From the NCBI GenBank assembly GCA_017937095.1, contig JAGBEG010000004.1:1-64000 (forward strand): a DNA stretch of 64,000 bases, written 5' to 3'. This document shows positions 1 through 64,000 of this stretch, in pieces. This stretch comes from Roseburia sp. Lineage in GTDB: Bacteria; Bacillota; Clostridia; Lachnospirales; Lachnospiraceae. The position numbers were made by a program, and so were the translations under genes. The notes under the pieces are model-generated. The model did no database searches. It was not told the origin of the DNA and worked only from the letters and a program-made list of their open reading frames with translations. The stretch's first letter is position 1, and the number at the start of each line of letters is the position of its first letter.

Positions 1-84
1 ATACTGTTTGTATCCCAATATAGCCGCTATAATTGCCAAAAAAACACACGAACCACTCAAAAGTTTCATTTGTATATTTTTCAT
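1..84 (-). CDS. N-terminal fragment of an unknown membrane-anchored or secreted protein
   Basis: Twenty-eight in-frame codons run from an ATG at 84 to the left edge. A purine-rich AGAGGG lies about 10 bases upstream of the ATG, and a sigma-A-like promoter lies further upstream. The visible residues are two lysines, then a hydrophobic run (roughly residues 13-23, ending AAILG) and KQY. This is the layout of a signal anchor or signal peptide. Nothing more of the protein is in the window, so no function can be given. It points away from the flagellin and is separated from it by a terminator. Confidence 0.55.
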   Translation of the reverse strand, partial: MKNIQMKLLSGSCVFLAIIAAILGYKQY

Positions 85-123
85 CAAGCTATCCCTCTCA
101 TTTAAATTTATGAATCAAGAAGC

Positions 124-142
124 GGATAATCTTATATTATCC
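124..142 (-). other. hairpin in the 5' leader of the left-edge gene
   Basis: A perfect 7-bp inverted repeat (GGATAAT/ATTATCC, 5-nt loop) lies between the putative promoter and the start codon at 84. It could be an operator or an mRNA leader hairpin. No T-run follows, so it is not a terminator. Confidence 0.3.
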
Positions 143-151
143 TCAGTTACC

Positions 152-180
152 ATTCTACTACATTCGACAAGCTTTTACAA
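152..180 (-). promoter_or_regulatory. sigma-A-like promoter for the left-edge gene
   Basis: Read on the minus strand it is TTGTAA-N17-TAGAAT, about 70 bases upstream of the start codon at 84. The spacing is optimal and the -10 matches 5 of 6 consensus bases. Confidence 0.45.
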
Positions 181-248
181 CCCTACATCCGTATATTTTC
201 AAAGCTGTCTCCAAAAAGCACATATTCTTGCCCTTACCAGAAAGTAAA

Positions 249-307
249 GAAACCACAGCCCTGCCAGAATCTCCACCATCGAAGATTCCCAGCAAAGCTG
301 TGGTTTC
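249..307 (-). terminator. terminator of the divergent flagellin gene
   Basis: Eleven-base arms GAAACCACAGC/GCTGTGGTTTC enclose a loop with a further inner inverted repeat (GAATCT/AGATTC). On the minus strand it is followed by TTTACTTTC. It sits 21 bases after the flagellin stop codon. Confidence 0.65.
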
Positions 308-327
308 CAAATAAAACTTATCATCCA

Positions 328-1164
328 CTATTTCAATAACATAAGTACCGCCTGCGGACTCTGATTATACTGCGCCAAAAGACTCTGTGATGCGTTTACC
401 AGAATCTGATTTGCGGTATAGCCCAAAATCTCGTCCCCGATATCTGTATCCCTGATATTACTCTCGGAACGCTGCGTATTCTCGTGCGTATTGTCCGTAT
501 TTCTTGCTGCATGTTCTAACTGCGTCCAAACCGTTCCAAATTCGTCACGCCACTGGGTCGACTTCTCAATCGCATCCTGCACCATCGTAATAGATTCCGC
601 TGCTTTCTGATGCGACGATACATCCACCTTATCTGTACCAAGGCTTTCCTTGCTCGCATTCACAAAATTTATTATAATAGCCTGTTCCGCCAATGATCCC
701 GTCTGAATCTTAAAATATCCAGGTTTTGCTTTCGGCGTTCCCTCTGCCAGCATATAGTTCTGGTTAAAATGTGTATCGTAGGCAACGTGATCAATCTCTT
801 TATTCAACTGATTGATTTCATCCTGAATTGCCTTTCGATCCGCCTCGGTATTCACGTCATTCGCCGCCTGTGTCGTCAATTCCACCATACGATCCAAAAT
901 GTTTTCTGTTTCCTCCAACGCAGAATCCGCTGTCTGAACCAGACTGATACCATCCTGAATATTGTTGGAAGCACGGTTCAGTCCCCTAATCTGATTACGC
1001 ATCGTCTCCGATACACAAAGTCCCGCCGCATCATCCTTCCCTCTGTTGACCTTATAACCAGTCGCAAGCTTCTCGGAAGCTTCCTGTACCTTCTTGGTAT
1101 TAATCTTCAGATGGCGATCCTGATACATCGATGCCATATTATGATTTACTACTAATCCGCTCAT
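328..1164 (-). CDS. fliC: divergent short flagellin
   Basis: A filament subunit of 278 residues made only of conserved D0/D1 termini and a short centre. The N-terminal hallmarks LATGYKVNRGKDDAAGL and LNRASNNIQDGISLVQ and the C-terminal IRDTDIGDE are clear. The ATG at 1164 is chosen over one 12 bases upstream because GGAGGG lies 4-5 bases before it. Compared with the second flagellin at 39-40 kb it has a Cys in AAGLCVSE, ends in MLLK, and its centre is poorer in Ser/Thr. It is likely a minor or specialised filament protein. A sigma-28 promoter and two GGA motifs precede it, so late-class transcription and CsrA control are likely. It borders the glycosylation island on the left. Confidence 0.92.
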   Translation of the reverse strand: MSGLVVNHNMASMYQDRHLKINTKKVQEASEKLATGYKVNRGKDDAAGLCVSETMRNQIRGLNRASNNIQDGISLVQTADSALEETENILDRMVELTTQAANDVNTEADRKAIQDEINQLNKEIDHVAYDTHFNQNYMLAEGTPKAKPGYFKIQTGSLAEQAIIINFVNASKESLGTDKVDVSSHQKAAESITMVQDAIEKSTQWRDEFGTVWTQLEHAARNTDNTHENTQRSESNIRDTDIGDEILGYTANQILVNASQSLLAQYNQSPQAVLMLLK

Positions 1165-1170
1165 TTTTCC

Positions 1171-1200
1171 CTCCATGTATTTTCTGATATCATCCTTGAT
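1171..1200 (-). promoter_or_regulatory. probable CsrA binding sites in the flagellin leader
   Basis: The mRNA leader carries ATCAAGGATG (1191-1200), close to the CsrA consensus ACARGGAUG. It also carries a second GGA within the Shine-Dalgarno (ATGGAGGG, 1169-1176). This two-site layout resembles the hag leader of Bacillus, which CsrA represses and FliW relieves. csrA and fliW are both in this window. Confidence 0.45.
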
Positions 1201-1215
1201 AATTAGCTATATAGT

Positions 1216-1242
1216 ATATCGGCAATCACGCTGCGGTTCTTA
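1216..1242 (-). promoter_or_regulatory. sigma-28 promoter of the divergent flagellin
   Basis: Minus-strand TAAG-N15-GCCGATAT, a near-perfect match to the Gram-positive sigma-D/sigma-28 consensus TAAA-N15-GCCGATAT, about 50 bases upstream of the start codon. Confidence 0.85.
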
Positions 1243-1405
1243 AGCCCACAATATCGTTTTTTGCGGATTTCGCCATAGTCTCCGCCTTCCTTGCCTGTTC
1301 CTGTGTCCTAGACAGATGATATCCATCTCTGTTCTCTTCCGTTGGCTCCGTATTTGGACACGCAAAAATGCCTGCTTTCTCTCTGAGAGAAGGGAACAAA
1401 ATTAA

Positions 1406-2485
1406 CTACAAGAACAGATGCGCAGGATTAATTTTCTTCTCGTTTATCTGCGATATCATCGCTTCCCGCAGTGCAAGCAAAAACTCCGGCGTCCATTTTG
1501 CTTCCATCGCCATTGACAACAGCATCATATCAACACGCTCCTTCATAATCGGATTCTCTTCCATCTTCGGACAGCGCTTGTACATTTCCTTCTGGCAGAA
1601 TTGTAATATATCGAACGGAATCGGATTATATTTCAGTAAAAACTTCCAAAAGGTTTTCAGCAGAAACGTCCTCACAAAAATATACTCCGCCATATCTCTC
1701 TGCGCATCCAATATTCCGCGGCGCTCACACTCATCATAAAATGCAATTCCCGCTTTGCATCTCTCGAACTGTCTTCTACTGTTAATGACCGAATCATGTG
1801 ACCAGCTTCCGATATAATTTCTGTAATTAATTAACACCTTGTCTAATTTCCCAATCTTTTTACAATACATTACTGCCAAACCAGAGAACAAATTATCTGA
1901 AAATCCCGTCCACATTTCACCCTCATTAGAACATATATGATTCTCCTCCAGAAATTCCTTTTTATAAACTTTGCTCCAGACAAACGTCTTTCCAGGGAGA
2001 ACACCGCTTCTGGCATAATCATTCCGTCTCTCTTCATTTTCTATCATATACCTCGAAAATGAACCCTCGTTTCTACATGACATCCTCGTTTGATTTCCTT
2101 CTTCATCCACATATCGGATTCCGTATTCAATGTAATCCAAGTCAGGATGTTCACACATCAGCTTTGTTAATATCTCTATCGCATTCGGCTCATACCAGTC
2201 ATCCTGATCAAGCCACAAAATATACTCCCCGGACGCATAAGCCAACGCAACCTTTCTGTTATCTTCCTTCGTTTCTCCGGAATTAACGTCACGCACAACC
2301 AGGCAGACATTCTCAGGATATCTGCTCTCATATTCCTTTAAAATCTCTACCGTAGAATCTGTGGACGCATCGTCCACCACAATAATTTCCAGTTCCTTAA
2401 GCCCGACCGTCTGATTTATTACAGAATCTATGCACTGCTGCAAATATTTTTCACCATTATACGTGCAAATGATTACACTGACCAC
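1406..2485 (-). CDS. family 2 glycosyltransferase
   Basis: A 359-residue GT-A enzyme. The N-terminus MVSVIICTYNGEKYL is the GT2 nucleotide-sugar binding strand, followed by VVDDASTDST and the metal-binding region WLDQDDWYEPN. The C-terminal ~150 residues are helical and not diagnostic. No membrane segments are seen. The start is GTG at 2485, with GGAGG 6 bases upstream, and one base separates it from the preceding stop. It is the last gene of the leftward island and probably adds a sugar to the glycan that the other enzymes activate. Donor and acceptor cannot be read from the sequence. Confidence 0.85.
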   Translation of the reverse strand: MVSVIICTYNGEKYLQQCIDSVINQTVGLKELEIIVVDDASTDSTVEILKEYESRYPENVCLVVRDVNSGETKEDNRKVALAYASGEYILWLDQDDWYEPNAIEILTKLMCEHPDLDYIEYGIRYVDEEGNQTRMSCRNEGSFSRYMIENEERRNDYARSGVLPGKTFVWSKVYKKEFLEENHICSNEGEMWTGFSDNLFSGLAVMYCKKIGKLDKVLINYRNYIGSWSHDSVINSRRQFERCKAGIAFYDECERRGILDAQRDMAEYIFVRTFLLKTFWKFLLKYNPIPFDILQFCQKEMYKRCPKMEENPIMKERVDMMLLSMAMEAKWTPEFLLALREAMISQINEKKINPAHLFL

Positions 2486-2486
2486 T

Positions 2487-3995
2487 CTATGCCTCCTTAT
2501 CCGACTGCAGTTCCTTTTTCACATACTCCCATATGTGTTTTCCGACATCTCCCTGCGTATTATAAACTAAATCTGCAAATTCTGCTTTTCTCCGGTCTGC
2601 CAGAACATCCTCCCCGTCCAGAATCATATCAACATAATCCTCCAGACAGATGATATCCTCATAATATGCCGATTCCAATTTTCTCCCCTTGGAAGCCTCT
2701 ATCAGCTTTTTCCCGGGTGCCGCTGTTTCCCGAAACATTAACCGGCTCTTCTCCTGCAACGTAACGTCCCTGACAAACACAGGCTTACCCGTCACTCCGA
2801 ACATCGTCACAAGCGAGCTCCAATCGCCGATATAAGCATCCGCCAATGCGATTGCCAGATGCGGATCGGGCGTCTCGTCGTACACTCCGTTAGCAAGCGC
2901 TTTAAACTCTTCAATAACCTGTTGATAGTTCTGCAGAATATCCGGATTCATCGCTTTCGCCGTCTCAATGCTGAGCGGATGCGGCCGCCACAATACGGCT
3001 GCATTCCCCCTGTTCTCAAATGCTGTAATGACCTGCTTTAAACCGCGGATCATACAATCTGCATTATTTATAATATAATTCAAATGCGTATTGAGCAAAA
3101 ACACTTTCTTGCTGCCAAGCGCCCCTTTCCATTCATCCGGCATACCAGGCTTATGCGTTTCGTTGTATATGATCTTATCTATTTTGGGCGAACCGGTTGT
3201 AACGATTTTTTCCGGCTGATTATATTTCAGATAAACTTCCCTCACCTGCTCGGACTGCGCAAATACCCGCCATGCATTTTTGACGCCTGGCATCACACAG
3301 TAGAAATCCTTCACCTTACCGTTACAAACTTTATATGGTATATACACCAAATGGTCTGTATGTTTCTTCAACTCCGAGCTAAAGTAACGCTCTGGCAATG
3401 AAGTAACATGGTTTTTATCGTCATACGGATTATGGATAAATATCACATCCGGCTGCATATCCGCGATACTGTATTCCTTGTAGTCCGTAATCGGAATTCC
3501 TGTCGGAAACTGCGCTCCTTCATACTCCATTTCCAGATCTGTCCTATCCTCTGTCACATGATAGTATGGCACGGGCATGACCCGCACCTCACAGTCCGCC
3601 GACTCTGCCGCTGCCAGATAAACAGATTCCAACGCATCCCACATAGACGCTTTGTACGGAATAAACAGAATCTCATATACAGATGGCAGTATCTCAGCTA
3701 TCTTGCGCTCTGCACTTTCGCATCTTTGCGCCACTTCGCTGCGTTTCCGGCAATCTGCATAATTTCCAGTAAGGCTCAGTTCATAGATCAGCTCGGCAAG
3801 CTCCGTCAGTAATGCGATCGCAGAATCACAATCGCTAACACACCGTTCAACCGTATCCCCGATTGCAATGACAGCCTCCTGCATCATTTGAAGAACCGGC
3901 AGGACATCTTCCTGCTCCACTGCTGCAAGCTGCCGCACTCCTTCACTCACTGTGTTAAATAGCTGCTTTACGTTATTCCTCAGCCTCTTACTCAT
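2487..3995 (-). CDS. CDP-glycerol glycerophosphotransferase-like protein
   Basis: A 502-residue protein with a helical N-terminal ~110 residues, then a GT-B-like region. This contains FIPYKASMWDALESVY, HLVYIPYK, the TGSPKID segment, VLWRPHP and a late ALADAYIGDWSS segment, as in polyglycerol- or ribitol-phosphate polymerases of the TagF/TagB type (PF04464). The family moves polyol phosphates from CDP-activated donors onto teichoic acids or capsules. Here it sits directly after the phosphonate genes, so a CMP/CDP-activated donor made nearby is plausible as substrate. That is inference. The start ATG has GGGGAG 5 bases upstream. Confidence 0.7.
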   Translation of the reverse strand: MSKRLRNNVKQLFNTVSEGVRQLAAVEQEDVLPVLQMMQEAVIAIGDTVERCVSDCDSAIALLTELAELIYELSLTGNYADCRKRSEVAQRCESAERKIAEILPSVYEILFIPYKASMWDALESVYLAAAESADCEVRVMPVPYYHVTEDRTDLEMEYEGAQFPTGIPITDYKEYSIADMQPDVIFIHNPYDDKNHVTSLPERYFSSELKKHTDHLVYIPYKVCNGKVKDFYCVMPGVKNAWRVFAQSEQVREVYLKYNQPEKIVTTGSPKIDKIIYNETHKPGMPDEWKGALGSKKVFLLNTHLNYIINNADCMIRGLKQVITAFENRGNAAVLWRPHPLSIETAKAMNPDILQNYQQVIEEFKALANGVYDETPDPHLAIALADAYIGDWSSLVTMFGVTGKPVFVRDVTLQEKSRLMFRETAAPGKKLIEASKGRKLESAYYEDIICLEDYVDMILDGEDVLADRRKAEFADLVYNTQGDVGKHIWEYVKKELQSDKEA

Positions 3996-4022
3996 AGTTA
4001 TCTCCCCGATGCCACCATCCTT

Positions 4023-5141
4023 CTAGTAGGTACTCTCTAATATTTCAATAACATCCTCTGCATCCAGTTCTACCGGATTATTGTCCATTCTGCCCAACGT
4101 AAATGAACTGTGCGCAATATCAGCAATCGCCTCTTTCGTTATCTGATAATCACGCAGATTAAGCGATACCTCTGTTCCGCACACTCTTTCTAAATATGCC
4201 CGGATTCCTCCGTGCTCCGCAAATAATGCAAGCAGCTCTTCCTCTTCTTCAAACGCTCCCTGATTGCGCTCTGCTACCTGCGCTAATGTCATGGCAACCG
4301 CCGTGCCATGCGGTATATGATACTGCATGGTAAGCGGGTATGAAATCGAATGGCATGCCGTTGTCCTTGTCATGGAAAATGCAAGCCCAGATAAGACGGA
4401 TGCCACGCACTGTTTCTCGCGCAGTGAAACATCTGAAGGATTTCTTAAAATCTGCTCAAGATACTGAATGGTTGTCCGAATGGATTCCCGCGCCAATCCA
4501 CGCACCAGCGGCGACGACTTTTTCGACCAATATGCTTCCATTGCATGTGCCATAGAGTCTAAGCCAGTGGTAATCGTAAGCTTCCGATCTGCTTGTGCCA
4601 CAAATTCCGGGACGATATATGCCTGATCCGGTTTTAATGCATCCTGATCAATCGAATACTTGCATCTCTTATCATCGTCCCAGATTGTTGCCCACTTCGT
4701 GACCTCAGCGCCGGTCCCCGCTGTTGTCGGAACCGCAATAATGTCGATCTGATTCTCCCGAATCTGCTTTTTCTGCAAATGCTCCGTAATCGCACCTGCC
4801 GTCACCTCTTCGCCGGAATTATAGAATGCTTTCATCCCTTTTGCAAAGTCAATCGCGCTCCCGCCGCCAACTGCCAGAATTGCCTCCGGCTCGAAACCCC
4901 GCAGCGCGTCAAGTCCACTTTTGAGCATCCCCTGTGTAGGATAAGAAACAGATTCCTTGATCCACAGAAGCTCATACTGTTCTTCGAGCGCATGAACAAA
5001 ATTCTCTAACCGGTATCTTCTATGCGCCTGCTCTGACATAATCAGCACCAGCTTCCGATAAGGAAGTCTCAGACAGCAGTCCTGCAACTGTCCTGCATTT
5101 ACAAATTCTATATTCGTTCTGCAAAAATCACTGTATACCAT
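4023..5141 (-). CDS. iron-containing alcohol dehydrogenase, probable phosphonoacetaldehyde reductase
   Basis: A 372-residue group III alcohol dehydrogenase. The NAD-binding loop is VGGGSAIDFAKG (about 92-103), followed by PTTAGTGAEVTKWATIW. Metal-ligand regions are GLDSMAHAMEAYWSK and the later HSISYPLTMQYHIPHG. The family includes phosphonoacetaldehyde reductases (PhpC type) that make 2-hydroxyethylphosphonate. Placement in the same run as PEP mutase and phosphonopyruvate decarboxylase strongly favours that role over ethanol or butanol metabolism. The start ATG follows AGAGGAGACAT. If correct, it draws phosphonoacetaldehyde away from the transamination route of the PntC-like enzyme at 17.6 kb. 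Confidence 0.75.
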   Translation of the reverse strand: MVYSDFCRTNIEFVNAGQLQDCCLRLPYRKLVLIMSEQAHRRYRLENFVHALEEQYELLWIKESVSYPTQGMLKSGLDALRGFEPEAILAVGGGSAIDFAKGMKAFYNSGEEVTAGAITEHLQKKQIRENQIDIIAVPTTAGTGAEVTKWATIWDDDKRCKYSIDQDALKPDQAYIVPEFVAQADRKLTITTGLDSMAHAMEAYWSKKSSPLVRGLARESIRTTIQYLEQILRNPSDVSLREKQCVASVLSGLAFSMTRTTACHSISYPLTMQYHIPHGTAVAMTLAQVAERNQGAFEEEEELLALFAEHGGIRAYLERVCGTEVSLNLRDYQITKEAIADIAHSSFTLGRMDNNPVELDAEDVIEILESTY

Positions 5142-5172
5142 ATGTCTCCTCTTCTATACTTCATTGCCGCAT

Positions 5173-5877
5173 TTATTTCAGCAGGCTTCTCACTGCAAGC
5201 AGATCCTCTTCTCTGTCCACTTCCTGACATAACAGATTCCCAAAATCATATGGATGCAATTTCATCTGATCCGTGACCTGATTCAGTGCATTTTCTGCAT
5301 AACAGGACACCTCGCCTGACTCGCAGAATGCCACGATCTGATTGAGCCACACGTTCCATGCCGCCTCACCCAAATGGTATAAAGGCTGCGCCGCAACTGC
5401 ATTCTCCATAAATTCAATGCCGACCGCCTGAATGATACCGTCTTTTAAGACCGCCTTAAAATCTTTCTCGGGCAATTCCATCGCAGAGCTGACTGCCATA
5501 CAGTCTGCCTCTGACTTTACGACCTGTTCAAGGACTTTCTCCTCAAATACCAGATCGCCGTGCATCAGAACAATCTCATCGTGCAGAAACTCCCTTGCCA
5601 GATAAATAGAGTAAATATAGTTCGTCTCCTTGTATTGAGGATTATTCACAAACGCTATCTGAAGCGGTAAATCAAGTGATTTTATATGATTCTTCAAGAG
5701 TTCCTCGTAAGGCCCTGTCGTCATTACCACTTCGGTAATTCCCATCTGCGCGATGAGCCGGAGCTGTCTTGCAACAATCGTCTCATTCTCCTTCAGAGGC
5801 ACCATACACTTTGGAGACGACACAGTATATTTTCCCATTCTGCTTCCCAGACCAGAATTAAGTATTAAAGCCTTCAA
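5173..5877 (-). CDS. LicC-type nucleotidyltransferase, probable CTP:phosphonate cytidylyltransferase
   Basis: A 234-residue single-domain NTP transferase. The glycine-rich signature LNSGLGSRMGKYT (residues 6-18) with PKCMVPL and later LMHGDLVFEE matches LicC/choline-phosphate cytidylyltransferases. Homologues in phosphonate clusters charge 2-hydroxyethyl- or 2-aminoethylphosphonate with CMP. The start appears to be TTG at 5877, with AAAGGAG about 9 bases upstream overlapping the end of the decarboxylase gene. The aldehyde reductase next door makes CMP-hydroxyethylphosphonate a reasonable product, but a choline-phosphate or sugar-phosphate substrate is not excluded. Confidence 0.7.
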   Translation of the reverse strand: MKALILNSGLGSRMGKYTVSSPKCMVPLKENETIVARQLRLIAQMGITEVVMTTGPYEELLKNHIKSLDLPLQIAFVNNPQYKETNYIYSIYLAREFLHDEIVLMHGDLVFEEKVLEQVVKSEADCMAVSSAMELPEKDFKAVLKDGIIQAVGIEFMENAVAAQPLYHLGEAAWNVWLNQIVAFCESGEVSCYAENALNQVTDQMKLHPYDFGNLLCQEVDREEDLLAVRSLLK

Positions 5878-5880
5878 TTT

Positions 5881-7011
5881 CTATATCTCCTTTACATACT
5901 GCATAAAATTCTCTTTATTTTCCTCTGCCGTCGTCGTCGGACGTCCCAGGTCACTTCTTGCGCCCAATGCAGCTTTGATTTCAATAAATGTCAATTCATC
6001 TGCCGCTTTTGCCGTTTCTACCGCCTGCGCGACCTCCTCCTCCGTAGATGCTTTCAATATTTTTCTGTAGCCACATCCCTCGGCAATCTTCGCAAGGTCA
6101 ATCTTCCCTGCAACCGTTGGCATCCCACCCACGGTCTCATGCGACTCATTATTGATCACAATGTGCACATAATTGTGGGGAGCATTCGCTCCGATTACCG
6201 CCATCGCTCCCATATGCATGAGCGCTGCTCCGTCACCGTCAATACACCACACCTTCTTGTCTTTCTTTTCCAGTGCAATGCTAAGTGCAATGGAAGAACT
6301 ATGTCCCATTGAACCGACCGTAAGAAAATCATATTTATGCGGCTGTCCGTTCTGCTCTCTGATTTCGAACAACTCCCTCGACGCTTTTCCCGTCGTCGAT
6401 ACGACAATATCTTCACCGATGCCTTTTACAATTTCTCTTAATGCCTCTTCCCGCTTCATCGTGTATGGATTGACATATTTTACCGGATTGTCGCTGGTCA
6501 ACGCGCCCTTTTCCACGATGAACGCCACACATTTTCCTTCCGCCAATGTCTGCTTTAAGCTTTCCGCCGCCGCTTTCAATTCATCAGTAGTCATGTCCTT
6601 TCGTACAATAACTGTCTGAATCGTAAGCAGCTCCATAAGGCTCTGTGTGATTTCACCCTGAAATACATGCTGCGGTTCATCCTTCGTTCCCGGTTCACCG
6701 CGCCAGCCTACCACAAAGACGCAGGGAATCCTATATACTTCCGGCGCCAGCAGAGACGCATACGGATTTAACATATTTCCCTCGCCGCTGTTCTGCATAT
6801 AGACGCAGGGAATTTTTCCGGTCGCAAGATGATATCCCGCCGCAAGCCCGGTTGCATTTCCCTCATTCGCAGCTACGATATGCTTGTCCGAAACCCCGTA
6901 TTTATTCACGATTTCACCCGTAAATGGGCTAAGCAATGAATCCGGTACTCCCGCGTAAAATCCAATTCCAAATGCCTCTTCTAATACATCAATAAAATCC
7001 GCAGCTTTCAT
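5881..7011 (-). CDS. aepY: phosphonopyruvate decarboxylase
   Basis: A 376-residue thiamine-diphosphate enzyme. The N-terminal half has YAGVPDSLLSPF and ANEGNATGLAAGYHLATG with the conserved catalytic Glu. The C-terminal half has the ThDP motif GDGAALMHMGAMAVIG (from about residue 259) with the closing INN. This two-half arrangement in about 380 residues is typical of phosphonopyruvate decarboxylase, which makes the otherwise uphill PEP mutase reaction irreversible by releasing CO2 and phosphonoacetaldehyde. It lies 15 bases downstream of the PEP mutase gene, has GGAGG upstream of its ATG, and is probably co-transcribed. Confidence 0.92.
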   Translation of the reverse strand: MKAADFIDVLEEAFGIGFYAGVPDSLLSPFTGEIVNKYGVSDKHIVAANEGNATGLAAGYHLATGKIPCVYMQNSGEGNMLNPYASLLAPEVYRIPCVFVVGWRGEPGTKDEPQHVFQGEITQSLMELLTIQTVIVRKDMTTDELKAAAESLKQTLAEGKCVAFIVEKGALTSDNPVKYVNPYTMKREEALREIVKGIGEDIVVSTTGKASRELFEIREQNGQPHKYDFLTVGSMGHSSSIALSIALEKKDKKVWCIDGDGAALMHMGAMAVIGANAPHNYVHIVINNESHETVGGMPTVAGKIDLAKIAEGCGYRKILKASTEEEVAQAVETAKAADELTFIEIKAALGARSDLGRPTTTAEENKENFMQYVKEI

Positions 7012-7026
7012 TTTCTTTGCCTCCGT

Positions 7027-8307
7027 TTAGATTAATGTCAATATCTCCTTAATCGGCATACAAGCCTCGTCTACCTCCAGAGAGCGCTCATTCTCCAGAA
7101 TTGTATGTGCAACCTTATTCATCGCCGGGAATGCACTTCGAATCAGATGATTCGCATAAATAATAATGTTGACGCCACATTTGCCAAGTTCTTTTTCTGT
7201 TATTTGATTATAGGTAGTCGGCACAACAACAATCGGTACATCTGCGCACTTCTCTCTGAACTTCGCACAGAACTCCAGCACTTCATCCGGCTCTTTACTC
7301 TTAGAATGAATCATAATTCCGTCCGCCCCGGCTTCCACATAAGCAAATGCCCTCGTTAGCGCGTCCGTCATGCCCTGTGCCAGAATCAGGCTTTCGATTC
7401 GCGCAATAATCATAAAATCGCTCGTTGTCTGCGCTGCCTTCCCCGCACGTATCTTGGCGCAGAAATGCTCAATGGAATCCTGCTGCTGCGCTGCATCTGT
7501 TCCAAACAGAGAATTCTTCTTTAATCCAATCTTATCCTCAATGATAATCGCAGATACGCCCATCCGCTCTAAGGTCTTTACCTTATACACGAAATGCTCG
7601 GTGATTCCGCCTGTGTCCCCATCCAGGATAATCGGTTTCGTCGTCACTTCCATAATCTCATTGATCGTATTCTCACGCGAGGTCATATCTACAAGCTCAA
7701 TATCCGGCTTGCCCTTCGCTGTAGAATCGCACAAACTCGATATCCACATCGCATCAAACTGTCTGACTTCGTCGTCCTTTTCGACCCGTGCCTTTTCCAC
7801 GATCAACCCAGTGATGCCGTTGTGTGCCTCAAGGACACGAAGCGGTCTGTCTGCAAGCTGCAATGCCCTCTTTAGCTTTCCCCGTCGAACCTCCGGCATA
7901 TAACGGAGTTGATCTGCCTGCCTGTCAAATATTTCATATTCGCTTTTATCCGTATATGGAAATTCCACGAGCTCGCCACCATACTGTTGTAATAGCTTCT
8001 CGACTTTTTCCCTCGACTTTCCTCTCCAACGGTCACTATGTACTACATAATCCGGTCTTAACTCCGATATTACTTTCTCATAACTAAGAGAATCCTTCTT
8101 GACCACCTTAGCTACCCCTTTGATATGGCTGATAATACTGCATCTCTCCTCAAATGTCAGTATCGGATAACCACGGTATGACATAATGACCTCATCCGAC
8201 AGGACACCGACGGTAAGCTCTCCTAATTCCGCTGCTTTCTCAATAATCGCGATATGTCCTCCGTGAATGAACTCCGCTCCAATACTCAAAAATACTGTCT
8301 TTGCCAT
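7027..8307 (-). CDS. aepX: phosphoenolpyruvate mutase with N-terminal cytidylyltransferase-like domain
   Basis: A 426-residue two-domain protein. Residues 1-~135 form a HxGH nucleotidyltransferase-like domain (H15-G-G-H18, then LTFEERCSIISHI). Residues ~145-426 form the isocitrate-lyase-fold PEP mutase with the diagnostic E257-D-K followed by N265-S266. It interconverts PEP and phosphonopyruvate, the first C-P bond step. The ATG at 8307 is preferred over a TTG 27 bases upstream that overlaps the LicD gene: GAGAGGG lies about 10 bases before it and the gap to the LicD stop is only 2 bases. The N-terminal domain occurs in related mutases of anaerobes and could supply a third cytidylyltransferase activity. 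Confidence 0.93.
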   Translation of the reverse strand: MAKTVFLSIGAEFIHGGHIAIIEKAAELGELTVGVLSDEVIMSYRGYPILTFEERCSIISHIKGVAKVVKKDSLSYEKVISELRPDYVVHSDRWRGKSREKVEKLLQQYGGELVEFPYTDKSEYEIFDRQADQLRYMPEVRRGKLKRALQLADRPLRVLEAHNGITGLIVEKARVEKDDEVRQFDAMWISSLCDSTAKGKPDIELVDMTSRENTINEIMEVTTKPIILDGDTGGITEHFVYKVKTLERMGVSAIIIEDKIGLKKNSLFGTDAAQQQDSIEHFCAKIRAGKAAQTTSDFMIIARIESLILAQGMTDALTRAFAYVEAGADGIMIHSKSKEPDEVLEFCAKFREKCADVPIVVVPTTYNQITEKELGKCGVNIIIYANHLIRSAFPAMNKVAHTILENERSLEVDEACMPIKEILTLI

Positions 8308-8309
8308 GT

Positions 8310-9251
8310 CTACTTTTCCCTCTCTTTCTCCCAATCCTCTTTTGTCAGATAAAGGTATTCTTTGTTCATGTATTCTTCCACACTGCGCCCCCGCAAGTCA
8401 ATTTCAACGTCAAACGAATAGCTTTTGGGCGGATGGATAAACCGCTGTGACTCTGGTGGATACTTCCACATATTTGTATATTTGTTTTCCAGATATGCCA
8501 TATAATCCTTACAAACATAGAACATGAAACCTTCAAACTCTATTTCTGTCTTATCCTTAAACCACTCCGATGCCACTCCCTGGTCATACCATTTTCCCAT
8601 TTTGGCAAATGCATCCCGACGATAAAAGGAAATGCAGTACTGACGTTTGGTTTCCTTTTGGTTTGCTCTCTTGCCAAGCCACTCCATAATACCCAGCGGC
8701 ACTTCCTTGGGTACGTGCCTCAATCCATGATACAAGAGGCGTTTCGCGGGATTCGGATCCGCCGTGACTCCTATTACCGACCACAAAGTCTTAATACAGC
8801 CCCTCCGCAAAAGCTGGTAAATTCCTGATACAAAGTGATTATCCGGCATATTATCAATAATGAAAATATCGATCGATACACCGGACATGCATTTAATCGC
8901 CTCCTGCCCCGCTCTTAAATATTCCGTTCCCTTTCTTCTGACCTTTGCATATCCCCAACGGTATCCCGGGTCTGTCCGGGCTGTCTGCAGGAAGAACCGG
9001 CTCGTATCCAACTTTGTCTCGCAGACCTTCTCGAATTTCTCAAATTCGCCTCGTGTCATCCTAAGGTCCAAGTCATCATCCCATGGAATAAAACCTTTAT
9101 GCCGTACCGCTCCTAATGCCGTTCCCGCTAATAGAAAATATGTAATCTCATTCTCCCGACAGATTCTATCTACCTCAAGCAGCATCTCCAATTCTATTAG
9201 CTGCAGCTTTCTCAAGTCCTCTGCGGGCATTCTCTTTTTTTCAGTTTCCAT
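8310..9251 (-). CDS. LicD-family phosphotransferase (first of five)
   Basis: About 313 residues. The LicD catalytic core is GTALGAVRHKGFIPWDDDLD, with the three aspartates that bind metal and nucleotide. The family transfers phosphocholine, or in phosphonate producers probably a phosphonate, from a CMP/CDP-activated donor to a glycan. It is the most divergent of the five copies here: it lacks the shared N-terminal MMKRAWAA block and has a longer middle with a short hydrophobic stretch. The start is uncertain. METEKK at 9251 is chosen, although an in-frame extension overlaps the acetyltransferase gene. It directly precedes the PEP mutase gene. Confidence 0.85.
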   Translation of the reverse strand: METEKKRMPAEDLRKLQLIELEMLLEVDRICRENEITYFLLAGTALGAVRHKGFIPWDDDLDLRMTRGEFEKFEKVCETKLDTSRFFLQTARTDPGYRWGYAKVRRKGTEYLRAGQEAIKCMSGVSIDIFIIDNMPDNHFVSGIYQLLRRGCIKTLWSVIGVTADPNPAKRLLYHGLRHVPKEVPLGIMEWLGKRANQKETKRQYCISFYRRDAFAKMGKWYDQGVASEWFKDKTEIEFEGFMFYVCKDYMAYLENKYTNMWKYPPESQRFIHPPKSYSFDVEIDLRGRSVEEYMNKEYLYLTKEDWEKEREK

Positions 9252-9277
9252 AACTTCTTCATGTACTCCTTTCAGGC

Positions 9278-9715
9278 TTATATTTTTCTGACCATATAGC
9301 AGGCACTCTCCCCTGTTTCCGTAAGCCTTGTCCATCCTTGCTTCTCATATAAGCATATCGCCCTATCGTTCTTCACATTTACTTCAAGCCGTATCGTCTT
9401 CATTCCCTTTTCCTTGCATTGTTTATACATTATTTGCAGTAACGCAGTGGCGATTCCACGTTTCCGATACGCTTCTTTTACCGCAACACTCGCGAGGTAT
9501 CCCTCTTTTCGCTCCGTGTCATTGCAGTAGAAGCATATCAGACCTGCCGCCGCACCAGAAATTTCAACAATATACACTTCCGCATTTTTAGACAATTTCT
9601 CTGCATATTCGTGCAAATCTATGCTCCGCTTCTCAAGCGGTTCATAAAAGCTTGAAGTAAATTCCTCTAACAGCTCATAAATCCTGCTGCACTCATCAAT
9701 CTTACAACACTTCAT
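9278..9715 (-). CDS. GNAT-family N-acetyltransferase
   Basis: A 145-residue single-domain protein. The acetyl-CoA pyrophosphate loop is visible in VAVKEAYRKRGIATALL, followed by LEVNVKNDRAICLYEKQGW, the typical GNAT motif B. It lies between the AsnB-like and LicD genes, so an amino sugar or aminoethylphosphonate is a plausible acceptor. The sequence does not decide this. Confidence 0.85.
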   Translation of the reverse strand: MKCCKIDECSRIYELLEEFTSSFYEPLEKRSIDLHEYAEKLSKNAEVYIVEISGAAAGLICFYCNDTERKEGYLASVAVKEAYRKRGIATALLQIMYKQCKEKGMKTIRLEVNVKNDRAICLYEKQGWTRLTETGESACYMVRKI

Positions 9716-9739
9716 AACACTTCACCCGACTGTGCCTTC

Positions 9740-11659
9740 TCATATTGTGATTACATCCCGCCCCTCTAGGAACATCTGACACCATGCTTCCAGACTGCAT
9801 GCTTTCCAGAACAGCTCGGATTCACCCCATGACGTATTCCCCAGCTTGTGATACCATTCCTTGAGAACCTCTGCGTCAAGAATCCCGCGTTTCTTCGTAC
9901 CCGCTGCAATCACATCATAGAAATATTCTTCGAACCGCTTGTCCTTAAAGTAACGGTAATACGGAAGACCAAAGCCCATTTTCCTGCGATACGCAAACTC
10001 TTCCCCAAACACGTCCGCGCACACCTCTTTCAGAAGGTATTTTCCCTGCCAGTCTCCGTTCTTCTCATGTACCAGATATTCTTCCGGAATCAAAAAGGCA
10101 AAATCTATAAATTCATTATCCAATATCGGAACCCTATTTTCAATAGAATTTGCCATAGACATCTTATCCTGACAAATGAGCAGCTCCGGCAAATACGTCT
10201 TTAATGCATATTTAATCTGCCTGTCAAAATCCGTTCCATGATAGCTCCTGAACTGTTCCACTCTCTTTTCCAGAATTTCCCCTGCATCGTATTCCGGCAA
10301 TATGCTTTTACAGAGTTCTGAGTTCGTCTTCTGCTGTGAGATTACTGCATACTCCGCAAAATCGTGTACTGTCTCCGGTTGGTTTTTGACTGTCTCAACG
10401 ACAATTTTGCTCTCACTCTTTAAGCGTCTTGAAATTTCTTTGCCCTGCGTGAACATATAGTAGCCGCCTAACAGTTCGTCTGAGCCTTCCCCGCTGAGCA
10501 ATACCGTAACATATTTCTTTGCTTCCTGTGTCAGCAGCATAAGTCCGATCGAGTTTGGTCTTCCTATCACGGAATCCGCATGCCATAAAGCCCTTTCATA
10601 GTTGCCGATGACATAATCCACGTCAATTACCTTCTTATGTGCCTCGATTCCTAAGATATCTTCCACACGGTTTATATATGGTTCTTCGCTAAATCCCTTT
10701 TCCTCTCCATCGAAGATAATTGAAATGCTGTTTTTTAACGGATTACTGCCCGGCTGTGCCGCAAAATATGTAACCAGAGAGGAATCTACTCCGCCGGATA
10801 ACTGACATCCAACCTTAGCGTCACTGATTTTCTGCTTCTCTGTGCATTTATGCAGCTTCTCTTTCGTAAGCTCCTTCAACTCGTCAAGCGTGCGTTCCGC
10901 CCCCTGTGGTCTGACATATGTATCAATATCAAAGAACGTAGATTTTGTCACAGAGAAATTCCTAAGATCTACGGTAAGCATCTCACCCGGGCAGACCTGC
11001 TCTACCCCTTCCAAAAGAACGTGGTCGAGCGGTTTATAAAAGGTAAAATGCTCCGTCACCGCTTCCCTCTTTAGCTTCGGTCTAAAATCCTCCAGTGCCA
11101 AAAAGCATTTCAGCTCCGAAGCATACGCAAATCTGCTGTCAGTAAATGCATAATACAGTGGTTTTATACCCATTCTGTCGCGCAGCAGAAACATTTTCAT
11201 TATCCGCAAATCGCAGATGCAGATACCGAACATTCCATTTAACAGACCTGCTGTTGTTTCGATTCCGTATTTTAAATATAAATACAGAAGGACTTCCGTA
11301 TCAGTTGTACTCTTAAATCGCACACCATCATCGATTAATTCCTGTCTGTAATCATTCGCATTGTATATCTCACCATTAAAACTGAGTATGACCTTTCCAT
11401 CCGGACTCAGCATCGGCTGATGCCCCTTTAGCGACAAATCCTGTATACTCAGCCGGTCAAATCCAATCATAACATCATAATTCTCATCACAGTCCTCGTA
11501 CGGATGCAGATTGCGCGCCAATCCCTTTTTGGCGCAGACTCCGACCATACCAAAATCATCCGGTCCACGATGCTTTTGAATATCGACCATCCTAGATAGT
11601 TCCGCCGTGTTATGATCCGTTTTCCCATGCAAATTAATATAGCCTGCTATCCCGCACAT
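9740..11659 (-). CDS. asnB: AsnB-type glutamine-dependent amidotransferase
   Basis: A 639-residue protein with both domains of glutamine-hydrolysing asparagine synthase. The N-terminal glutaminase has Cys2 (MCGIAGYIN), HRGPDD and SFNGEIYN. The C-terminal synthetase has the PP-loop LSGGVDSSLV and LSGEGSDELLGGYYMF. In carbohydrate clusters such enzymes often amidate a sugar or small-molecule carboxylate rather than aspartate, and its position among DegT, ATP-grasp and RraA-like genes favours that reading. A housekeeping asparagine synthetase cannot be excluded. It starts one base after the upstream stop, with GGAGGG before its ATG. Confidence 0.85.
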   Translation of the reverse strand: MCGIAGYINLHGKTDHNTAELSRMVDIQKHRGPDDFGMVGVCAKKGLARNLHPYEDCDENYDVMIGFDRLSIQDLSLKGHQPMLSPDGKVILSFNGEIYNANDYRQELIDDGVRFKSTTDTEVLLYLYLKYGIETTAGLLNGMFGICICDLRIMKMFLLRDRMGIKPLYYAFTDSRFAYASELKCFLALEDFRPKLKREAVTEHFTFYKPLDHVLLEGVEQVCPGEMLTVDLRNFSVTKSTFFDIDTYVRPQGAERTLDELKELTKEKLHKCTEKQKISDAKVGCQLSGGVDSSLVTYFAAQPGSNPLKNSISIIFDGEEKGFSEEPYINRVEDILGIEAHKKVIDVDYVIGNYERALWHADSVIGRPNSIGLMLLTQEAKKYVTVLLSGEGSDELLGGYYMFTQGKEISRRLKSESKIVVETVKNQPETVHDFAEYAVISQQKTNSELCKSILPEYDAGEILEKRVEQFRSYHGTDFDRQIKYALKTYLPELLICQDKMSMANSIENRVPILDNEFIDFAFLIPEEYLVHEKNGDWQGKYLLKEVCADVFGEEFAYRRKMGFGLPYYRYFKDKRFEEYFYDVIAAGTKKRGILDAEVLKEWYHKLGNTSWGESELFWKACSLEAWCQMFLEGRDVITI

Positions 11660-11660
11660 A

Positions 11661-12344
11661 CTATCCCTCCAAGTCCATCCTGTTCCTCATGTATACTTCA
11701 TCCTGCAGATACTTCTTCTGACACACAATCTCAAATGTATTCTCTTTGTAATGATCCAGACGGTCAAACCAGATGTCTTCCTGATTCTCGATATTCTTAA
11801 GTTTCGTCAAAAAATCCTCCGTGATCCGCTCCTTCGGTATCAAAACCACTCCACAGTCATCACATACCATAATGGCATCGTCATACTTTTGATGGCGCTC
11901 CCTGCAAATTGCTGCATCAAGCGCCTCTTGGGGCTTGCGGTTAAAGCATCCGACCGGATTAAAGCCCCTGCACCAGATCGGATAATTCTCTCTGATCAAT
12001 GCTGCCGCATCACGCATTGTTCCCTCAGCGACAACTGCCTTGCATTGCCTGTACAACAGAAGGTACTTGCTTACAAGTTCTCCAAAAATGGCTCTGTCGC
12101 CACAGCCGAAGTTCTGCACGAACACGATTACATTTTCTTCGATATCACAAATCTGCTCATGCACCGGCCAATTACTCTCATCATGGGCATATACCCATTT
12201 CACCCGTCCTGCGACATAATGTCCCCTATTTACCGGGCTTATACCGCTTAATGCTCCGCTTTTCCCCAAACAATCCGCCACCTCAGTAGTGCTCACACGG
12301 TTTCTTGTTAAATAGTCTATCATCTGCTCACTAATTTCTGACAT
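11661..12344 (-). CDS. RraA/HMG-aldolase-family protein
   Basis: A 227-residue protein. VSTTEVADCLGKSG near the start and FGELVSKYLLLYRQCKAVVAEGTMRD match the RraA fold (former MenG-like family). This includes the RNase E regulator and metal-dependent HMG/oxaloacetate aldolases. The C-terminal KKYLQDEVYMRNRM is an extension. In a sugar island an aldolase or decarboxylase role is more likely than RNase control. The start at MSEISEQ (12344) is chosen because GGAGGG sits 5 bases upstream. It overlaps the end of the ATP-grasp gene by 14 bases, implying translational coupling. Confidence 0.7.
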   Translation of the reverse strand: MSEISEQMIDYLTRNRVSTTEVADCLGKSGALSGISPVNRGHYVAGRVKWVYAHDESNWPVHEQICDIEENVIVFVQNFGCGDRAIFGELVSKYLLLYRQCKAVVAEGTMRDAAALIRENYPIWCRGFNPVGCFNRKPQEALDAAICRERHQKYDDAIMVCDDCGVVLIPKERITEDFLTKLKNIENQEDIWFDRLDHYKENTFEIVCQKKYLQDEVYMRNRMDLEG

Positions 12345-13563
12345 CTTCTCCCTCCAATACAATACATACATTTTCTTCAATCTTTAAAATCAATCGATCC
12401 AGTTCTTCCCTGCTCTTAGCAACAGCAATGTAAAATCCCACTCTTGCGCTGTCATTTTCCGCCTTATGAATGATATCGCCGGGCTTGAATTGAAACTCAT
12501 ACAGGACAATCTGCGGAAGATTTTTCAGGATATCTTCCCCATCTACTCTGACGACCTTACCACCATTCCCCTGTACATCCCAAAACTTTAACACCGCACA
12601 CTTTCCTGCTGCATCCACGGATTTTATGTGTTCCCCAGGCAACTGCGGCGCCCCCAGTGTGCCTTCTAACAACAGCTTATAATTATCAATCCCCGTCAAA
12701 TTAGGAACTATATGAGAGGAGATAAAATTGCCTCCCCCTCTTGCACCAATCTCTATTAAAACAAACTCTTTCCCATTATACTTATATTCCGCATGTGTAA
12801 ATCCAAATGGCAGTCCGCTCATCTCCACAAATCTGTCATTCTGCTCCCGCAGACGCACATAATCATATTCTTCATCCTCCTCTGAAAAATAAAGTTCACA
12901 TGCTATATTCGGATTGTATGCATAATGCTTTTTCTTTGAGATTGCGAGCGAATAATGCTTCCCGTTCACGACAACACCATCAACCGTAAACTCTGTTCCC
13001 TCTATATACTCCTCGCACAATACTGCCTGATTTACTTTGGAAAATACGATTGCCTGCGCAAAATGAGGTTCTACCATTTCTTCCGATACAATCGTAAAAA
13101 CCCCTCTGCTGCTATTGCTGTCCAGCGGTTTGATAATCATTTTCTTCTTTTCCAGATTCCGGAAGAATGCAACCGCCTCCCCAGCCGATCTGCACTGTCT
13201 GTACTTCGGATACGGCATCGCGTGTTCCCTGCAGAACTCCCGCATCAGATACTTATTCGTATACAGCGCCGCCAGCTTAGACCCTATTGATGGCAGTCCC
13301 AATTTTTCACTGACGTACGCGACGGTCGGCATTGCAATATCACACTCATCTGATAAGACGGCAATTACCTCATGTCTTTTTGCCACGTCCAGACAGAATT
13401 CCCTGTCCAAAATATCCCCCTGCTCGCATATATCCGCATAAGGGAACGCCGGCGAATCCTTATACGGATTCACACATACGACACAATATCTCTCTTCCTG
13501 TAATTTGCAAATCAGCGGAATCTGCGCCTTTGCACCGGGGATGACCATTATTTTCTTCTTCAT
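12331..13563 (-). CDS. ATP-grasp ligase
   Basis: A 410-residue ATP-grasp protein. It has an N-terminal Rossmann-like region (KKIMVIPGAKAQIPLI), the nucleotide-binding lysines in KMIIKPLDSNSSRGVF, the CEEYIEGTEFTVDGVV segment, and the metal-binding FVLIEIGARGGGNFIS. This is the carbamoyl-phosphate-synthase-L/BL00235 type that joins a carboxylate to an amine via acyl phosphate. Its ATG overlaps the DegT stop as ATGA, so the two are coupled. It probably builds an amide-linked substituent on an amino sugar or aminophosphonate; this is inference. Confidence 0.85.
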   Translation of the reverse strand: MKKKIMVIPGAKAQIPLICKLQEERYCVVCVNPYKDSPAFPYADICEQGDILDREFCLDVAKRHEVIAVLSDECDIAMPTVAYVSEKLGLPSIGSKLAALYTNKYLMREFCREHAMPYPKYRQCRSAGEAVAFFRNLEKKKMIIKPLDSNSSRGVFTIVSEEMVEPHFAQAIVFSKVNQAVLCEEYIEGTEFTVDGVVVNGKHYSLAISKKKHYAYNPNIACELYFSEEDEEYDYVRLREQNDRFVEMSGLPFGFTHAEYKYNGKEFVLIEIGARGGGNFISSHIVPNLTGIDNYKLLLEGTLGAPQLPGEHIKSVDAAGKCAVLKFWDVQGNGGKVVRVDGEDILKNLPQIVLYEFQFKPGDIIHKAENDSARVGFYIAVAKSREELDRLILKIEENVCIVLEGEDVRN

Positions 13564-14705
13564 TCTACGACTCCGTTCCCGCTTAGAACACACGACTTAA
13601 CAATCTCCGTAATCCTGTCCAGCATTTCATATGGAAGTTCCGGATAAAGCGGCAATACAAGAATATTATCCCCCGCATATCTTGCGTTCTCCAATAAGAC
13701 CTTCTTGTACTTATTCTTAAAGCACGCCGCATCCGCCGTAATCGGATAAAAATATTTCCTCGAATATATCTCCGCTTCTCTTAACTTGTCATAGACGAAG
13801 TCGCGCATACCCCCCCCCTGGTATTTTCCGGTTTCAAATAATACCGGAAAATACCCGTAAGAATATGTAACATTTTCCTCGTCACGTGCACACAATTTCA
13901 ATCCCGGTATATTCCCAAGCTTTTCCGTGTAATATTCACTGCGGTTCTTTCTTTCGCGAATATTTTCCCCGAGATATTTTAGATTACACAATCCCATCGC
14001 TGCACAGAACTCATTCATCTTCGCATTGGCTCCGACCTCCGCGACAACCTCCTCCGAGCGTATGCCGAAATTTTTCAGGTTATACAGCTTCTTGTAGAGA
14101 CCCTCCTCACGAAAAGTAATCGCGCCTCCCTCAATCGTATTGTAAACCTTTGTCGCATGAAAGCTGAACACGGATGCATCACCGAAATTGCCGACGCCAG
14201 TTCCATTCACAGTCTCTCCAAATGCATGCGCCGCATCATAGATTACCTTCAGATTATACTTATCCGCGATCTCCTGTATCCGCTTTACGTTGCAGATGTT
14301 CCCATATACATGAACCGGCAGAATTGCCACTGTCTTCTCCGTAATCAGTTCTTCTATCTTCTCCTCGTCTATCGTATAATCCGACAGCTTAATATCGCAG
14401 AATACCGGAACCAGCTTGTTACGAATAATCGCGTGTGTCGTCGATATAAAAGTAAACGGTGTCGTAATGACCTCCGCCCCTTCCGGAAACCCCATCGCCT
14501 GTAAGGTAAGCTCAAGCGCCATATGACCATTCACCATCAATGACAACTGCGGGACTCCCATATATTCCTTTAATCCCTGCTCCAAACGATTATGATAGTC
14601 TCCCATGTTCGTCAGCCAATGAGACTCCCACAGAGGTCTTATCATCTCCACATACTCTTCAAATTCAGGCATAGAGCTTCTTGTGACCAGTACCTTCTCA
14701 TTCAT
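13560..14705 (-). CDS. DegT/DnrJ/EryC1-family sugar aminotransferase
   Basis: A 381-residue PLP enzyme. It shows NGHMALELTLQAMGFPEG, TTPFTFISTTHAI, DAAHAFGE and the lysine segment FSFHATKVYNTIEGGAI, all diagnostic of the family that transaminates nucleotide-linked keto sugars. The ATG at 14705 follows AAGGAG by 7 bases, in preference to an earlier in-frame codon. It lies just downstream of a terminator and is the first gene of the stretch leading to the phosphonate genes, so either read-through or an unseen promoter must serve it. Confidence 0.9.
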   Translation of the reverse strand: MNEKVLVTRSSMPEFEEYVEMIRPLWESHWLTNMGDYHNRLEQGLKEYMGVPQLSLMVNGHMALELTLQAMGFPEGAEVITTPFTFISTTHAIIRNKLVPVFCDIKLSDYTIDEEKIEELITEKTVAILPVHVYGNICNVKRIQEIADKYNLKVIYDAAHAFGETVNGTGVGNFGDASVFSFHATKVYNTIEGGAITFREEGLYKKLYNLKNFGIRSEEVVAEVGANAKMNEFCAAMGLCNLKYLGENIRERKNRSEYYTEKLGNIPGLKLCARDEENVTYSYGYFPVLFETGKYQGGGMRDFVYDKLREAEIYSRKYFYPITADAACFKNKYKKVLLENARYAGDNILVLPLYPELPYEMLDRITEIVKSCVLSGNGVVE

Positions 14706-14727
14706 CTTATATCTCCTTCGTATCGAC

Positions 14728-14773
14728 AAAAGCCATTACAAAACGCTTCACTCTCTGTCCTGTAATGGCTTTT
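14728..14773 (-). terminator. terminator after the small helical-protein gene
   Basis: Thirteen-base arms AAAAGCCATTACA/TGTAATGGCTTTT with a 20-nt loop. On the minus strand it ends in GGCTTTTGTC. It separates the 120-residue gene from the DegT gene and makes the former potentially monocistronic. Confidence 0.65.
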
Positions 14774-14792
14774 ATAATAATCTCATATAAAA

Positions 14793-15155
14793 TTAGGCAA
14801 TGACCTCTCTTGCCGCCGCTCCAAGCTTCTCCAATTCCGGTCCAAGTTCGTTAAATGCATCCGCAATCTTCTGATCGTCCTTCGCCTTGACTGCCTCCCC
14901 GAGAGCAACGATCTTCTCATTGAAAACTTCCTTGGCAACCCGCTCTTTTCCCTCGTTGATCACATCCATCGTTGCATTAAACACCTGAATCTCCCAGTTA
15001 ATTGCATTGATAATGCTGTCCTGAAACTTATCTGTGTCGTCCAGACGCTGTCCAGACAATTCCTTTACCAAAATTCCTATATTCTTGACTACCTTATCAT
15101 TAAATTCGACAAGTGTCTCTAACGCTTCAATCTTTTCTGCTCTGTTATCCTCCAT
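14793..15155 (-). CDS. small all-helical acidic protein, unknown function, late-flagellar control
   Basis: 120 residues (start MEDNRAEK with AGGTGG 6 bases upstream). No signal peptide or membrane segment is seen. It is predicted all-helical and rich in Glu, Lys and Ala (KIEALETLVEFNDKVVKNIG and the C-terminal ELGPELEKLGAAAREV). I do not recognise a named family. It has its own sigma-28-like promoter and a terminator directly after it, so it looks like an independent late-flagellar gene placed inside the glycosylation island. A small flagellin- or secretion-related chaperone is possible but unproven. Confidence 0.75.
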   Translation of the reverse strand: MEDNRAEKIEALETLVEFNDKVVKNIGILVKELSGQRLDDTDKFQDSIINAINWEIQVFNATMDVINEGKERVAKEVFNEKIVALGEAVKAKDDQKIADAFNELGPELEKLGAAAREVIA

Positions 15156-15209
15156 GATTCCACCTGACCTTACAGCCATTTCCTTTCCTTGTATTTATGT
15201 CTCTTTTAT

Positions 15210-15237
15210 TTATCGGTCATTTTCTTCAAATACATTA
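15210..15237 (-). promoter_or_regulatory. sigma-28-like promoter of the small helical-protein gene
   Basis: Minus-strand TAAT-N16-ACCGATAA, with 7 of 8 matches to a GCCGATAA -10 element and one base longer spacing than ideal. It lies about 55 bases upstream of the start at 15155. Confidence 0.55.
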
Positions 15238-15245
15238 GGGCGGTT

Positions 15246-16451
15246 TTACTTTGGTTCTTCCAAATTATTTAATATATATTCTATTACCTCTCTGACCGCA
15301 CCGCCTCCACCCGGACGCTTTGTGACATAATCTGCAATTTCTTTGACTTCTTCCACTGCTCCCGGCACACTGGCAGAAAAACCCACTGCCTGAAGAAGCT
15401 CCTTATCATTTATATCGTCCCCCACATATGCCACTTCTTTCATGGTTATTCCTTGTTCCCTGCAGAGCTCCTGCACAACAGAAAGCTTGTCACTTACCCC
15501 CATCCTTAAGATGTCAAGCTTAAGCTTTTCTGCGCGGCGCGCTACAAGTTCTCTGTTCTCACCTGTGATAATGCCGCATAAAATTCCCCGCTCACGCATC
15601 AGCCGGAATCCCAGACCGTCGAGAGCAGAAAATTTCTTTAATTCATCCCCATTTTCGGAATAATACATGCCTCCGTCCGTGAGACATCCGTCGCAGTCTG
15701 TCAGAAACATCTTTATCTTCTTTACGCCTGCCCGCTCTCCCTCTTCCTGGGCATGCAGACGCCGCTCAAGCAGCATTTCTATCATCTTCCAATCAGACGG
15801 CTCGTCAATCTCAAAGAAGGTATCTTCGTCCATCTCCACTGCCTTGACTCTTCCGGAAATACGGTTCCCCGTCTCCAGCAGACGCGCTTTGGACGTGATA
15901 TAGAAAGCCCCGTTCTCCACGCAATAACCCTCGAACTCCTGACGCCTTGGGCGATGAAAATAATCATAATTCAGCGCCTGCGCCGTACCGTCCGCATCCA
16001 CAGACCAATTAAAGCGCTTCTGACGCACGACCGACAGCACACTGTCCGTATCTGCCTCTTCATACAACGCAAATCCCCTGTTCAAATCATCCGCGGTCAG
16101 AAGCGGCGATGTTGCCTGAATCAGCACAATATGATCGAAGTCGTAGTTCTCTGCAAACTCAAGCATTGCAGATTCCGTAGATGCCGTATCGGAAGCAGAC
16201 TCGGCGCTTCGCCCAATCACTTCCAGCTTATCAAATACAGTATTCGTTTCTGCTTTCTGTATTTCAAGCAGCGTAGCACGAATCTTATCGCTGTCTGTCG
16301 CCACATACACCTTATCAATCTTATCGCAGCCGCAGGCTGCCGCTACGGTCCAATATACCAACGGCTTCCCGCACATCGACTTTATATTCTTGAGCGGAAT
16401 GGATTTGCTTCCTCCCCGCACCGGAATAAACGCTATCGTCCTGTCATTCAT
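15246..16451 (-). CDS. NeuA-type CMP-sugar synthetase fused to a KdsC-type HAD phosphatase
   Basis: A 401-residue fusion. Residues 1-~230 are an acylneuraminate cytidylyltransferase (IPVRGGSKSIPLKNIK, IQATSPLLTADDL, VENGAFYI). Residues ~245-401 are a class C0 HAD phosphatase (D252-C-D-G-C-L-T-D and VGDDINDKELL). The first domain activates a nonulosonic acid with CMP. The second would remove phosphate from a 9-phosphate precursor, as in sialic or legionaminic routes. The short NeuB at 31.5 kb would supply the backbone. The exact sugar (sialic, legionaminic, pseudaminic or other) cannot be read off. Start ATG follows GGGAGAGG. Confidence 0.9.
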   Translation of the reverse strand: MNDRTIAFIPVRGGSKSIPLKNIKSMCGKPLVYWTVAAACGCDKIDKVYVATDSDKIRATLLEIQKAETNTVFDKLEVIGRSAESASDTASTESAMLEFAENYDFDHIVLIQATSPLLTADDLNRGFALYEEADTDSVLSVVRQKRFNWSVDADGTAQALNYDYFHRPRRQEFEGYCVENGAFYITSKARLLETGNRISGRVKAVEMDEDTFFEIDEPSDWKMIEMLLERRLHAQEEGERAGVKKIKMFLTDCDGCLTDGGMYYSENGDELKKFSALDGLGFRLMRERGILCGIITGENRELVARRAEKLKLDILRMGVSDKLSVVQELCREQGITMKEVAYVGDDINDKELLQAVGFSASVPGAVEEVKEIADYVTKRPGGGGAVREVIEYILNNLEEPK

Positions 16452-16498
16452 GTCAACCTCTCCCTTGTCTATGGTCCTGCTTATATTTTATTCTGGAA

Positions 16499-17569
16499 CT
16501 ACTCGTACAATCGGACAAATTCATCCTTATCACAGATCTCTAACCCAAAGACCTTCTCCTCCGGCAGAATTGCAACGCCGGTAAACCATTTCCACACCGT
16601 ATCAATATGCGGCGCCGCTACCCCAAACAATTCCGCTATGTCTTTTATAATCTTCAGTCCGTAGGAGAAATCCGCCACAAAATATCTGGATTCAAAATCC
16701 GGAATCCAGCCACCCTCTGTCTGCTTCATCGGAGAAGTCAGACCCTTGAATGCCTTAATACTTTTCAGTTTCTCTGCCATAGCCCTTGCATCATAGCTCT
16801 CATAGTATTCCCGCAATGATTTTACTTCTTTAAGCTCCAAAGGGATCTCTTCGCATAATGCCTGCAATTCTCCGTCACAGGCAATCAGCCATTCAGCAGA
16901 TTCCACATCCCATTCCTCATAGAACAGAAAGTTTCTCGGATAGACAACGTCCTTACCGTAATCTTTGAACATCGAATAAAGCCTTGTTGTGTGAAGAATC
17001 GGATTCGACGGCGTCAACGTAACAGAAAGATAATTCGGCAGCAAGCTGCATGGCATATCAAACATCTTCTCAAGAACCGGCGCTATTTTCTCACCGGCAT
17101 CTGACGGAATCGCCCCGAGCTCCAGCCTGCTTTTCCGCCCTAACATATAGACAGATTTCCCATATTCCTTTAACCGTGCGATGCTATGTACTCTCTGTAA
17201 ACCAAACAGCACACATCCTGCATCAATGAGATGCCGGAATGCAAATTCTGCGCCGCCGCTTCCCGGCACCACCCCGATGTACTGTCCGCTTTTTATATAA
17301 GGCAGCAACTTTTCTGCCATCTCTTTAAATGTCTGAGCCGGCGTCACGATCCATACCATAACCGCATCGCATACCGCCTCCTGCATATCCGACGTGATTT
17401 TATATAGTTCTCCTGTAAGAATCCGGTGATCGCCGGGGTCATACACCTCAATTTCGCGGTTCCATTGTTCCGGTTTCGAGGTATATACTGTCACCTCATG
17501 ACCTTTGGCAGCCATTTCTGCCGCCATCAGTGTTCCAATGTTGCCTCCCCCTATTATAGTAACCTTCAT
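16499..17569 (-). CDS. octopine/nopaline dehydrogenase-family oxidoreductase
   Basis: 356 residues with an N-terminal Rossmann fold (IIGGGNIGTLMAAEMAAKGH) and the ODH C-terminal domain signature TPSNPILHTTRLYSMF. Known relatives reductively condense an amino acid with a 2-oxoacid (opines) or act on other 2-substituted acids. It sits between the PntC-like fusion and the NeuA fusion, suggesting that it modifies a glycan or phosphonate building block, perhaps N-alkylating an amine. No described phosphonate pathway that I know of fixes its role. Confidence 0.75.
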   Translation of the reverse strand: MKVTIIGGGNIGTLMAAEMAAKGHEVTVYTSKPEQWNREIEVYDPGDHRILTGELYKITSDMQEAVCDAVMVWIVTPAQTFKEMAEKLLPYIKSGQYIGVVPGSGGAEFAFRHLIDAGCVLFGLQRVHSIARLKEYGKSVYMLGRKSRLELGAIPSDAGEKIAPVLEKMFDMPCSLLPNYLSVTLTPSNPILHTTRLYSMFKDYGKDVVYPRNFLFYEEWDVESAEWLIACDGELQALCEEIPLELKEVKSLREYYESYDARAMAEKLKSIKAFKGLTSPMKQTEGGWIPDFESRYFVADFSYGLKIIKDIAELFGVAAPHIDTVWKWFTGVAILPEEKVFGLEICDKDEFVRLYE

Positions 17570-17622
17570 AATATACTTTGACGCCTCCCCTAATGTTCCG
17601 CTTTATGGCACCGTCTTAACCA

Positions 17623-19425
17623 TCACAATCTTTTCTCAAGAGCGCTTAGCAGTTCATCATTATCCTCACGATCTCTTATCGCAATTCTGATGTACTGCTT
17701 TCCATTGTCAATCTTTCCGGTAAGATCCTTAATCAGAATGTTATCCTTTAACAGCTCTGCCGCCAAAGTTTCGCTGCGCTTTCCGTTCGTCAGCTCACAC
17801 ATAAAGTAATTTGCAGAGGACGGATACACCTTAAGTCCCTTTACCTTGCAGAGATTCTGATAAAAGCGTTTTCGTTCTTCTCTGATAAAAACCAGCGCCT
17901 GCTGGTAATCGTTTCTGTATTTATCTAATATCTGCATGAAAAACTCTCCTATAGAGTTAATGTTCCATATAGACACTTTCTTCTTCAATGCCGCTATCAT
18001 ATCTTCATCATAGCTCGCCAGAACTCCCAGCCGCAGTCCCGGTACCCCGTAGGACTTTGAAATGCTCTTAATCAGATACAGCCCCGGATATTTCTTCAAA
18101 ATGCTCTCAGACATCATAGAAGCGTTTTCTTCATCCGCAAAATCGAGAAAACTCTCGTCCAGAATCAGCGCAGTTCCGGTAGACTTGCACCAATCCAGAA
18201 TACGTCTGACTTCTTTCTTTTCCAGATAATGCCCGGACGGATTATCTGGATTGATCAGGACAAGTACACTGACCGGATGCTCTGTAAAATAGCCGCATAC
18301 GCTCTCTGCATTATAGGAGAAGTCATTCTCCCTGCAATCATATACCACATACTCGCCTTTGCAGCGATTCGGATACTCTTCAAAAGTCGGACGGATCACG
18401 CCCACGTCTCCCTCTAATTCTGCCAAAAGCTCCTTAATCAGCTCTGCCGCTCCATTCCCAATCACAATGTGCTCCTCGGTCATGCCGAAGCTCTTGGCAG
18501 CCAGAAGGGTGTTGATCCGCATACCGGACGGGTACTGCCGAACCAATGCGTCAAAGCTTGACTTTATCTCATCCATCATCCGTCCAGTCGGGAAATATGG
18601 ATTGACAAGATAACAGAAATCCTTCAGATGCGGGAAACGCCAGTAGCCGCCATACCTTGACGTCAAGGTCTTATAGCGTTCGACATCATCCTCAAGAAAC
18701 AGCAGTTCCGCAATATCCAGATCCTGAATGTCATCAATTTCATACCACTGCTCACCGTGCAGACGTTTCGCCTTCATGGTATTCTTATCCAGCATCAGAA
18801 TCAACTTGATAACCGTTTCATAATATTCATTATTCCCCATTACCTTTGCGTACGCTTCCAGGAACGGAACATAGACATTTCTCGAAAAGTCCGCACTAAG
18901 CTTATAGATATTTACCGTCTTATAATAGCGCTCTTTATCGGAGTACTTAAGCAGCTTTCCCGGAATAAAATCGAGAATATTATCCTCGTCGTCTACCACA
19001 ATGCAGGTTCCGTCCATCCAGTTTTCAAATTTATCCACAAGCGCCAGCGTATCGCGCGTATCCTCAAGGATCAGGTCAATCAGGCTCTCCTCGAAAATCA
19101 AATCAGACTCCATCAGCAGTGTATCTTCCTGCGCCATCTGCTCTTTTGCAAGGGCAAGCGAGAAAATATTATTTGTTTTGTCATATACGTCATTGATAAT
19201 ATACTCTATCGGCGTATTTATGCCAAGGCTGTCCACGAACGCCATTAAATTATCACGCTGGTAGCCGACGACCATAATGATCCGTGACAAACCCTTTTTA
19301 TCAAGAATCCGCAAAGCTCTCTCGACCAGCTTTACGCCTCCGACCTCCACCATGCATTTTGTATTTTCTTTCGTGAGTTTCCCTAAACGTTTTCCCATTC
19401 CCGCCGCTAAGATAATTGCCTGCAT
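17623..19425 (-). CDS. pntC: PntC-like bifunctional cytidylyltransferase and aminoethylphosphonate transaminase
   Basis: A 600-residue fusion. Residues 1-~240 are a nucleotidyltransferase (ILAAGMGKRLGKLTKENTKC, MESDLIFEE). Residues ~255-600 are a class I/II PLP aminotransferase (GNGAAELIKELLAE, INPDNPSGHYLE, DESFLDFADE, and the Schiff-base lysine K457 in SISKSYGVPGLRLG). This order matches PntC of treponemes and other phosphonate producers, which transaminates phosphonoacetaldehyde to 2-aminoethylphosphonate and activates it as CMP-AEP. The PEP mutase and decarboxylase in the same series support this. A HisC/CobD-like role for the second domain is the alternative. GGAGG precedes the ATG. Confidence 0.85.
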   Translation of the reverse strand: MQAIILAAGMGKRLGKLTKENTKCMVEVGGVKLVERALRILDKKGLSRIIMVVGYQRDNLMAFVDSLGINTPIEYIINDVYDKTNNIFSLALAKEQMAQEDTLLMESDLIFEESLIDLILEDTRDTLALVDKFENWMDGTCIVVDDEDNILDFIPGKLLKYSDKERYYKTVNIYKLSADFSRNVYVPFLEAYAKVMGNNEYYETVIKLILMLDKNTMKAKRLHGEQWYEIDDIQDLDIAELLFLEDDVERYKTLTSRYGGYWRFPHLKDFCYLVNPYFPTGRMMDEIKSSFDALVRQYPSGMRINTLLAAKSFGMTEEHIVIGNGAAELIKELLAELEGDVGVIRPTFEEYPNRCKGEYVVYDCRENDFSYNAESVCGYFTEHPVSVLVLINPDNPSGHYLEKKEVRRILDWCKSTGTALILDESFLDFADEENASMMSESILKKYPGLYLIKSISKSYGVPGLRLGVLASYDEDMIAALKKKVSIWNINSIGEFFMQILDKYRNDYQQALVFIREERKRFYQNLCKVKGLKVYPSSANYFMCELTNGKRSETLAAELLKDNILIKDLTGKIDNGKQYIRIAIRDREDNDELLSALEKRL

Positions 19426-19442
19426 ACCTTGTCCTCCATGAC

Positions 19443-20423
19443 TTAAACATATAATTTTCCTGTTGATACTTTATCACAAAATTCCTCTACACTCCCCGTG
19501 AAGCCAACTGCTGCAATCTGCTTTTTCAACTCGTCCTCCATGTGTCCATAGAAAGGATAATCGTGTGCCGCCGCACCTTTGACCGGCGTCATATAGTCAC
19601 CGTACAGTGTTGTCAGAACACTGTCATACTCTTTGGGCGCCGGAATCTCCATGTTCTCAAAAGGCAGATACACCACCTCATCAAACCATTCCTTTTTGAA
19701 ATGAAAACGCTCCTTATCAATCCAGAACTCATACTCCGTCAGTTCCTCTGCTTCTTCAATCCGGCATAAGGAACTGACTGCATCCAGCATACGCCAGATC
19801 CAGTTCCTGCTTCCCTCGCCCCTTGGTATCTGCATACCTGACATCTGCTCGAGTGTCTGTAATGCACACTCTAAACTGTGCTGCTCCTCCAACATCTCCC
19901 AATCCCGCAAAAGCGGGATTCCATGTCGAATAATATCTTTCTGCAATTCCGCCTGCTTTGCATCCTTCGGAATCGCATCCAGCGGAAAAATATCAATTCC
20001 CACCCGCTGATAAGGGAATCCGTGAAACCGCTTCATATAATCGTTAAAATTCCACAACTTCTCGTCTGCAATCACCCGAAGTTGCGGAACATATGCCGCT
20101 TTCTGCAGGCGCTCGCTCCCCGCATACATACCGGCAACTACAAATCCATATGGCAATTCCTTTGGCAGAAGCTTTATCAGCCTGTCATACTCGTCCCTTT
20201 TCATGCATATATCAATATCATCATCCCACGGAATAAATCCCTTGTGCCGAACCGCTCCGAGCAATGTTCCTGCATCCGCAAAATACTGCAAGCCGTTCTT
20301 CCTGCACACATCATCTATAACGCCCAGCACTTCCATCTGTGCCGCCCACGCGCGCTTCATCATCTCATCTATTTCAAATCCATCCCGTACTTCCCGTCTC
20401 AAAAAATCTTTTGAAAAATTCAT
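19443..20423 (-). CDS. LicD-family phosphotransferase (second)
   Basis: 326 residues. The conserved start region EMMKRAWAAQMEVL, the catalytic GTLLGAVRHKGFIPWDDDID and the C-terminal YGDYMTPVKG and DYPFYGHMED define the paralogue type shared by four of the five LicD genes here. It lies 17 bases before the PntC-like gene and is probably the first gene of the leftward operon, so CMP-aminoethylphosphonate is the obvious candidate donor. A GAGGAG site precedes the ATG at 20423. Confidence 0.9.
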   Translation of the reverse strand: MNFSKDFLRREVRDGFEIDEMMKRAWAAQMEVLGVIDDVCRKNGLQYFADAGTLLGAVRHKGFIPWDDDIDICMKRDEYDRLIKLLPKELPYGFVVAGMYAGSERLQKAAYVPQLRVIADEKLWNFNDYMKRFHGFPYQRVGIDIFPLDAIPKDAKQAELQKDIIRHGIPLLRDWEMLEEQHSLECALQTLEQMSGMQIPRGEGSRNWIWRMLDAVSSLCRIEEAEELTEYEFWIDKERFHFKKEWFDEVVYLPFENMEIPAPKEYDSVLTTLYGDYMTPVKGAAAHDYPFYGHMEDELKKQIAAVGFTGSVEEFCDKVSTGKLYV

Positions 20424-20450
20424 CTAAGCATCTCCTCAAAATTCTATATA

Positions 20451-20481
20451 TATATTTCGTCCATTTTTGCCGATATAATTA
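20451..20481. promoter_or_regulatory. divergent sigma-28-like promoter region between LicD operons
   Basis: On the plus strand a perfect GCCGATAT -10 (20469-20476) has a weak TATA -35 at 14 bases. On the minus strand TAAT-N16-GACGAAAT (20454-20481) matches the -10 in 6 of 8 positions. Both would start transcripts close to the two divergent LicD genes. The plus-strand call is the stronger one. Confidence 0.45.
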
Positions 20482-20519
20482 GTATATATTTTGTCAGAAT
20501 ACTTTTAAGGAGCTATATT

Positions 20520-21509
20520 ATGAATTTTCCAGAAAATTTTTTTCAAGATGAATACCGTTCGGACTTTCTTGTACCGGAGATGATGAAACGCGCATGGGCG
20601 GCTGAATGCGAAGTCTTAGAAGTCGTTGTCAATATCTGTGACAAATACCACCTGCAATATTTTGCCGACTGTGGCACTCTGCTCGGCGCGGTCCGCCATA
20701 AAGGCTTTGTTCCCTGGGATGATGATATTGATATCGCACTCAAGCGGAAAGACTATAATACCCTCCTTTCCGTTCTTCCAAAAGAGCTTCCAGAGGGATT
20801 TCTCGTGGACGGGCTGCATGCCTCCGATCCTGCGCAGAGACTGCGGACAAACATCGGACACACCTCTATCAAGACAGATAAACACTACTGGTCCATTCGG
20901 GATTATATCAAGCGTTTTCATGGTTTTCCTTTCCGCGGAACCAGTATTGATATTTTCCCGCTTGACTACATTCCCCGCGACCCGGATACCGCACTTATAC
21001 AGAAATTTCTGTTTCAAAGCATCCTCTCACTTCTTCACGATTTTGATACTTTAACGGAAGACATTCGCGAGGCAAAGCTGGCAGAAATCGAAGCAAATGC
21101 AGGTGTTACGCTTCCACGGGACGAAACCACCAAGCTGTCTTTGCACAATCTTATGGAGGCGCTTGCATCCATGTTTGATGAGAGTGAATGCGATGAGGTA
21201 GACTATTATTTTCGAGTTGCCTTTGATGGCAAACAACATTTGAAAAAAGAATGGTTTGATGAGGTAGTCTATCTTCCCTTCGAGACATTTAAGATTGCTG
21301 CGCCCAGGAATTACCACGAAATATTGACTGCGTACTATGGTGATTACCAGATACCAGTCAAATTCACTCAGGCACATGGCTATCCATTTTATGCAAAAGG
21401 TGAGCAGGAGTTAAAAGAAACACTGGCACGGCAGGGATTTCATGGCAGCATCAACGATTTCATCCGAAACATTGATTCCTTCCATATTCTTGATTCCAGA
21501 CACTCATAA
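20520..21509 (+). CDS. LicD-family phosphotransferase (third)
   Basis: 329 residues. It is a clear paralogue of the gene directly opposite (MMKRAWAAECEVLEVV, GTLLGAVRHKGFVPWDDDID, KKEWFDEVVYLPFE, YGDYQIPVKF). All three catalytic aspartates are kept. It is the first gene of a three-gene rightward operon (next gene 14 bases on). AAGGAG lies 8 bases before the ATG. Gene duplication followed by inversion explains the divergent pair. It probably uses the same class of CMP-activated phosphonate or phosphocholine donor on a different glycan position. Confidence 0.9.
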   Translation: MNFPENFFQDEYRSDFLVPEMMKRAWAAECEVLEVVVNICDKYHLQYFADCGTLLGAVRHKGFVPWDDDIDIALKRKDYNTLLSVLPKELPEGFLVDGLHASDPAQRLRTNIGHTSIKTDKHYWSIRDYIKRFHGFPFRGTSIDIFPLDYIPRDPDTALIQKFLFQSILSLLHDFDTLTEDIREAKLAEIEANAGVTLPRDETTKLSLHNLMEALASMFDESECDEVDYYFRVAFDGKQHLKKEWFDEVVYLPFETFKIAAPRNYHEILTAYYGDYQIPVKFTQAHGYPFYAKGEQELKETLARQGFHGSINDFIRNIDSFHILDSRHS

Positions 21510-21523
21510 AGGAGTTTGACATC

Positions 21524-22483
21524 ATGAAGTTTTCACCGGAATTTTTTCAGGACGAATATCGAAGCGGTTTTCTCGTTCCTTCGATGATGAAACACGCATG
21601 GGCAGCCAAATTAGAACTGCTGCAAATAATTATTGATATATGCCGCAGGCATGATCTTAGTTATTATGCTGATTACGGTACATTGCTGGGCGCCATCCGT
21701 CATCAGGGCTTTATCCCCTGGGATGATGATATCGATATCTCCTTAAAAAGGCCAGACTATAACAAACTGATCCAAATTCTTCCCCGGGAGCTGCCTTCGG
21801 GGATTGCCCTTGCAGGACTCTACGCAAAGGATGATTCCCTGTTTTTGCCGACGAGTCAATCCTTGGTCGTAACCGTTTCCTCTGCGTGGAGTCTTTCTGA
21901 CTACATGCAGCGTTTTCACGGTTTTCCATACCGGAATATGGGAATTGATATCTTTCCGCTCGACTACATTCCCGTCGATTTGGAATTGGGAAAGCTGCAG
22001 AAATATCTGACACAGAAAATTATTGTATGTGCCCGTGATTGGAACCGCTATGATCCCTCCGAACAGGAACGGAATATCAGGGAAATCGAATCCCTGTGCA
22101 ACGTCACCCTTACACGCGATTCCCATATATTGCGAAGTCTGATGCTTTTACAGGATTCCATACATTCTTTATATACTGAATCCGAATGCCATAGCATAAC
22201 GAATTACAGTCTGTGGTGCCTGCAGGATAACGCACCCATGAAAAAAGAATGGTTCAGCGAGACTGAGGCGGTTCCTTTTGAAAATATGATGATTGACATA
22301 CCAAACGGCTATCACGAAATTCTGTCTATTGAATACGGCGATTATATGACACCGGTTCAAGCCCCATCTCTTCACAATTATCCGTTCTACTCTGCGGAAG
22401 AGCACGCTGTAAAAAGCTGGCTGGACGCCCACGGCTACACAGGCAGTATCGACGATTTTGTGAAAGAGCATTATTCCGAATAA
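21524..22483 (+). CDS. LicD-family phosphotransferase (fourth)
   Basis: 319 residues and a tandem paralogue of the preceding gene (MMKHAWAAKLELLQII, GTLLGAIRHQGFIPWDDDID, MKKEWFSETEAVPFE, YGDYMTPVQA). The catalytic aspartates are intact. The middle of the protein, which should contact the acceptor, is the least similar part, consistent with a changed acceptor. AAGGAG precedes its ATG and it is followed 18 bases later by the TPR/phosphatase-fold gene. Confidence 0.9.
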   Translation: MKFSPEFFQDEYRSGFLVPSMMKHAWAAKLELLQIIIDICRRHDLSYYADYGTLLGAIRHQGFIPWDDDIDISLKRPDYNKLIQILPRELPSGIALAGLYAKDDSLFLPTSQSLVVTVSSAWSLSDYMQRFHGFPYRNMGIDIFPLDYIPVDLELGKLQKYLTQKIIVCARDWNRYDPSEQERNIREIESLCNVTLTRDSHILRSLMLLQDSIHSLYTESECHSITNYSLWCLQDNAPMKKEWFSETEAVPFENMMIDIPNGYHEILSIEYGDYMTPVQAPSLHNYPFYSAEEHAVKSWLDAHGYTGSIDDFVKEHYSE

Positions 22484-22501
22484 CGTAAGGAGACTATTTT
22501 C

Positions 22502-24538
22502 ATGAAGCAAGTGCTGGAACAGGCCATAGTACGCCAGGACATCCCGGAAATCGAAACATACTTAAGACAATACGAGGCAGAAAATCCTACTGATTTTGAT
22601 ATCTATTCTTACAAAATATCACTATCTTTGCTTAAGGAGGAGCACGAGACAGCCTACCTTACTGCCCGGGAAGCCGTTGCTCTTAACCCCTTCGACATAG
22701 AAGCAAACTATAATCTAATGGTCTGTGCCAAATTGACAGAGCATTATGCCGCTGCCTATCAGGCGCTTCTTATGGTGCAGTTCCTACAGGCAAACTACTC
22801 CATATCGCTCATCGACAGCGATATTCTAAAACAGCAGGCACTGGAATTACAGACATTAGCTTTGGATATTCCTCATCTAAAAGATGCTGTTTCTTCTATC
22901 GATTACAACCACCATTTTGCATCACAGGACCCTTTTAAACAGTACCATGGCAGCTTATGCGGCAAACTGCTGCAATTACGTCACAACGAATTATATTATA
23001 CCGGATTGGCGGATAACCAATATGATGCCTACTTTGATCCGTCTTTTATCAAAGACCCCGTCCATGCAAAATGCGAATTATTCCATGTCGACAAAATAAC
23101 TGACAGCTATGAAGTTCCCAAAAGCCTTGGAAACGTTCTGTTACCTGTCTGCCTGAATTATGATGCCCGCCAAGAAGAGGATAACTACATACTCGACCTA
23201 TCCAGGTCTTCAAAGATTTTCTATATGGAACCCGCCAGGGAAAAATACAGCTATCTTCCCATTGAAGACGGCGCTGTGCTGCGAACGGGGTATCCTGCCG
23301 TCTTTGGCACGCCGATTCCTCTGGAACACAAGACACTTAATGATCGTAAACGTCTTGTATTAAGCATTTTTATTGACAGCTTTAATTATTACCTTGTAAA
23401 GGAAATGGGGTTGGAAAACCTAATGCCGGAAACCTACCGGTATTTTCAGGAGGGTGTGATCTGCAATCAGTATTATTCCGGTTCCGAATGGACGCTTCCC
23501 TCCATTGCAACCTACTGGACAGGAAAGCATTCGGGACACCACATGAATCTCATGGAGAATTATCGTTTCGATTTCATGAAAGATTCCAAGGTATTGGCAG
23601 AATATTTCCATGATGCCGGGTATGTCACTGCAAAGATTGGCGGAAATGATGCTGTGACTCCATGGCAGGGATATATGCGTGGGATTGACCGCTTTATCTA
23701 CCAATCCACGCAGGCGTTCCGCAAAAAAGAAGTGATCACGGATACCATCCAACATCTGGAAACCTTTAAAAACACCTGTCAGTATGTATGGATCGATTTG
23801 GTGGATCTGCATCATATTGCAGGCAGCTTTATGCGCTCGATTCAGGTGCAGTCAACGCTTCCCCTTGCAAAGCGGGCTGTTGACAACGATATCCAGACCT
23901 CCGTGAAACAAACATACAGTCCTAACCGGAAGGATATCTATATTCAGGAATTACGTGAGTTAGATTTTTATCTGGGTATTTTATATGACTACCTGTCCAA
24001 AACATACCGGGACGAAGAAATCATTATCTCCCTGTTTTCCGACCATGGAACCTCATTTATGGTAGAGGACAACAAGCCATTTCTGTCTGAACAGCGTCTT
24101 AATGTACCGCTGATGATCCGGGGTGCTAATATTACGCCGCATACCTGCAATGAGCTTATTGAATCTGCTGATTACACAGCTATCCTTTGTAAGCTTGCAG
24201 GTATTCCGTATGATTTTAACGGAACAGATTCCAATCTGCCGGTTACTTTCGGCGGCACGTCAGAACGCGACTTTGCATTTTCGCAGAGCATTTTCGTAGG
24301 CGATCCCTACCGGGCTGCTTTGCACGGAAAAAACATTCACTATTACATGGAAACAGAGAAATCTGTCTCACCGTGTCTTCGCATTGATTTGAGCAATAAG
24401 ACAAGTCTCCTCACAGATGATGAAGGGAATATCATTCACAATGAATCCTTACTGGAGAAATGCGAATCTATCGTAAAAAATGAAATCCGCCATCTTGTGA
24501 TTCATCCGGTCAACGAAAAAAGAAGTAACTCACAGTGA
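22502..24538 (+). CDS. TPR protein with alkaline-phosphatase-superfamily (sulfatase/phosphotransferase) domain
   Basis: 678 residues. Residues 1-~120 form TPR-like helices (AYLTAREAVALNPFDIEANYN). Residues ~285-640 have the metalloenzyme core: D292 in LSIFIDSFN, the nucleophile region SGSEWTLPS with T331, and D514-H515 in SLFSDHGTSF. Thr as likely nucleophile, with no CxPSR, points to phospho-transfer or hydrolysis (as in LtaS/EptA) rather than sulfatase maturation. Unlike those enzymes it has no membrane helices or signal peptide, so it should act in the cytosol. Its position in a LicD operon suggests that it transfers or trims phospho- or phosphono-substituents. The stop lies in a shared terminator. 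Confidence 0.75.
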   Translation: MKQVLEQAIVRQDIPEIETYLRQYEAENPTDFDIYSYKISLSLLKEEHETAYLTAREAVALNPFDIEANYNLMVCAKLTEHYAAAYQALLMVQFLQANYSISLIDSDILKQQALELQTLALDIPHLKDAVSSIDYNHHFASQDPFKQYHGSLCGKLLQLRHNELYYTGLADNQYDAYFDPSFIKDPVHAKCELFHVDKITDSYEVPKSLGNVLLPVCLNYDARQEEDNYILDLSRSSKIFYMEPAREKYSYLPIEDGAVLRTGYPAVFGTPIPLEHKTLNDRKRLVLSIFIDSFNYYLVKEMGLENLMPETYRYFQEGVICNQYYSGSEWTLPSIATYWTGKHSGHHMNLMENYRFDFMKDSKVLAEYFHDAGYVTAKIGGNDAVTPWQGYMRGIDRFIYQSTQAFRKKEVITDTIQHLETFKNTCQYVWIDLVDLHHIAGSFMRSIQVQSTLPLAKRAVDNDIQTSVKQTYSPNRKDIYIQELRELDFYLGILYDYLSKTYRDEEIIISLFSDHGTSFMVEDNKPFLSEQRLNVPLMIRGANITPHTCNELIESADYTAILCKLAGIPYDFNGTDSNLPVTFGGTSERDFAFSQSIFVGDPYRAALHGKNIHYYMETEKSVSPCLRIDLSNKTSLLTDDEGNIIHNESLLEKCESIVKNEIRHLVIHPVNEKRSNSQ

Positions 24539-24567
24539 AATTTCACTGTGAGTTGCTTCTTTTTTTC
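24516..24567. terminator. bidirectional terminator that also encodes both convergent C-termini
   Basis: A near-perfect 26-base inverted repeat (GAAGTAACTCACAGTGAAA and its complement, one mismatch) is flanked by A-run and T-run on both sides, so it works for both converging genes. Both stop codons lie inside it, and both proteins therefore end in KRSNSQ. Confidence 0.85.
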
Positions 24568-25448
24568 TGCACTTGCTTTAGCTGCTTTTTATAGAAAGGA
24601 TAATCATGCTTCTGCCCGCCTCTCACCGGCGTCATATAATCTTCTCCATATTGTGCCTTTAGCACCAGGTCCCAACCGATCGGCACCGATATCTCCATCC
24701 CCTCAAAACGCATTGGCACTGCCTTTGCGTATGCCTCCTGTGGGACATGCCAGCGCTCCTTCTTCAGTGAAGTATGCAGCTTGGTAAGCTCGCCTTTCTC
24801 TTCCTCATCATACATCGTGCGAATGCCTTCCATCAAATTTGCCAACTGCCTTTTTAAATCGCCTGCGCGGTCTAACGTCACCCCGCACAGTTCTTCCACA
24901 GATTTTAATATCTTTTCCAGCTCCTCTGTCTTTTCCTCACACGATGCCCATGCACTTCTCACAATCTTATATAGATTTTTCTGTATCTCCAGCTCCTCCT
25001 TATCCTCAGGCATATAATTGAGCGGAAATATGTCAACTCCGCAGGCAAATGGACAGCCGTACCATTCTTTGAGCCATTCCGGCGAAACATTTACCTTGTT
25101 GGAATTCACCACTCTCGCAAAAATCTCATTATATTCATCATATGTATAAAGCGAGAGCACTTTAAAGCTCTCCGGAAGTTCCGCTGGCGCAACCTCTAAA
25201 AAGCGCCTGTAATCGCGGGGTTTCATACAAATATCCATATCATCATCCCACGGGACAAAGCCATGATGCCGCACCGCGCCAAGCAACGTACCACAATCCG
25301 CAAAATAAGTAAGATTATATTTCTTACATACCCGCCCGATTTCATCTAACACCTTCATCTGCGCAGCCCACGCCCGCTTCATCATCTCTTCTACATAAAA
25401 GCCGTCCCGCTCTTCTCCCTCAAAATACTTCTCCGAAAATTCAATCAT
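24543..25448 (-). CDS. LicD-family phosphotransferase (fifth)
   Basis: 301 residues. It shares EMMKRAWAAQMKVLDEIG, GTLLGAVRHHGFVPWDDDMD and YMTPVRGGQKHDYPFY with the other paralogues and keeps the catalytic aspartates. It is monocistronic, with the palindromic promoter region upstream and the shared terminator downstream. It is shorter at the C-terminus than its relatives because the open reading frame ends in the terminator palindrome. Confidence 0.9.
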   Translation of the reverse strand: MIEFSEKYFEGEERDGFYVEEMMKRAWAAQMKVLDEIGRVCKKYNLTYFADCGTLLGAVRHHGFVPWDDDMDICMKPRDYRRFLEVAPAELPESFKVLSLYTYDEYNEIFARVVNSNKVNVSPEWLKEWYGCPFACGVDIFPLNYMPEDKEELEIQKNLYKIVRSAWASCEEKTEELEKILKSVEELCGVTLDRAGDLKRQLANLMEGIRTMYDEEEKGELTKLHTSLKKERWHVPQEAYAKAVPMRFEGMEISVPIGWDLVLKAQYGEDYMTPVRGGQKHDYPFYKKQLKQVQKKRSNSQ

Positions 25449-25496
25449 ATCTTTCTTCCTTAATGTACTTTACTCAACAGTAATTTTATAATATTC

Positions 25497-25526
25497 ATTG
25501 TACCATTTATTTCAAAATGGTACAAT
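25497..25526. promoter_or_regulatory. palindromic divergent promoter or operator
   Basis: Perfect 12-base arms ATTGTACCATTT/AAATGGTACAAT with a 6-base centre lie midway between divergent genes. Because of the symmetry each strand reads TTGTAC-N17-TACAAT, so the element could be a symmetric two-way sigma-A promoter. The -35 is weak (3 of 6), so an operator for a dimeric regulator is the alternative. Confidence 0.45.
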
Positions 25527-25555
25527 TACAATAAAAATGGGAGTATCGAAATACT

Positions 25556-26719
25556 ATGAAAATACTTTTTTTAGACAGTCCCTCTTTTGGCAAGCTTGAT
25601 TTACTGGAAACTTTTTCGCAGAAGGGATACGAAGTACAACTGTTTAACCACGATAAGCTGCACGATTACTGCTGCAAGGAATTTGACGACGCTTTCGATG
25701 ACTTTGTTGCAGATCGAAGCTACGACTTTGTCTTTTCCCTCAACTATTATCCGTCGATCTCCAACGGCTGTAACCGAAATCATCTGAAATACCTCGCGTT
25801 TGTCTATGACAATCCTCTGGTATCCCTGTACTCCTACACTTTGATCAACCCATGCAACTACATCTTCCTTTTTGACAAAGCCTGCTATCTCGACTTTGCA
25901 AAGGAAGGAATCGAGACGGTACACTATCTGCCCCTGTGCGCAAACACCGACCGTCTTAGCGCAATGCAGCTTCCTGCGGACAAGCGTGCCATCCTCTCAA
26001 GCGACGTTTCCTTTGTCGGCGCGCTGTACAATGAGGATCACAATTTCTTAGACCGCATGACCGATCTGGACGAATATACGAAGGGCTACATTGACGCTAT
26101 CATGAAATCGCAGTTAAAGGTAAACGGCTATTTCTTCATCGAGGAGCTTCTGACGCCGGAGATTATCGCCTCCATGAAGAAATCCTTAGCATACCACACA
26201 CAGCCCGGCGGTACGGAATCTGACGCCTATGTGTATGCGAATTACTTTATCGCCAGAAAGCTTACGTCCTTAGAACGTCAAAATATCCTAAAAGAAGTAT
26301 CAGAAAGGTTCGACACCAAATTATATACCCACAATGCCACGCCGGAAATTCCGAAGATTCAGAATATGGGAGCGGTAGATTATTATGATGTCATGCCGCA
26401 CGTATTCAAGAACAGCAAGATCAATCTGAATATTACACTGCGCAGCATCCGTTCCGGTATGCCGCTTCGCGCATGGGATATTCTCGGGGCAGGCGGTTTT
26501 CTGCTCAGCAACTATCAGGAAGACTTCTTTGACTTCTTTGTTCCCGGAGAGGACTTTGATTTCTTCGACGGGACAGACGATCTGATGTCCAAGACCGAGT
26601 ACTATCTTTCACACGAAAAGGAGCGCGAAGACATTGCTGAAAATGGCTTCCGCAAAGTGGCAGAAAACCACACCTACCTGCACCGTGTAGACGCCATGCT
26701 AAGAACTGCAGGCTTTTAA
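25556..26719 (+). CDS. DUF3880/CgeB-type glycosyltransferase (first of four)
   Basis: 387 residues of GT-B architecture. An N-terminal DUF3880-like half has YDFVFSLNYYPSISNGCN and AFVYDNPLVSLYSYT. A C-terminal Glyco_trans_1_2 half has NSKINLNITLRSIRSGMPLRAWDILGAGGFLLSNYQ, followed by FVPGEDFDFF. No signal peptide or transmembrane segment is seen, so it acts in the cytosol. Four such proteins in this window imply several sequential sugar transfers on one glycan. The 3' end overlaps the convergent paralogue by 21 bases without a terminator. Confidence 0.85.
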   Translation: MKILFLDSPSFGKLDLLETFSQKGYEVQLFNHDKLHDYCCKEFDDAFDDFVADRSYDFVFSLNYYPSISNGCNRNHLKYLAFVYDNPLVSLYSYTLINPCNYIFLFDKACYLDFAKEGIETVHYLPLCANTDRLSAMQLPADKRAILSSDVSFVGALYNEDHNFLDRMTDLDEYTKGYIDAIMKSQLKVNGYFFIEELLTPEIIASMKKSLAYHTQPGGTESDAYVYANYFIARKLTSLERQNILKEVSERFDTKLYTHNATPEIPKIQNMGAVDYYDVMPHVFKNSKINLNITLRSIRSGMPLRAWDILGAGGFLLSNYQEDFFDFFVPGEDFDFFDGTDDLMSKTEYYLSHEKEREDIAENGFRKVAENHTYLHRVDAMLRTAGF

Positions 26720-27835
26720 TATCTTTTCCATCTGCTGGCGGAACGTATAATATTTCTGCACCGTCTCAAATCCATGACGCGCTATACGGTTCCGCTCGCT
26801 TTCATTCCTCAGATAATAGTCCGCCTTTGCATACAGATCCTCGATACTCTCATAAACCGCAAAATCTTCTCCGAGCGTAAAGTATTCCGGCATCTCCGCC
26901 TGGAAATTGGTCAGAAGAAATCCGCCGCATCCCAGCACATCGAAAACCCGGAGCGGAATACCGCTCTGAATAATTTTCAAAGAAATATTTAAGTTCACCT
27001 TGCTGGATTTAAACACTTCCGGCATCTGCTTATAATAATCGGCATATCCCATGTATTCTGCCTTGCCGAGACGCTCATCCTTATCCGTAGAGTACAATTT
27101 TACCGCGTAGTGATTTGACAGCAGCGCCAGCGCCATATAGCGCTCCCTGCCTGTAATCTCACAAGCCATCATAAATTCCAGTTCTTCCCTGTTTATAGAC
27201 GCCGTACCGTTTGAAGCCTTATGATAGCATTCGTTCAGCTTCTTAAGGAGCGCATCGTCCAGCAGCTCCCCTAAGAAATACCCACCGTACACCTTCATCT
27301 GCGCCCGGATGATTCCGTCCAGATAACCTCTTAAATATTGATCCAACGGTCCCAGATAATAATTGTATTCCGTCTGATAAAGTTTTCCGACCAGAGACAA
27401 ATCCGCGCGGTATTTACTCTTTGCCGTATATTTCTGAAATGTGTCTACATCCGCCGCCAAGGGCATATGATACGCCGCGATTCCCTGCTTTGCATAACCA
27501 TCTGCCTGTACTCTGTCAAAGAAGAAAATCCGGTTGCAGGAATTTTTCATGGACTCGGTATTTCGAATGTGAACCGGCGCATCATACACCCACGACACAT
27601 ACAAAATTTGCTCCCTCTCGCACACCAGTGACACCAGCGGCGCATAGTTAATCGAAAACACCATATCATACCGCTTCGCTTTTATTTTGCTCTCAAGCAA
27701 AGCGACCATTCCGGTGTCCGTCTCCCAGTCCGTCTGTTGAAAGAAAACGGCATCATACTCCACACCCAACTGCCCAAACGCCCGCTCTACCCCTTTATTC
27801 ATAAAAGAATGCCACTGATAGAATAATACTCTCAT
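26699..27835 (-). CDS. DUF3880/CgeB-type glycosyltransferase (second)
   Basis: 378 residues, homologous to the convergent neighbour over its whole length (YDMVFSINYAPLVSLVCE, WVYDAPVHI, KSSKVNLNISLKIIQSGIPLRVFDVLGCGGFLLTNFQ). Its start overlaps the stop of the upstream gene by four bases (ATGA), so translation is coupled. It is the last gene of a leftward three-gene operon that begins at 31400. Confidence 0.85.
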   Translation of the reverse strand: MRVLFYQWHSFMNKGVERAFGQLGVEYDAVFFQQTDWETDTGMVALLESKIKAKRYDMVFSINYAPLVSLVCEREQILYVSWVYDAPVHIRNTESMKNSCNRIFFFDRVQADGYAKQGIAAYHMPLAADVDTFQKYTAKSKYRADLSLVGKLYQTEYNYYLGPLDQYLRGYLDGIIRAQMKVYGGYFLGELLDDALLKKLNECYHKASNGTASINREELEFMMACEITGRERYMALALLSNHYAVKLYSTDKDERLGKAEYMGYADYYKQMPEVFKSSKVNLNISLKIIQSGIPLRVFDVLGCGGFLLTNFQAEMPEYFTLGEDFAVYESIEDLYAKADYYLRNESERNRIARHGFETVQKYYTFRQQMEKILKACSS

Positions 27836-29643
27836 CTGCTCCTGCTCTCTTCCTCAATTATTTCCAGCAATTCCTTCGCACGCACTTCCCACGTCGCCGT
27901 CATGCGCGCTTTTCTTTCCGCCGCCTCCGCAAGACTTTTTCGCCTGTCCTCATCACACAGCAGTTCCGTAAGAAGCCTCGGCAAATCTCCTAGCTGCTGC
28001 AAGTTAAATAGTACTGTCTCTTTCCCGTAAAACTCTTCCAACTGCGTACTGTAATCGCTGACGACTACCGCGCCCGCGAGCATACTCTCCGCAATGCGCT
28101 CCGTAAAGCCATCCTTATGCCACGCCATAATGTTCAGGGATATTTTTGATTGTGTAAGCACCCGCACCGCATCTTCCCCGTAGACTGCCTCGTGCATTTT
28201 CAGAAACGGATTTCCCGCAAAAGGACTGTCCTTCCACGAATCCCCAAATACATGAAGCTCTATCCCCGCCTTTAGAATCTGCTCCACGGCTTTTTCCCGG
28301 TAATAGTACATGATGCACTGGATGACCGCTTTTAAATCGCCGAACAGTTCCAGGAACGCTTCCTGACTAAGCCTGATTTTGTAATAATCCAGCGCCCTTT
28401 GAAAGGCATCCTCGGCAGTGCTGTTTGGCGATTGCTTCATATAGAGCAGAAACCGCGCTGCCAAAAACTTTACTTCCGGTACACAGTCTGCGATCACTGC
28501 CAGTTTTTCGCGATAGTTTCCATATGTACCAAGAAACGCAACATCGTAAATCCGGCGCACACGCCCCTCTGCTCTCCCCTCTGCACCTTCCGGTTCTCTT
28601 CCTCCCGGCGGCAGCAAATATGCTCCCTTTACCCCGGTATCATACTTTCTGACAAATGCCGTATAATTCCGGTCATGCGTCAGGACATAATAACGCTCCG
28701 GCACATGCCTAAGCTGCTCCTGCATCCAGATGGGATGGTCAAAAATAAAATTGTATTTCGGACCGCCGATCCGGTTCATAAGACTGTCCTTACTGCCCTT
28801 TAACTGTGCCGACAATATCCACGCCTGAAATCCGACGGAAGCCTTGTAACGCTTTCCAAGCAAACGGGCAAGCCCCTGCACATCCTCCGCCTCCGTATCG
28901 TAAAATTCTATACGGTTTCCCAGTTTTTCAAGCGCTTCTGCAAGTTTCTCCGCAAATATATTCAGAATGTTATAGCAGCATGAAGCCCCACGGTAAACCA
29001 GAATCGGCTGAGTCGCGTCAAAATAGTAAAAATACTGCTCTCTATGCGCTATCATATCTTCCAGAAACTGACCAGCCGTCCCTGCGCTTTCTGCTGTCAG
29101 GCCTTCTTCCAGCACGGCTTCCAGAACTGCTTCAAATAATCCGCGCTCCCTTAAGAACTCACTGTATCTTCCCGCGATGTAAGCGTCCACGCAGAAATCT
29201 TTCCATATAGCCTTAGGCATCCTCGCATCTTTATCTTCCCCTATGGCGCCTCCGCTTCCGCGAACGTTTCCTTCACAAAGGTTTTCTTCATTTTCCCTCT
29301 GCCCGTTCCGGGAACGCCCCCAAAATTCCGTCTCTCCAAACGCTGCAAAGGGAATCTGCACAAGTTCCTCTTTTTCTGCCACGCGAAGCGCCAGCTCATA
29401 TTCCCACTTTGCCGGAAGGCGCGTATTTCGCCCGCCTGCCTCACGCAAAAGCTCTGCCTCCAAAAGAATGCCGTTTTCCGTGATCCGTTCATCCAGCAGG
29501 ACTTCTTCCATCGTAAGCGCCCTGCTATCCGCATCATTCCATGGACACGCCGCCCGTATGCCGCGTTCCTCTAATGCCGTTGTAATTGCTTGCTCCGTCA
29601 CGGGAATCGTCTTTCCCTGATACAGCCACAGATATTCTCTCAT
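27832..29643 (-). CDS. large DUF3880-type glycosyltransferase with N-terminal extension
   Basis: 603 residues. The last ~400 carry the GT-B pattern of the smaller paralogues, with YNFIFDHPIWMQEQLRHVPE, DVAFLGTYGNYREKL and KISLNIMAWHKDGFTERIAESMLAGAVVVSDYS. The first ~200 residues (KWEYELALRVAEKEELVQIP, then a Glu/Gly/Arg-rich stretch) look like an extra domain or a remnant of another glycosyltransferase. The coding is more GC-rich than in its neighbours. It lies 23 bases downstream of the GT2-methyltransferase gene and is coupled to the next gene by ATGA. Confidence 0.75.
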   Translation of the reverse strand: MREYLWLYQGKTIPVTEQAITTALEERGIRAACPWNDADSRALTMEEVLLDERITENGILLEAELLREAGGRNTRLPAKWEYELALRVAEKEELVQIPFAAFGETEFWGRSRNGQRENEENLCEGNVRGSGGAIGEDKDARMPKAIWKDFCVDAYIAGRYSEFLRERGLFEAVLEAVLEEGLTAESAGTAGQFLEDMIAHREQYFYYFDATQPILVYRGASCCYNILNIFAEKLAEALEKLGNRIEFYDTEAEDVQGLARLLGKRYKASVGFQAWILSAQLKGSKDSLMNRIGGPKYNFIFDHPIWMQEQLRHVPERYYVLTHDRNYTAFVRKYDTGVKGAYLLPPGGREPEGAEGRAEGRVRRIYDVAFLGTYGNYREKLAVIADCVPEVKFLAARFLLYMKQSPNSTAEDAFQRALDYYKIRLSQEAFLELFGDLKAVIQCIMYYYREKAVEQILKAGIELHVFGDSWKDSPFAGNPFLKMHEAVYGEDAVRVLTQSKISLNIMAWHKDGFTERIAESMLAGAVVVSDYSTQLEEFYGKETVLFNLQQLGDLPRLLTELLCDEDRRKSLAEAAERKARMTATWEVRAKELLEIIEEESRSR

Positions 29644-29666
29644 GCTTGCTTTCTGCTTTCTCCATC

Positions 29667-31400
29667 TTACTTTTGTCTGGCGCTGAATATATATTGAAAT
29701 GCATCAAAAAGTCCACTTTCCGCTATATGCGGCAGTTTACAGAGTGCATCAAACAGTTCCTGTTCTTCCGTTGTCATCCCTTTTTCATATGTAGATACAA
29801 TAAGATTCTCTATTTTCATTCCACAACGATAGAACATTTCTGCAATGCTGTCCAATGTAAAAAACCTAACATGTGTCCTGTCCAAAATTCCTGCATCCTC
29901 ATACTGGAACTTTCCCTGTAGCAGCGGGATCAACACGGATTTATGCATAATGTTTGGAATACTGCATAAAAATTTTCCATCCGGCTTTAAGTACGGAAGC
30001 ATTTTTTTTAGTATTTTTTCCGGATCATATAAATGCTCCAATACATCCGCAAATATAATATAATCAAAGCTTTCTTTTTCGTAGGGCAGTTCCATTGTTT
30101 CGATATTGCCCTGAATGATATCAAGATAATTCGCTCCAAGCCGCGCCACGTTTTCTACCGATTCAATTCCCGCTGTTTTCGCTTTTGGCCACAGATATTC
30201 TATCTTTGCAAGTGTTACTCCCATACCGCAACCAATTTCAAGAACAGAGATCGCCTCCTCTCTATCCTTCTCTATCTGCCCGATGATCTGATTTCTGCCG
30301 TTTGTGTAATACCCGAGGTCAAATCCCCATTTCTCTTTAAACAGTTCCGCATTTCTATGAAAAATACGCTTCCACGAACCCCGATTCTGACCATCTCCCT
30401 GCCCATAATGATAGATAAAACTATTATGGCATAACAACAATTTCCAGCCTGCATACTGCAGTCTTACGCAAAGATCATCATCCTCGTAATTTCCCGGAGA
30501 AAAGCGCTCATCCAGCATTCCAGCTTCATCTAACGCCCTGCGTCTGAGCATCAATGCAAATCCGATAAGGCGTATTTTCTTTTCGCAGGCATGGCGCATC
30601 GGAATATTAATCTCAAGCGCGTATTTTTGATACTGCTTTACAGTATCAAACTGTTCTTCTACCCGCTGATCATTTCCAACATAATTTGACACACTGCCTG
30701 TTGCCCCTGTCTTCTCTGTCTCATACAATGCCATCCTGAGCCAGAAAATTGCGTTTGGGAATACAATCGTATCGTTATTCAAAAGCAATATATCATTCTC
30801 CGGCGCTGCCGCTTTGATTCCCTGATTGCATCCTCCCGGAAATCCTCTGTTTTCTGCATTACAGATAAGCTTGATATCCTGCTGCTTTTTCAACCATTCC
30901 GTGATTCCGTCTGTAGAAGCGTTATCCACAACGACCAGTTCATACGCCATGGAACCGCTGTTCGCCCGAATACTCTCAATACATTGCTTACAGATATCTT
31001 TACAATTATAGGACAGCAATACAATGGAATAATTTCTTACATTCCACTCCTGCTGCTCCTCCAGCCTTGTTTTATACTGACGTATAAATTCCAAATCTTC
31101 TTCGCTCTCGCAATAAAATTCTGCGTTTTCATAACACAACCACGCTTGATTTATATTCTGAAGCTCATAATAATTTCCCAGCAAAAAGTAAAGCTCATAA
31201 TTCTTGTAATTAAACTTTAAGCCCTCTCTGATATACTCATATGCTTCCTCACGTTCGCCTGCTTCTATGTATGTTGTCGCTGCCAGGATTGCCAATACGT
31301 CATCTATCGCCTGCCCACTGCATCGAATATTCTCCAATTCCTGCTCCGCAGCAGACCAATCCTGACTATTCACATACTCCTGCAATCGCTCGTAACCCAT
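29667..31400 (-). CDS. TPR, GT2 glycosyltransferase and SAM methyltransferase fusion
   Basis: 577 residues in three parts. Residues 1-~110 are TPR-like helices. Residues ~122-370 are a rhamnosyltransferase-type GT2 (SIVLLSYNCKDICKQCIE, VVDNASTDGITEWL, ENRGFPGGCNQGIKAA, FSPGNYEDDDLCVRL). Residues ~385-577 are a class I methyltransferase (VLEIGCGMGVTLAKI, DYIIFADVLEHLYDPEKIL). It could add and then O-methylate a sugar. The second ATG (31400) is chosen because it has an 8-base distance to AGGAGG, whereas the first has 2. A sigma-28-like promoter lies just upstream, divergent from that of neuB. Confidence 0.88.
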   Translation of the reverse strand: MGYERLQEYVNSQDWSAAEQELENIRCSGQAIDDVLAILAATTYIEAGEREEAYEYIREGLKFNYKNYELYFLLGNYYELQNINQAWLCYENAEFYCESEEDLEFIRQYKTRLEEQQEWNVRNYSIVLLSYNCKDICKQCIESIRANSGSMAYELVVVDNASTDGITEWLKKQQDIKLICNAENRGFPGGCNQGIKAAAPENDILLLNNDTIVFPNAIFWLRMALYETEKTGATGSVSNYVGNDQRVEEQFDTVKQYQKYALEINIPMRHACEKKIRLIGFALMLRRRALDEAGMLDERFSPGNYEDDDLCVRLQYAGWKLLLCHNSFIYHYGQGDGQNRGSWKRIFHRNAELFKEKWGFDLGYYTNGRNQIIGQIEKDREEAISVLEIGCGMGVTLAKIEYLWPKAKTAGIESVENVARLGANYLDIIQGNIETMELPYEKESFDYIIFADVLEHLYDPEKILKKMLPYLKPDGKFLCSIPNIMHKSVLIPLLQGKFQYEDAGILDRTHVRFFTLDSIAEMFYRCGMKIENLIVSTYEKGMTTEEQELFDALCKLPHIAESGLFDAFQYIFSARQK

Positions 31401-31422
31401 CTGCATTTCCTCCTATCCTTAT

Positions 31423-31456
31423 TAATTTTTATCGGCAATTTTCCGATATATTATTA
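31423..31456. promoter_or_regulatory. overlapping divergent sigma-28 promoters of neuB and the GT2-methyltransferase operon
   Basis: Plus strand: TAAT-N15-TCCGATAT (31423-31449). Minus strand: TAAT-N16-GCCGATAA (31429-31456). The two -10 elements face each other across the palindrome ATCGG-N7-CCGAT, so the promoters interlock and cannot both be occupied at once. Confidence 0.7.
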
Positions 31457-31489
31457 GATAAGCACAAAATTTCAACCATGGAGGGTATT

Positions 31490-32365
31490 ATGAATAAATA
31501 TGAAAAGCCATATGTCATCGCAGAGGCAGGCTGTAATCACAAAGGCGACATGGAGATCGCCAGGGAGCTGATTAACGTCGCCGCTATGTTCTGCCACGCG
31601 AACGCTATTAAATTTCAAAAGCGCTGTCCGAAAGAGCTTTTGACGCCGGAGCAGTACAATGCCCCTCATCCCAATCCCTGCAATTCCTACGGGGACACCT
31701 ATGGTGCGCATCGTGAGTTTCTGGAGTTTTCAGTCGATCAGCACGCACAGTTAAAGGAATGGTGCGAGCAGGCAGGAATCACATACGCTACCTCTGTCTG
31801 GGATATGACTTCCGCAAAGGAAATCGCCGGATTAAAGCCCGAATTTATTAAGATTCCTTCGGCATGCAATACACATTACGAGATGCTGCAATGGCTGTGC
31901 GACAATTATCAGGGAGAAATCCAGTTATCCTTCGGTATGACGACCCACGAGGAGGAAGAGCAGATTGTCCGGCTGTTCGAAGAAAACGGACGCGCCAAGG
32001 ACCTTGTGCTTTTCAACTGCACTTCCGGTTATCCGGTGCCATTTTCCGACATCTGCCTATTGGAAATTGAACGCATGAAAGAACACTACGGTTCACGCGT
32101 GAAAAAAATCGGCTTCTCCGGTCATCACCTCGGTATCGCTGTCGATGTTGCCGCTTACACCTTAGGTGCAAGCGTCATTGAGCGTCACTACACCTTAGAC
32201 CGTACCTGGAAGGGAACCGACCACGCGGCTTCCTTAGAGCCGGACGGCGTGCGCAAGCTCGTCCGCAATCTGAACGCGGTCTACGATTCGCTTACCTACA
32301 AATCCGAAGAAATCCTTCCGATCGAGCAGGTACAGCGTGATAAATTAAAATACAGAAAACATTAA
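31490..32365 (+). CDS. neuB: short NeuB-type nonulosonate (sialic-acid-like) synthase
   Basis: 291 residues with the NeuB TIM-barrel signatures: YVIAEAGCNHKGD near the start, AIKFQKR, FIKIPSACNTHYEML, IGFSGHHLGIAVDVAAYTLG and IERHYTLDRTWKGTDHAASL. It condenses PEP with a hexosamine-type aldehyde. The C-terminal SAF (antifreeze-like) domain of ordinary NeuB, about 60 residues, is missing, yet the frame ends cleanly, so this is a short form rather than a visible frameshift. The ATG at 31490, with GGAGGG just upstream, is preferred to a much longer frame overlapping the divergent gene. It uses the same PEP pool as the PEP mutase. Confidence 0.88.
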   Translation: MNKYEKPYVIAEAGCNHKGDMEIARELINVAAMFCHANAIKFQKRCPKELLTPEQYNAPHPNPCNSYGDTYGAHREFLEFSVDQHAQLKEWCEQAGITYATSVWDMTSAKEIAGLKPEFIKIPSACNTHYEMLQWLCDNYQGEIQLSFGMTTHEEEEQIVRLFEENGRAKDLVLFNCTSGYPVPFSDICLLEIERMKEHYGSRVKKIGFSGHHLGIAVDVAAYTLGASVIERHYTLDRTWKGTDHAASLEPDGVRKLVRNLNAVYDSLTYKSEEILPIEQVQRDKLKYRKH

Positions 32366-32391
32366 ATTTTCCATAAAGGCAGGTTCTCCCT

Positions 32392-33927
32392 ATGATTAGA
32401 CTTTGCACCGGTGAAGTATACACAATAAATGCCGATGATTATAACGACGATGAATTAATTTCCTGGTTTTCTGACAATCATGAAAACGCATTGATTCAGC
32501 TTATAGCTTCCAACGGAACATACGCAGGCATGATTACATATTCTGCCGACTCGAAATCCAGCGACAGACAGTTAGTAAAATGCTCTTATTGTATTCCGTT
32601 AAACCGGGGTCTTTTTGACAATGCAAAGGTTTTCTTCGAAAAAACAGGACTGGAATACTGTCCGATTGTAAATGCAGACGGACAGCTTGAATTATTCTGC
32701 TATAACGACGACCACAACGCATGGAACGAATTGGAAAAATATGTTGCACAAATTGCTGAAATGAAGCATCCCACAGGAATCTTTGAAGACTATCCGGCTC
32801 TGAATCTATGGGGACTGAATGAAATCGGATTTCATCTTGCCTTAATTTTCGAGCATGACCCGGATTTAAAATTATGCTGCATCGGCGAGTATTGGAAGTA
32901 TCTGGGTTTTCCATCCGCAGTAACAGGCGATACAGACGGATATGACGTCCTTTTGGAAGGGAATTATGCACTTCCCGTCGACGAAATGGGCTATTGGAAG
33001 CATGATGCTGTTGCTCCGTCCGTATTTGAAGACTTAATCCACAGGATGAAGCATAATATCCATAGCAAGCACGCTTATGGCGACAGATTTTGCTCTGTTT
33101 CCGAGGGACGTTCACTTCTGCGCGAGAAAATCATGAGCGGTCAGCCCTTCTGTTCCGGTCGTCTTGGACATACCGAGGGTTGGATTGCAATGAAATATAT
33201 CAACTCTCTAAACTATGATGCAAATTCTCTCTGGTGGCTTTATCATACCAGTGGATTTTTCTCAGAGAACGGCTATCAGGCAGCAGATGTAAATCTCTAC
33301 GCCCAGAAAACGACGGAAGCGCTTTCCAATATGGATATTCTCTTTTCACAGTTTGACGACAGTATGTGCGCAATTAACCGCTGTCTTCCTGACGCTTCTC
33401 CTATCTTCCGATTCGAAGGGCTTTGGCATGATTCCCCTCATTCAGATGATGACACTTCATGGGTTGAGGCACTGGCAGGAAAAAAGGTTCTGGTCATTTC
33501 TCCATTTTCGGAGACTGTCAAAATGCAATACGCGAAGCGGGAACTCCTGTTTTACGGGAATCAGATTTTGCCGGAATTTGAGCTGATTCCATTCCAGATG
33601 ATTTCGACACAATACGGGAATAAGTGTGGCTTTAGAAACTTCTTTGAGGCATACGATACGATTCTGGCGAAAATATCTGACATTGATTTTGATATTGCAT
33701 TAATCGGAGCCGGCGCATATGGCTTCTTACTCGCAAGCGATATTAAGAATATGGGTAAACAATCCGTGGAATTATGCAGCTATTTAATGCCGCTGTTCGG
33801 CATTAAAATAAAGCGTAATCTGACCGAACCTCATATCAACAAGTTTTATAATTCGTATTGGAGCTTCCCAACGGAAGAACCCATCGCTAATTACCGTCAG
33901 ATCGAGAACGGCTGCTATTGGCGATAA
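32392..33927 (+). CDS. possible GT-D-type (DUF1792-like) glycosyltransferase with N-terminal CBS-like region
   Basis: 511 residues, no membrane segments. An N-terminal region (KTGLEYCPIVNADGQLELF) resembles half of a CBS pair as found beside sugar nucleotidyltransferases. The C-terminal half has GQPFCSGRLGHTEGWIAMKY and the late IDFDIALIGAGAYGFLLASD. The latter two resemble the SRFGDGE and LIALGPTA regions of GT-D glycosyltransferases (DUF1792). I do not recognise the full protein, so the family call is tentative. It lies 26 bases after neuB in the same rightward operon, which supports a glycan role. Confidence 0.5.
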   Translation: MIRLCTGEVYTINADDYNDDELISWFSDNHENALIQLIASNGTYAGMITYSADSKSSDRQLVKCSYCIPLNRGLFDNAKVFFEKTGLEYCPIVNADGQLELFCYNDDHNAWNELEKYVAQIAEMKHPTGIFEDYPALNLWGLNEIGFHLALIFEHDPDLKLCCIGEYWKYLGFPSAVTGDTDGYDVLLEGNYALPVDEMGYWKHDAVAPSVFEDLIHRMKHNIHSKHAYGDRFCSVSEGRSLLREKIMSGQPFCSGRLGHTEGWIAMKYINSLNYDANSLWWLYHTSGFFSENGYQAADVNLYAQKTTEALSNMDILFSQFDDSMCAINRCLPDASPIFRFEGLWHDSPHSDDDTSWVEALAGKKVLVISPFSETVKMQYAKRELLFYGNQILPEFELIPFQMISTQYGNKCGFRNFFEAYDTILAKISDIDFDIALIGAGAYGFLLASDIKNMGKQSVELCSYLMPLFGIKIKRNLTEPHINKFYNSYWSFPTEEPIANYRQIENGCYWR

Positions 33928-33978
33928 GCTGCGGAACGACCATCGAATTACCTATATTTATTGAGAACGAGGATTTCC

Positions 33979-35154
33979 ATGAATATACTATTTTATCAAT
34001 ACGGCAGCATTTGTGAACCGGATATCATTGAGGGCTTTGAAGAATTGGGCTTTCATGTGGACTCCATTTCAGATGAGATTACAGACAAGACCCTGACCGG
34101 AAAAGAGCAGATTCAGCTCATTCATCAGGCGCTTTCCCAAAAGGATTATCAATTCGTCTTTACCGTCAATTTCTACCCGGCTATCTCGGAATGCTGCAAT
34201 ATCTATCATCTGCCATACCTGTGCCTGATTGTTGACAGCCCTGTATTAGAGCTTTATTCGGATGCAATTAAGAATCCCTGTAACCGTATTTTTCTGTTTG
34301 ACCGCGCACTTTATGAAGAATTTGCCCCCAGCAATCCAGACTGCATCTTCCACATGCCGCTGGCTACCAACATCAGGCGCTGGGATGCCGTTCTATCTAA
34401 CGCTTCAGCGTCACAGAAGTCTGCGTTCGCCTCGGATATCTCCTTTATCGGTTCTCTTTATTCCGAGAAATGTCCCTACTATGAATTAAATTTTTCTTCC
34501 GATTATAGCAGGGGCTATATTGAAGGACTGCTGCAGGCGCAAAAGAAGGTATATGGCTATTTCTTCGTCGAGGAGGCATTGGATGACGCTCTGGTAAACG
34601 ACATTGTCTCACATACGCCAACTTTCTATCAGTTTCCGGAGCGCTCCCGCAAGAATTACCGTGCCGCTTTAGCGCAGTTCTATCTCGGAGCAAGAATCAC
34701 AGAAATGGAACGTACCGAAATGCTTTTGGCACTCGGCTCACGTTTTTCCGTTGACCTGTATTCCGGCAGTAAAGCCTCCCATCTTCCGGTACATTGCCGC
34801 GGACGTGTAAAGACCCATACGGAAATGCCGCTTGTCTTCCATGAAAGCCGCATTAACCTGAATATGACTGCGAAATCTATCCGTTCCGGTGTTCCCTTGC
34901 GTGTCTGGGACGTGTTAGGCTGTGAAGGCTTTTTGATTTCTAACTACCAGGCGGAAATCCCGGAGTATTTTGTTCCCGGTGAAGATCTTGTCCTATATTC
35001 TTCCAAGGAAGAGCTGCTTGATCTTACCGATTATTATCTTTCTCATTCTGCCGAGAGAAAGGAAATCGCACATAACGCCTATGAGAAAATCAAAATGCAT
35101 CATACCTATCCGGTTCGGCTCACGGAAATGTTAGAAACAGCATTCCGGCTCTAG
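33979..35154 (+). CDS. DUF3880/CgeB-type glycosyltransferase (fourth)
   Basis: 391 residues. It is close in layout to the genes at 25.6 and 26.7 kb (YQFVFTVNFYPAISECCN, NPCNRIFLFDRALYEEFA, ESRINLNMTAKSIRSGVPLRVWDVLGCEGFLISNYQ). The ATG at 33979 with GAGG upstream is chosen over an earlier in-frame TTG. It is in the neuB operon, 51 bases after the preceding gene. Confidence 0.85.
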   Translation: MNILFYQYGSICEPDIIEGFEELGFHVDSISDEITDKTLTGKEQIQLIHQALSQKDYQFVFTVNFYPAISECCNIYHLPYLCLIVDSPVLELYSDAIKNPCNRIFLFDRALYEEFAPSNPDCIFHMPLATNIRRWDAVLSNASASQKSAFASDISFIGSLYSEKCPYYELNFSSDYSRGYIEGLLQAQKKVYGYFFVEEALDDALVNDIVSHTPTFYQFPERSRKNYRAALAQFYLGARITEMERTEMLLALGSRFSVDLYSGSKASHLPVHCRGRVKTHTEMPLVFHESRINLNMTAKSIRSGVPLRVWDVLGCEGFLISNYQAEIPEYFVPGEDLVLYSSKEELLDLTDYYLSHSAERKEIAHNAYEKIKMHHTYPVRLTEMLETAFRL

Positions 35155-35232
35155 CCGACTGCTGCCTCTATTGTAAATCCGTGCCGAATCTTTTATGCTA
35201 TTAACACAAAACACATCCAGGAGGACAAAATC

Positions 35233-37125
35233 ATGCAAACACCACAGTGCGAAATGCAACAACTCATTAACACCTGCATCGAAAACCGGGACTTTAACGC
35301 CGCGCGCGAATGTCTAACGATATATAAGAGTTCTTTTGGCTGCGATTCCTTCTATGAATCCTGCTCCGTTTCGCTTATCGCTTATGACGGTCCAAAGGTA
35401 ACGCTGATTGGTCTGGATGTCAGCGATTTTACTCTTGAAGATTATTTTTCCTCGGAAACCTACCGAAATCTTGAATTTGTTCAATTTGCAGGCAGCGATT
35501 ATATCAACGACCTTGCCTCTTACCTTCCGTCATGCGATAGTAAATATTTTTGCTTTCTGGAAGAGAATCAGCGCTATGAATCCTCCCGTATTGCTTCCAT
35601 GGTTTACCATATGGAACAGACTTCGGGGCTGGATGCCGTTGTCTGCACCCGCAATCACATTGACGATAGCGGAGCTGTCATTGCACATCCGGATTACGCC
35701 TACGAGGAAACACTGGGAAATAAAATTCTTGCCGGAAAGCTTCTTCTTGAATACTCCATTAACGCAAATGTGAATCTTTACGGAATCCCGTCAACGCTGA
35801 TGTTATCCGTCTCCTATGCCAGAACCTTGACGCTGTCTGATACCGGAATAACACCTGATATTTGCTCTATGGCGCTCTTATACCAGTTGTTATTGCCTGC
35901 ACGTATCGGTTATCTGTATACCCCTTATGTCTCGACTCTTCTCACGGAATACCGTGATACCACCGTAACACAGGCGCATTACGAGTCCTATATCCGTTTT
36001 CTCTCCGGGACCGGACAGCTCGAATGTACCGTACCGGATTCTTCAAGCGCCGCCCCGTTTCCCGTGCGAAGAGAGCCGCTTGCGCGCGATATCACCTTTA
36101 TAAATAATTTGTCAGGCGGCGGTTTCTACAACGTGCAGCCTCTTATCGAAGAAGCCAAACGCCGCGGCTTTCGTGTTCATGTCACAAACGATCGGTATGC
36201 CAAGGCAGAAATCGGTGTATATTCACAGCATATCTGCCATCCTGAGAACGCCAGATTCTCCGTCATATTACTTCATGACATGACCCAGGGATGTCTTTCC
36301 TGGCCGAATTTTTGGGAGGTAGAACGTTGGAATAATTTCGACATCGGCATTCTGCCCGGCGAGTCATGGGCGAAGCGTTGGGAGCAGTGCAGTTGTTTCT
36401 ATTACGCTCATCCCCGTCACGGCGTTTACACACTGGGCTATCCCAAAGGCGATCAGATACGCAGCGATGCATTACAGCAAAATGCCGAAAGGCTGCGCCG
36501 TGAGCTAGGTTTAAAATACGACTATACCATTCTCTACGCCCCATCCTGGGAGAATGATAACAAGGAGGATGATTTTATACAGGCTTTGTCTTCCCTTAAG
36601 GTGAATCTGATTATCAAGCAAAACGGCTGGAAGACCCATCCTGAAATCAGGGAAAATATCAATCAAATGCGTAAGCTGCACGAACACAAATACGACAATG
36701 TTCATTATATCGCACAGGAAGAAAGCATTATGACTGCTCTTATACTCTGTAATTTAGTTGTCTCCGATGAATCAAATGTTATGACAGATGCAATTTTGTT
36801 TAATAAACCCAGCATTGCAGTAACCGACTGGCTGATTCCTGACGAAACTCCATGCCGTCCTGCATGTGTTCCAATCGACTACGTCATCAAATGTCGCAAA
36901 GCCGAGCTTCGCCAGACAGTCGAGGGCATCATGGCGCATACGATTCCATATGAAGACTATGTGAAAAAGGGCTGGGATACTTTTAGCAATGTAGGTAATT
37001 CCTGCCGCGAAATTATAGAGGCTATCGAATACTTTACGCAGGGAAGCCCTGACGCTTCTATCCCTGACTTTCTCTCAAAGCAGGTTACTTCTTCTAAATA
37101 TACGCCATGCACTATGTGGAACTAA
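35233..37125 (+). CDS. large CDP-glycerol glycerophosphotransferase-like protein
   Basis: 630 residues. Residues 1-~270 resemble a degenerate GT2 or helper domain (SKYFCFLEENQRYESSRIAS, DAVVCTRNHIDDSGAVIAHP). Residues ~275-620 have the polyol-phosphate-transferase pattern (TLGYPKGDQIRSDALQQN, YTILYAPSWENDNKEDDF, NLVVSDESNVMTDAILFNKP), related to the gene at 2.5 kb. No membrane segment is seen. It is the last gene of the neuB operon and ends at a bidirectional terminator. AGGAGG lies upstream of the ATG. A glycerol- or ribitol-phosphate donor is the family norm, but a CMP-phosphonate is possible here. Confidence 0.7.
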   Translation: MQTPQCEMQQLINTCIENRDFNAARECLTIYKSSFGCDSFYESCSVSLIAYDGPKVTLIGLDVSDFTLEDYFSSETYRNLEFVQFAGSDYINDLASYLPSCDSKYFCFLEENQRYESSRIASMVYHMEQTSGLDAVVCTRNHIDDSGAVIAHPDYAYEETLGNKILAGKLLLEYSINANVNLYGIPSTLMLSVSYARTLTLSDTGITPDICSMALLYQLLLPARIGYLYTPYVSTLLTEYRDTTVTQAHYESYIRFLSGTGQLECTVPDSSSAAPFPVRREPLARDITFINNLSGGGFYNVQPLIEEAKRRGFRVHVTNDRYAKAEIGVYSQHICHPENARFSVILLHDMTQGCLSWPNFWEVERWNNFDIGILPGESWAKRWEQCSCFYYAHPRHGVYTLGYPKGDQIRSDALQQNAERLRRELGLKYDYTILYAPSWENDNKEDDFIQALSSLKVNLIIKQNGWKTHPEIRENINQMRKLHEHKYDNVHYIAQEESIMTALILCNLVVSDESNVMTDAILFNKPSIAVTDWLIPDETPCRPACVPIDYVIKCRKAELRQTVEGIMAHTIPYEDYVKKGWDTFSNVGNSCREIIEAIEYFTQGSPDASIPDFLSKQVTSSKYTPCTMWN

Positions 37126-37160
37126 AAGGAGTGTTCCGGTTCAACCGGAACACTCCTTTT
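37124..37160. terminator. bidirectional terminator between the neuB operon and maf
   Basis: Perfect 18-base arms (AAAAGGAGTGTTCCGGTT and complement) with a 1-base centre; the tip must open. A-runs and T-runs of four flank the stem. The stop codons of both converging genes touch it. Confidence 0.8.
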
Positions 37161-39003
37161 CCAATGCAGGCTTTAAGATTCCCTGTATCTTCCCGATCGC
37201 AATATTGATTCCTTTTTCATAGCCCGCTAACAGCTTGACGCCGCGTTTGGCAATCTCTTTTACCGTCAAATCCGACGCTGCATATATGTCCTCTGCCACC
37301 TCATATTCTTCCTGTTTAGCATAACATTTAATGAAATTCATATAAGGCTCTTTTTCATCCAATTCGTTAATTCTGCCAATCTCCTGTATCACTTCCTGAT
37401 ATTCTTTTGTACTCTGTTCGTTCTTTTCCTCCAAGTAAATTAATGTCTGATACGCCTCTATACCTGCTGCAATTTGATCCTTCAGCTTCGCGAAATAACA
37501 ATCTAATGCATAGAATTCCTTGCTCATGGCGATTCTGTCTGTCTCTGTAAACAGCTTTGGCGCACTTTGAATAATCGCAGGAAAATCTAATTCTCTGTCA
37601 CATAGCTGCTCGATTGCCTCCTGTAGTGTCAGTTCCACAGCTCCATGAATTCTGGCCCCGCCTTCCGTAGCATTATACACCGTTCGCTTTCCCTGATTCC
37701 GCTTGATTGCGAGTTCGAACCACTTCCGATAGGAATCCATCTGAATATCGGTACGGAGCATCGTTCCATCCATTCCCTCAACCTCTACAAGAGAATCTTC
37801 ATCCCGCTTATTTGCCTCGCTCTCAGCAAAACCACTCACATGCGTTTTACCGTCTGTATACGCCAGATCCTGTCCTATCAGAATAATCTTCTCAAACCCC
37901 AGATATTCTGCTAACGAAAATGCATCCGTCGCCACAGAACCGCCCGTCTTTAATTCTCCTAATCCCTCTCCTGTCTTCGCTTTTATCGTCTCTTCAAATC
38001 CCTCAAATCCCACCGGAGATTCGAAAAAGAGGCGGCTTTGACTCTTTCTCGCAATAGCTGGAATCGAATTTGCCGACAGCACAAAAGGATATCCGGCAAT
38101 CCGCTCGTCCTCAAATATTGCCGGATTCTTTCTCGGATCTACGCTGATTCCAATATGAAAATCAATTCCTTCACGTATCAATGCCTTTATCGCAGAATCC
38201 ACGCTGATAATAAACGCTTTGTTCCCTACTGATTTTAACTGTTTGATATTTTTATCGAGTGACGGTCCTGCCGAAACGACAATCGCCGGTATTCCGGATA
38301 TATCATATTTTCTTATCGCCCTTTTTAGATTATTAAGTGAACTTCCCCTTAAAATGTATGGAAGACTGTAAAGTATATTGTCCGCTAACCGCTCACCGAA
38401 TGCCACCTCTGTGTTCATATTAAACACATGCTTTTTCACACAGTAAAGCATTTTTTCAATATAATCCTGCCCCTGCGCCAGATACAAAACATCATAATTA
38501 GGCAAGATACATTCCGTTACCAGATTACGATTTTCATAGCTGATCAGTTCATCCAGCTTCCCATGCAGATGCTCTTCGTTAATTCCCTCAACAATCAGAT
38601 GCACCCATTCTTTTTCTAAAATATCCTCCAATGGAAAATGCTCCATCGCCACGATAAAGTTTTCATGATCCGGCTCGTAAATGATAAGCTTCTGTGTTCC
38701 GTTGCAGTTCCCACACAAACGCCTTATGACTCTGCCGTCTGATATACCGAAAACGCAGATAATTGCATAGTCACTGAACCTGCCACGGTTCATTGCATAT
38801 TTTTCTGCTGCCAGTTCCGGCTCATATATACTATTAAAACGCCAGTTATATCCATTTCTCTGCTGGCATATTATTTCCTGATGATTCACGGTTTCCGTCA
38901 CAAAGCAATGCGCCGCGCCGCGCTCCTTTACTGACTGATACCTCAAAACAAACTTTTCTCCAAGCCGGTGCAACGCCTGCTCGTTTTGCTCCAGTATATT
39001 CAC
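37141..39003 (-). CDS. maf: motility-associated factor (Maf/DUF115) flagellin glycosyltransferase
   Basis: 620 residues. The central MAF_flag10 (DUF115) domain is marked by IPAIVVSAGPSLDKNI, SVDSAIKALIREGIDFHIGISVDP, LKTGGSVATDAFSLAEYLGF and LIGQDLAYTDGKTH. Maf enzymes transfer nonulosonic acids (pseudaminic, legionaminic, sialic types) from CMP donors onto Ser/Thr of flagellin in the cytosol. Here the donor would come from the NeuA fusion, and the target is probably the flagellin just upstream. The start is a GTG at 39003 whose last bases overlap the TGA of the preceding gene (GTGA), with GGGGG 7 bases upstream. An ATG 93 bases upstream would overlap that gene heavily. Confidence 0.92.
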   Translation of the reverse strand: MNILEQNEQALHRLGEKFVLRYQSVKERGAAHCFVTETVNHQEIICQQRNGYNWRFNSIYEPELAAEKYAMNRGRFSDYAIICVFGISDGRVIRRLCGNCNGTQKLIIYEPDHENFIVAMEHFPLEDILEKEWVHLIVEGINEEHLHGKLDELISYENRNLVTECILPNYDVLYLAQGQDYIEKMLYCVKKHVFNMNTEVAFGERLADNILYSLPYILRGSSLNNLKRAIRKYDISGIPAIVVSAGPSLDKNIKQLKSVGNKAFIISVDSAIKALIREGIDFHIGISVDPRKNPAIFEDERIAGYPFVLSANSIPAIARKSQSRLFFESPVGFEGFEETIKAKTGEGLGELKTGGSVATDAFSLAEYLGFEKIILIGQDLAYTDGKTHVSGFAESEANKRDEDSLVEVEGMDGTMLRTDIQMDSYRKWFELAIKRNQGKRTVYNATEGGARIHGAVELTLQEAIEQLCDRELDFPAIIQSAPKLFTETDRIAMSKEFYALDCYFAKLKDQIAAGIEAYQTLIYLEEKNEQSTKEYQEVIQEIGRINELDEKEPYMNFIKCYAKQEEYEVAEDIYAASDLTVKEIAKRGVKLLAGYEKGINIAIGKIQGILKPALEKECSG

Positions 39004-39317
39004 TGCCCAGCCCCCTGTTTTAGTTCTTCCAATAAACTCAATTCTTCCGAAATATCGTAATACAACAAATCTGCCAATGCTAACCCATCCCTGCACTGAT
39101 ACGCCGTTACGAGTTCCCGCAAATCGGTTAGTACCTTCTGCTGTAATGCTGTTCCTTCTCCGTCAGGCAGATGCCCAAGCAATCCTGTTAATTCCTGTAA
39201 CTGCCCATTTAATCGGGGAAGCAATCCCGCCAAAGACTCATATGCCGCCTTCTCACTGTTCTCATAAAATAAATCGGCACAGTCTTTCAATACAACTGCC
39301 AATTCCAATCCATCCAT
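39000..39317 (-). CDS. small helical protein coupled to maf
   Basis: 105 residues, acidic and leucine-rich, predicted helical (VLKDCADLFYENSEKAAYES, LYYDISEELSLLEELKQG). I do not recognise the family. It lies between the flagellin terminator and maf, with AGGAG before its ATG. Its stop overlaps the maf start by GTGA, so the two proteins are made together and may interact. No cysteine motif, signal peptide or membrane segment is seen. Confidence 0.75.
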   Translation of the reverse strand: MDGLELAVVLKDCADLFYENSEKAAYESLAGLLPRLNGQLQELTGLLGHLPDGEGTALQQKVLTDLRELVTAYQCRDGLALADLLYYDISEELSLLEELKQGAGQ

Positions 39318-39341
39318 ATCTGCTTCTCCTGTTTGCTAAAA

Positions 39342-39373
39342 AATAAAACCGGCAGCGAACTGCCGGTTTTATT
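39342..39373 (-). terminator. terminator of the main flagellin gene
   Basis: Arms AATAAAACCGGCAG/CTGCCGGTTTTATT with a 4-base loop. On the minus strand the stem runs into TTTTATTTTTTAG, a strong intrinsic terminator, which makes the flagellin mRNA monocistronic. Confidence 0.9.
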
Positions 39374-39398
39374 ATGTTCGTACGATTGTCTCTTACAA

Positions 39399-40211
39399 TT
39401 ACTGTAACAGAGAAAGTACACCCTGAGTAGACTGGTTAGCCTGAGCAAGCATAGACTGTCCTGCCTGAGCAAGGATGTTGTTCTTGCTGTACTCAACCAT
39501 CTCTTCTGCCATATCTGTATCACGGATACGAGACTCAGCAGACTGAGTATTCTCAGAAATGTTGTCAAGGTTAGCGATGGTGTGCTCCAGACGGTTCTGA
39601 ATAGCACCAAGCTTAGATCTCATGTCAGATACCATGCTGATAGCCTTCTGAACAGAGCACATAGCTGCACCAGCTGTACTGAAGCTGCTTACGCTAAGAT
39701 TGTTGACCGATAAAGCTGTAGCAGACATAGCATCAATAGAGATTGTGATAGTCTGTCCGCAAAGGGAACCAACCTGAAGATTCTTTGCTGTGAACTTACC
39801 ATCGATCAGGTTCATGGTGTTGAACTGAGTTGTGGAGGAGATTCTTGTGATCTCAGATGCTAACTGATCGATCTCCTTCTGAACTGCATCTCTGTCAGCC
39901 GTGGTGTTGGTATCGTTTGCTGCCTGAGTTGCCAGCTCGTTCATACGCTGTAAGATAGAGTGAGTCTCGTTCAATGCACCCTCAGCAACCTGGATAAGAG
40001 ATACACCATCCTGTGCGTTTGCAGATGCCTTGTTAAGACCACGAATCTGGCTTCTCATCTTCTCGGAAATTGTTAAGCCTGCAGCGTCATCGCCTGCGCG
40101 GTTGATTCTGTAACCAGAAGATAACTTCTCAGAAGACTTTGCCTGCTGACCTGTTGTGATACCTAACTGTCTGTTAGCGTTCATAGCTGTAAGATTGTGC
40201 TGTACTACCAT
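39399..40211 (-). CDS. fliC: main flagellin
   Basis: 270 residues. It has canonical flagellin termini (VVQHNLTAMNANRQLG, SSGYRINRAGDDAAGLTISE, IRDTDMAEEMVEYSKNNILA, ending GVLSLLQ) with almost no D2/D3. The short centre around residues 165-200 is rich in Ser/Thr and is the likely O-glycosylation zone. The ATG at 40211 follows AAGGAGG. It is secreted through the flagellar export apparatus. A sigma-28 promoter, a ~130-base leader with several GGA motifs and one GGA-loop hairpin, and a strong terminator indicate a highly expressed, CsrA-controlled major filament gene. maf lies directly downstream. Confidence 0.96.
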   Translation of the reverse strand: MVVQHNLTAMNANRQLGITTGQQAKSSEKLSSGYRINRAGDDAAGLTISEKMRSQIRGLNKASANAQDGVSLIQVAEGALNETHSILQRMNELATQAANDTNTTADRDAVQKEIDQLASEITRISSTTQFNTMNLIDGKFTAKNLQVGSLCGQTITISIDAMSATALSVNNLSVSSFSTAGAAMCSVQKAISMVSDMRSKLGAIQNRLEHTIANLDNISENTQSAESRIRDTDMAEEMVEYSKNNILAQAGQSMLAQANQSTQGVLSLLQ

Positions 40212-40233
40212 AATTATTTCCTCCTTGAATGTG

Positions 40234-40253
40234 ATGCAGCTTCCATGCTGCAT
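40234..40253 (-). promoter_or_regulatory. CsrA-type hairpin in the flagellin leader
   Basis: In the mRNA, 7-bp arms AUGCAGC/GCUGCAU present AUGGAA in the loop, the classical CsrA target of GGA in a hairpin loop. It lies about 15 bases upstream of the AAGGAGG Shine-Dalgarno, which itself holds a second GGA. This is the two-site spacing expected for CsrA repression relieved by FliW. Confidence 0.6.
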
Positions 40254-40347
40254 ATAATTTGTTGTGCGGCTTCCGCCCCTCCCGGCCGTACGCTCCGATT
40301 AAGCTTCCGCCTCAAGTAACAATTGTTATCTTGTTTACTTGTAATAT

Positions 40348-40374
40348 ATATCGGACACTTATTCCGATACTTTA
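40348..40374 (-). promoter_or_regulatory. sigma-28 promoter of the main flagellin
   Basis: Minus-strand TAAA-N15-TCCGATAT, with only one deviation from consensus, about 135 bases before the start codon. Confidence 0.88.
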
Positions 40375-40393
40375 TAGAAAAAAGAAAAAATTT

Positions 40394-41497
40394 TTAATAA
40401 AATAATCCTCTGCTTTCGATTGCGCTGGATGCGACCGGAAGTTCCGGATACAGCCAGCTATCATTCATTCCATTCTCCACCAGTTCCTTCGCTGTCTTAT
40501 ATGGATCCGCTATAATAATCTTATGTAACACTTCCCCTGCCATCCGGTTATTCTCCATTGCATCGGGATTTACTCCACATTTCCTGCTCCATTCATCATT
40601 TTCCTCTTCACAATTAAATGGGAAAATTGTAAACACGCCGTGCTGAGCCTTGATTCTCTCAGAATGATAAGATTGCACAATCGCTAATGGCGGCAATATT
40701 CTTTTCTTTTGTATATGTCCGTCAGAATAGATTCTACTTATTATATAGTAGTATGGATTCACTACGTCCCCGGACAACAACAGATTATGCATTCGAATCC
40801 GGTCTCGCAAAATTTCATCATTAATTACATTCAGATTCAGAATATAATCCAAATGCCCTGTTTCCTTTGTCTCATCATAAATTTGAAACTTTGAAAACTT
40901 TTTAAGGTTCTCCTTTAGCTTTTTCTTTTCTCTGAGCGAAAAATTCAATTCGTCCATGAGTGACATTATCTCATAAGTATCGATTCTATCGGCAATGTTC
41001 CTAAAAATATTTCTATTGAGTGCAGCCGGCTCCAACACCCACACACAGGGAACAGCACTTCTCCTATCATCTGCGTCATATTCCTGATCATTCAAAAATG
41101 CCTCAAGGGCAAACAAAAGTGAATGCATACTTGACTCGGACCAGTCCAATGCTCTTGTTTTCACTCGATGGTGCTGCATAACCTCCAACCACTCAACACG
41201 AGAAGACGGCTCATTCTGAAAAAAATGATTGTTCTTAGCGATATAATGCTGTGTGCGTATATCCTCTGCATAATGGAGGCTGGAATAATCCCCTCTCATC
41301 GAACGGGTCGCCCTTGTTCCGGTTCTGAAAAGCGATGGTACAAGCGAATGTTGTATATCACTTATCCCTCGATACCATAAGACAGGAAGCTGCATACCTG
41401 GCTCGTCGACCGTTTCCCTTAATACACTTTCTGTGATTTCACTAATGCATCGAACGTATCCCTGTAAATCATCTGCTATTCTCGTATCAATCTTCAT
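40394..41497 (-). CDS. FRG-domain protein
   Basis: 367 residues. The FRG domain (PF08867) is recognised by LWYRGISDIQHSLVPSLFR (R43), the LEVMQHHRVKTRALDWSES segment and the late SERIKAQHGVFTIFPF. FRG proteins are of unknown biochemistry and are frequent in phage-defence and toxin contexts. This gene overlaps the end of the 1230-residue gene by 11 bases and must be co-translated with it. It has no obvious link to flagella. No signal peptide or membrane segment is seen. Confidence 0.85.
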   Translation of the reverse strand: MKIDTRIADDLQGYVRCISEITESVLRETVDEPGMQLPVLWYRGISDIQHSLVPSLFRTGTRATRSMRGDYSSLHYAEDIRTQHYIAKNNHFFQNEPSSRVEWLEVMQHHRVKTRALDWSESSMHSLLFALEAFLNDQEYDADDRRSAVPCVWVLEPAALNRNIFRNIADRIDTYEIMSLMDELNFSLREKKKLKENLKKFSKFQIYDETKETGHLDYILNLNVINDEILRDRIRMHNLLLSGDVVNPYYYIISRIYSDGHIQKKRILPPLAIVQSYHSERIKAQHGVFTIFPFNCEEENDEWSRKCGVNPDAMENNRMAGEVLHKIIIADPYKTAKELVENGMNDSWLYPELPVASSAIESRGLFY

Positions 41498-44400
41498 TCT
41501 TCCTGCCCCTTTTAATATTCGTCTGGGAATTTCGTATCTTGTTGCTATAATACAATTTTACCAATAATTCTATACATTTCTTGTTCAGCGCGGTATTTTG
41601 GGATAATCCAATAAAAGCATCTATATTCTTCAGTTCCTTGCTGATTTCTTCTCCTATGCTGGCAATTATCTGTATTTCCATATCAGTCTTATTGTTTTTC
41701 CATGTTGTGTACAGTTCTTCCTGCTCACTTATTCCTCTCATGAGATCTTCCTTCATTCCAGTCTGTGTCTGCAATTGCGAAGCCATATTCTCTACATCTG
41801 CTACAAGCACCCAAAGAATATCGTAGATTCTCATAATATATGCAAGCTGCTCAAGCGCCTCTTTTTTCTTTTCCCCCTGCAGAGACCTCTTTAATTCCTT
41901 CTGAACCGTTAAAATTGCACTCTGAATTTTCTCAATTGTATTTAACAGTTCATCCTGCTCCTCACCTTTTCCCCCGTTCCATGTTATTTTCTGATACTCT
42001 CCTTCGTTCAGATTGCATCTTGGCTTCCCCTGCATATTCCATATTTTCACAAACTGCAGGTACGTGTTTTGTACCAGTCTGCAGCATAACGCTCCATATG
42101 CCATTCTGCTTTCATTTTCGCTTATTCCAATTTTACAGCACCATTTTACATATAGGACACGAAACAGCCGTTCAATGTCATAATGTCTATATTCCGCATT
42201 TTTTATAAACAAGGATGCCGCCAGATTTACATAAGCTTCGGCTTCCATATTCATAATATTGCACATGAACAAGTCTGCCGTTTCCTCTCTGTATAGTTTA
42301 ATGAATAGCTGCAGGCTATCTCCGTCTCCATCCATCACGCCTTTCTTTACATATTCCAAAAACCATGTTTTATCCCGCTGACTAAGACCAAGACATCTTC
42401 CAATACGATTCCAGTAATGATAAGTCGGGACCCCAAGCAGCTCTGTCTGTGATATCTCTGTTTCTCCATAATCGTAAAGATTCTTTGTCTGCTCCATTGT
42501 ATTTTCCCATGTATTTTTCATTTCCTCATAAAACGTATCTCTAAAAATATCCAGTCTGTCAGATAATGCTACGGCATTCTGCCTCTGTGGCACGCTTTTT
42601 TCGGTATAGCCAACCATCCAACAGCTAAACCTATAAAACTCCCGATAGATTCTTTTTATATCCTTGGATGAGCTTTCCCCATATACCTTCTCCCATTCTC
42701 TTTGATAGACGGTATCTGAAGTAATAACTGGCATTCTGTATTTTTCTTCCTTTTCTGCCTCTGATATGCCTGCAACCTCCCACGCCACCAGCCAGGCAAT
42801 CTCAAATGCCCACTTTGTTAACCGATCCGACATGGTAACTGCCTCCATCGTGCCCTTTCCGTTTATAAAATCTTCCCATTCCTCACGTAATTCCCGAAGC
42901 CCTGCTAACTTTTCCTGATAAGCGCTGCCCTCGAACACGGCATTATAATGAAGCTCCTTAATATAATCCTCGATTCTCTTCCAAAGCTTCTCTTCACTAC
43001 GCCATGCCTCTATGATGTTCTGGAGATCATTTTTCAACATTCTTCCAAATATCTGCAAAGGTGCATGCATCATTTCTTCCCGCTGACCCTGCTCTCCCTC
43101 CCAGTATTTCATATAGGCTATCGATAGGCTATGCGACAGCATCTGGCGCAATTCTATATTTTCCTCGGCAATCTCTCCCATATCCGCTTCGATATAGTTC
43201 GCAAGTTCCTGCGCTACCCCCTCCATATATTTTTGTACCGCAACATTCATCAGGGTTTTATTTCTGTCTTCACGACTCTCGTAACGGAATTGATGCGCTA
43301 TTTCATGTGCTAAAGCTGTTATCATAACAGGAACATTGCTAATTTCATCTAATGTTGTGCTGCCTATAATCATGAAATATTTTTCGATTTCATAACCTTT
43401 GCATGTTCTCCGTATTTCCTCCCGCACCTTCCGCTCCACTTCCCATTCCTCAGCATTTCCATCTGGAAACAATACTTCTACGTTTACCTCCTGATCCTGT
43501 ATATCCGGTACGACAACGGGCAGAAATTCCTTTTTCTCTTCTTTTCGTTGAGTCGTATAATGATAGCATCCTGTCAATTTCCATAGCCATTCACTATACC
43601 CAATTAATATCTTTTCCATTCCTGCTGCCGACTCAATGTTGTAATTCGGTGTCTGAAGCGCCTGCATATTATTATTTCTAATATAACCAGCATAACAATC
43701 AATGGTTGTCACCGCACGCCGCAAACTTGCCTCCAGAAAATCAAGATCAGCACCATTTCCATATTCCCCGCATACCCTAATATAGACCAACGCTGTGCGC
43801 AAAACAGTCTCTATCTGTTCCATCAGAATCTCTGCATAAATTCTGACATCAGATAATTCATTAATGCCCTGGCACATCATAATCTGCTTTTTCAGCATCC
43901 AGATGTACTGATTTATTTTCTTCCGGTAGCCTCTTATTTTCTGTGCTTCTTCTGCTGCCTTCTCCTGTAATTTTAAAAGCTCCTTTACTTTTTCCTTGTT
44001 ACTGTCAAATAATCTGGAATATTCTGTATTTACCAGCTCTGTTTTTAGCAACACACTTTGGCTGATATCCGTCTTCTGTCTTCCAATATCTGCATACATG
44101 TCTGCCAGCAAATATCGTTCATTAATATATGACAAATATCGGTTTTCTATCAGGTACTTTATATAACGTACAATATCACTTGAACTATCTTTTTGACCAT
44201 TCTGCACATGAATGGGGATTCCCTGCTTCACTGCCACAAGAGACGGCATCAGCTCCCAAAATTCCTGTTCTGTAATTTGAACCGAAAAGTCATATCGCCC
44301 ATTAAGCCGCTGCAATCCTTTAATATAATTTTTATTTCTTGTATTATCCTGATTTTTTGCATCATTCTGATTTCTTGTATTATCTTTATGTCTTTTATCA

Positions 44401-45179
44401 AGATAACACTTGATTTCATCCTGATCTCTCCAATAACTGTTCGAATAGCATCCCCTTACAATAAATCGATTTTCTGATGTTTCATTATCCGCTTTCTGTT
44501 CCCATGCATCCGCCTCCATCGCTAATAATGTATATGTTTTATACAATACGAAAGAAGATTCTGCAATTTTCTCCCCGCTTTTTACGCCGGCCTCACGTTT
44601 CCTAAGATATGTCGCTATGCGATAAATCGTCTCTGGCATTTTGCTTCGAATTACAACCGCAAAATCACCTGCGGAAAGCATTATGTATACTCTTGCCACA
44701 AATATATCATTTTCATATTCATTATGAAAGGAATCAAGTGCCGCATATATATCATCCAAAAATGGCTGCATGATAATGCCATCCTCTTCATTCCACATTT
44801 CTTTTATTGAATAAGCCATTCGTGCCATCGTCTCTGGAGAAATATAGGTATATATAATTCCCAGATTTTTCATAGATGCATCGACAGCAAATGCATCCTT
44901 TCTATATATACGGGGCGGATTGTTCTCATACCGTTCAATCATCTCTTCACTGCAATATAACGTATAGCCTTGCACTGTTGTCTCATTTTCATAATCATAC
45001 TCTATTCCTATCCCCATTATATTCGCAAAACTATCTGCGACTTCCTTCTTTTCGACGTACATTGTATCAAAGTAATCTGTCAAAAAATATCTGTTTCCGT
45101 CGTATGTTTCTTTGGCTGCACTCGCAGCTCTATCTATTGTCTTTCTGCACAATCTCACTAATCTAATATCTGTACTCAT
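41487..45179 (-). CDS. 1230-residue protein with a HEXXH metallopeptidase-like motif, unknown family
   Basis: 1230 residues, cytosolic by appearance. The zinc-protease signature ALAHEIAHQFRY has H625-E626-x-x-H629. A candidate third ligand is in YREETADLF (about 965). Residues ~258-285 are a low-complexity Asn/Asp/Lys tract built from short direct repeats, and long helical stretches occur around 400-440 and near the C-terminus. I do not recognise the rest. The DNA is visibly more AT-rich than the flagellar genes on either side, suggesting acquisition. GAGG lies 9 bases before the ATG. It forms a two-gene unit with the FRG gene. A protease or peptidase effector is the simplest guess. Confidence 0.75.
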   Translation of the reverse strand: MSTDIRLVRLCRKTIDRAASAAKETYDGNRYFLTDYFDTMYVEKKEVADSFANIMGIGIEYDYENETTVQGYTLYCSEEMIERYENNPPRIYRKDAFAVDASMKNLGIIYTYISPETMARMAYSIKEMWNEEDGIIMQPFLDDIYAALDSFHNEYENDIFVARVYIMLSAGDFAVVIRSKMPETIYRIATYLRKREAGVKSGEKIAESSFVLYKTYTLLAMEADAWEQKADNETSENRFIVRGCYSNSYWRDQDEIKCYLDKRHKDNTRNQNDAKNQDNTRNKNYIKGLQRLNGRYDFSVQITEQEFWELMPSLVAVKQGIPIHVQNGQKDSSSDIVRYIKYLIENRYLSYINERYLLADMYADIGRQKTDISQSVLLKTELVNTEYSRLFDSNKEKVKELLKLQEKAAEEAQKIRGYRKKINQYIWMLKKQIMMCQGINELSDVRIYAEILMEQIETVLRTALVYIRVCGEYGNGADLDFLEASLRRAVTTIDCYAGYIRNNNMQALQTPNYNIESAAGMEKILIGYSEWLWKLTGCYHYTTQRKEEKKEFLPVVVPDIQDQEVNVEVLFPDGNAEEWEVERKVREEIRRTCKGYEIEKYFMIIGSTTLDEISNVPVMITALAHEIAHQFRYESREDRNKTLMNVAVQKYMEGVAQELANYIEADMGEIAEENIELRQMLSHSLSIAYMKYWEGEQGQREEMMHAPLQIFGRMLKNDLQNIIEAWRSEEKLWKRIEDYIKELHYNAVFEGSAYQEKLAGLRELREEWEDFINGKGTMEAVTMSDRLTKWAFEIAWLVAWEVAGISEAEKEEKYRMPVITSDTVYQREWEKVYGESSSKDIKRIYREFYRFSCWMVGYTEKSVPQRQNAVALSDRLDIFRDTFYEEMKNTWENTMEQTKNLYDYGETEISQTELLGVPTYHYWNRIGRCLGLSQRDKTWFLEYVKKGVMDGDGDSLQLFIKLYREETADLFMCNIMNMEAEAYVNLAASLFIKNAEYRHYDIERLFRVLYVKWCCKIGISENESRMAYGALCCRLVQNTYLQFVKIWNMQGKPRCNLNEGEYQKITWNGGKGEEQDELLNTIEKIQSAILTVQKELKRSLQGEKKKEALEQLAYIMRIYDILWVLVADVENMASQLQTQTGMKEDLMRGISEQEELYTTWKNNKTDMEIQIIASIGEEISKELKNIDAFIGLSQNTALNKKCIELLVKLYYSNKIRNSQTNIKRGRKNED

Positions 45180-45228
45180 ACACCAAGCCTCACACTTCTT
45201 TTGTAGTATTTTATGGTATAAAAAAGGA

Positions 45229-45244
45229 CTCGATATTCATCGAG
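45229..45244 (-). terminator. intrinsic terminator or attenuator ahead of the 1230-residue gene
   Basis: Stem CTCGAT/ATCGAG with a 4-base loop, followed on the minus strand by TCC and six T. It overlaps the stop codon of the 59-residue ORF and precedes the large gene by about 50 bases, so it may act as an attenuator that ribosomes on the small ORF can open. Confidence 0.6.
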
Positions 45245-45416
45245 CCGCTTGACTTGCCATTCTCTTTCTTCTTCGCCTTAGCATGCTCAGGTCTTCGCCA
45301 GTCCGTACCCCAGCCTCTATAAAAGAATAAATGGATGGTTTCTTTTCATATGCGCTCAAGTCACGTGCTGCAAATGTGTCAATGATGCGCTTTCCTCCGA
45401 CTACTTCTCTTTCCAT
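45237..45416 (-). CDS. 59-residue basic small protein, unknown
   Basis: Start MEREVVGGKRIIDTFAARDL with AAAGGA 6 bases before the ATG and a good sigma-A-type promoter upstream. The C-terminus is strongly basic (LRRRRKRMASQAAR). No family is recognised. It could be a small regulator or antitoxin-like partner of the FRG/HEXXH pair, or a leader peptide for attenuation, because its stop codon sits inside the terminator stem. Confidence 0.55.
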   Translation of the reverse strand: MEREVVGGKRIIDTFAARDLSAYEKKPSIYSFIEAGVRTGEDLSMLRRRRKRMASQAAR

Positions 45417-45448
45417 ATATTTTCCTTTCTACTCCCATAGTAATAATC

Positions 45449-45476
45449 ATTATACTACCTTCTTCGAAAAAAGCAA
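45449..45476 (-). promoter_or_regulatory. sigma-A-type promoter of the small ORF and accessory module
   Basis: Minus-strand TTGCTT-N16-TATAAT with a perfect -10, about 35 bases upstream of the 59-residue ORF. It lies inside the first of two direct repeats. Confidence 0.65.
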
Positions 45477-45513
45477 GAACTTTGTACTAACTTCTTAAAA
45501 AATCAAGAACTTT
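45453..45513. repeat. two tandem ~30-bp operator-like repeats over the accessory-module promoter
   Basis: Copies at 45453-45483 and 45485-45513 share TACTA-CTTCTT, an A-run and CAAGAACTTT. Each is itself an imperfect inverted repeat (TTCTT...AAGAA). Their position over the -35 region suggests repressor sites spaced about three helical turns apart. Confidence 0.5.
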
Positions 45514-45570
45514 TTGCTATTCTATTAATGATTGTCTTCGAAGCCGACGATATTGGTCTCCAACTCTGTT

Positions 45571-46050
45571 CTATTTCTTACTGTCCGTAAACTGGGGATC
45601 GATGTAATTGGTCTTCATCATATTCTTGTAGTACTGATTGACGACCTTCTGGCTCTTGCGCACTTCCTTGACCTGTTTGCGGACAGAGGTAAACTTCTGC
45701 TCCATCAGGCTTTTATTTCTGGCTTCCTCCGCCTGTATCGTCGCGCTTTTCTCTGTCAGCCTGCGGATATAGTCCTGCATCTGGGCAATGTCCTCCTGGT
45801 ATGCATCCATATTATCCTTTAACTCATCCCGCACCTTCTCATATACTTCCTGAAAACCGGCGTCGAGCGCTTCAAGCGCTTCAATCTGCTCTGCCTTCTC
45901 CTGCACTGTCTTATCGAAGTCATCCGGGTCTAACGCCGGGTTTTCCAGCTCCTCTCTCTGGCGCTTATTCAGCGCTATAATCCTATCGAGAATCTGGTTC
46001 TTCTTCTTTAAGCTTTGTATCATAATCGGGATATACTGATTCTTCTCCAT
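45571..46050 (-). CDS. fliT: FliT-like flagellar export chaperone
   Basis: 159 residues, almost entirely helical and charged (KKKNQILDRIIALNKRQREE, VQEKAEQIEALEALDAGFQEV, MEQKFTSVRKQVKEVRKSQK). Position directly after fliS and at the end of the late flagellar operon matches FliT-type proteins of this order, which bind FliD or act as export chaperones. Sequence similarity alone is weak. MEKNQY at 46050 is chosen as start; an earlier in-frame codon lies within fliS. Confidence 0.65.
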   Translation of the reverse strand: MEKNQYIPIMIQSLKKKNQILDRIIALNKRQREELENPALDPDDFDKTVQEKAEQIEALEALDAGFQEVYEKVRDELKDNMDAYQEDIAQMQDYIRRLTEKSATIQAEEARNKSLMEQKFTSVRKQVKEVRKSQKVVNQYYKNMMKTNYIDPQFTDSKK

Positions 46051-46070
46051 AAAAAGACCTGCTCTTTCCA

Positions 46071-46451
46071 CTATCGCTGCGTATGTGCCAGCTTCATGAC
46101 CTCTTTCCACGTGTCACGCATGGTACGGAGATGCTTTAATACCTCTTCCAAGATCTCCTTGTCCTTCTTCGTATTCGCTTCACGCAGACGCAGCATCAGA
46201 TAATTGTATACCTCGTCAAAATCCTTTGCTACCGGATACTTGTGATCGAGCGTACCCTGAAACTCCTCAATAATATGTTCCACTTTCATAATATTCTTAT
46301 GCGCTTTGGGTACATTATTCTCCTCGATTGCCGCAATGGCAAGATTCGTAAACTTGATTGCTCCCTCATAGAGCATCAGTGTAAGCTCTGCCGGCGATGC
46401 AGTCATAATCTTATTGTTGGCATACGCCGCGTAACCCTGATTTGCTAACAT
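46071..46451 (-). CDS. fliS: flagellin export chaperone FliS
   Basis: 126 residues. It shows the family start region GYAAYANNKIMTASPAELTLMLYEGAIKFTNLA and the helical bundle to RTMRDTWKEVMKLA (quoted in parts: AYANNKIMTASPAELTLM, LYEGAIKFTNLAI). FliS binds the C-terminus of flagellin in the cytosol and hands it to the export gate. GGGAGG precedes the ATG. It lies between fliD and fliT. Confidence 0.95.
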   Translation of the reverse strand: MLANQGYAAYANNKIMTASPAELTLMLYEGAIKFTNLAIAAIEENNVPKAHKNIMKVEHIIEEFQGTLDHKYPVAKDFDEVYNYLMLRLREANTKKDKEILEEVLKHLRTMRDTWKEVMKLAHTQR

Positions 46452-46476
46452 GTAATAACCTCCCTGTTATCCAAGT

Positions 46477-46509
46477 GAGTCCAATGATTCCGGAAGAATC
46501 ATTGGACTC
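46477..46509 (-). other. stem-loop between fliD and fliS
   Basis: Arms GAGTCCAATGATT/AATCATTGGACTC with a short loop. No T-run follows on the minus strand, so it is more likely an mRNA processing or stability element that adjusts fliS relative to fliD than a terminator. Confidence 0.55.
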
Positions 46510-46539
46510 CTTTCATCTGTAATGTCAAGCCGGATCGCA

Positions 46540-49305
46540 TCAGCCGCCGAGCAGACTTGATAAGGAAGATGTCTGGCTGTTCAATTTCGCCAGCGCCGTC
46601 TCCATTGCAGAGAACTTCTCATAGTAATAGTCCTCCTGTGCCTGCAGCTTCTCTTCCCACTTCTTGATGGTGTCTGTGTAATCGCTGTACTCAGACGCCA
46701 TTTCCTTATCGTTGTAGACTGTATAAACGCTGCTGAGTGTTGTACTCTTCATCTTGTCGCCAATTGCATCATACAGATTCGATGTAAGCTGCTGCATGAA
46801 CGATACAACCGTATCCGGATCGGAGTTAATCATTGCCATCAGCTTATCATCGTTTCCGGAAACGGAAGCATCATCCTCATCTCCGTCAATATGATATGCA
46901 TACTGCTGATTCTCCGGCGCGTTGAAATATCCCAGCGTTTTGATTCCAAAACTGGACAGATAATATTTCTTTCCGTTAATTTCGAAGCCCTGACTCATGG
47001 CGTTTGTCATGGCGTTCATAATGCTCTCCAGGCTGTCGTCTCTGCGGAGCAGGGAAGACTTGATCTTCTCCTCCCACTTCTCGATCTCAGACTCAGACAT
47101 AGCGTCTTTCTCTTCGTCCGTGAGCGGCTCGTAGCCCTTCGCCGTGTCGGCATTATACAGTGACGTGATCTCATTGATCAGCGAATTGTACTGCGTTAAG
47201 AAATCCTTGATCTTGTCATAGATTCCCTGTGTATCGGTCGACGTCGTAATGCTGATGGCATTCGTATCTCCGTCTCCGGTCGCCTGCAGCGCCGTAATGG
47301 AAAGTCCGTTGATCGAATATGTATTCAGGCTGCTCGTATATGTAATACCATTGAGCTTGATCTCGGAATCCGTTCCGTCAATCTTCTTTGCATCCGTATT
47401 GTACTGCGTGGTTCCCGCCTGCGTAATCTGCTGCATCTCCTGTACCTGACTGATAAAGTTCGTCAGCGCCGTGTCATACGCAGTCTGTCCTTCTGCTGTA
47501 GAAGTGTCGATCGCAGCAATATCCTTGAGCACAGAATGATTTTCCATTGTTGCTTCCGCAGCCGAAATATCCGCCTGATTCTGTGTAATAGCCGCTGCAT
47601 AGGTATTGGTAAGCGTTGTCACGCCCGCTGTGCCGTCCGCCGCATACGCGTTCTTAATTGCCTCCGTAATGCTTGCTCTGGAGTATGCATCGCTTGCATC
47701 AAGCGTATCTGTTGCGTTCTCGTATGTATTTACCTTTTCAATGTTCTTTGTGAGTGCAGAAACCGCATCGTCCGTCAGCGTATCCGGATTTGCCTCTCTG
47801 ATGCCGGAAAGTACATCCGCGGCACGCTCGATGCCTGTCGCTACCGCGCCCTGAACATATTTCGTCTCTGTGATCTCTTCCATCATGCTTGCGTCGACAG
47901 CCGCAGTCCTGCCGTCAGCTACGGCATTTCCGTCCGCATCCACTTCCGTAAAGGTCGTTCCGTCATCACTGAGCTTATAAGTCTTGCCATCCGAGCCTGC
48001 ATATGTCCCGGTATCATTCTGTGTATAGGTAATTCCGTCTGCATCCGTATATTTGTAAAAGCCTGTTCCCTGCTGAGATGCAGTCACATTATAATATGTG
48101 GTCTCATCCTTAATGCTGATGGTACTCGTCGTGCCGGCATCATCCGTGTAGGAGTACTTGGCATTTCCGTCGTCATCCTTCTCGCCGGTCGCTGTCCAGA
48201 CATGCCCGTCGGCATCCGTATAGGTGCCATCGGCATTCGCCGTATATGTCTTATTATCGCTGCCCACATGGGTTACGACCTTCTTGACATAGCTCGTATT
48301 TCCCGCATCATCCTTATAGGAGAAGATAGCGCTGCCATCTTCATCGAAAGCAGTTGCCGCATACACATTACCGGAAGCATCCATTACGGAATTCACGCGC
48401 TGTGTCGCCGTCATGCCGAGCAGCGTCTCCAGCTTGTCCTGATCCGCAGCGGTAAGTCCGCTCTTCTCGAGCGCTTCCTTCATCGCAGAATACGCACTTG
48501 CATAACCGTATGCCGCGGACAGGTTGTCCTTCTGCGCCGTCTTCTTCGCGTACTCTTCCTGTGCATCCTTGTATGCCTGAATTGCATCAACGACATTCTG
48601 CTTGAGCTGATTGCCGTCTGCATCATAATACTTCGTGTATGACTGATACGTCGCATCGGTTGCAGCCGATCCGACATTTAAGCCCAGCTTGTAGAGCGCA
48701 TTCACGCCGTCGACATTTGCGCCTGTCAGGGTAAAGTCGTTGTCCTTACCGGTCTCCTTGGAACTTACGAAAATACGATGATTCGTCTCGTCGTAGTTCG
48801 CGCTTACGCCCGCGTCCTTTAATTCCGCGATAAAACTGCCGACCGTCATTCCCTGCGTAACGGTAATCGACGTTGTCGTACCGTCGCCCTTCGTGAGATT
48901 AATCTTACCGTCACCGCCTGTATAGCCAAGCTCTGCAAGAGTGGTTCCTGTGGTGACATTACTGCCGAGCTGACCGCCTGTCAGATAACCCGCCTGTGCG
49001 ACGCTGATAATATTCAACTGCTGTGTACCGCTGGGAGCGTTGTTGCCTGCGGTAACCGTCGCCTTTGTAGCATCTGAAACGGTCGTTGATTTCAAATTAT
49101 ACGCTGTTGAAAGCTTCAGGCTGCTGATACTGGTGTATAAGCTGTAAATCTTTGTATTCAGCGCCTTCCATGCATCCTGCTTCCAGGAAAGCTTGGTCTG
49201 CGCTTTCTTATATTTGTTGGTCTTGTAATTGTAGGAAGACACGAGCGCAGATATAATCGCCTCGGTATCCAATCCTGAATTTAAACCTGTAATACGAATC
49301 GGCAT
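46540..49305 (-). CDS. fliD: flagellar filament cap FliD with a large repetitive insertion
   Basis: 921 residues, much longer than the usual 450-700. FliD_N is at the start (MPIRITGLNSGLDTEAIISA) and FliD_C covers roughly 660-910 (TDTQGIYDKIKDFLTQYNSL, ending SQTSSLSSLLGG). Between them, about residues 310-470, is an Asp/Gly/Thr/Tyr-rich stretch of loosely repeated units (DEDGSAIFSYKDDAGNTS, DDDGNAKYSYTDDAGTTS), and then an alpha-helical region. The cap sits at the filament tip, so the insertion would be surface exposed and variable. ATG at 49305 with AAAGGAG upstream. Secreted by the flagellar apparatus with chaperone help from the adjacent fliS/fliT products. Confidence 0.94.
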   Translation of the reverse strand: MPIRITGLNSGLDTEAIISALVSSYNYKTNKYKKAQTKLSWKQDAWKALNTKIYSLYTSISSLKLSTAYNLKSTTVSDATKATVTAGNNAPSGTQQLNIISVAQAGYLTGGQLGSNVTTGTTLAELGYTGGDGKINLTKGDGTTTSITVTQGMTVGSFIAELKDAGVSANYDETNHRIFVSSKETGKDNDFTLTGANVDGVNALYKLGLNVGSAATDATYQSYTKYYDADGNQLKQNVVDAIQAYKDAQEEYAKKTAQKDNLSAAYGYASAYSAMKEALEKSGLTAADQDKLETLLGMTATQRVNSVMDASGNVYAATAFDEDGSAIFSYKDDAGNTSYVKKVVTHVGSDNKTYTANADGTYTDADGHVWTATGEKDDDGNAKYSYTDDAGTTSTISIKDETTYYNVTASQQGTGFYKYTDADGITYTQNDTGTYAGSDGKTYKLSDDGTTFTEVDADGNAVADGRTAAVDASMMEEITETKYVQGAVATGIERAADVLSGIREANPDTLTDDAVSALTKNIEKVNTYENATDTLDASDAYSRASITEAIKNAYAADGTAGVTTLTNTYAAAITQNQADISAAEATMENHSVLKDIAAIDTSTAEGQTAYDTALTNFISQVQEMQQITQAGTTQYNTDAKKIDGTDSEIKLNGITYTSSLNTYSINGLSITALQATGDGDTNAISITTSTDTQGIYDKIKDFLTQYNSLINEITSLYNADTAKGYEPLTDEEKDAMSESEIEKWEEKIKSSLLRRDDSLESIMNAMTNAMSQGFEINGKKYYLSSFGIKTLGYFNAPENQQYAYHIDGDEDDASVSGNDDKLMAMINSDPDTVVSFMQQLTSNLYDAIGDKMKSTTLSSVYTVYNDKEMASEYSDYTDTIKKWEEKLQAQEDYYYEKFSAMETALAKLNSQTSSLSSLLGG

Positions 49306-49395
49306 ATGCTTCTCCTTTCTTTTGCTCGTCTGCAAAGCGCAGACTCCCTCTTACATACAGACTGCCCGCCGGATGCACGCCGTCCGCCGGGTGAT

Positions 49396-49809
49396 CTATA
49401 ACTTCTCATCAACAAGAATACCTGCGATTTCCCACACCTTCGCAATCATATCGAGCGTCTCCTCCGGTGGGTACTCCTTGATGACTTCCTTCGTAGACTT
49501 GTCCACAATCTTGATCGTGACACGATTCGTCTCCTCGTGAATCCCAAAAATCGCCTCTGAATTGGGCATCTGCTTATTCAGATCCGAAACCGCCTTCTTA
49601 AGCTGTTCGCTCTTGCCATCCTTCGGCTCCTCGGCTCCTTCCGCACCAAACGAATATCCCGCGGACACCCCCTGATACGCCGATGTCTGTGCCGGCTGGC
49701 TCTGTGCCTGCCCCGCCTCGGACGCAGGACCTGTTCCTGTTACAGCAGGCATTGCCGCACTTCCCTGATACGACATCGCTGCGCTGCCTTTAATGCTCTC
49801 TACTTCCAT
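49396..49809 (-). CDS. flaG: FlaG family protein
   Basis: 137 residues. A Gln/Ala/Ser-rich disordered first half is followed by the FlaG domain (QMPNSEAIFGIHEETNRVTI, KIVDKSTKEVIKEYPPEETL, IAGILVDEKL). FlaG affects filament length and adhesion and is normally next to fliD, as here. GGAGGTGG lies before the ATG. Confidence 0.92.
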   Translation of the reverse strand: MEVESIKGSAAMSYQGSAAMPAVTGTGPASEAGQAQSQPAQTSAYQGVSAGYSFGAEGAEEPKDGKSEQLKKAVSDLNKQMPNSEAIFGIHEETNRVTIKIVDKSTKEVIKEYPPEETLDMIAKVWEIAGILVDEKL

Positions 49810-49902
49810 TTGTTACCACCTCCGTGTGATAGTATGGATCAATATATCCACTCCGTTATCTATGTCATATATCGGAGAAAACCCCGATTTTATTAACCGA
49901 TC

Positions 49903-50118
49903 TCAGAAAAGATTCTTAATTGACTCCAGGGTATCGACATTTAACGCCGCCTTGTTCTCGTTCTGAATCTGAAGGAAAACCTCCTTGCGGTATACCGGGA
50001 TCTCTTTGGGTGCGCTGATTCCGATTTTCACCTGATCCCCCCGAATCTCGAGTACGGTTATCTCGATGTTGTTGTTGATAACCAGTGACTCTCCCTTTTT
50101 ACGTGTCAATGCCAGCAT
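49903..50118 (-). CDS. csrA: carbon storage regulator CsrA
   Basis: 71 residues, full length ([39 protein letters not shown]). The dimer binds GGA motifs in mRNA leaders and blocks ribosome access. Likely targets in this window are the two flagellin leaders. It starts 3 bases after the fliW stop, with GGAGG in the fliW end. Confidence 0.97.
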
Positions 50119-50121
50119 ATT

Positions 50122-50583
50122 CTAATCCTCCGCTTTCTTTCTGCCTTTGAGCACCTCATAAATCCTGTACTTTACAGGGTAGTCGTCCTCCACAATGATC
50201 TGGCATCCCTTTTTCGTGTCTGTGTTGATGACAATCGGCGCTTTGAGATTCACGGATAAGTCCTCCTGCTTCTCCGTCGCCGTAAGCGTCACAAGCACAT
50301 AAGTGTTATCCTCGTTCATCTCACCGAGCGGTGCAAGCATCTCATCGTTTACCACCGGATTGTAATCCGGCTTCACCGTGTTCGGCTGCATCACCGGAAA
50401 TGCGGTCTGCGGATCATCCATCGACTGAAACCACATCACGGAAGATGCGTCTATGCCCTTCTCCTCATCATAAATCAATGCGAATTTGCGGAACTCCGGA
50501 AGTCCGATCATCCCGTTCTGCAGTGTGATGATCTTGTCCTCCGCAATGTCAATCTCCCCAAAAAGTCTTGTGTCTGCCTTCAT
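50122..50583 (-). CDS. fliW: flagellar assembly factor FliW
   Basis: 153 residues with LQNGMIGLPEFRKFALIYDE, MWFQSMDDPQTAFPVM and LKAPIVINTDTKKGCQIIV. FliW binds either flagellin or CsrA. When flagellin is exported, FliW is free to sequester CsrA and lets flagellin mRNA be translated. It is directly upstream of csrA, the standard arrangement. Confidence 0.96.
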   Translation of the reverse strand: MKADTRLFGEIDIAEDKIITLQNGMIGLPEFRKFALIYDEEKGIDASSVMWFQSMDDPQTAFPVMQPNTVKPDYNPVVNDEMLAPLGEMNEDNTYVLVTLTATEKQEDLSVNLKAPIVINTDTKKGCQIIVEDDYPVKYRIYEVLKGRKKAED

Positions 50584-50621
50584 CTGTTCTCCTCCCGCTT
50601 CTCCCGTCGTTATCGCTTTAT

Positions 50622-52229
50622 TTAAATGAAATTCAGCAGTGTGTTCTGGTTCACCTTCGCCGCTGCCTGCAAGGACGCCTCATATGCCGTGTACGCCGAT
50701 GTATAATCGATGATAATATCCGACAATTCACGATCCTCGTTGGTGGATTTTAACGTCTCCACCGTCGTCTGCTGATTGGAAACCCTGTTCTTGGTAAGCG
50801 CAAGGCTCTTCTCCCGGCTTCCTAAATCTGTGGTCGCCAGATTCACCTTTTCCAGATACTTGTCAAAGTTGCCGATGTAGCTGTTATACAGCTTCTGCAC
50901 GTTATCATTCGCATAATCGGCTTCCTTCTTCGCCGCCGCACGCCATTCCTCAAGCGCCGCCTGACAATCATCGGAAGCGTATTCCTGCATACCCTGCATC
51001 TTCTCAATCTCTTCTACCTTATTATTCGCCTCCTGCGCAAAACGTATCGCTTCAATCATCGCGTCCACGTCTCTGCCTATCGAGGAATCAAATACCGCTG
51101 ACGCCTGTGTATTGACGGTCAGCGTCTGGTTTCCGGAAACCACATACTCTATATCCTGGTAAATTTCCTTGCCGTTCTCATACTTGATATACTCGACCGG
51201 ATTTGACGGATCCGTCACATTCGTACAGTTAAAATAGTACTCCGGCCGAACCTCTCCTTTATCAAAGCCCGTCTTCGTGTAGTCCATATCGAAGGTCGCC
51301 TTGCCGCTCCGAAGCGTCGATGAAGCACCGGAGCTTAAGATCAGATCGCCGGTCTCCTTAATAAACACCGCCTCACCGTCAGGAATATTATACTTATTGT
51401 CAGCATTCGCAGATGCCGCCGCCCAGTCCTCTAACGTATCATAAACGGTCACATCCAGCTCACCGTCATCCTGAACTACACCGTTCGCATCGGTGTAGCT
51501 GTAGCCAAGCGTACCCTTATTGGAAGCGGGTACCGGAGGCGTCGCCGTCGCATCGCCTGCGCCGCCGTCCAAAACGTTGCCATCCTTATCCGTAAGGCTG
51601 TCGATTTCACCGTAGCTCAACCGTACACGGTCAAAGATTGCCTGCTTCGGATCGGAAATCGTATTGCCTGTCACCTCTGCAGCCGTCGTCGGAAGCGTCA
51701 CCTCATCGCTGTAATAGCGGTGCTCCTCAATGTCCTGATAGCTGAGGCTCTGCGTAATATTGTAGGAGGTCGTCTTATCATCCTCCATAAATGTCAGCTT
51801 CTGATTCGTCCGGTAACCTGTGAACACCGTGCGTCCCGCGTAATCTGCATTTCCCTCAGAATACACCTGATCGCGCAGTTTCTCGAGCTGTGAAAGAATC
51901 GTCTTACGGTCATCCGCCGTCAACTGATCGGACGCTCCGTATACACACTGATTACGGATATCTGTCAGGATCGAATTCATATTCTTGAGCGCCGTCGCCG
52001 TAATCTCCAGCCAGGATTCCGCATCCGGAATGTTGTTCTCATAATACTGGTCAATCTCACTTAAGGTACTGCGAAGCCTGAGCGCACGAACCGCAATCAC
52101 CGGGTCCTCGGAAGGTCTCTGAATCTTCTTCTGGGAAGTCATCTGATTGTTCAGATTGTTCACATTGATCTTATTCCCATTGATATTGCTGGACGTATTG
52201 TGAAGTATCATATTATTGGTAATACGCAT
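50622..52229 (-). CDS. flgL: hook-filament junction protein FlgL
   Basis: 535 residues. The flagellin-like N-terminus (MRITNNMILHNTSSNINGNK, NQMTSQKKIQRPSEDPV) and C-terminus (LSDIIIDYTSAYTAYEASLQ, NQNTLLNFI) bracket a long central domain that carries Asp/Gly-rich loops. It is longer than typical FlgL (about 300-500). It forms the second junction ring between hook and filament with FlgK, encoded just upstream. GGAGG precedes the ATG. Confidence 0.94.
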   Translation of the reverse strand: MRITNNMILHNTSSNINGNKINVNNLNNQMTSQKKIQRPSEDPVIAVRALRLRSTLSEIDQYYENNIPDAESWLEITATALKNMNSILTDIRNQCVYGASDQLTADDRKTILSQLEKLRDQVYSEGNADYAGRTVFTGYRTNQKLTFMEDDKTTSYNITQSLSYQDIEEHRYYSDEVTLPTTAAEVTGNTISDPKQAIFDRVRLSYGEIDSLTDKDGNVLDGGAGDATATPPVPASNKGTLGYSYTDANGVVQDDGELDVTVYDTLEDWAAASANADNKYNIPDGEAVFIKETGDLILSSGASSTLRSGKATFDMDYTKTGFDKGEVRPEYYFNCTNVTDPSNPVEYIKYENGKEIYQDIEYVVSGNQTLTVNTQASAVFDSSIGRDVDAMIEAIRFAQEANNKVEEIEKMQGMQEYASDDCQAALEEWRAAAKKEADYANDNVQKLYNSYIGNFDKYLEKVNLATTDLGSREKSLALTKNRVSNQQTTVETLKSTNEDRELSDIIIDYTSAYTAYEASLQAAAKVNQNTLLNFI

Positions 52230-52241
52230 CTGTCATTCCTC

Positions 52242-54083
52242 CTATACACCGGTCTCTAATATCAGCCTGTCATAGACCTCCGCCATGACCGAAATCATCT
52301 TGGACGAGAGATTATACGCATTCTGAAACTTAATCAGATCAAGTGCCTCTTCGTCCTCATCCACGCCTGATATAGACATGCGCTGGCTCTCGATCGTGCT
52401 TGCAATATTCGCATAATTCTTGCTGAAAATCTCGGATTCCTGTGTGTCGATCGAGATATCCGCGATCATGCACTTTAAGAATCCGTCCGCCGTACCGCCG
52501 CGGTACAGCACAACATCACTCTTTAGCTTCGCAAGATCCTCTACCAGATCATAAGCATCCACACCGCCCTTGCCCGTGATATCTACGGTTGTAGCCAGCA
52601 GTGACGGATCCTTCACGCAAAGACTGCTCACACAGATATTCGCCGCTGTCAGCTTATAATAGCTGTCTGATGCAGACCCCTTTACCGCATTGCCTGCCTC
52701 ATCCAATCCGTCGAATACATATTCCTCTCCGGACACCGCATCTTCTCCGGTAAAAAATGCGTAATAATCTGTTTTCTTGCCGTCTAAGTCCACGCCCTGT
52801 TTCAAAATAGAGTTAAAATCCGCGGCAAAACTCCGCAGGAACTGATTCATCTGCGCCATATAATACGGAACGCCCATAGAATCGACCGCGCTTCCGATTG
52901 CCGCCGACTTGCCGTCTACCTTTGCGCGTTCCTCCGTGCTGAGCGCGTCCTCCAGTTCGAAGGTGTAGGAAATGATATTTCCGTCGGCGTCCTCCTCATA
53001 GGTGAATCCGATATAATTATAATCTCTTCCGTTGATATGAAGCGTGCCCTCTTCCGGCATCGTGATTCCTGCAATTGTATTGATAGACGGGCTGTCAATA
53101 CGAACCTCGGTGCTGCTCACCACGCTTGCCGCTCCGGTAAAATTCTCACCGTTATTGCCGTCGCGGATATCAAACAACGCCTTTAAGGAGCCGGACATGT
53201 AGCTTGCCCCTGCAGCAAAAGTATTCCCCGTCTTCTCCCATTTAATTTCATAAAGTCCGTCTGAATCAGACTGATTGACCTTATTCTCTCTCGCGACGCA
53301 CTCAAGTGAATTGTACTCGTACGTATCCACCAGAAGCTGTCCGCCAATCTTAACCGTGTAATAGGTCGCTCCGGTCGGCTCGTCCGGATGATTGGTATCC
53401 GTCACCGGCGTCTCGGAAACCTCGGTCGGAACGATTGCTGACAGTTCGTCAATCAGGAGCGCTCTCTGGTCGCGAAGCTCGTTGGCATACGCACCCTGTA
53501 TCTCAATGACATTGATCTGCTTATTCAAAATCGCAATCTTCTCGGCAATCGCATTGATATTCATGACCGTCGACTTAATCTCATCGTTCGCGCTCTCCTG
53601 AATATCCGTAAGGCCTAACGATACGCTGTTAAAATAGGTCGCCAGATTCTGAGCACTTCCGATGAACTGCTGTCTGACATTGACGTCCGATGCATTGTTC
53701 TTTAACGTATCCAGCGCATTGAACATCGTATTTAAAATGGTCGAAAAGCCCTTGGAAGTATCGTCATCAATGAAATAATTCTCAATCTGCTGCAGATAAT
53801 TCAGTCTCGTCTCGTACAAGCCCACAGAAGACTGGTTATACCAGTATTTCGCATCATAGTACTGGTTGCGCACCTGCTTGATGGAAGTGGTGGTAACACC
53901 CGTTCCCACTGCTCCATATTTCTGGTAAACACGAATTGACTCGGAAGCGGTTCTGTTCGCCACCTGTCTCGTATAACCTTCTGTCTGTACATTCGATATA
54001 TTATTCGCCGTCGTATTCAGGGCTACCTGATACGCATTCAATCCCGATGTTGCGATTGTTAAACCAAAAAATGTAGATGGCAT
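52242..54083 (-). CDS. flgK: hook-filament junction protein FlgK (second copy)
   Basis: 613 residues. N-terminal MPSTFFGLTIATSGLNAYQV and NTTANNISNVQTEGYTRQ carry the flagellar rod/hook signature. The C-terminal SISGVDEDEEALDLIKFQNA with YDRLILETGV is the FlgK end. It follows another FlgK gene by about 40 bases. Two tandem flgK genes occur in related Lachnospiraceae, and the copies may form successive junction layers. The ATG at 54083 is preferred to an upstream in-frame ATG because of the nearer GAGGTG. Confidence 0.93.
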   Translation of the reverse strand: MPSTFFGLTIATSGLNAYQVALNTTANNISNVQTEGYTRQVANRTASESIRVYQKYGAVGTGVTTTSIKQVRNQYYDAKYWYNQSSVGLYETRLNYLQQIENYFIDDDTSKGFSTILNTMFNALDTLKNNASDVNVRQQFIGSAQNLATYFNSVSLGLTDIQESANDEIKSTVMNINAIAEKIAILNKQINVIEIQGAYANELRDQRALLIDELSAIVPTEVSETPVTDTNHPDEPTGATYYTVKIGGQLLVDTYEYNSLECVARENKVNQSDSDGLYEIKWEKTGNTFAAGASYMSGSLKALFDIRDGNNGENFTGAASVVSSTEVRIDSPSINTIAGITMPEEGTLHINGRDYNYIGFTYEEDADGNIISYTFELEDALSTEERAKVDGKSAAIGSAVDSMGVPYYMAQMNQFLRSFAADFNSILKQGVDLDGKKTDYYAFFTGEDAVSGEEYVFDGLDEAGNAVKGSASDSYYKLTAANICVSSLCVKDPSLLATTVDITGKGGVDAYDLVEDLAKLKSDVVLYRGGTADGFLKCMIADISIDTQESEIFSKNYANIASTIESQRMSISGVDEDEEALDLIKFQNAYNLSSKMISVMAEVYDRLILETGV

Positions 54084-54123
54084 TTCGACACCTCTTTCCG
54101 TCAAAGTGACGCTTTCCTGTATA

Positions 54124-55938
54124 TTATCCGAGCTGCGTAATCAGATGCTCAATCATCTCATTGACTACGTTGATAAAACGGCTCGATGCATTGTATGCAT
54201 TCTGATATTTAATCATAAATGTCAATTCCTCGTCAGAAGATACGCCGATTACCTGCTGTCTCTGGTTCTCGACAGAAGCAACCGTTCCGGCAAGGCTGGT
54301 CGCGGTAGAATTGTAGACATCTCCGTAAGTCGCCAGTTCGCCGATCATCGACTTGTAGTAATCCTTAAAACTGCACGCCTTGGTATCATTCGGACTGAGC
54401 GTCATTGTCTCTTTGTCCCATACGCCCGCCAGTTCTGCCGCCAGCGCATAGTTGACATCCCCGTTCTGCATAAGATGCGGCAAAAGGGATTCGTCCAGAA
54501 CCAGCGCTTCATTTACGCTGAGGCTCTGCAGCGTGTACTGCATTGTATCATCGAAGACATCCTCTTCATTATAAATATAGACTGTCTTCGTCTCCATAAC
54601 CGGATCACCATTCGCGTCCAGCACCGGATTACCGTCTGCATCCGTTTTCTGTGCGGTATAGGTCGCCGTCTTATAGCGCTCTGTTCCGATTCTTACGAAA
54701 AGCTCCTGCGGAGGCAGCTTCCCGTCCGATCCGGTCGAACAGTTCTCTGCATCAAGGATCTTCGTCTTCTCCGTGATGGTGTATGTACTTCCATCCTCCA
54801 GCCTGACATCGAACGTCGTCGCCGCGCCGCCTGTCACCTGATTAATGAAATCCCCTGCCGTCACATTCGGGCAAAGCAAATCATTGATTGCAGTCACGAT
54901 GCCATGAATCATCTGGTCAAGCTGTGCTTCCGCTCTTAACATGACAGACATTCCTGTCGTATCGTTGTAGTTCTTCTTGCTCATGCCTGTGACATCGGTA
55001 TAGTTCGCAACATGGTCTCCCCTTGCAAGGACAAGCGCCTTGAGTTCTCCCATGTCGTTCTTATTCTCTACAGAAATGTCCCGCTCAAAATTAAAGACAT
55101 TGACATATTTTCCCTTTTCAGGATCGGACAGATAGCCCCAGTACGGTGTCACAAATCCGGTCGTCTTATCCGTCTTCTTCTCGATGGTGTAGCATCTTGC
55201 CTCATCGACGAACTCCGTTCCCTCAACGCTTACCTTGACGATGCCGTCCGCCGTCTCATGATAGGAAATATCGACCAGACTTGCCAGTTCATCGAGCGCC
55301 TGATCTCTCGCATCACGAAGCGTCATCGCAGTCTCGATTTCACCTGCTTCAACCTTCATAATCTCAAGGTTCAGTTCATGAATCGTCTCTCCAAGCTCGT
55401 TGACCTGATCAATGTCATCGCTGATCTGTGTATTGATCGTCTGCTGATAACTCTGCAGACCGGAATATACTGCGCCTGCTCTTCCGATAAAAAGCTGTGC
55501 CTTCTGCACGACCATATTCTGATACACTTCATCATCCGGCGCCTTATAAAGTTCCTGAAAGGACGTCCAGAAATCCTCTAACGCATCCTGAAACGCCTCT
55601 CCTTCCATCTCCTGAAAGTAAGTCTCAACCTCATAAATCGCCTCGTAGGTCGATGCGTAAAACGCCTGCCGGCTCGACTCCGTGCGGTAAGACCTGTCTA
55701 AGAATACATCTCTGGTATGAATGACATCACCGATATAAACACCAAGTCCTGACTGCTGATAACCAATCGCCGTCGTCGTGTTCAGCGTAAGATAATTGCG
55801 GTCCGCAAAAAGCACGCTCTGTCGCACATAGCCTGTCGTATCAACATTTGCGAGGTTGTTCGATGTGGTATTAAGCGCATTCTGGCTGCTCTGCAGACCC
55901 GCTACGCCGATATATAAAGTTCCAAAACCATTTGCCAT
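54124..55938 (-). CDS. flgK: hook-filament junction protein FlgK (first copy)
   Basis: 604 residues. N-terminal ANGFGTLYIGVAGLQSSQNA and NTTSNNLANVDTTGYVRQ, C-terminal GVSSDEELTFMIKYQNAYNA and FINVVNEMIEHLITQLG. An internal Asp/Gly/Asn segment (TDADGNPVLDANGDPVMETK) resembles a calcium-loop-like repeat. It is clearly diverged from the copy downstream. GGAGG lies 7 bases before the ATG. Confidence 0.93.
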   Translation of the reverse strand: MANGFGTLYIGVAGLQSSQNALNTTSNNLANVDTTGYVRQSVLFADRNYLTLNTTTAIGYQQSGLGVYIGDVIHTRDVFLDRSYRTESSRQAFYASTYEAIYEVETYFQEMEGEAFQDALEDFWTSFQELYKAPDDEVYQNMVVQKAQLFIGRAGAVYSGLQSYQQTINTQISDDIDQVNELGETIHELNLEIMKVEAGEIETAMTLRDARDQALDELASLVDISYHETADGIVKVSVEGTEFVDEARCYTIEKKTDKTTGFVTPYWGYLSDPEKGKYVNVFNFERDISVENKNDMGELKALVLARGDHVANYTDVTGMSKKNYNDTTGMSVMLRAEAQLDQMIHGIVTAINDLLCPNVTAGDFINQVTGGAATTFDVRLEDGSTYTITEKTKILDAENCSTGSDGKLPPQELFVRIGTERYKTATYTAQKTDADGNPVLDANGDPVMETKTVYIYNEEDVFDDTMQYTLQSLSVNEALVLDESLLPHLMQNGDVNYALAAELAGVWDKETMTLSPNDTKACSFKDYYKSMIGELATYGDVYNSTATSLAGTVASVENQRQQVIGVSSDEELTFMIKYQNAYNASSRFINVVNEMIEHLITQLG

Positions 55939-55958
55939 GGTAATCCTCCTAGTGATTC

Positions 55959-56471
55959 CTACTGCTTGGCGTCAAATCCACTGCTGCCAAGCAAATCCCC
56001 CGTATTATAGGCATTCTTATTATAGTTGGCAGTCTCGGGCGCCTGCCGCATACTCTTAAGCAGCGTAAGGTCAAATTCCACCATTTCCAATGCCTGCTTT
56101 AAAAGGGTCTCGTTCTGCCGGTTCAATCGCTGCATCTGCGTGCCAGCCTCTAAAAGTCTGTCCCTGCGCTCCGAGAGCTTCTTCTGCTCCTCGGGCTGGT
56201 TCTCCAGATAGCCGATCATCTTATTGATCGTCATCTTCGCCGGGTCCTTGCCAAGCACCGTCGCCATATCGTCAAGTACCCTGCCTCTCTTGTTGGAGAG
56301 ATTGAGCAGCGTGCTCGCCGCCTCCTGTTCCTGCGTCGTCACCTCGCCCAGCTTCTCGATATCCGCTTTGATAATTGCCTGACTTTTCACATCGGCAAGT
56401 GCGATCAGCGTCTGGTATTCTTTTTCTTCCTCTCCTAAGACCTCTAAAAGCTCTTCCATTAAACTAGCCAC
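55959..56471 (-). CDS. flgN: FlgN-type export chaperone for FlgK/FlgL
   Basis: 170 residues, helical, with the FlgN pattern (MEELLEVLGEEEKEYQTLIA, TTQEQEAASTLLNLSNKRGR, MQRLNRQNETLLKQALEMVE). It binds the C-termini of the hook-junction proteins encoded directly downstream. The start is GTG with GAGGGCGG upstream; an ATG four codons later is possible. Confidence 0.9.
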   Translation of the reverse strand: MASLMEELLEVLGEEEKEYQTLIALADVKSQAIIKADIEKLGEVTTQEQEAASTLLNLSNKRGRVLDDMATVLGKDPAKMTINKMIGYLENQPEEQKKLSERRDRLLEAGTQMQRLNRQNETLLKQALEMVEFDLTLLKSMRQAPETANYNKNAYNTGDLLGSSGFDAKQ

Positions 56472-56499
56472 AATCCGCCCTCATTTCTCTCAGATTCTC

Positions 56500-56781
56500 C
56501 TACAGCATAAAGGAACGATAACGCTCTAACAGCTTATCTGCGAAAGCATTCGTACTAACGTCGTAATTACCGGACTTCACCTTTGCGGAAAGTTCTGCTA
56601 CTTTATCCTCTCTGATATCGGAAGCCTCCGCTACCGCCTGCTTTGCAATCTGATAGTCCCGTCCAAAGGAGGAAATCTGCACTTCATCACGGCTGGCCTC
56701 TGCCTTTGCTGCCTTCGATGCCCCGACGTTCTTGCTTGTTTTGTAAATCTGTGCCACCTGATTATACGCTTCTACTCGCAT
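56500..56781 (-). CDS. flgM: anti-sigma-28 factor FlgM
   Basis: 93 residues. A disordered N-terminus is followed by a C-terminal sigma-binding helix region (SRDEVQISSFGRDYQIAKQA, VSTNAFADKLLERYRSFML). FlgM holds sigma-28 until hook completion and is then exported. It is the first gene of the late operon and has its own sigma-28 promoter, so it feeds back on itself. The ATG at 56781 with AAGGAG upstream is chosen over an earlier in-frame TTG/ATG. Confidence 0.93.
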   Translation of the reverse strand: MRVEAYNQVAQIYKTSKNVGASKAAKAEASRDEVQISSFGRDYQIAKQAVAEASDIREDKVAELSAKVKSGNYDVSTNAFADKLLERYRSFML

Positions 56782-56825
56782 AATGGCATCTCCTTTCTTT
56801 GATGAAAATAACATTTCTAGTGTTT

Positions 56826-56852
56826 ATATCGGACGGTTTGCGCATTTCCTTA
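56826..56852 (-). promoter_or_regulatory. sigma-28 promoter of the flgM operon
   Basis: Minus-strand TAAG-N15-TCCGATAT about 45 bases upstream of flgM. It drives the flgM-to-fliT operon. Confidence 0.85.
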
Positions 56853-56868
56853 GTGATAAAATGAAAAA

Positions 56869-56889
56869 GAATCCGGCTCTGCCGGATTC
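56869..56889 (-). terminator. intrinsic terminator upstream of flgM
   Basis: Nine-bp stem GAATCCGGC/GCCGGATTC with a 3-base loop, followed on the minus strand by five T. It ends any transcript arriving from the structured region at 56890-57021 and insulates the flgM promoter. Confidence 0.8.
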
Positions 56890-57021
56890 CCCGCGCCCGA
56901 GCGGCGCCGTTTACGGCTATTTTCCATTCCGCGAGGTGCGCATCCTGCCCGGAAGGACTTTTTGCTCTATAGGAAGCAGTACCTTCATGCTTTACAACAA
57001 CACGGTATTTCCTATAGAGCG
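56890..57021 (-). other. GC-rich structured non-coding block, possible small RNA or repeat element
   Basis: No convincing gene on either strand. It holds a 12-bp perfect inverted repeat (GCTCTATAGGAA, 56964-56975 and 57009-57020). There is also a GCCGTAAACGGC hairpin and a run much richer in G+C than its surroundings. A strong terminator directly follows on the minus strand, as expected for a small RNA. It could also be a dispersed repeat. Confidence 0.35.
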
Positions 57022-57043
57022 AAAAAAAAGGCGCTGCTGCGCC
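57022..57043 (-). terminator. terminator of the cupin gene
   Basis: Stem GGCGC/GCGCC with a 4-base loop, followed by eight T on the minus strand, five bases beyond the cupin stop codon. Confidence 0.85.
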
Positions 57044-57047
57044 TTCT

Positions 57048-57461
57048 TCACTTTGGTTCTATTTCATTGTAACACTCCAGCAGCCGCCCGCACGCTTCCT
57101 CTGTTAATCGCACCGTCGGCGAATTGTCATCACCGGTATTACGATTCTCTACAATCAGCACACTACTGCCCTCCGCGAGCGTATGTGTATGCCACACTCC
57201 TTTTTTGACATTGTAGCACTTATAAGGCTTTAACGCCGTGGCCTGTATTTCTCCCGGCTGTTCTCCGGCTCCCGCCGTAAACAACACGCATTCCCCTTTC
57301 AACAGCACAAAGACTTCGTCACTCAAGGTATGCTTCTGCATCGTTTTCAGATTGGGCACATATAACTCCTCGCAGGCATTTAACACGGCAACCCTCCATG
57401 ACTCATAATCAATCACCGGCGCATAGCCCGGTTCGTTGTACTCCCTGATTTCAATATCCAT
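57048..57461 (-). CDS. cupin-fold protein
   Basis: 137 residues. The beta-barrel pattern HTLSDEVFVLLKGECVLF followed by KKGVWHTHTLAEGSSVLIVE gives the two cupin motifs, with His and Glu as likely metal ligands. Single-domain cupins include sugar epimerases, dioxygenases and binding proteins, and the sequence does not decide. It has its own strong terminator, and GGGAGG precedes the ATG. Confidence 0.75.
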   Translation of the reverse strand: MDIEIREYNEPGYAPVIDYESWRVAVLNACEELYVPNLKTMQKHTLSDEVFVLLKGECVLFTAGAGEQPGEIQATALKPYKCYNVKKGVWHTHTLAEGSSVLIVENRNTGDDNSPTVRLTEEACGRLLECYNEIEPK

Positions 57462-57584
57462 CGCATTGGCCTCCCTCTGTTTTTACATGATTATAGGAAA
57501 TGTTCTGCGCCTTTGCCATGCCTTATTTTTTAGATTGGTGCCGGATTTTTATTCCGCTGTGTCTGTTTCCCGGCTCTGCTACTC

Positions 57585-58424
57585 CTATGCTCCCGGATTT
57601 TCCCCGCTCTCAGCCCGTATTTCCGCCTCATCCGCGTCGCTCTTCGACTGTGCTTCCGGCTCGTTCTCCCCGTTCTCAACCTGCATTTCCGACTCATCCG
57701 CATTGCTCTTCGCCTGTGCTTTCGGCCCGTTCTCCTCGTTCTCGACCTGCATTTCCGACTCATCCGCGCCGCTCTTCGCCTGTGCTTTCGGCCCGTTCTC
57801 CTCGCTCTTCGGCTGCGCTTTCGGCTCGTTCTCCTCGTTCTTCGCCTGCCGAACCGCCTCTAACGCATCGCCGAGGCTTCCCATCTGCGCCGCCGTCGCA
57901 TCTGCTGCCTTCTGCTTTATGTCCGCCAGTTCTTCCTTCTTTTTCTCCACAGAGCTTCCCCTTGCAGCATCCATCGCAATTTCCGATTCAAGGACGCCTG
58001 CTCTGCCCTCCATACTGGCGACAACACTGCCCTGTACATCCGCCTGCTTCATTGAAGTGCCCGCTGCAATCAGCGCACGCATTCCTTCTCTTGAGATACC
58101 GACCGTTGCCGCCTCATCCTGCCGCGTGCGGCTGCGATTCTCCGCGGCGCGGCCTGCCTTTGCCTCTCTTTCCTGCTGCTCCCTGACCCTAAGTTCCTGC
58201 TGATGTGCCCGAAGCTGACTCTGCAGATCACTGATTTTGGTGTTGAGTTCCTGCTTCTTCCTCAGTTTCTCCTCCATCGGGAGATCCTTGTTCTGTGAAA
58301 GCTGCTGCAATTCCTTTCTTGCATTTTCAATCTGATTCTGAATCTGTTTTGACTGTGCGTCCGTTTGCTGCGCTCCGCCCATCGGAAATACGCCGCCTGC
58401 TGCACCGTTTCCCTCTATTCTCAT
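57585..58424 (-). CDS. FlxA-like coiled-coil protein with repetitive acidic tail
   Basis: 279 residues. N-terminal ~100 residues form a Gln/Lys/Glu coiled coil (KQIQNQIENARKELQQLSQN, KKQELNTKISDLQSQLRAHQ) of the FlxA-like type often found beside flagellar genes. The C-terminal ~80 residues are built of 11- and 22-residue repeats (KSGADESEMQVENEENGPKA, KSNADESEMQVENGENEPEA), so the tail length can change by slippage. No signal peptide is seen. GGAGG lies before the ATG. Function unknown. Confidence 0.75.
   Translation of the reverse strand: MRIEGNGAAGGVFPMGGAQQTDAQSKQIQNQIENARKELQQLSQNKDLPMEEKLRKKQELNTKISDLQSQLRAHQQELRVREQQEREAKAGRAAENRSRTRQDEAATVGISREGMRALIAAGTSMKQADVQGSVVASMEGRAGVLESEIAMDAARGSSVEKKKEELADIKQKAADATAAQMGSLGDALEAVRQAKNEENEPKAQPKSEENGPKAQAKSGADESEMQVENEENGPKAQAKSNADESEMQVENGENEPEAQSKSDADEAEIRAESGENPGA
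57600..57840. repeat. imperfect 33/66-bp tandem repeats in the FlxA-like gene
   Basis: At least two 66-bp units and further 33-bp half-units encode the acidic KSxADESEMQVEN tail. All units keep the reading frame. Confidence 0.65.
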
Positions 58425-58444
58425 CGCTCGTCCTCCTTATCTTC

Positions 58445-58489
58445 TCACTGCCTATTTTCTGATTGCTTATTTTCTCATCGCTTATTTTC
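58445..58489. repeat. three 15-bp tandem repeats upstream of the FlxA-like gene
   Basis: Units at 58445, 58460 and 58475 share the pattern TCAtcGCttATTTTC, with a partial fourth unit toward the gene. They lie in the leader just before the ribosome binding site and could change its distance to an upstream promoter. Confidence 0.6.
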
Positions 58490-58556
58490 ATTTTCGGCGG
58501 ACATGCGCACTTCTTTGAGGGAATTGTCGTGAACCGGAATTTTTACGGTGCAAACC

Positions 58557-58651
58557 GGATATGTCGCGCGCCCGCGTGGGCATACAGTAGGCACATAGAG
58601 CATTCCGAGCCTGTCCACAAAGGATATGCTTCACGCGCTCGCGCGGGCATA
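58557..58651. repeat. two GC-rich hairpin-like direct repeats
   Basis: Copies at 58557-58584 and 58622-58651 share GGATATG, a CG-rich core and GGGCATA. Each can fold on itself through ATATG/CATAT ends. They sit in the ~260-base gap after the histidine kinase gene, which holds no supported gene. They could be REP-like elements or transcript-end hairpins, and no T-run follows. Confidence 0.45.
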
Positions 58652-58685
58652 TAAGCTCACATAATCCCTCTTTGCAATACCGCAA

Positions 58686-60065
58686 TCAAGGCTTCCCGCA
58701 CATCAGAAGCGCCGTCACCGTAACCTCGCCGTCCCTCTGCCCAATCTCAATGTCGCCAAAATATTTCTGCGCTATCAGCTTCATATTCTGCATCCCAAAC
58801 CCATGCCCGCTCCTGCTGCCGGAGACGGGAAGTCCGTTCTCTCCGATTGCAAGCTTCCCGGCAAACGAATTGGAAACCATAATCAGACAGGCATTCCCCC
58901 TGCGGCTCGCTGTCACACGCACGTAACCACCCGCCCCTGCCGCTTCGATTGCGTTGCTTATCGCGTTATTTAAGAGGATGCTGACGTCAAATACATCGAT
59001 CTGTGTACCAGCCGGATAGTGAAAATCCGAGGAAAAATGTATCTGTCCCGCCGCCGCTTCCGCCGCCTTTTCATTTAAAATCACGTCTGTGACCGGATTG
59101 CCTGTCTGTATGGAGAAATCCAGCGCCGCAACCGTCTCCTGCCACCTCTGCAAATACTGCTCTGCCTCTGCATAGTTTCCCTGTTCAAGCAGCCCCGCCA
59201 TCACACCGACATGGCTCCGGACGTCATGCTTTACGCCGCGGATTTCTGTGTACAGGCGCTCTACCTGCGCGATGTGCGATTGCATGTCCTGTATCTGTCC
59301 GGCGAGCAGCGCGGCATTTTTTTCCTGCGTCTGTTTCTCCTTTAGCCTCTGATACAGCGCGATCATGCAGATTATTGCCGCAAGCAGAACAATTTTTCCA
59401 AACGTCCACCAGACAGAAAGCACCGGATAGTCGTCCGATACATACCTTCCTGTTTTCTGCAAATATACGTCGTCATATATCCGGTAAATTTTGTAAAAGA
59501 CCATGCCAAGCACGGACGGTATCAGCAACACGCACAGCTCCCCTGTCTGCAAGTCGCTTTCTTTATCCAAAAACGCACGTCCGATTCCACGGACGATTCC
59601 CCAAAGCATCAGTCCAAAAAATATGCATTCCAGCACATCGTGCCAGCAAAAGGACGCAAACAAAAGCCTGTATTTCCACCCGTCAGAAATATCCGCCTCA
59701 CAAATCCGTCTGTCAGAATAATCCGACAGAAAAATAAACATATCGGTAACAATGGTCGCCACGAACCAACGGACATAAAAATACGTGACCGCCAAAAAGA
59801 TTTTCAGCCTTCCGCCTCCCCTGCCGCAGGCGAGCATCACAAGAAATGCTGCAAAGATTGCGCCGACATACACCGCGAAAGTATCCACGACAAACGGCAC
59901 ATAATATAGTACTGCCGTCACCGCGAAATACGCCCCTCCGACAAGCCATGTCCGCTTCGCTTTTCCGAAAAAGATCCGGTACAAAATACTAAGCCCCAGG
60001 CCCGTGATTGCCTGTATCGCCATGCAGTAAATATTGCTTGCAATCTCATAATACAGCTCATTCAT
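58686..60065 (-). CDS. GHKL-type (AgrC/VirS-like) sensor histidine kinase
   Basis: 459 residues. About six hydrophobic segments in residues 1-230 (e.g. FAVTAVLYYVPFVVDTFAVY, IVLLAAIICMIALYQ) form a membrane sensor. A coiled coil follows, then the phospho-acceptor region RGVKHDVRSHVGVMAGLLEQ, the N-box LLNNAISNAIEAA and the G-box SRSGHGFGMQNMK. This architecture often senses peptides or surface signals. MNELYYEI at 60065 is used as start; it overlaps the regulator's stop by 8 bases, so the pair is coupled. Confidence 0.88.
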   Translation of the reverse strand: MNELYYEIASNIYCMAIQAITGLGLSILYRIFFGKAKRTWLVGGAYFAVTAVLYYVPFVVDTFAVYVGAIFAAFLVMLACGRGGGRLKIFLAVTYFYVRWFVATIVTDMFIFLSDYSDRRICEADISDGWKYRLLFASFCWHDVLECIFFGLMLWGIVRGIGRAFLDKESDLQTGELCVLLIPSVLGMVFYKIYRIYDDVYLQKTGRYVSDDYPVLSVWWTFGKIVLLAAIICMIALYQRLKEKQTQEKNAALLAGQIQDMQSHIAQVERLYTEIRGVKHDVRSHVGVMAGLLEQGNYAEAEQYLQRWQETVAALDFSIQTGNPVTDVILNEKAAEAAAGQIHFSSDFHYPAGTQIDVFDVSILLNNAISNAIEAAGAGGYVRVTASRRGNACLIMVSNSFAGKLAIGENGLPVSGSRSGHGFGMQNMKLIAQKYFGDIEIGQRDGEVTVTALLMCGKP

Positions 60066-60957
60066 CCGCGGCTTCCTCCCCGCCTGTCGCTTTTCTGACA
60101 TAGCGCATATACTGTTTCACGAACTGGGCGTATTTCTGCTTCGCAATCAATACGGTCTGTCCGTTCTCCAGCGTGATTTCCGCCGCATTGTATTTCCGGA
60201 CATATCTTAGGTTCACAAGATATGCCCTGTGCGTGCGCATGAAATCATCTCCCAGCCGCTGTTCCATTTCCTTCATTTTCCCATAAAATTCAACCGTTTC
60301 CTTCTTCTTATGCAGGATGATCTTGCGGTTAAACACTTCAAGATAATAGATTTCCGAGAGGCGTATCCGTTCCGTCACTGCTCCGGTCTTAACTGTAATC
60401 CCCGGTTCCATCCACGCCGCTTCTGCTGCGGTATTCCTGTAATTCATTCCAGTATTGGGACGTCCCGCCACGGTATTCCCGTAATTCATTCCAGTATTGG
60501 GACGTCCTGCTGCGGTATTCCCGTAATTCATTCCGGTATTTTGGTGCTCTGCTGCGGCATTCCTGCATCCAGCCACGGCATTTGTGCATTCTCTCCGGCG
60601 ATTTTGGCACTGTGTCACCGCTTTGGAAAGCACCTCGTAGAATTTCCCCCGGTCGAGCGGCTTAACGAGATAATGAAACGCCCCGACGTCAAACGCCTCG
60701 TAGACATATTCCTCCAGTGCAGTGACAAAGATAATGACCGCATCACTGCCTGCCGCCCGCAGTGCGCGCGCCGCCTCCATACCGTTCATTCCCTCCATAC
60801 GGATGTCCAGAAAGACAATATCAAACGGCGCTTCCGCATCAAGAAGCGCCTTTCCGTCCTCGTACAAGAGAATCTCCGTCTCAGGATAGAGCAGCCGGAT
60901 TTTTCTCTCTATGTCGTTTCGAATCTCCGGTTCATCGTCGCAAATTGCTATTTTCAT
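60058..60957 (-). CDS. LytTR-family response regulator with repeat-containing linker
   Basis: 299 residues. The receiver domain (MKIAICDDEPEIRND, phospho-acceptor D51 in FLDIRMEGMNGMEAA, K in HYLVKPLDRG) is joined to a LytTR DNA-binding domain (IYYLEVFNRKIILHKKKETV, MRTHRAYLVNLRYVRKY). The linker, about residues 121-176, consists of seven-residue repeats, each starting with Asn. The ATG at 60957 is chosen because the receiver fold begins there; longer in-frame extensions run into the upstream 20-bp repeats. It is co-translated with the kinase. Targets unknown, perhaps its own promoter. Confidence 0.88.
   Translation of the reverse strand: MKIAICDDEPEIRNDIERKIRLLYPETEILLYEDGKALLDAEAPFDIVFLDIRMEGMNGMEAARALRAAGSDAVIIFVTALEEYVYEAFDVGAFHYLVKPLDRGKFYEVLSKAVTQCQNRRRECTNAVAGCRNAAAEHQNTGMNYGNTAAGRPNTGMNYGNTVAGRPNTGMNYRNTAAEAAWMEPGITVKTGAVTERIRLSEIYYLEVFNRKIILHKKKETVEFYGKMKEMEQRLGDDFMRTHRAYLVNLRYVRKYNAAEITLENGQTVLIAKQKYAQFVKQYMRYVRKATGGEEAADE
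60431..60556. repeat. three 42-bp tandem repeats inside the response regulator gene
   Basis: Units at 60431, 60473 and 60515 (last one degenerate) begin GTATTCC and encode the 14-residue unit NTGMNYGNTAAGRP. They extend as weaker 21-bp half-units to about 60600. The period is a multiple of three, so copy-number changes stay in frame. Confidence 0.85.
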
Positions 60958-60974
60958 TCTGTGTGGCTCCAGTC

Positions 60975-61054
60975 TATATGTGTCTTGTGTGCATCTTATG
61001 GATCTTATGTGCATTATACGTGTCTTGTGTGCACTATACGTGTCTTGTGTGCAG
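60975..61054. repeat. four 20-bp direct repeats upstream of the response regulator
   Basis: Units at 60975, 60995, 61015 and 61035 follow the pattern TATACGTGTCTTGTGTGCAC; the second is the most diverged. They lie 18 bases before the regulator's start codon. The period close to two helical turns suits a series of direct-repeat sites such as those of LytTR regulators. Confidence 0.8.
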
Positions 61055-61192
61055 CGCCCGCCATGGCGGGCATCGCAGGCAGACAAATATGCATCTATGC
61101 TTGTTATTGTATCGGTCTATTAGGAAGAAATGCGCCCTGCTGTGATGTGAAAAGGGGGTTATTTGTTGTAAATAATCCCTTTCAGAAAAAGC

Positions 61193-61227
61193 GATTGCCC
61201 CATAACGGATCAGGTTATGGAGCAATC
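61193..61227 (-). terminator. terminator of the sugar kinase gene
   Basis: Arms GATTGCTCCATAAC/GTTATGGGGCAATC (one mismatch, 7-base loop) followed by CGCTTTTT on the minus strand, just after the kinase stop. Confidence 0.8.
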
Positions 61228-61230
61228 ATC

Positions 61231-62319
61231 TTATCTCTTAATATCATAATTCATGTTCATCAGATTGCGGATGCTGCTCACATCGTCTGTGATGTTCGCA
61301 TCACCGCGGATCGTGTGTTTGATCACACTGCTCGCCACCGCAAAATTAACAATATCCATCGGCTTGTAATCGTGCATCATCGCATAGATAAGTCCGCTCG
61401 CGAATGCGTCGCCGCCGCCCACGCGGTCAAGGATATTGAAGGTGAACAGCTTGCTCTCAAAGGTGTGATCCTCGTACCAGAGGTACGCCTTTAAGCTGTT
61501 CTCACTTCCGCTGTGCGCATAGCGCACATGACGCCCGATACATTTGAGGTTCGGGTACTTCTCGACAAATGCCTGAAATACCTCGTCCTCCTGCTCATAG
61601 CTCGGCTGAAGCGGAATGCCGTCCTTGACGTCGCCCTTGCTGTGGTCGTTCTCATCCTTCCAGAGATGATACGGCTCAATGCCGAAGAGTACATTGACAT
61701 ACGGCAGGCACTGTGTACAGAAGTCACGCGCTTCCTCCCAGCTCCAAAGCGTGCTTCTGAAGTTTCCGTCAAAGCTTATCGTAATTCCCTTCTGCTTCGC
61801 GACCTTCAGACAGTCCATCACGAGCTTGCGGCAGTTCTTGGAAAGCGCCGGTGTGATTCCGCTTAAGTGAAGCCATGTGTAGCCGTCAAGCAGCTTATTT
61901 AGGTCTACATTCTTGTAGTTGTACTCTGCAAAAGCACTGTTCTTTCTGTCATAAATAACCTTGCTCGGACGGATTCCATAACCCGCTTCCAGATAATAGC
62001 TGCCCAGACGATGCGTCGGCGTCTCCTCCGGCGTGCTTAAGATCATCGGCGTGCAGTGCACGTCATTGCTCCTTAACATACGGACAGCGCTTTTCCCAAG
62101 GCTGTTGTTCGGGACAACGCTGAAAAATGTACTGTCAACACCGAGGTTAGCAAGTGCAAGCGCAATATTTGCCTCGCTTCCTCCGTAGCTTGCCTCAAAA
62201 TTCGTCGCCATACGAATCTTCTCGTAGCTGGGCGGCGTTAAACGCAGCATGATTTCGCCAATCGTGATAAATTTGTGTGAACTGCTCGGCTCTTTCAGCA
62301 GCGGGTTAAAATGTTCCAT
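61231..62319 (-). CDS. kdgK: PfkB-family sugar kinase, probable 2-dehydro-3-deoxygluconokinase
   Basis: 362 residues. The ribokinase-fold start ITIGEIMLRLTPPSYEKI is typical of KDG kinases. ASYGGSEANIALALANLG binds substrate, and DRVGGGDAFASGLIYAMM holds the catalytic Asp and anion hole. It phosphorylates 2-keto-3-deoxygluconate with ATP in uronic-acid breakdown. No KDPG aldolase gene is next to it, so the substrate is family-based inference. It has its own promoter and terminator, with AAGGAGG before the ATG. Confidence 0.85.
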   Translation of the reverse strand: MEHFNPLLKEPSSSHKFITIGEIMLRLTPPSYEKIRMATNFEASYGGSEANIALALANLGVDSTFFSVVPNNSLGKSAVRMLRSNDVHCTPMILSTPEETPTHRLGSYYLEAGYGIRPSKVIYDRKNSAFAEYNYKNVDLNKLLDGYTWLHLSGITPALSKNCRKLVMDCLKVAKQKGITISFDGNFRSTLWSWEEARDFCTQCLPYVNVLFGIEPYHLWKDENDHSKGDVKDGIPLQPSYEQEDEVFQAFVEKYPNLKCIGRHVRYAHSGSENSLKAYLWYEDHTFESKLFTFNILDRVGGGDAFASGLIYAMMHDYKPMDIVNFAVASSVIKHTIRGDANITDDVSSIRNLMNMNYDIKR

Positions 62320-62363
62320 AAAAAACCTCCTTCTTTCGGTTCCCTCTTAATGTGTATATGTTC

Positions 62364-62391
62364 AGTATAACGGATTTCGGAGGAAAATCAA
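62364..62391 (-). promoter_or_regulatory. sigma-A promoter of the sugar kinase gene
   Basis: Minus-strand TTGATT-N16-TATACT, about 45 bases upstream of the kinase start codon. Confidence 0.6.
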
Positions 62392-62430
62392 GATGGGGTG
62401 TTCAGACAGGAAGCAAATACTTCGCTATAG

Positions 62431-62515
62431 CGTTTGCGGATGGATTCGAACCATCGGTGCCATAAGGCACACTTCCTTAGCAGGGAAGCACCATAAACCT
62501 CTCGGACACGCAAAC
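62431..62515 (-). tRNA. tRNA-Ser (anticodon GCT)
   Basis: An 85-base class II tRNA. Acceptor arms GTTTGCG/CGCAAAC, anticodon stem CTTCC/GGAAG around CTGCTAA (anticodon GCT), a long variable arm GTGCC/GGCAC, and T-arm GATGG/CCATC with TTCGAAT. The 3' CCA is not encoded. Confidence 0.93.
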
Positions 62516-62527
62516 AAAATATCTCAA

Positions 62528-62609
62528 TGGGCAGGGGAGGACTCGAACCTCCGGTGTTTCTGTGTCGCTGATTTACAGTCAGCTGCCTTCGCCGCTAGGC
62601 TACCTGCCC
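62528..62609 (-). tRNA. tRNA-Tyr (anticodon GTA)
   Basis: An 82-base class II tRNA. Acceptor arms GGGCAGG/CCTGCCC, anticodon stem GCTGA/TCAGC around CTGTAAA (anticodon GTA), a long variable arm as in bacterial tRNA-Tyr, and T-arm GGAGG/CCTCC. It lies 12 bases upstream of tRNA-Ser and is probably co-transcribed. Confidence 0.93.
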
Positions 62610-62658
62610 GTGGATGGCTGACGGGATTCAAAACCCACATCAGCCTGCTATTACATTT

Positions 62659-62910
62659 TCATGCGCTGACTCTCATCTGAGTGTCAGTCACAACAAGAAT
62701 ATCATCAATCTTCACGCCAAACACCGCTGCCAATACCACCATATTATCCATAGTCGGCAAGGCTGTTCCGTGCTGCCACTTGTACAACGCCTGCGGCGTG
62801 GAAAATCCAAAAATCTCCTGCAGATCCTTTACAGATAATCCTGCCTGTATTCTCAGATTCATGATATTCTGTCCCGTCTTCGCCATATCAATGGCTGGGA
62901 TTGTAAACAT
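62659..62910 (-). CDS. XRE-family HTH transcriptional regulator
   Basis: 83 residues, a single helix-turn-helix domain (GQNIMNLRIQAGLSVKDLQE, FSTPQALYKWQHGTALPTMD) with a short tail. The ATG at 62910 lies 8 bases after AGGAGG. Such small Cro/CI-like proteins bind as dimers. It is close downstream of the rtcB gene (43 bases) and may share its transcript. Target unknown. Confidence 0.85.
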   Translation of the reverse strand: MFTIPAIDMAKTGQNIMNLRIQAGLSVKDLQEIFGFSTPQALYKWQHGTALPTMDNMVVLAAVFGVKIDDILVVTDTQMRVSA

Positions 62911-62953
62911 TTCATTTTCCTCCTGTTCCGGCATCCGCCGGAACAGGATCGTT

Positions 62954-64000
62954 CTAGTCGGATGCCTTAAAATTGTATATTGGTTTCATTACATCAATGA
63001 CATCTACGGATTCCTTAATGACATCTATGATGTCCTCCAATGACTTATATGCCATTGGCGCTTCATCAAGGGTAGCCTCATTGACGGAAGTGGTATATAC
63101 CCCCTCCATCATTTTCCTGTATTCATCCATAGACAAACTTTCTTTCGCTTTTCTCCGCGACATCAGGCGTCCCGCTCCGTGCGGCGCAGAATAGTTCCAT
63201 TCCGGATTGCCCTTGCCGACCGCTAACACGCTTCCATCCCTCATATTAATTGGAATCAGCACTTTCTCATCCTTATGGGCTGCGATTGCGCCCTTTCTCA
63301 AAATCATTTCATCTGTATCAATATAATTATGAATGGTATGGAATGCGTCGGAACCTGTCATCCCTGTTCTATCCAGAATCACTTCCGCCATTTTTTCACG
63401 GTTCCGCCTTGCAAACTGCTGACAGATTTCCACGTCATGCAGATAATCCTCGAAATAGGTTCCATACAGATAGCATAAATCCTCCGGTATCGTTGTCTCT
63501 CTTTTGTTCCATGATATTTTCTCCAATGCCGCCTGTATTTCCTTCCGTCTGCCTGCCGCTTTGTAGGTTCTGATAATCTCATCTCTCTGCTGAAAGTAGG
63601 TCTCCTTGCCTTTGTTCAGGTCAATGGCGAGCTGCTGATAGATTTCTGCTACCTGCTTTCCCAGATTTCTGCTGCCGGAGTGAATCACAAGATAATTTGT
63701 TCCGTCCTGCGCCTGATCCACCTCAATAAAGTGGTTTCCACCGCCCAGTGTTCCAAGGCTTCGCTCCAGGCGCTTCGTATCCTTAAGGCTCCGATAGCAC
63801 CGCAGCCCTGTCAGATTGAACCGCTCCTGCCTTCCCTCCCACACATTCATTCCCGACGGGATAAAGTGTGCAGCCTCATCCAGTTTTTCAAAATCAATAT
63901 CCGCTCTGCCAAGATTTACGGTGTACATTCCGCAGCCGATATCCACCCCGACAATATTCGGCACTGCCTTATCCACGACTGTCATGGTCGTTCCGATCGT
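62954..64000 (-). CDS. rtcB: RtcB-type RNA-splicing ligase, 5' end outside the window
   Basis: 348 residues are visible and the frame is open to the right edge (TIGTT precedes MTVVDKAV), so the N-terminus is missing. RtcB signatures are GVDIGCGM (metal-binding Asp and Cys), LGTLGGGNHFIEVDQ, VIHSGSRNLGKQ, and SAPHGAGRLMSRRKA with the guanylylated His. It joins 2',3'-cyclic phosphate and 5'-OH RNA ends using GTP and Mn2+, in RNA repair. No archease gene is visible here. The downstream XRE gene may be a partner in regulation. Confidence 0.93.
   Translation of the reverse strand, partial: TIGTTMTVVDKAVPNIVGVDIGCGMYTVNLGRADIDFEKLDEAAHFIPSGMNVWEGRQERFNLTGLRCYRSLKDTKRLERSLGTLGGGNHFIEVDQAQDGTNYLVIHSGSRNLGKQVAEIYQQLAIDLNKGKETYFQQRDEIIRTYKAAGRRKEIQAALEKISWNKRETTIPEDLCYLYGTYFEDYLHDVEICQQFARRNREKMAEVILDRTGMTGSDAFHTIHNYIDTDEMILRKGAIAAHKDEKVLIPINMRDGSVLAVGKGNPEWNYSAPHGAGRLMSRRKAKESLSMDEYRKMMEGVYTTSVNEATLDEAPMAYKSLEDIIDVIKESVDVIDVMKPIYNFKASD

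Follow-up and report, generated by a model that had tools for sequence, protein, structure and literature searches.

The only flagellin phosphonate that we found reported is 2-aminoethylphosphonate (AEP), described in 2022 on the FliC of C. difficile, in a variant in which the flagellin GlcNAc carries the phosphonate (PMC8861647, PMC10714395). The glycosylation genes of the type A glycan of this species (cd0240-cd0244) lie behind fliC, and a route has been proposed in which a phospho-compound is activated with CTP and transferred by a TagF-like protein (PMC8861647, PMC10714395), CD0242 being described as a nucleotidyltransferase (PMC10714395). These accounts leave the biosynthetic source of AEP open, C. 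difficile being pepM-negative in a survey cited by the paper on the type A glycan (PMC8861647, PMC10714395). The Pnt clusters described by Rice et al. 2019 (PMC6697681) contain a fusion of PEP mutase (PepM) to a cytidylyltransferase (CyT) domain, a separate LicC/PntC-like enzyme and a nearby LicD; they concern cell-surface glycans with AEP, and the main text of that paper lacks the word stem "flagell". The fosfomycin enzyme Fom1, also a CyT-PepM fusion, forms CMP-2-hydroxyethylphosphonate (CMP-HEP; PMC6697681) and leads to a free antibiotic. In Prochlorococcus, phosphonate has been postulated on surface glycoproteins, partly on the basis of an oligosaccharyltransferase-like neighbour (PMC8931226).

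The DNA analysed here, a stretch of 64,000 nucleotides from Roseburia sp. (hereafter the window), is likened to the C. difficile type A system by description. Unlike in C. difficile, the flagellar island itself contains the C-P pathway, whose genes indicate HEP, and, unlike the type A cluster with its phosphatase-like CD0241 and methyltransferase CD0243, genes W03-W08 have no match to a HAD or methyltransferase family in Pfam. The window shares its PepM fusion, separate LicC/PntC-like enzyme and LicD with the Pnt clusters, but has an iron-containing alcohol dehydrogenase (Fe-ADH) rather than AepZ. The proposed acceptor is a surface protein, as in Prochlorococcus, but is argued from flagellin genes. 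An initial annotation of this DNA had presented a phosphonate on flagellin as new; because of the C. difficile report (PMC8861647), it is not wholly so, and the part that looks new is the genetics. The features are as follows.

328-1161, minus strand: flagellin W01 (ORF 328-1176, likely start 1161; PF00669 1.5e-40, PF00700 7.4e-18)
1242-1217, minus: sigma-28-like site at flagellin W01
1406-2485, minus: W02, GT2 glycosyltransferase (PF00535 1.6e-34)
2487-3995, minus: W03, PF04464-like candidate for a CDP-X/CMP-X phospho(no)transferase, closing the conserved cassette (PF04464 25.0 bits, cut-off 22.1)
4023-5141, minus: W04, Fe-ADH, predicted phosphonoacetaldehyde reductase (PF00465/PF25137)
5173-5877, minus: W05, NTP_transf_3 nucleotidyltransferase, LicC/PntC-like (PF12804; best PDB match LicC 1jyk, 8.1e-9)
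5881-7011, minus: phosphonopyruvate decarboxylase, Ppd (TIGR03297 457.1 bits, above the cut-off of 312.5)
7027-8307 (ORF to 8334), minus: PepM with N-terminal CyT domain (TIGR02320 413.8 bits, above the cut-off of 319.55)
8310-9251 (ORF to 9335), minus: LicD1, candidate phosphonyl transferase (PF04991 2.8e-37)
9278-9715, minus: GNAT acetyltransferase, other module (PF00583)
9356-9381, minus: weak sigma-28-like site, TAAA-N16-GCGATA, upstream of LicD1-PepM, not significant alone
9740-15179, minus: AsnB, RraA-like protein, ATP-grasp (LAL_C2), DegT aminotransferase and 128-aa protein (assigned to other substituents or sugars)
15246-16451, minus: fusion of CMP-nonulosonate synthetase and KdsC-type phosphatase, KDN-like (NF058599 174.5 bits, cut-off 180; TIGR01670 146.6 bits, above cut-off)
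16499-17569, minus: W16, octopine-dehydrogenase-like (PF02317)
17623-19425, minus: W17, NTP transferase plus CobD-like class I/II PLP enzyme (best PDB match 6oux)
19443-20423, minus: LicD2 (PF04991)
20451-20475, plus: sigma-28-like site ahead of the rightward LicD3-LicD4-sulfatase genes
20520-24538, plus: LicD3, LicD4 and a sulfatase-superfamily protein with no predicted transmembrane (TM) stretch
31423-31448, plus: sigma-28-like site ahead of NeuB
31478-32365, plus: NeuB, nonulosonate synthase, start trimmed by eye (PF03102 7.2e-67)
37141-39096, minus: Maf flagellin glycosyltransferase (PF01973 124.9 bits, cut-off 34.6; NF050051 136.9 bits, below the cut-off of 670)
39399-40211 (ORF to 40253), minus: flagellin W32, 270 aa, with a mismatch-free sigma-28-like site at 40374-40349
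45571-56471, minus: late flagellar block FlgN-FlgK-FlgK-FlgL-FliW-FlaG-FliD-FliS-FliT, named by inspection of translations

Seventeen genes (W02-W18) form a single leftward series on the minus strand (1406-20423), with every gap below 70 bp. All the phosphonate genes named in the initial annotation are ORFs of this series, and the PEP mutase, decarboxylase, reductase, cytidylyltransferases and LicD proteins were recovered with family profiles. The likely starts of PepM (8307) and LicD1 (9251) are suggested by their relatives in an Acetatifactor MAG (L133/G715). The series is flanked by flagellin genes and shares its region with maf, as had been described; the right-hand flagellin, the 270-residue protein of that description with a later ATG as its start, lies 19 kb past the series, with LicD, glycosyltransferase and NeuB genes on both strands in between. 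The window begins at the contig end, so the region to the left of the flagellin at 328 is out of view. Maf and sugar genes thus stand beside a late flagellar block, as in a flagellin glycosylation island. Hydropathy analysis predicted no TM stretch in any of W02-W31; none of the 12 genes considered near PepM has one, and the polytopic flippase, polymerase and ABC genes of an exported-polysaccharide locus were not found among them.

The window PepM has the EDKX5NS motif, and its N-terminal domain is CTP_transf_like, with the Fom1 CyTase (5x3d, 9e-31) as closest solved structure. W05 and the N-terminal domain of a triple-fusion PepM in another genome (G188) share 55% identity. In the pathway that we propose, PepM would convert PEP to phosphonopyruvate, Ppd would decarboxylate this to phosphonoacetaldehyde, and the Fe-ADH would reduce the aldehyde to 2-hydroxyethylphosphonate (HEP), which the PepM-fused CyT domain, W05 or both could activate with CTP to CMP-HEP. 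LicD1, W03 or both would then transfer the phosphonyl group to a sugar placed on flagellin by glycosyltransferases or Maf in the cytosol, and the decorated flagellin would be exported by the flagellar export machine.

The predicted product is CMP-HEP rather than an AEP derivative on the strength of gene context and the PepM tree, and not because of membership of the Fe-ADH in the TIGR03405 family, its best NCBIfam match (211.5 bits, below the cut-off of 423.7). The Fe-ADH sits within the cassette, and W04-like genes were also found in the PepM loci of G421 and G442. No AepZ (TIGR03301) above the cut-off was found in the genome (94.57% complete; best score 160.3 vs 360.8 bits), whereas seven aminotransferases tested from AEP-type loci scored 418-460 bits. 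In the PepM tree, AEP and HEP rows were separated by a single change with 100% support, the window lying on the HEP side. The CyT motif followed the same division: HEGH was present in 16 of the 19 AEP rows having a motif (16/17 in the selected AEP rows, before other fetched PepM rows were added), the other three having HAGH, HHGH and HDGH, but in none of the 18 HEP rows, all of which, the window included, have H[G/S/N/T]GH. Five typed rows lack the motif (G123, G681 and G714 among HEP; G483 and a fragment from G226 among AEP), and Fom1 has HPGH. Presence of a CyT domain was itself rejected as a sign of HEP because AEP loci also carry one; the HxGH variant and the tree do separate the two types.

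The initial annotation had instead counted a transaminase fusion among the pathway steps, by which the decoration would be AEP produced by W17. The domain order of this protein, a PntC/LicC-like half followed by a PLP enzyme, is that of 6pd1 (Nucleotidyl transferase/aminotransferase class V), which we take to be Tde1415. AEP is, moreover, already known on C. difficile flagellin (PMC8861647). The PLP half of W17 is nevertheless CobD-like, of class I/II, and not a class V AEP transaminase, and its near-full-length relatives, present in 43 of 397 genomes, co-occur with PepM at the base rate (5/43 vs 46/397 overall). With the window PepM on the HEP side of the tree as well, W17 was rejected as an AEP transaminase and we consider this route to AEP improbable. 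A W16-like gene adjoins W17 relatives in three of 19 other loci (L100, L108 and L110).

A core of the series is conserved in one further species. LicD-PepM-Ppd-NTP-FeADH-W03 recur in unchanged order in the Acetatifactor MAG, with identities of 55-89% (PepM 89%, W04 71%, LicD1 70%, W03 55%); LicD1 adjoins PepM and W03 holds the same place. This cassette stands behind FlgN...FliT-flagellin, with one opposite-strand gene between flagellin and cassette. In this one second species, only these six genes were kept as a unit, and a single pathway across the whole of 1406-20423, as previously read, is not supported; the W02 relative in this island (618 bits) stands outside the cassette. PepM was absent from the two same-genus genomes examined.

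W03 matches PF04464 weakly (its L133 relative scores 38.0 bits). A profile search with W03 found no relative in the PDB, and an AlphaFold2 model built from two sequences was of low confidence (mean pLDDT 41). Because HEP offers a hydroxyl at one end and a phosphonate at the other, a TagF-like W03 might conceivably build short, teichoic-like chains of poly-HEP on flagellin, a speculative idea to which we give very little credence. A free, secreted, antibiotic-like phosphonate is also very unlikely: PepM enzymes do open antibiotic pathways, such as that of Fom1 (PMC6697681), but Pfam shows no transporter family in the series (one 128-aa protein being without a match), and LicD1 and W03 remain with PepM in the second species.

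In 12 of the 56 flagellated PepM genomes, the window among them, PepM and flagellin lay no more than 20 kb apart, against 2.31 expected under uniform placement (P=2e-6). The count covers genomes with PepM and PF00669, with 19 flagellin-less PepM genomes and a few PF00669 rows that were weak or fragmentary set aside. Both AEP and HEP forms show linkage, which suggests that a single strategy of decoration exists in these two alternative versions. The 13 linked rows required 11 changes on the PepM tree, as many as shuffled labels (8-13, mostly 11-12; 200 shuffles), and shared descent therefore does not account for the linkage count. One genome (G135) is linked by distance through a flagellin-like ORF with no late flagellar block in view.

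The phosphonate might instead be placed on wall teichoic acid, exopolysaccharide or a glycolipid, the flagellar island being no more than a place where glycan genes gather. The LicD and PF04464 families are familiar from teichoic-acid work, and in 39 of the 56 flagellated genomes PepM has no flagellin on its contig at a distance of up to 40 kb, so PepM has other roles too. Membrane genes are also present in unlinked PepM loci, in which similar chemistry probably serves exported glycans. They are nevertheless scarce in linked loci, as expected for cytosolic decoration of flagellin: by a crude hydropathy threshold, TM genes made up 7/175 genes in 14 linked loci and 132/489 in 44 unlinked loci (p=1e-12). 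To the 12 loci at up to 20 kb, the linked group here added G381 (21 kb) and G022 (34 kb), with G434 (26 kb) and G464 (37 kb) among the unlinked; the 58 loci do not include five short ones (G313b, G251, G226, G328 and G452) or 14 of 29 further order-level PepM genomes. The 10 loci that show a late flagellar block contain 126 genes, none of them polytopic. Polytopic genes are kept in two linked loci, G135 (beside SecA, with no late flagellar block in view) and G177 (with no Ppd on its contig), and seven of the 44 unlinked loci also lack them. Given this scarcity, the scatter of linked rows across the PepM tree, the cassette behind flagellin in Acetatifactor and the four genomes in which flagellin heads the PepM gene series (below), we regard a wall or lipid acceptor as rather unlikely.

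In our judgement the best explanation of the window, and more likely than not the right one, is a flagellin-decorating phosphonate cassette. The recurrence of similar gene sets beside flagellin genes in several related bacteria suggests that their flagella are decorated with phosphonate; the earlier proposal that a phosphonate sits on flagellin, or on a glycan linked to the flagellum, thus gains support from comparative genomics, from which we infer both product and acceptor. The C-P bond resists phosphatases, and flagellin is a major antigen and a TLR5 ligand. A C-P group on flagellin, if present, would alter charge and stability as well as recognition by phages or the immune system, and the question can be tested directly in flagellar islands that carry a complete C-P pathway.

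In four genomes (G315, G139, G421 and G422), PepM belongs to a co-directional run (ORFs ≥90 aa, gaps ≤116 bp) whose first gene is flagellin, with a sigma-28-like site scoring 14-15. Such sites were found at the operon head in 5/12 linked and 1/29 unlinked loci, a modest difference (p=0.005; 5/14 and p=0.01 with the window and G715 taken as misses) obtained after dropping loci with too little upstream sequence. The window's own series has none at its head (20423), in a scan whose random control is mostly coding sequence. We lean, by a little, towards viewing PEP-mutase cassettes in Lachnospirales as an exchangeable, partly sigma-28-co-expressed flagellin glycosylation module, and the flagellin here as bearing HEP, a dedicated, genetically encoded C-P modification. 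PF00669 also picks up the FlgL of the late flagellar block, the relatives of which keep their order in other loci.

The host genome (3.89 Mb) carries one PEP mutase gene (PepM), and the window spans the opening 64 kb of a 314-kb contig. A single flagellar and glycosylation region takes up most of the sequence from 56471 down to 328, with two large genes of another kind (40394-45179) inside the flagellar region. The gene order is as follows:

right end of the region (to 56471), late flagellar block, named by inspection and from relatives in other loci
39399, flagellin, between the late flagellar block and Maf
37141, Maf, following this flagellin
between Maf and the leftward series, NeuB, several LicD genes and DUF3880 glycosyltransferases
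20423-1406, minus strand, leftward series, including LicD1 (8310..9251), PepM (7027..8307) and the phosphonopyruvate decarboxylase Ppd (5881..7011)
328, flagellin, following the series

PepM and Ppd scored above their curated cut-offs, and the iron alcohol dehydrogenase (Fe-ADH) scored below its own; with flagellins at 328 and 39399 and Maf at 37141, this bears out the initial annotation of phosphonate genes in a leftward series within a flagellin/Maf region. A simple hydropathy scan detected no transmembrane stretch in proteins W02-W31 of the window. The series also encodes a 128-aa protein with no Pfam match (14793-15179), with relatives in two flagellar/PepM loci (G177 and G706; 47 and 66 bits). 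A KDN-like CMP-synthetase/phosphatase fusion (15246-16451) and NeuB (31478-32365) together suggest a predicted short KDN-type nonulosonate route for flagellin.

Two overlapping genome draws (397 from the family, 392 from the order) yielded 75 genomes with PepM, 46 from the family draw and 29 further ones, and flagellin was present in 56 of them (32/46 and 24/29). Linkage was scored as PepM and a PF00669 match on one contig, against an expectation of uniform placement; contig breaks lower the count. The two genes lay within 20 kb in 12/56 genomes, including that of the window (2.31 expected, P=2e-6), within 10 kb in five (1.26 expected) and within 40 kb in 17 (4.13 expected). The 13 linked rows on the PepM tree required 11 changes, similar to the 8-13 (mostly 11-12) obtained in 200 label shuffles, which indicates that linkage is spread over more than a few clades. 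Linked loci were of both the 2-aminoethylphosphonate (AEP; G157, G701 and G706) and 2-hydroxyethylphosphonate (HEP; G139, G188, G022 and G421) types. In G421, from another family, a W05-like NTP transferase, PepM, a W04-like Fe-ADH and Ppd, the window's own combination, lie in a run with FliS-FliD-FlaG-flagellin. In G315, G139, G421 and G422, a single co-directional run holds PepM and flagellin (ORFs of at least 90 aa, gaps of at most 116 bp). Elsewhere, an 854-aa SecA adjoins Ppd-PntC-PepM-AepZ and a lone flagellin-like ORF (G135:C104 24586-32647; L033, L034), with polytopic genes present. In L187, labelled as a Muribaculum MAG, which may reflect a binning error, a flagellin end, a glycosyltransferase, two LicD genes, PepM and Ppd lie close together.

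Loci were typed by phmmer matches, within 8 kb of PepM, to one AEP transaminase (AepZ) and two Fe-ADH queries. AepZ lies close to PepM in AEP-type loci (TIGR03301 418-460 bits in seven tested; cut-off 360.8), and no AepZ above the cut-off was found in the window genome, the best match (160.3 bits) lying on another contig. In the tree of 45 PepM sequences, 12 of them with no assigned type, 17 AEP and 16 HEP rows were split by one change (100% SH-aLRT), and the window PepM fell on the HEP side, its own position there being weak (78). Of the 19 AEP rows with a motif in the fused cytidylyltransferase domain, 16 have HEGH, and all 18 HEP rows, including the window, have H[G/S/N/T]GH, although these rows are akin to one another and the Fisher value for the split therefore overstates their independence. 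The motif is HPGH in Fom1, described as forming CMP-HEP (PMC6697681).

Within 8 kb of PepM, transmembrane genes were predicted for 7/175 genes in 14 linked loci (the 12 within 20 kb, G381 and G022) versus 132/489 in 44 unlinked loci, and polytopic genes for 4/175 versus 84/489, a contrast that soluble flagellar genes within the span could slightly enlarge. The 10 loci with the late flagellar block in view had no polytopic gene (0/126), all 10 thus being polytopic-free versus 7/44 unlinked loci. This scarcity fits cytosolic flagellin decoration. The initial interpretation is supported in part: a phosphonate on flagellin or a flagellum-linked glycan is favored by the linkage (12/56) and the few membrane genes, with product and acceptor inferred from genomics. 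Our best reading is that the window carries a putative phosphonate cassette of the HEP type belonging to a flagellin glycosylation island, and that related bacteria probably have several cassettes of this kind.

In one scan of named genomes, the top of the best 80 loci was L133, from an uncultured Acetatifactor MAG (CALWSL010000012.1; PepM 88-89% identical, versus about 62% for the next loci). It has the window order LicD1-PepM-Ppd-NTP-FeADH-W03, with gaps of 1-33 bp and identities of 70, 89, 82, 75, 71 and 55%, respectively. Its PepM is located 8.7 kb behind a flagellin; this flagellin comes after FlgN-FlgK-FlgK-FlgL-FliW-FlaG-FliD-FliS-FliT, has a sigma-28-like site with zero mismatches and is separated from the cassette by one opposite-strand glycosyltransferase gene. 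Relatives of W09-W18 were absent from the L133 cassette run, and those of W13 (DegT) and W02 (GT2) lay on the far side of the flagellar block. The unit would therefore be these six genes, and the 20423-1406 series, previously taken as a whole, appears to be a mosaic, on the basis of one second species. Among the PepM loci inspected, a best W03-like match exceeding 50 bits came only from flagellum-linked ones (window, L133, G022 and G422).

W17, a TRANSAMINASE fusion, had been proposed as the pathway transaminase. This role is not upheld: the PLP half of W17 has its nearest match in 6oux (threonine-phosphate-decarboxylase-like), the match to 6pd1 (nucleotidyltransferase/class V aminotransferase) is limited to the nucleotidyltransferase half, and PepM occurred in 5 (G000, G046, G089, G123 and G391) of the 43/397 genomes with near-full-length relatives (44 rows), against a base rate of 46/397. 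In the four of these five genomes besides that of the window, the two genes either were on separate contigs or lay over 1 Mb from each other. We read W17 as part of a putative separate CDP-linked substituent module. An octopine-dehydrogenase-like gene adjoins W17 in the window (16499-19425) and its relatives in 3/19 other loci (1.5-kb flanks); this pairing, perhaps a CDP-ethanolamine or CDP-aminopropanol module, is also present in PepM-free genomes.

The sigma-28-like pattern with spacer 16 (at most one mismatch) occurred 14 times in the window (4.49 expected; reached in 0/100 shuffles), and that with spacer 15 eight times (4.41 expected; 4/100 shuffles). Sites scoring at least 14 preceded 6/43 window genes (two flagellins, FlaG, LicD3, NeuB and LicD1), versus 2.1% of random window 250-mers; the LicD1 site is weak taken alone. 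The upstream scan found no site with this score at the head of the series (LicD2, 20423). In a flagellin promoter region (40345-40374), the inverted repeat TATCGGA-N7-TCCGATA gives sigma-28-like matches on both strands.

Among the titles and abstract openings listed from the open-access literature on phosphonate and flagellin glycosylation, none named a pepM locus in a flagellin island. Individual papers describe 2-AEP on C. difficile FliC, its source being left open by the authors (PMC8861647), propose CDP-threonine and a TagF-like transferase (PMC10714395, PMC11833859) and postulate phosphonylated glycoproteins (PMC8931226).

Relatives of PepM, 42-55% identical in the best segment, are also encoded by 26 putative viral contigs from IMG/VR (L215-L240), 25 of which have a Ppd match (as two ORFs in 23) and 25 of which show Fe-ADH matches (30-122 bits). 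Judged from these matches, the viral-classed contigs carry putative phosphonate cassettes of the HEP type.
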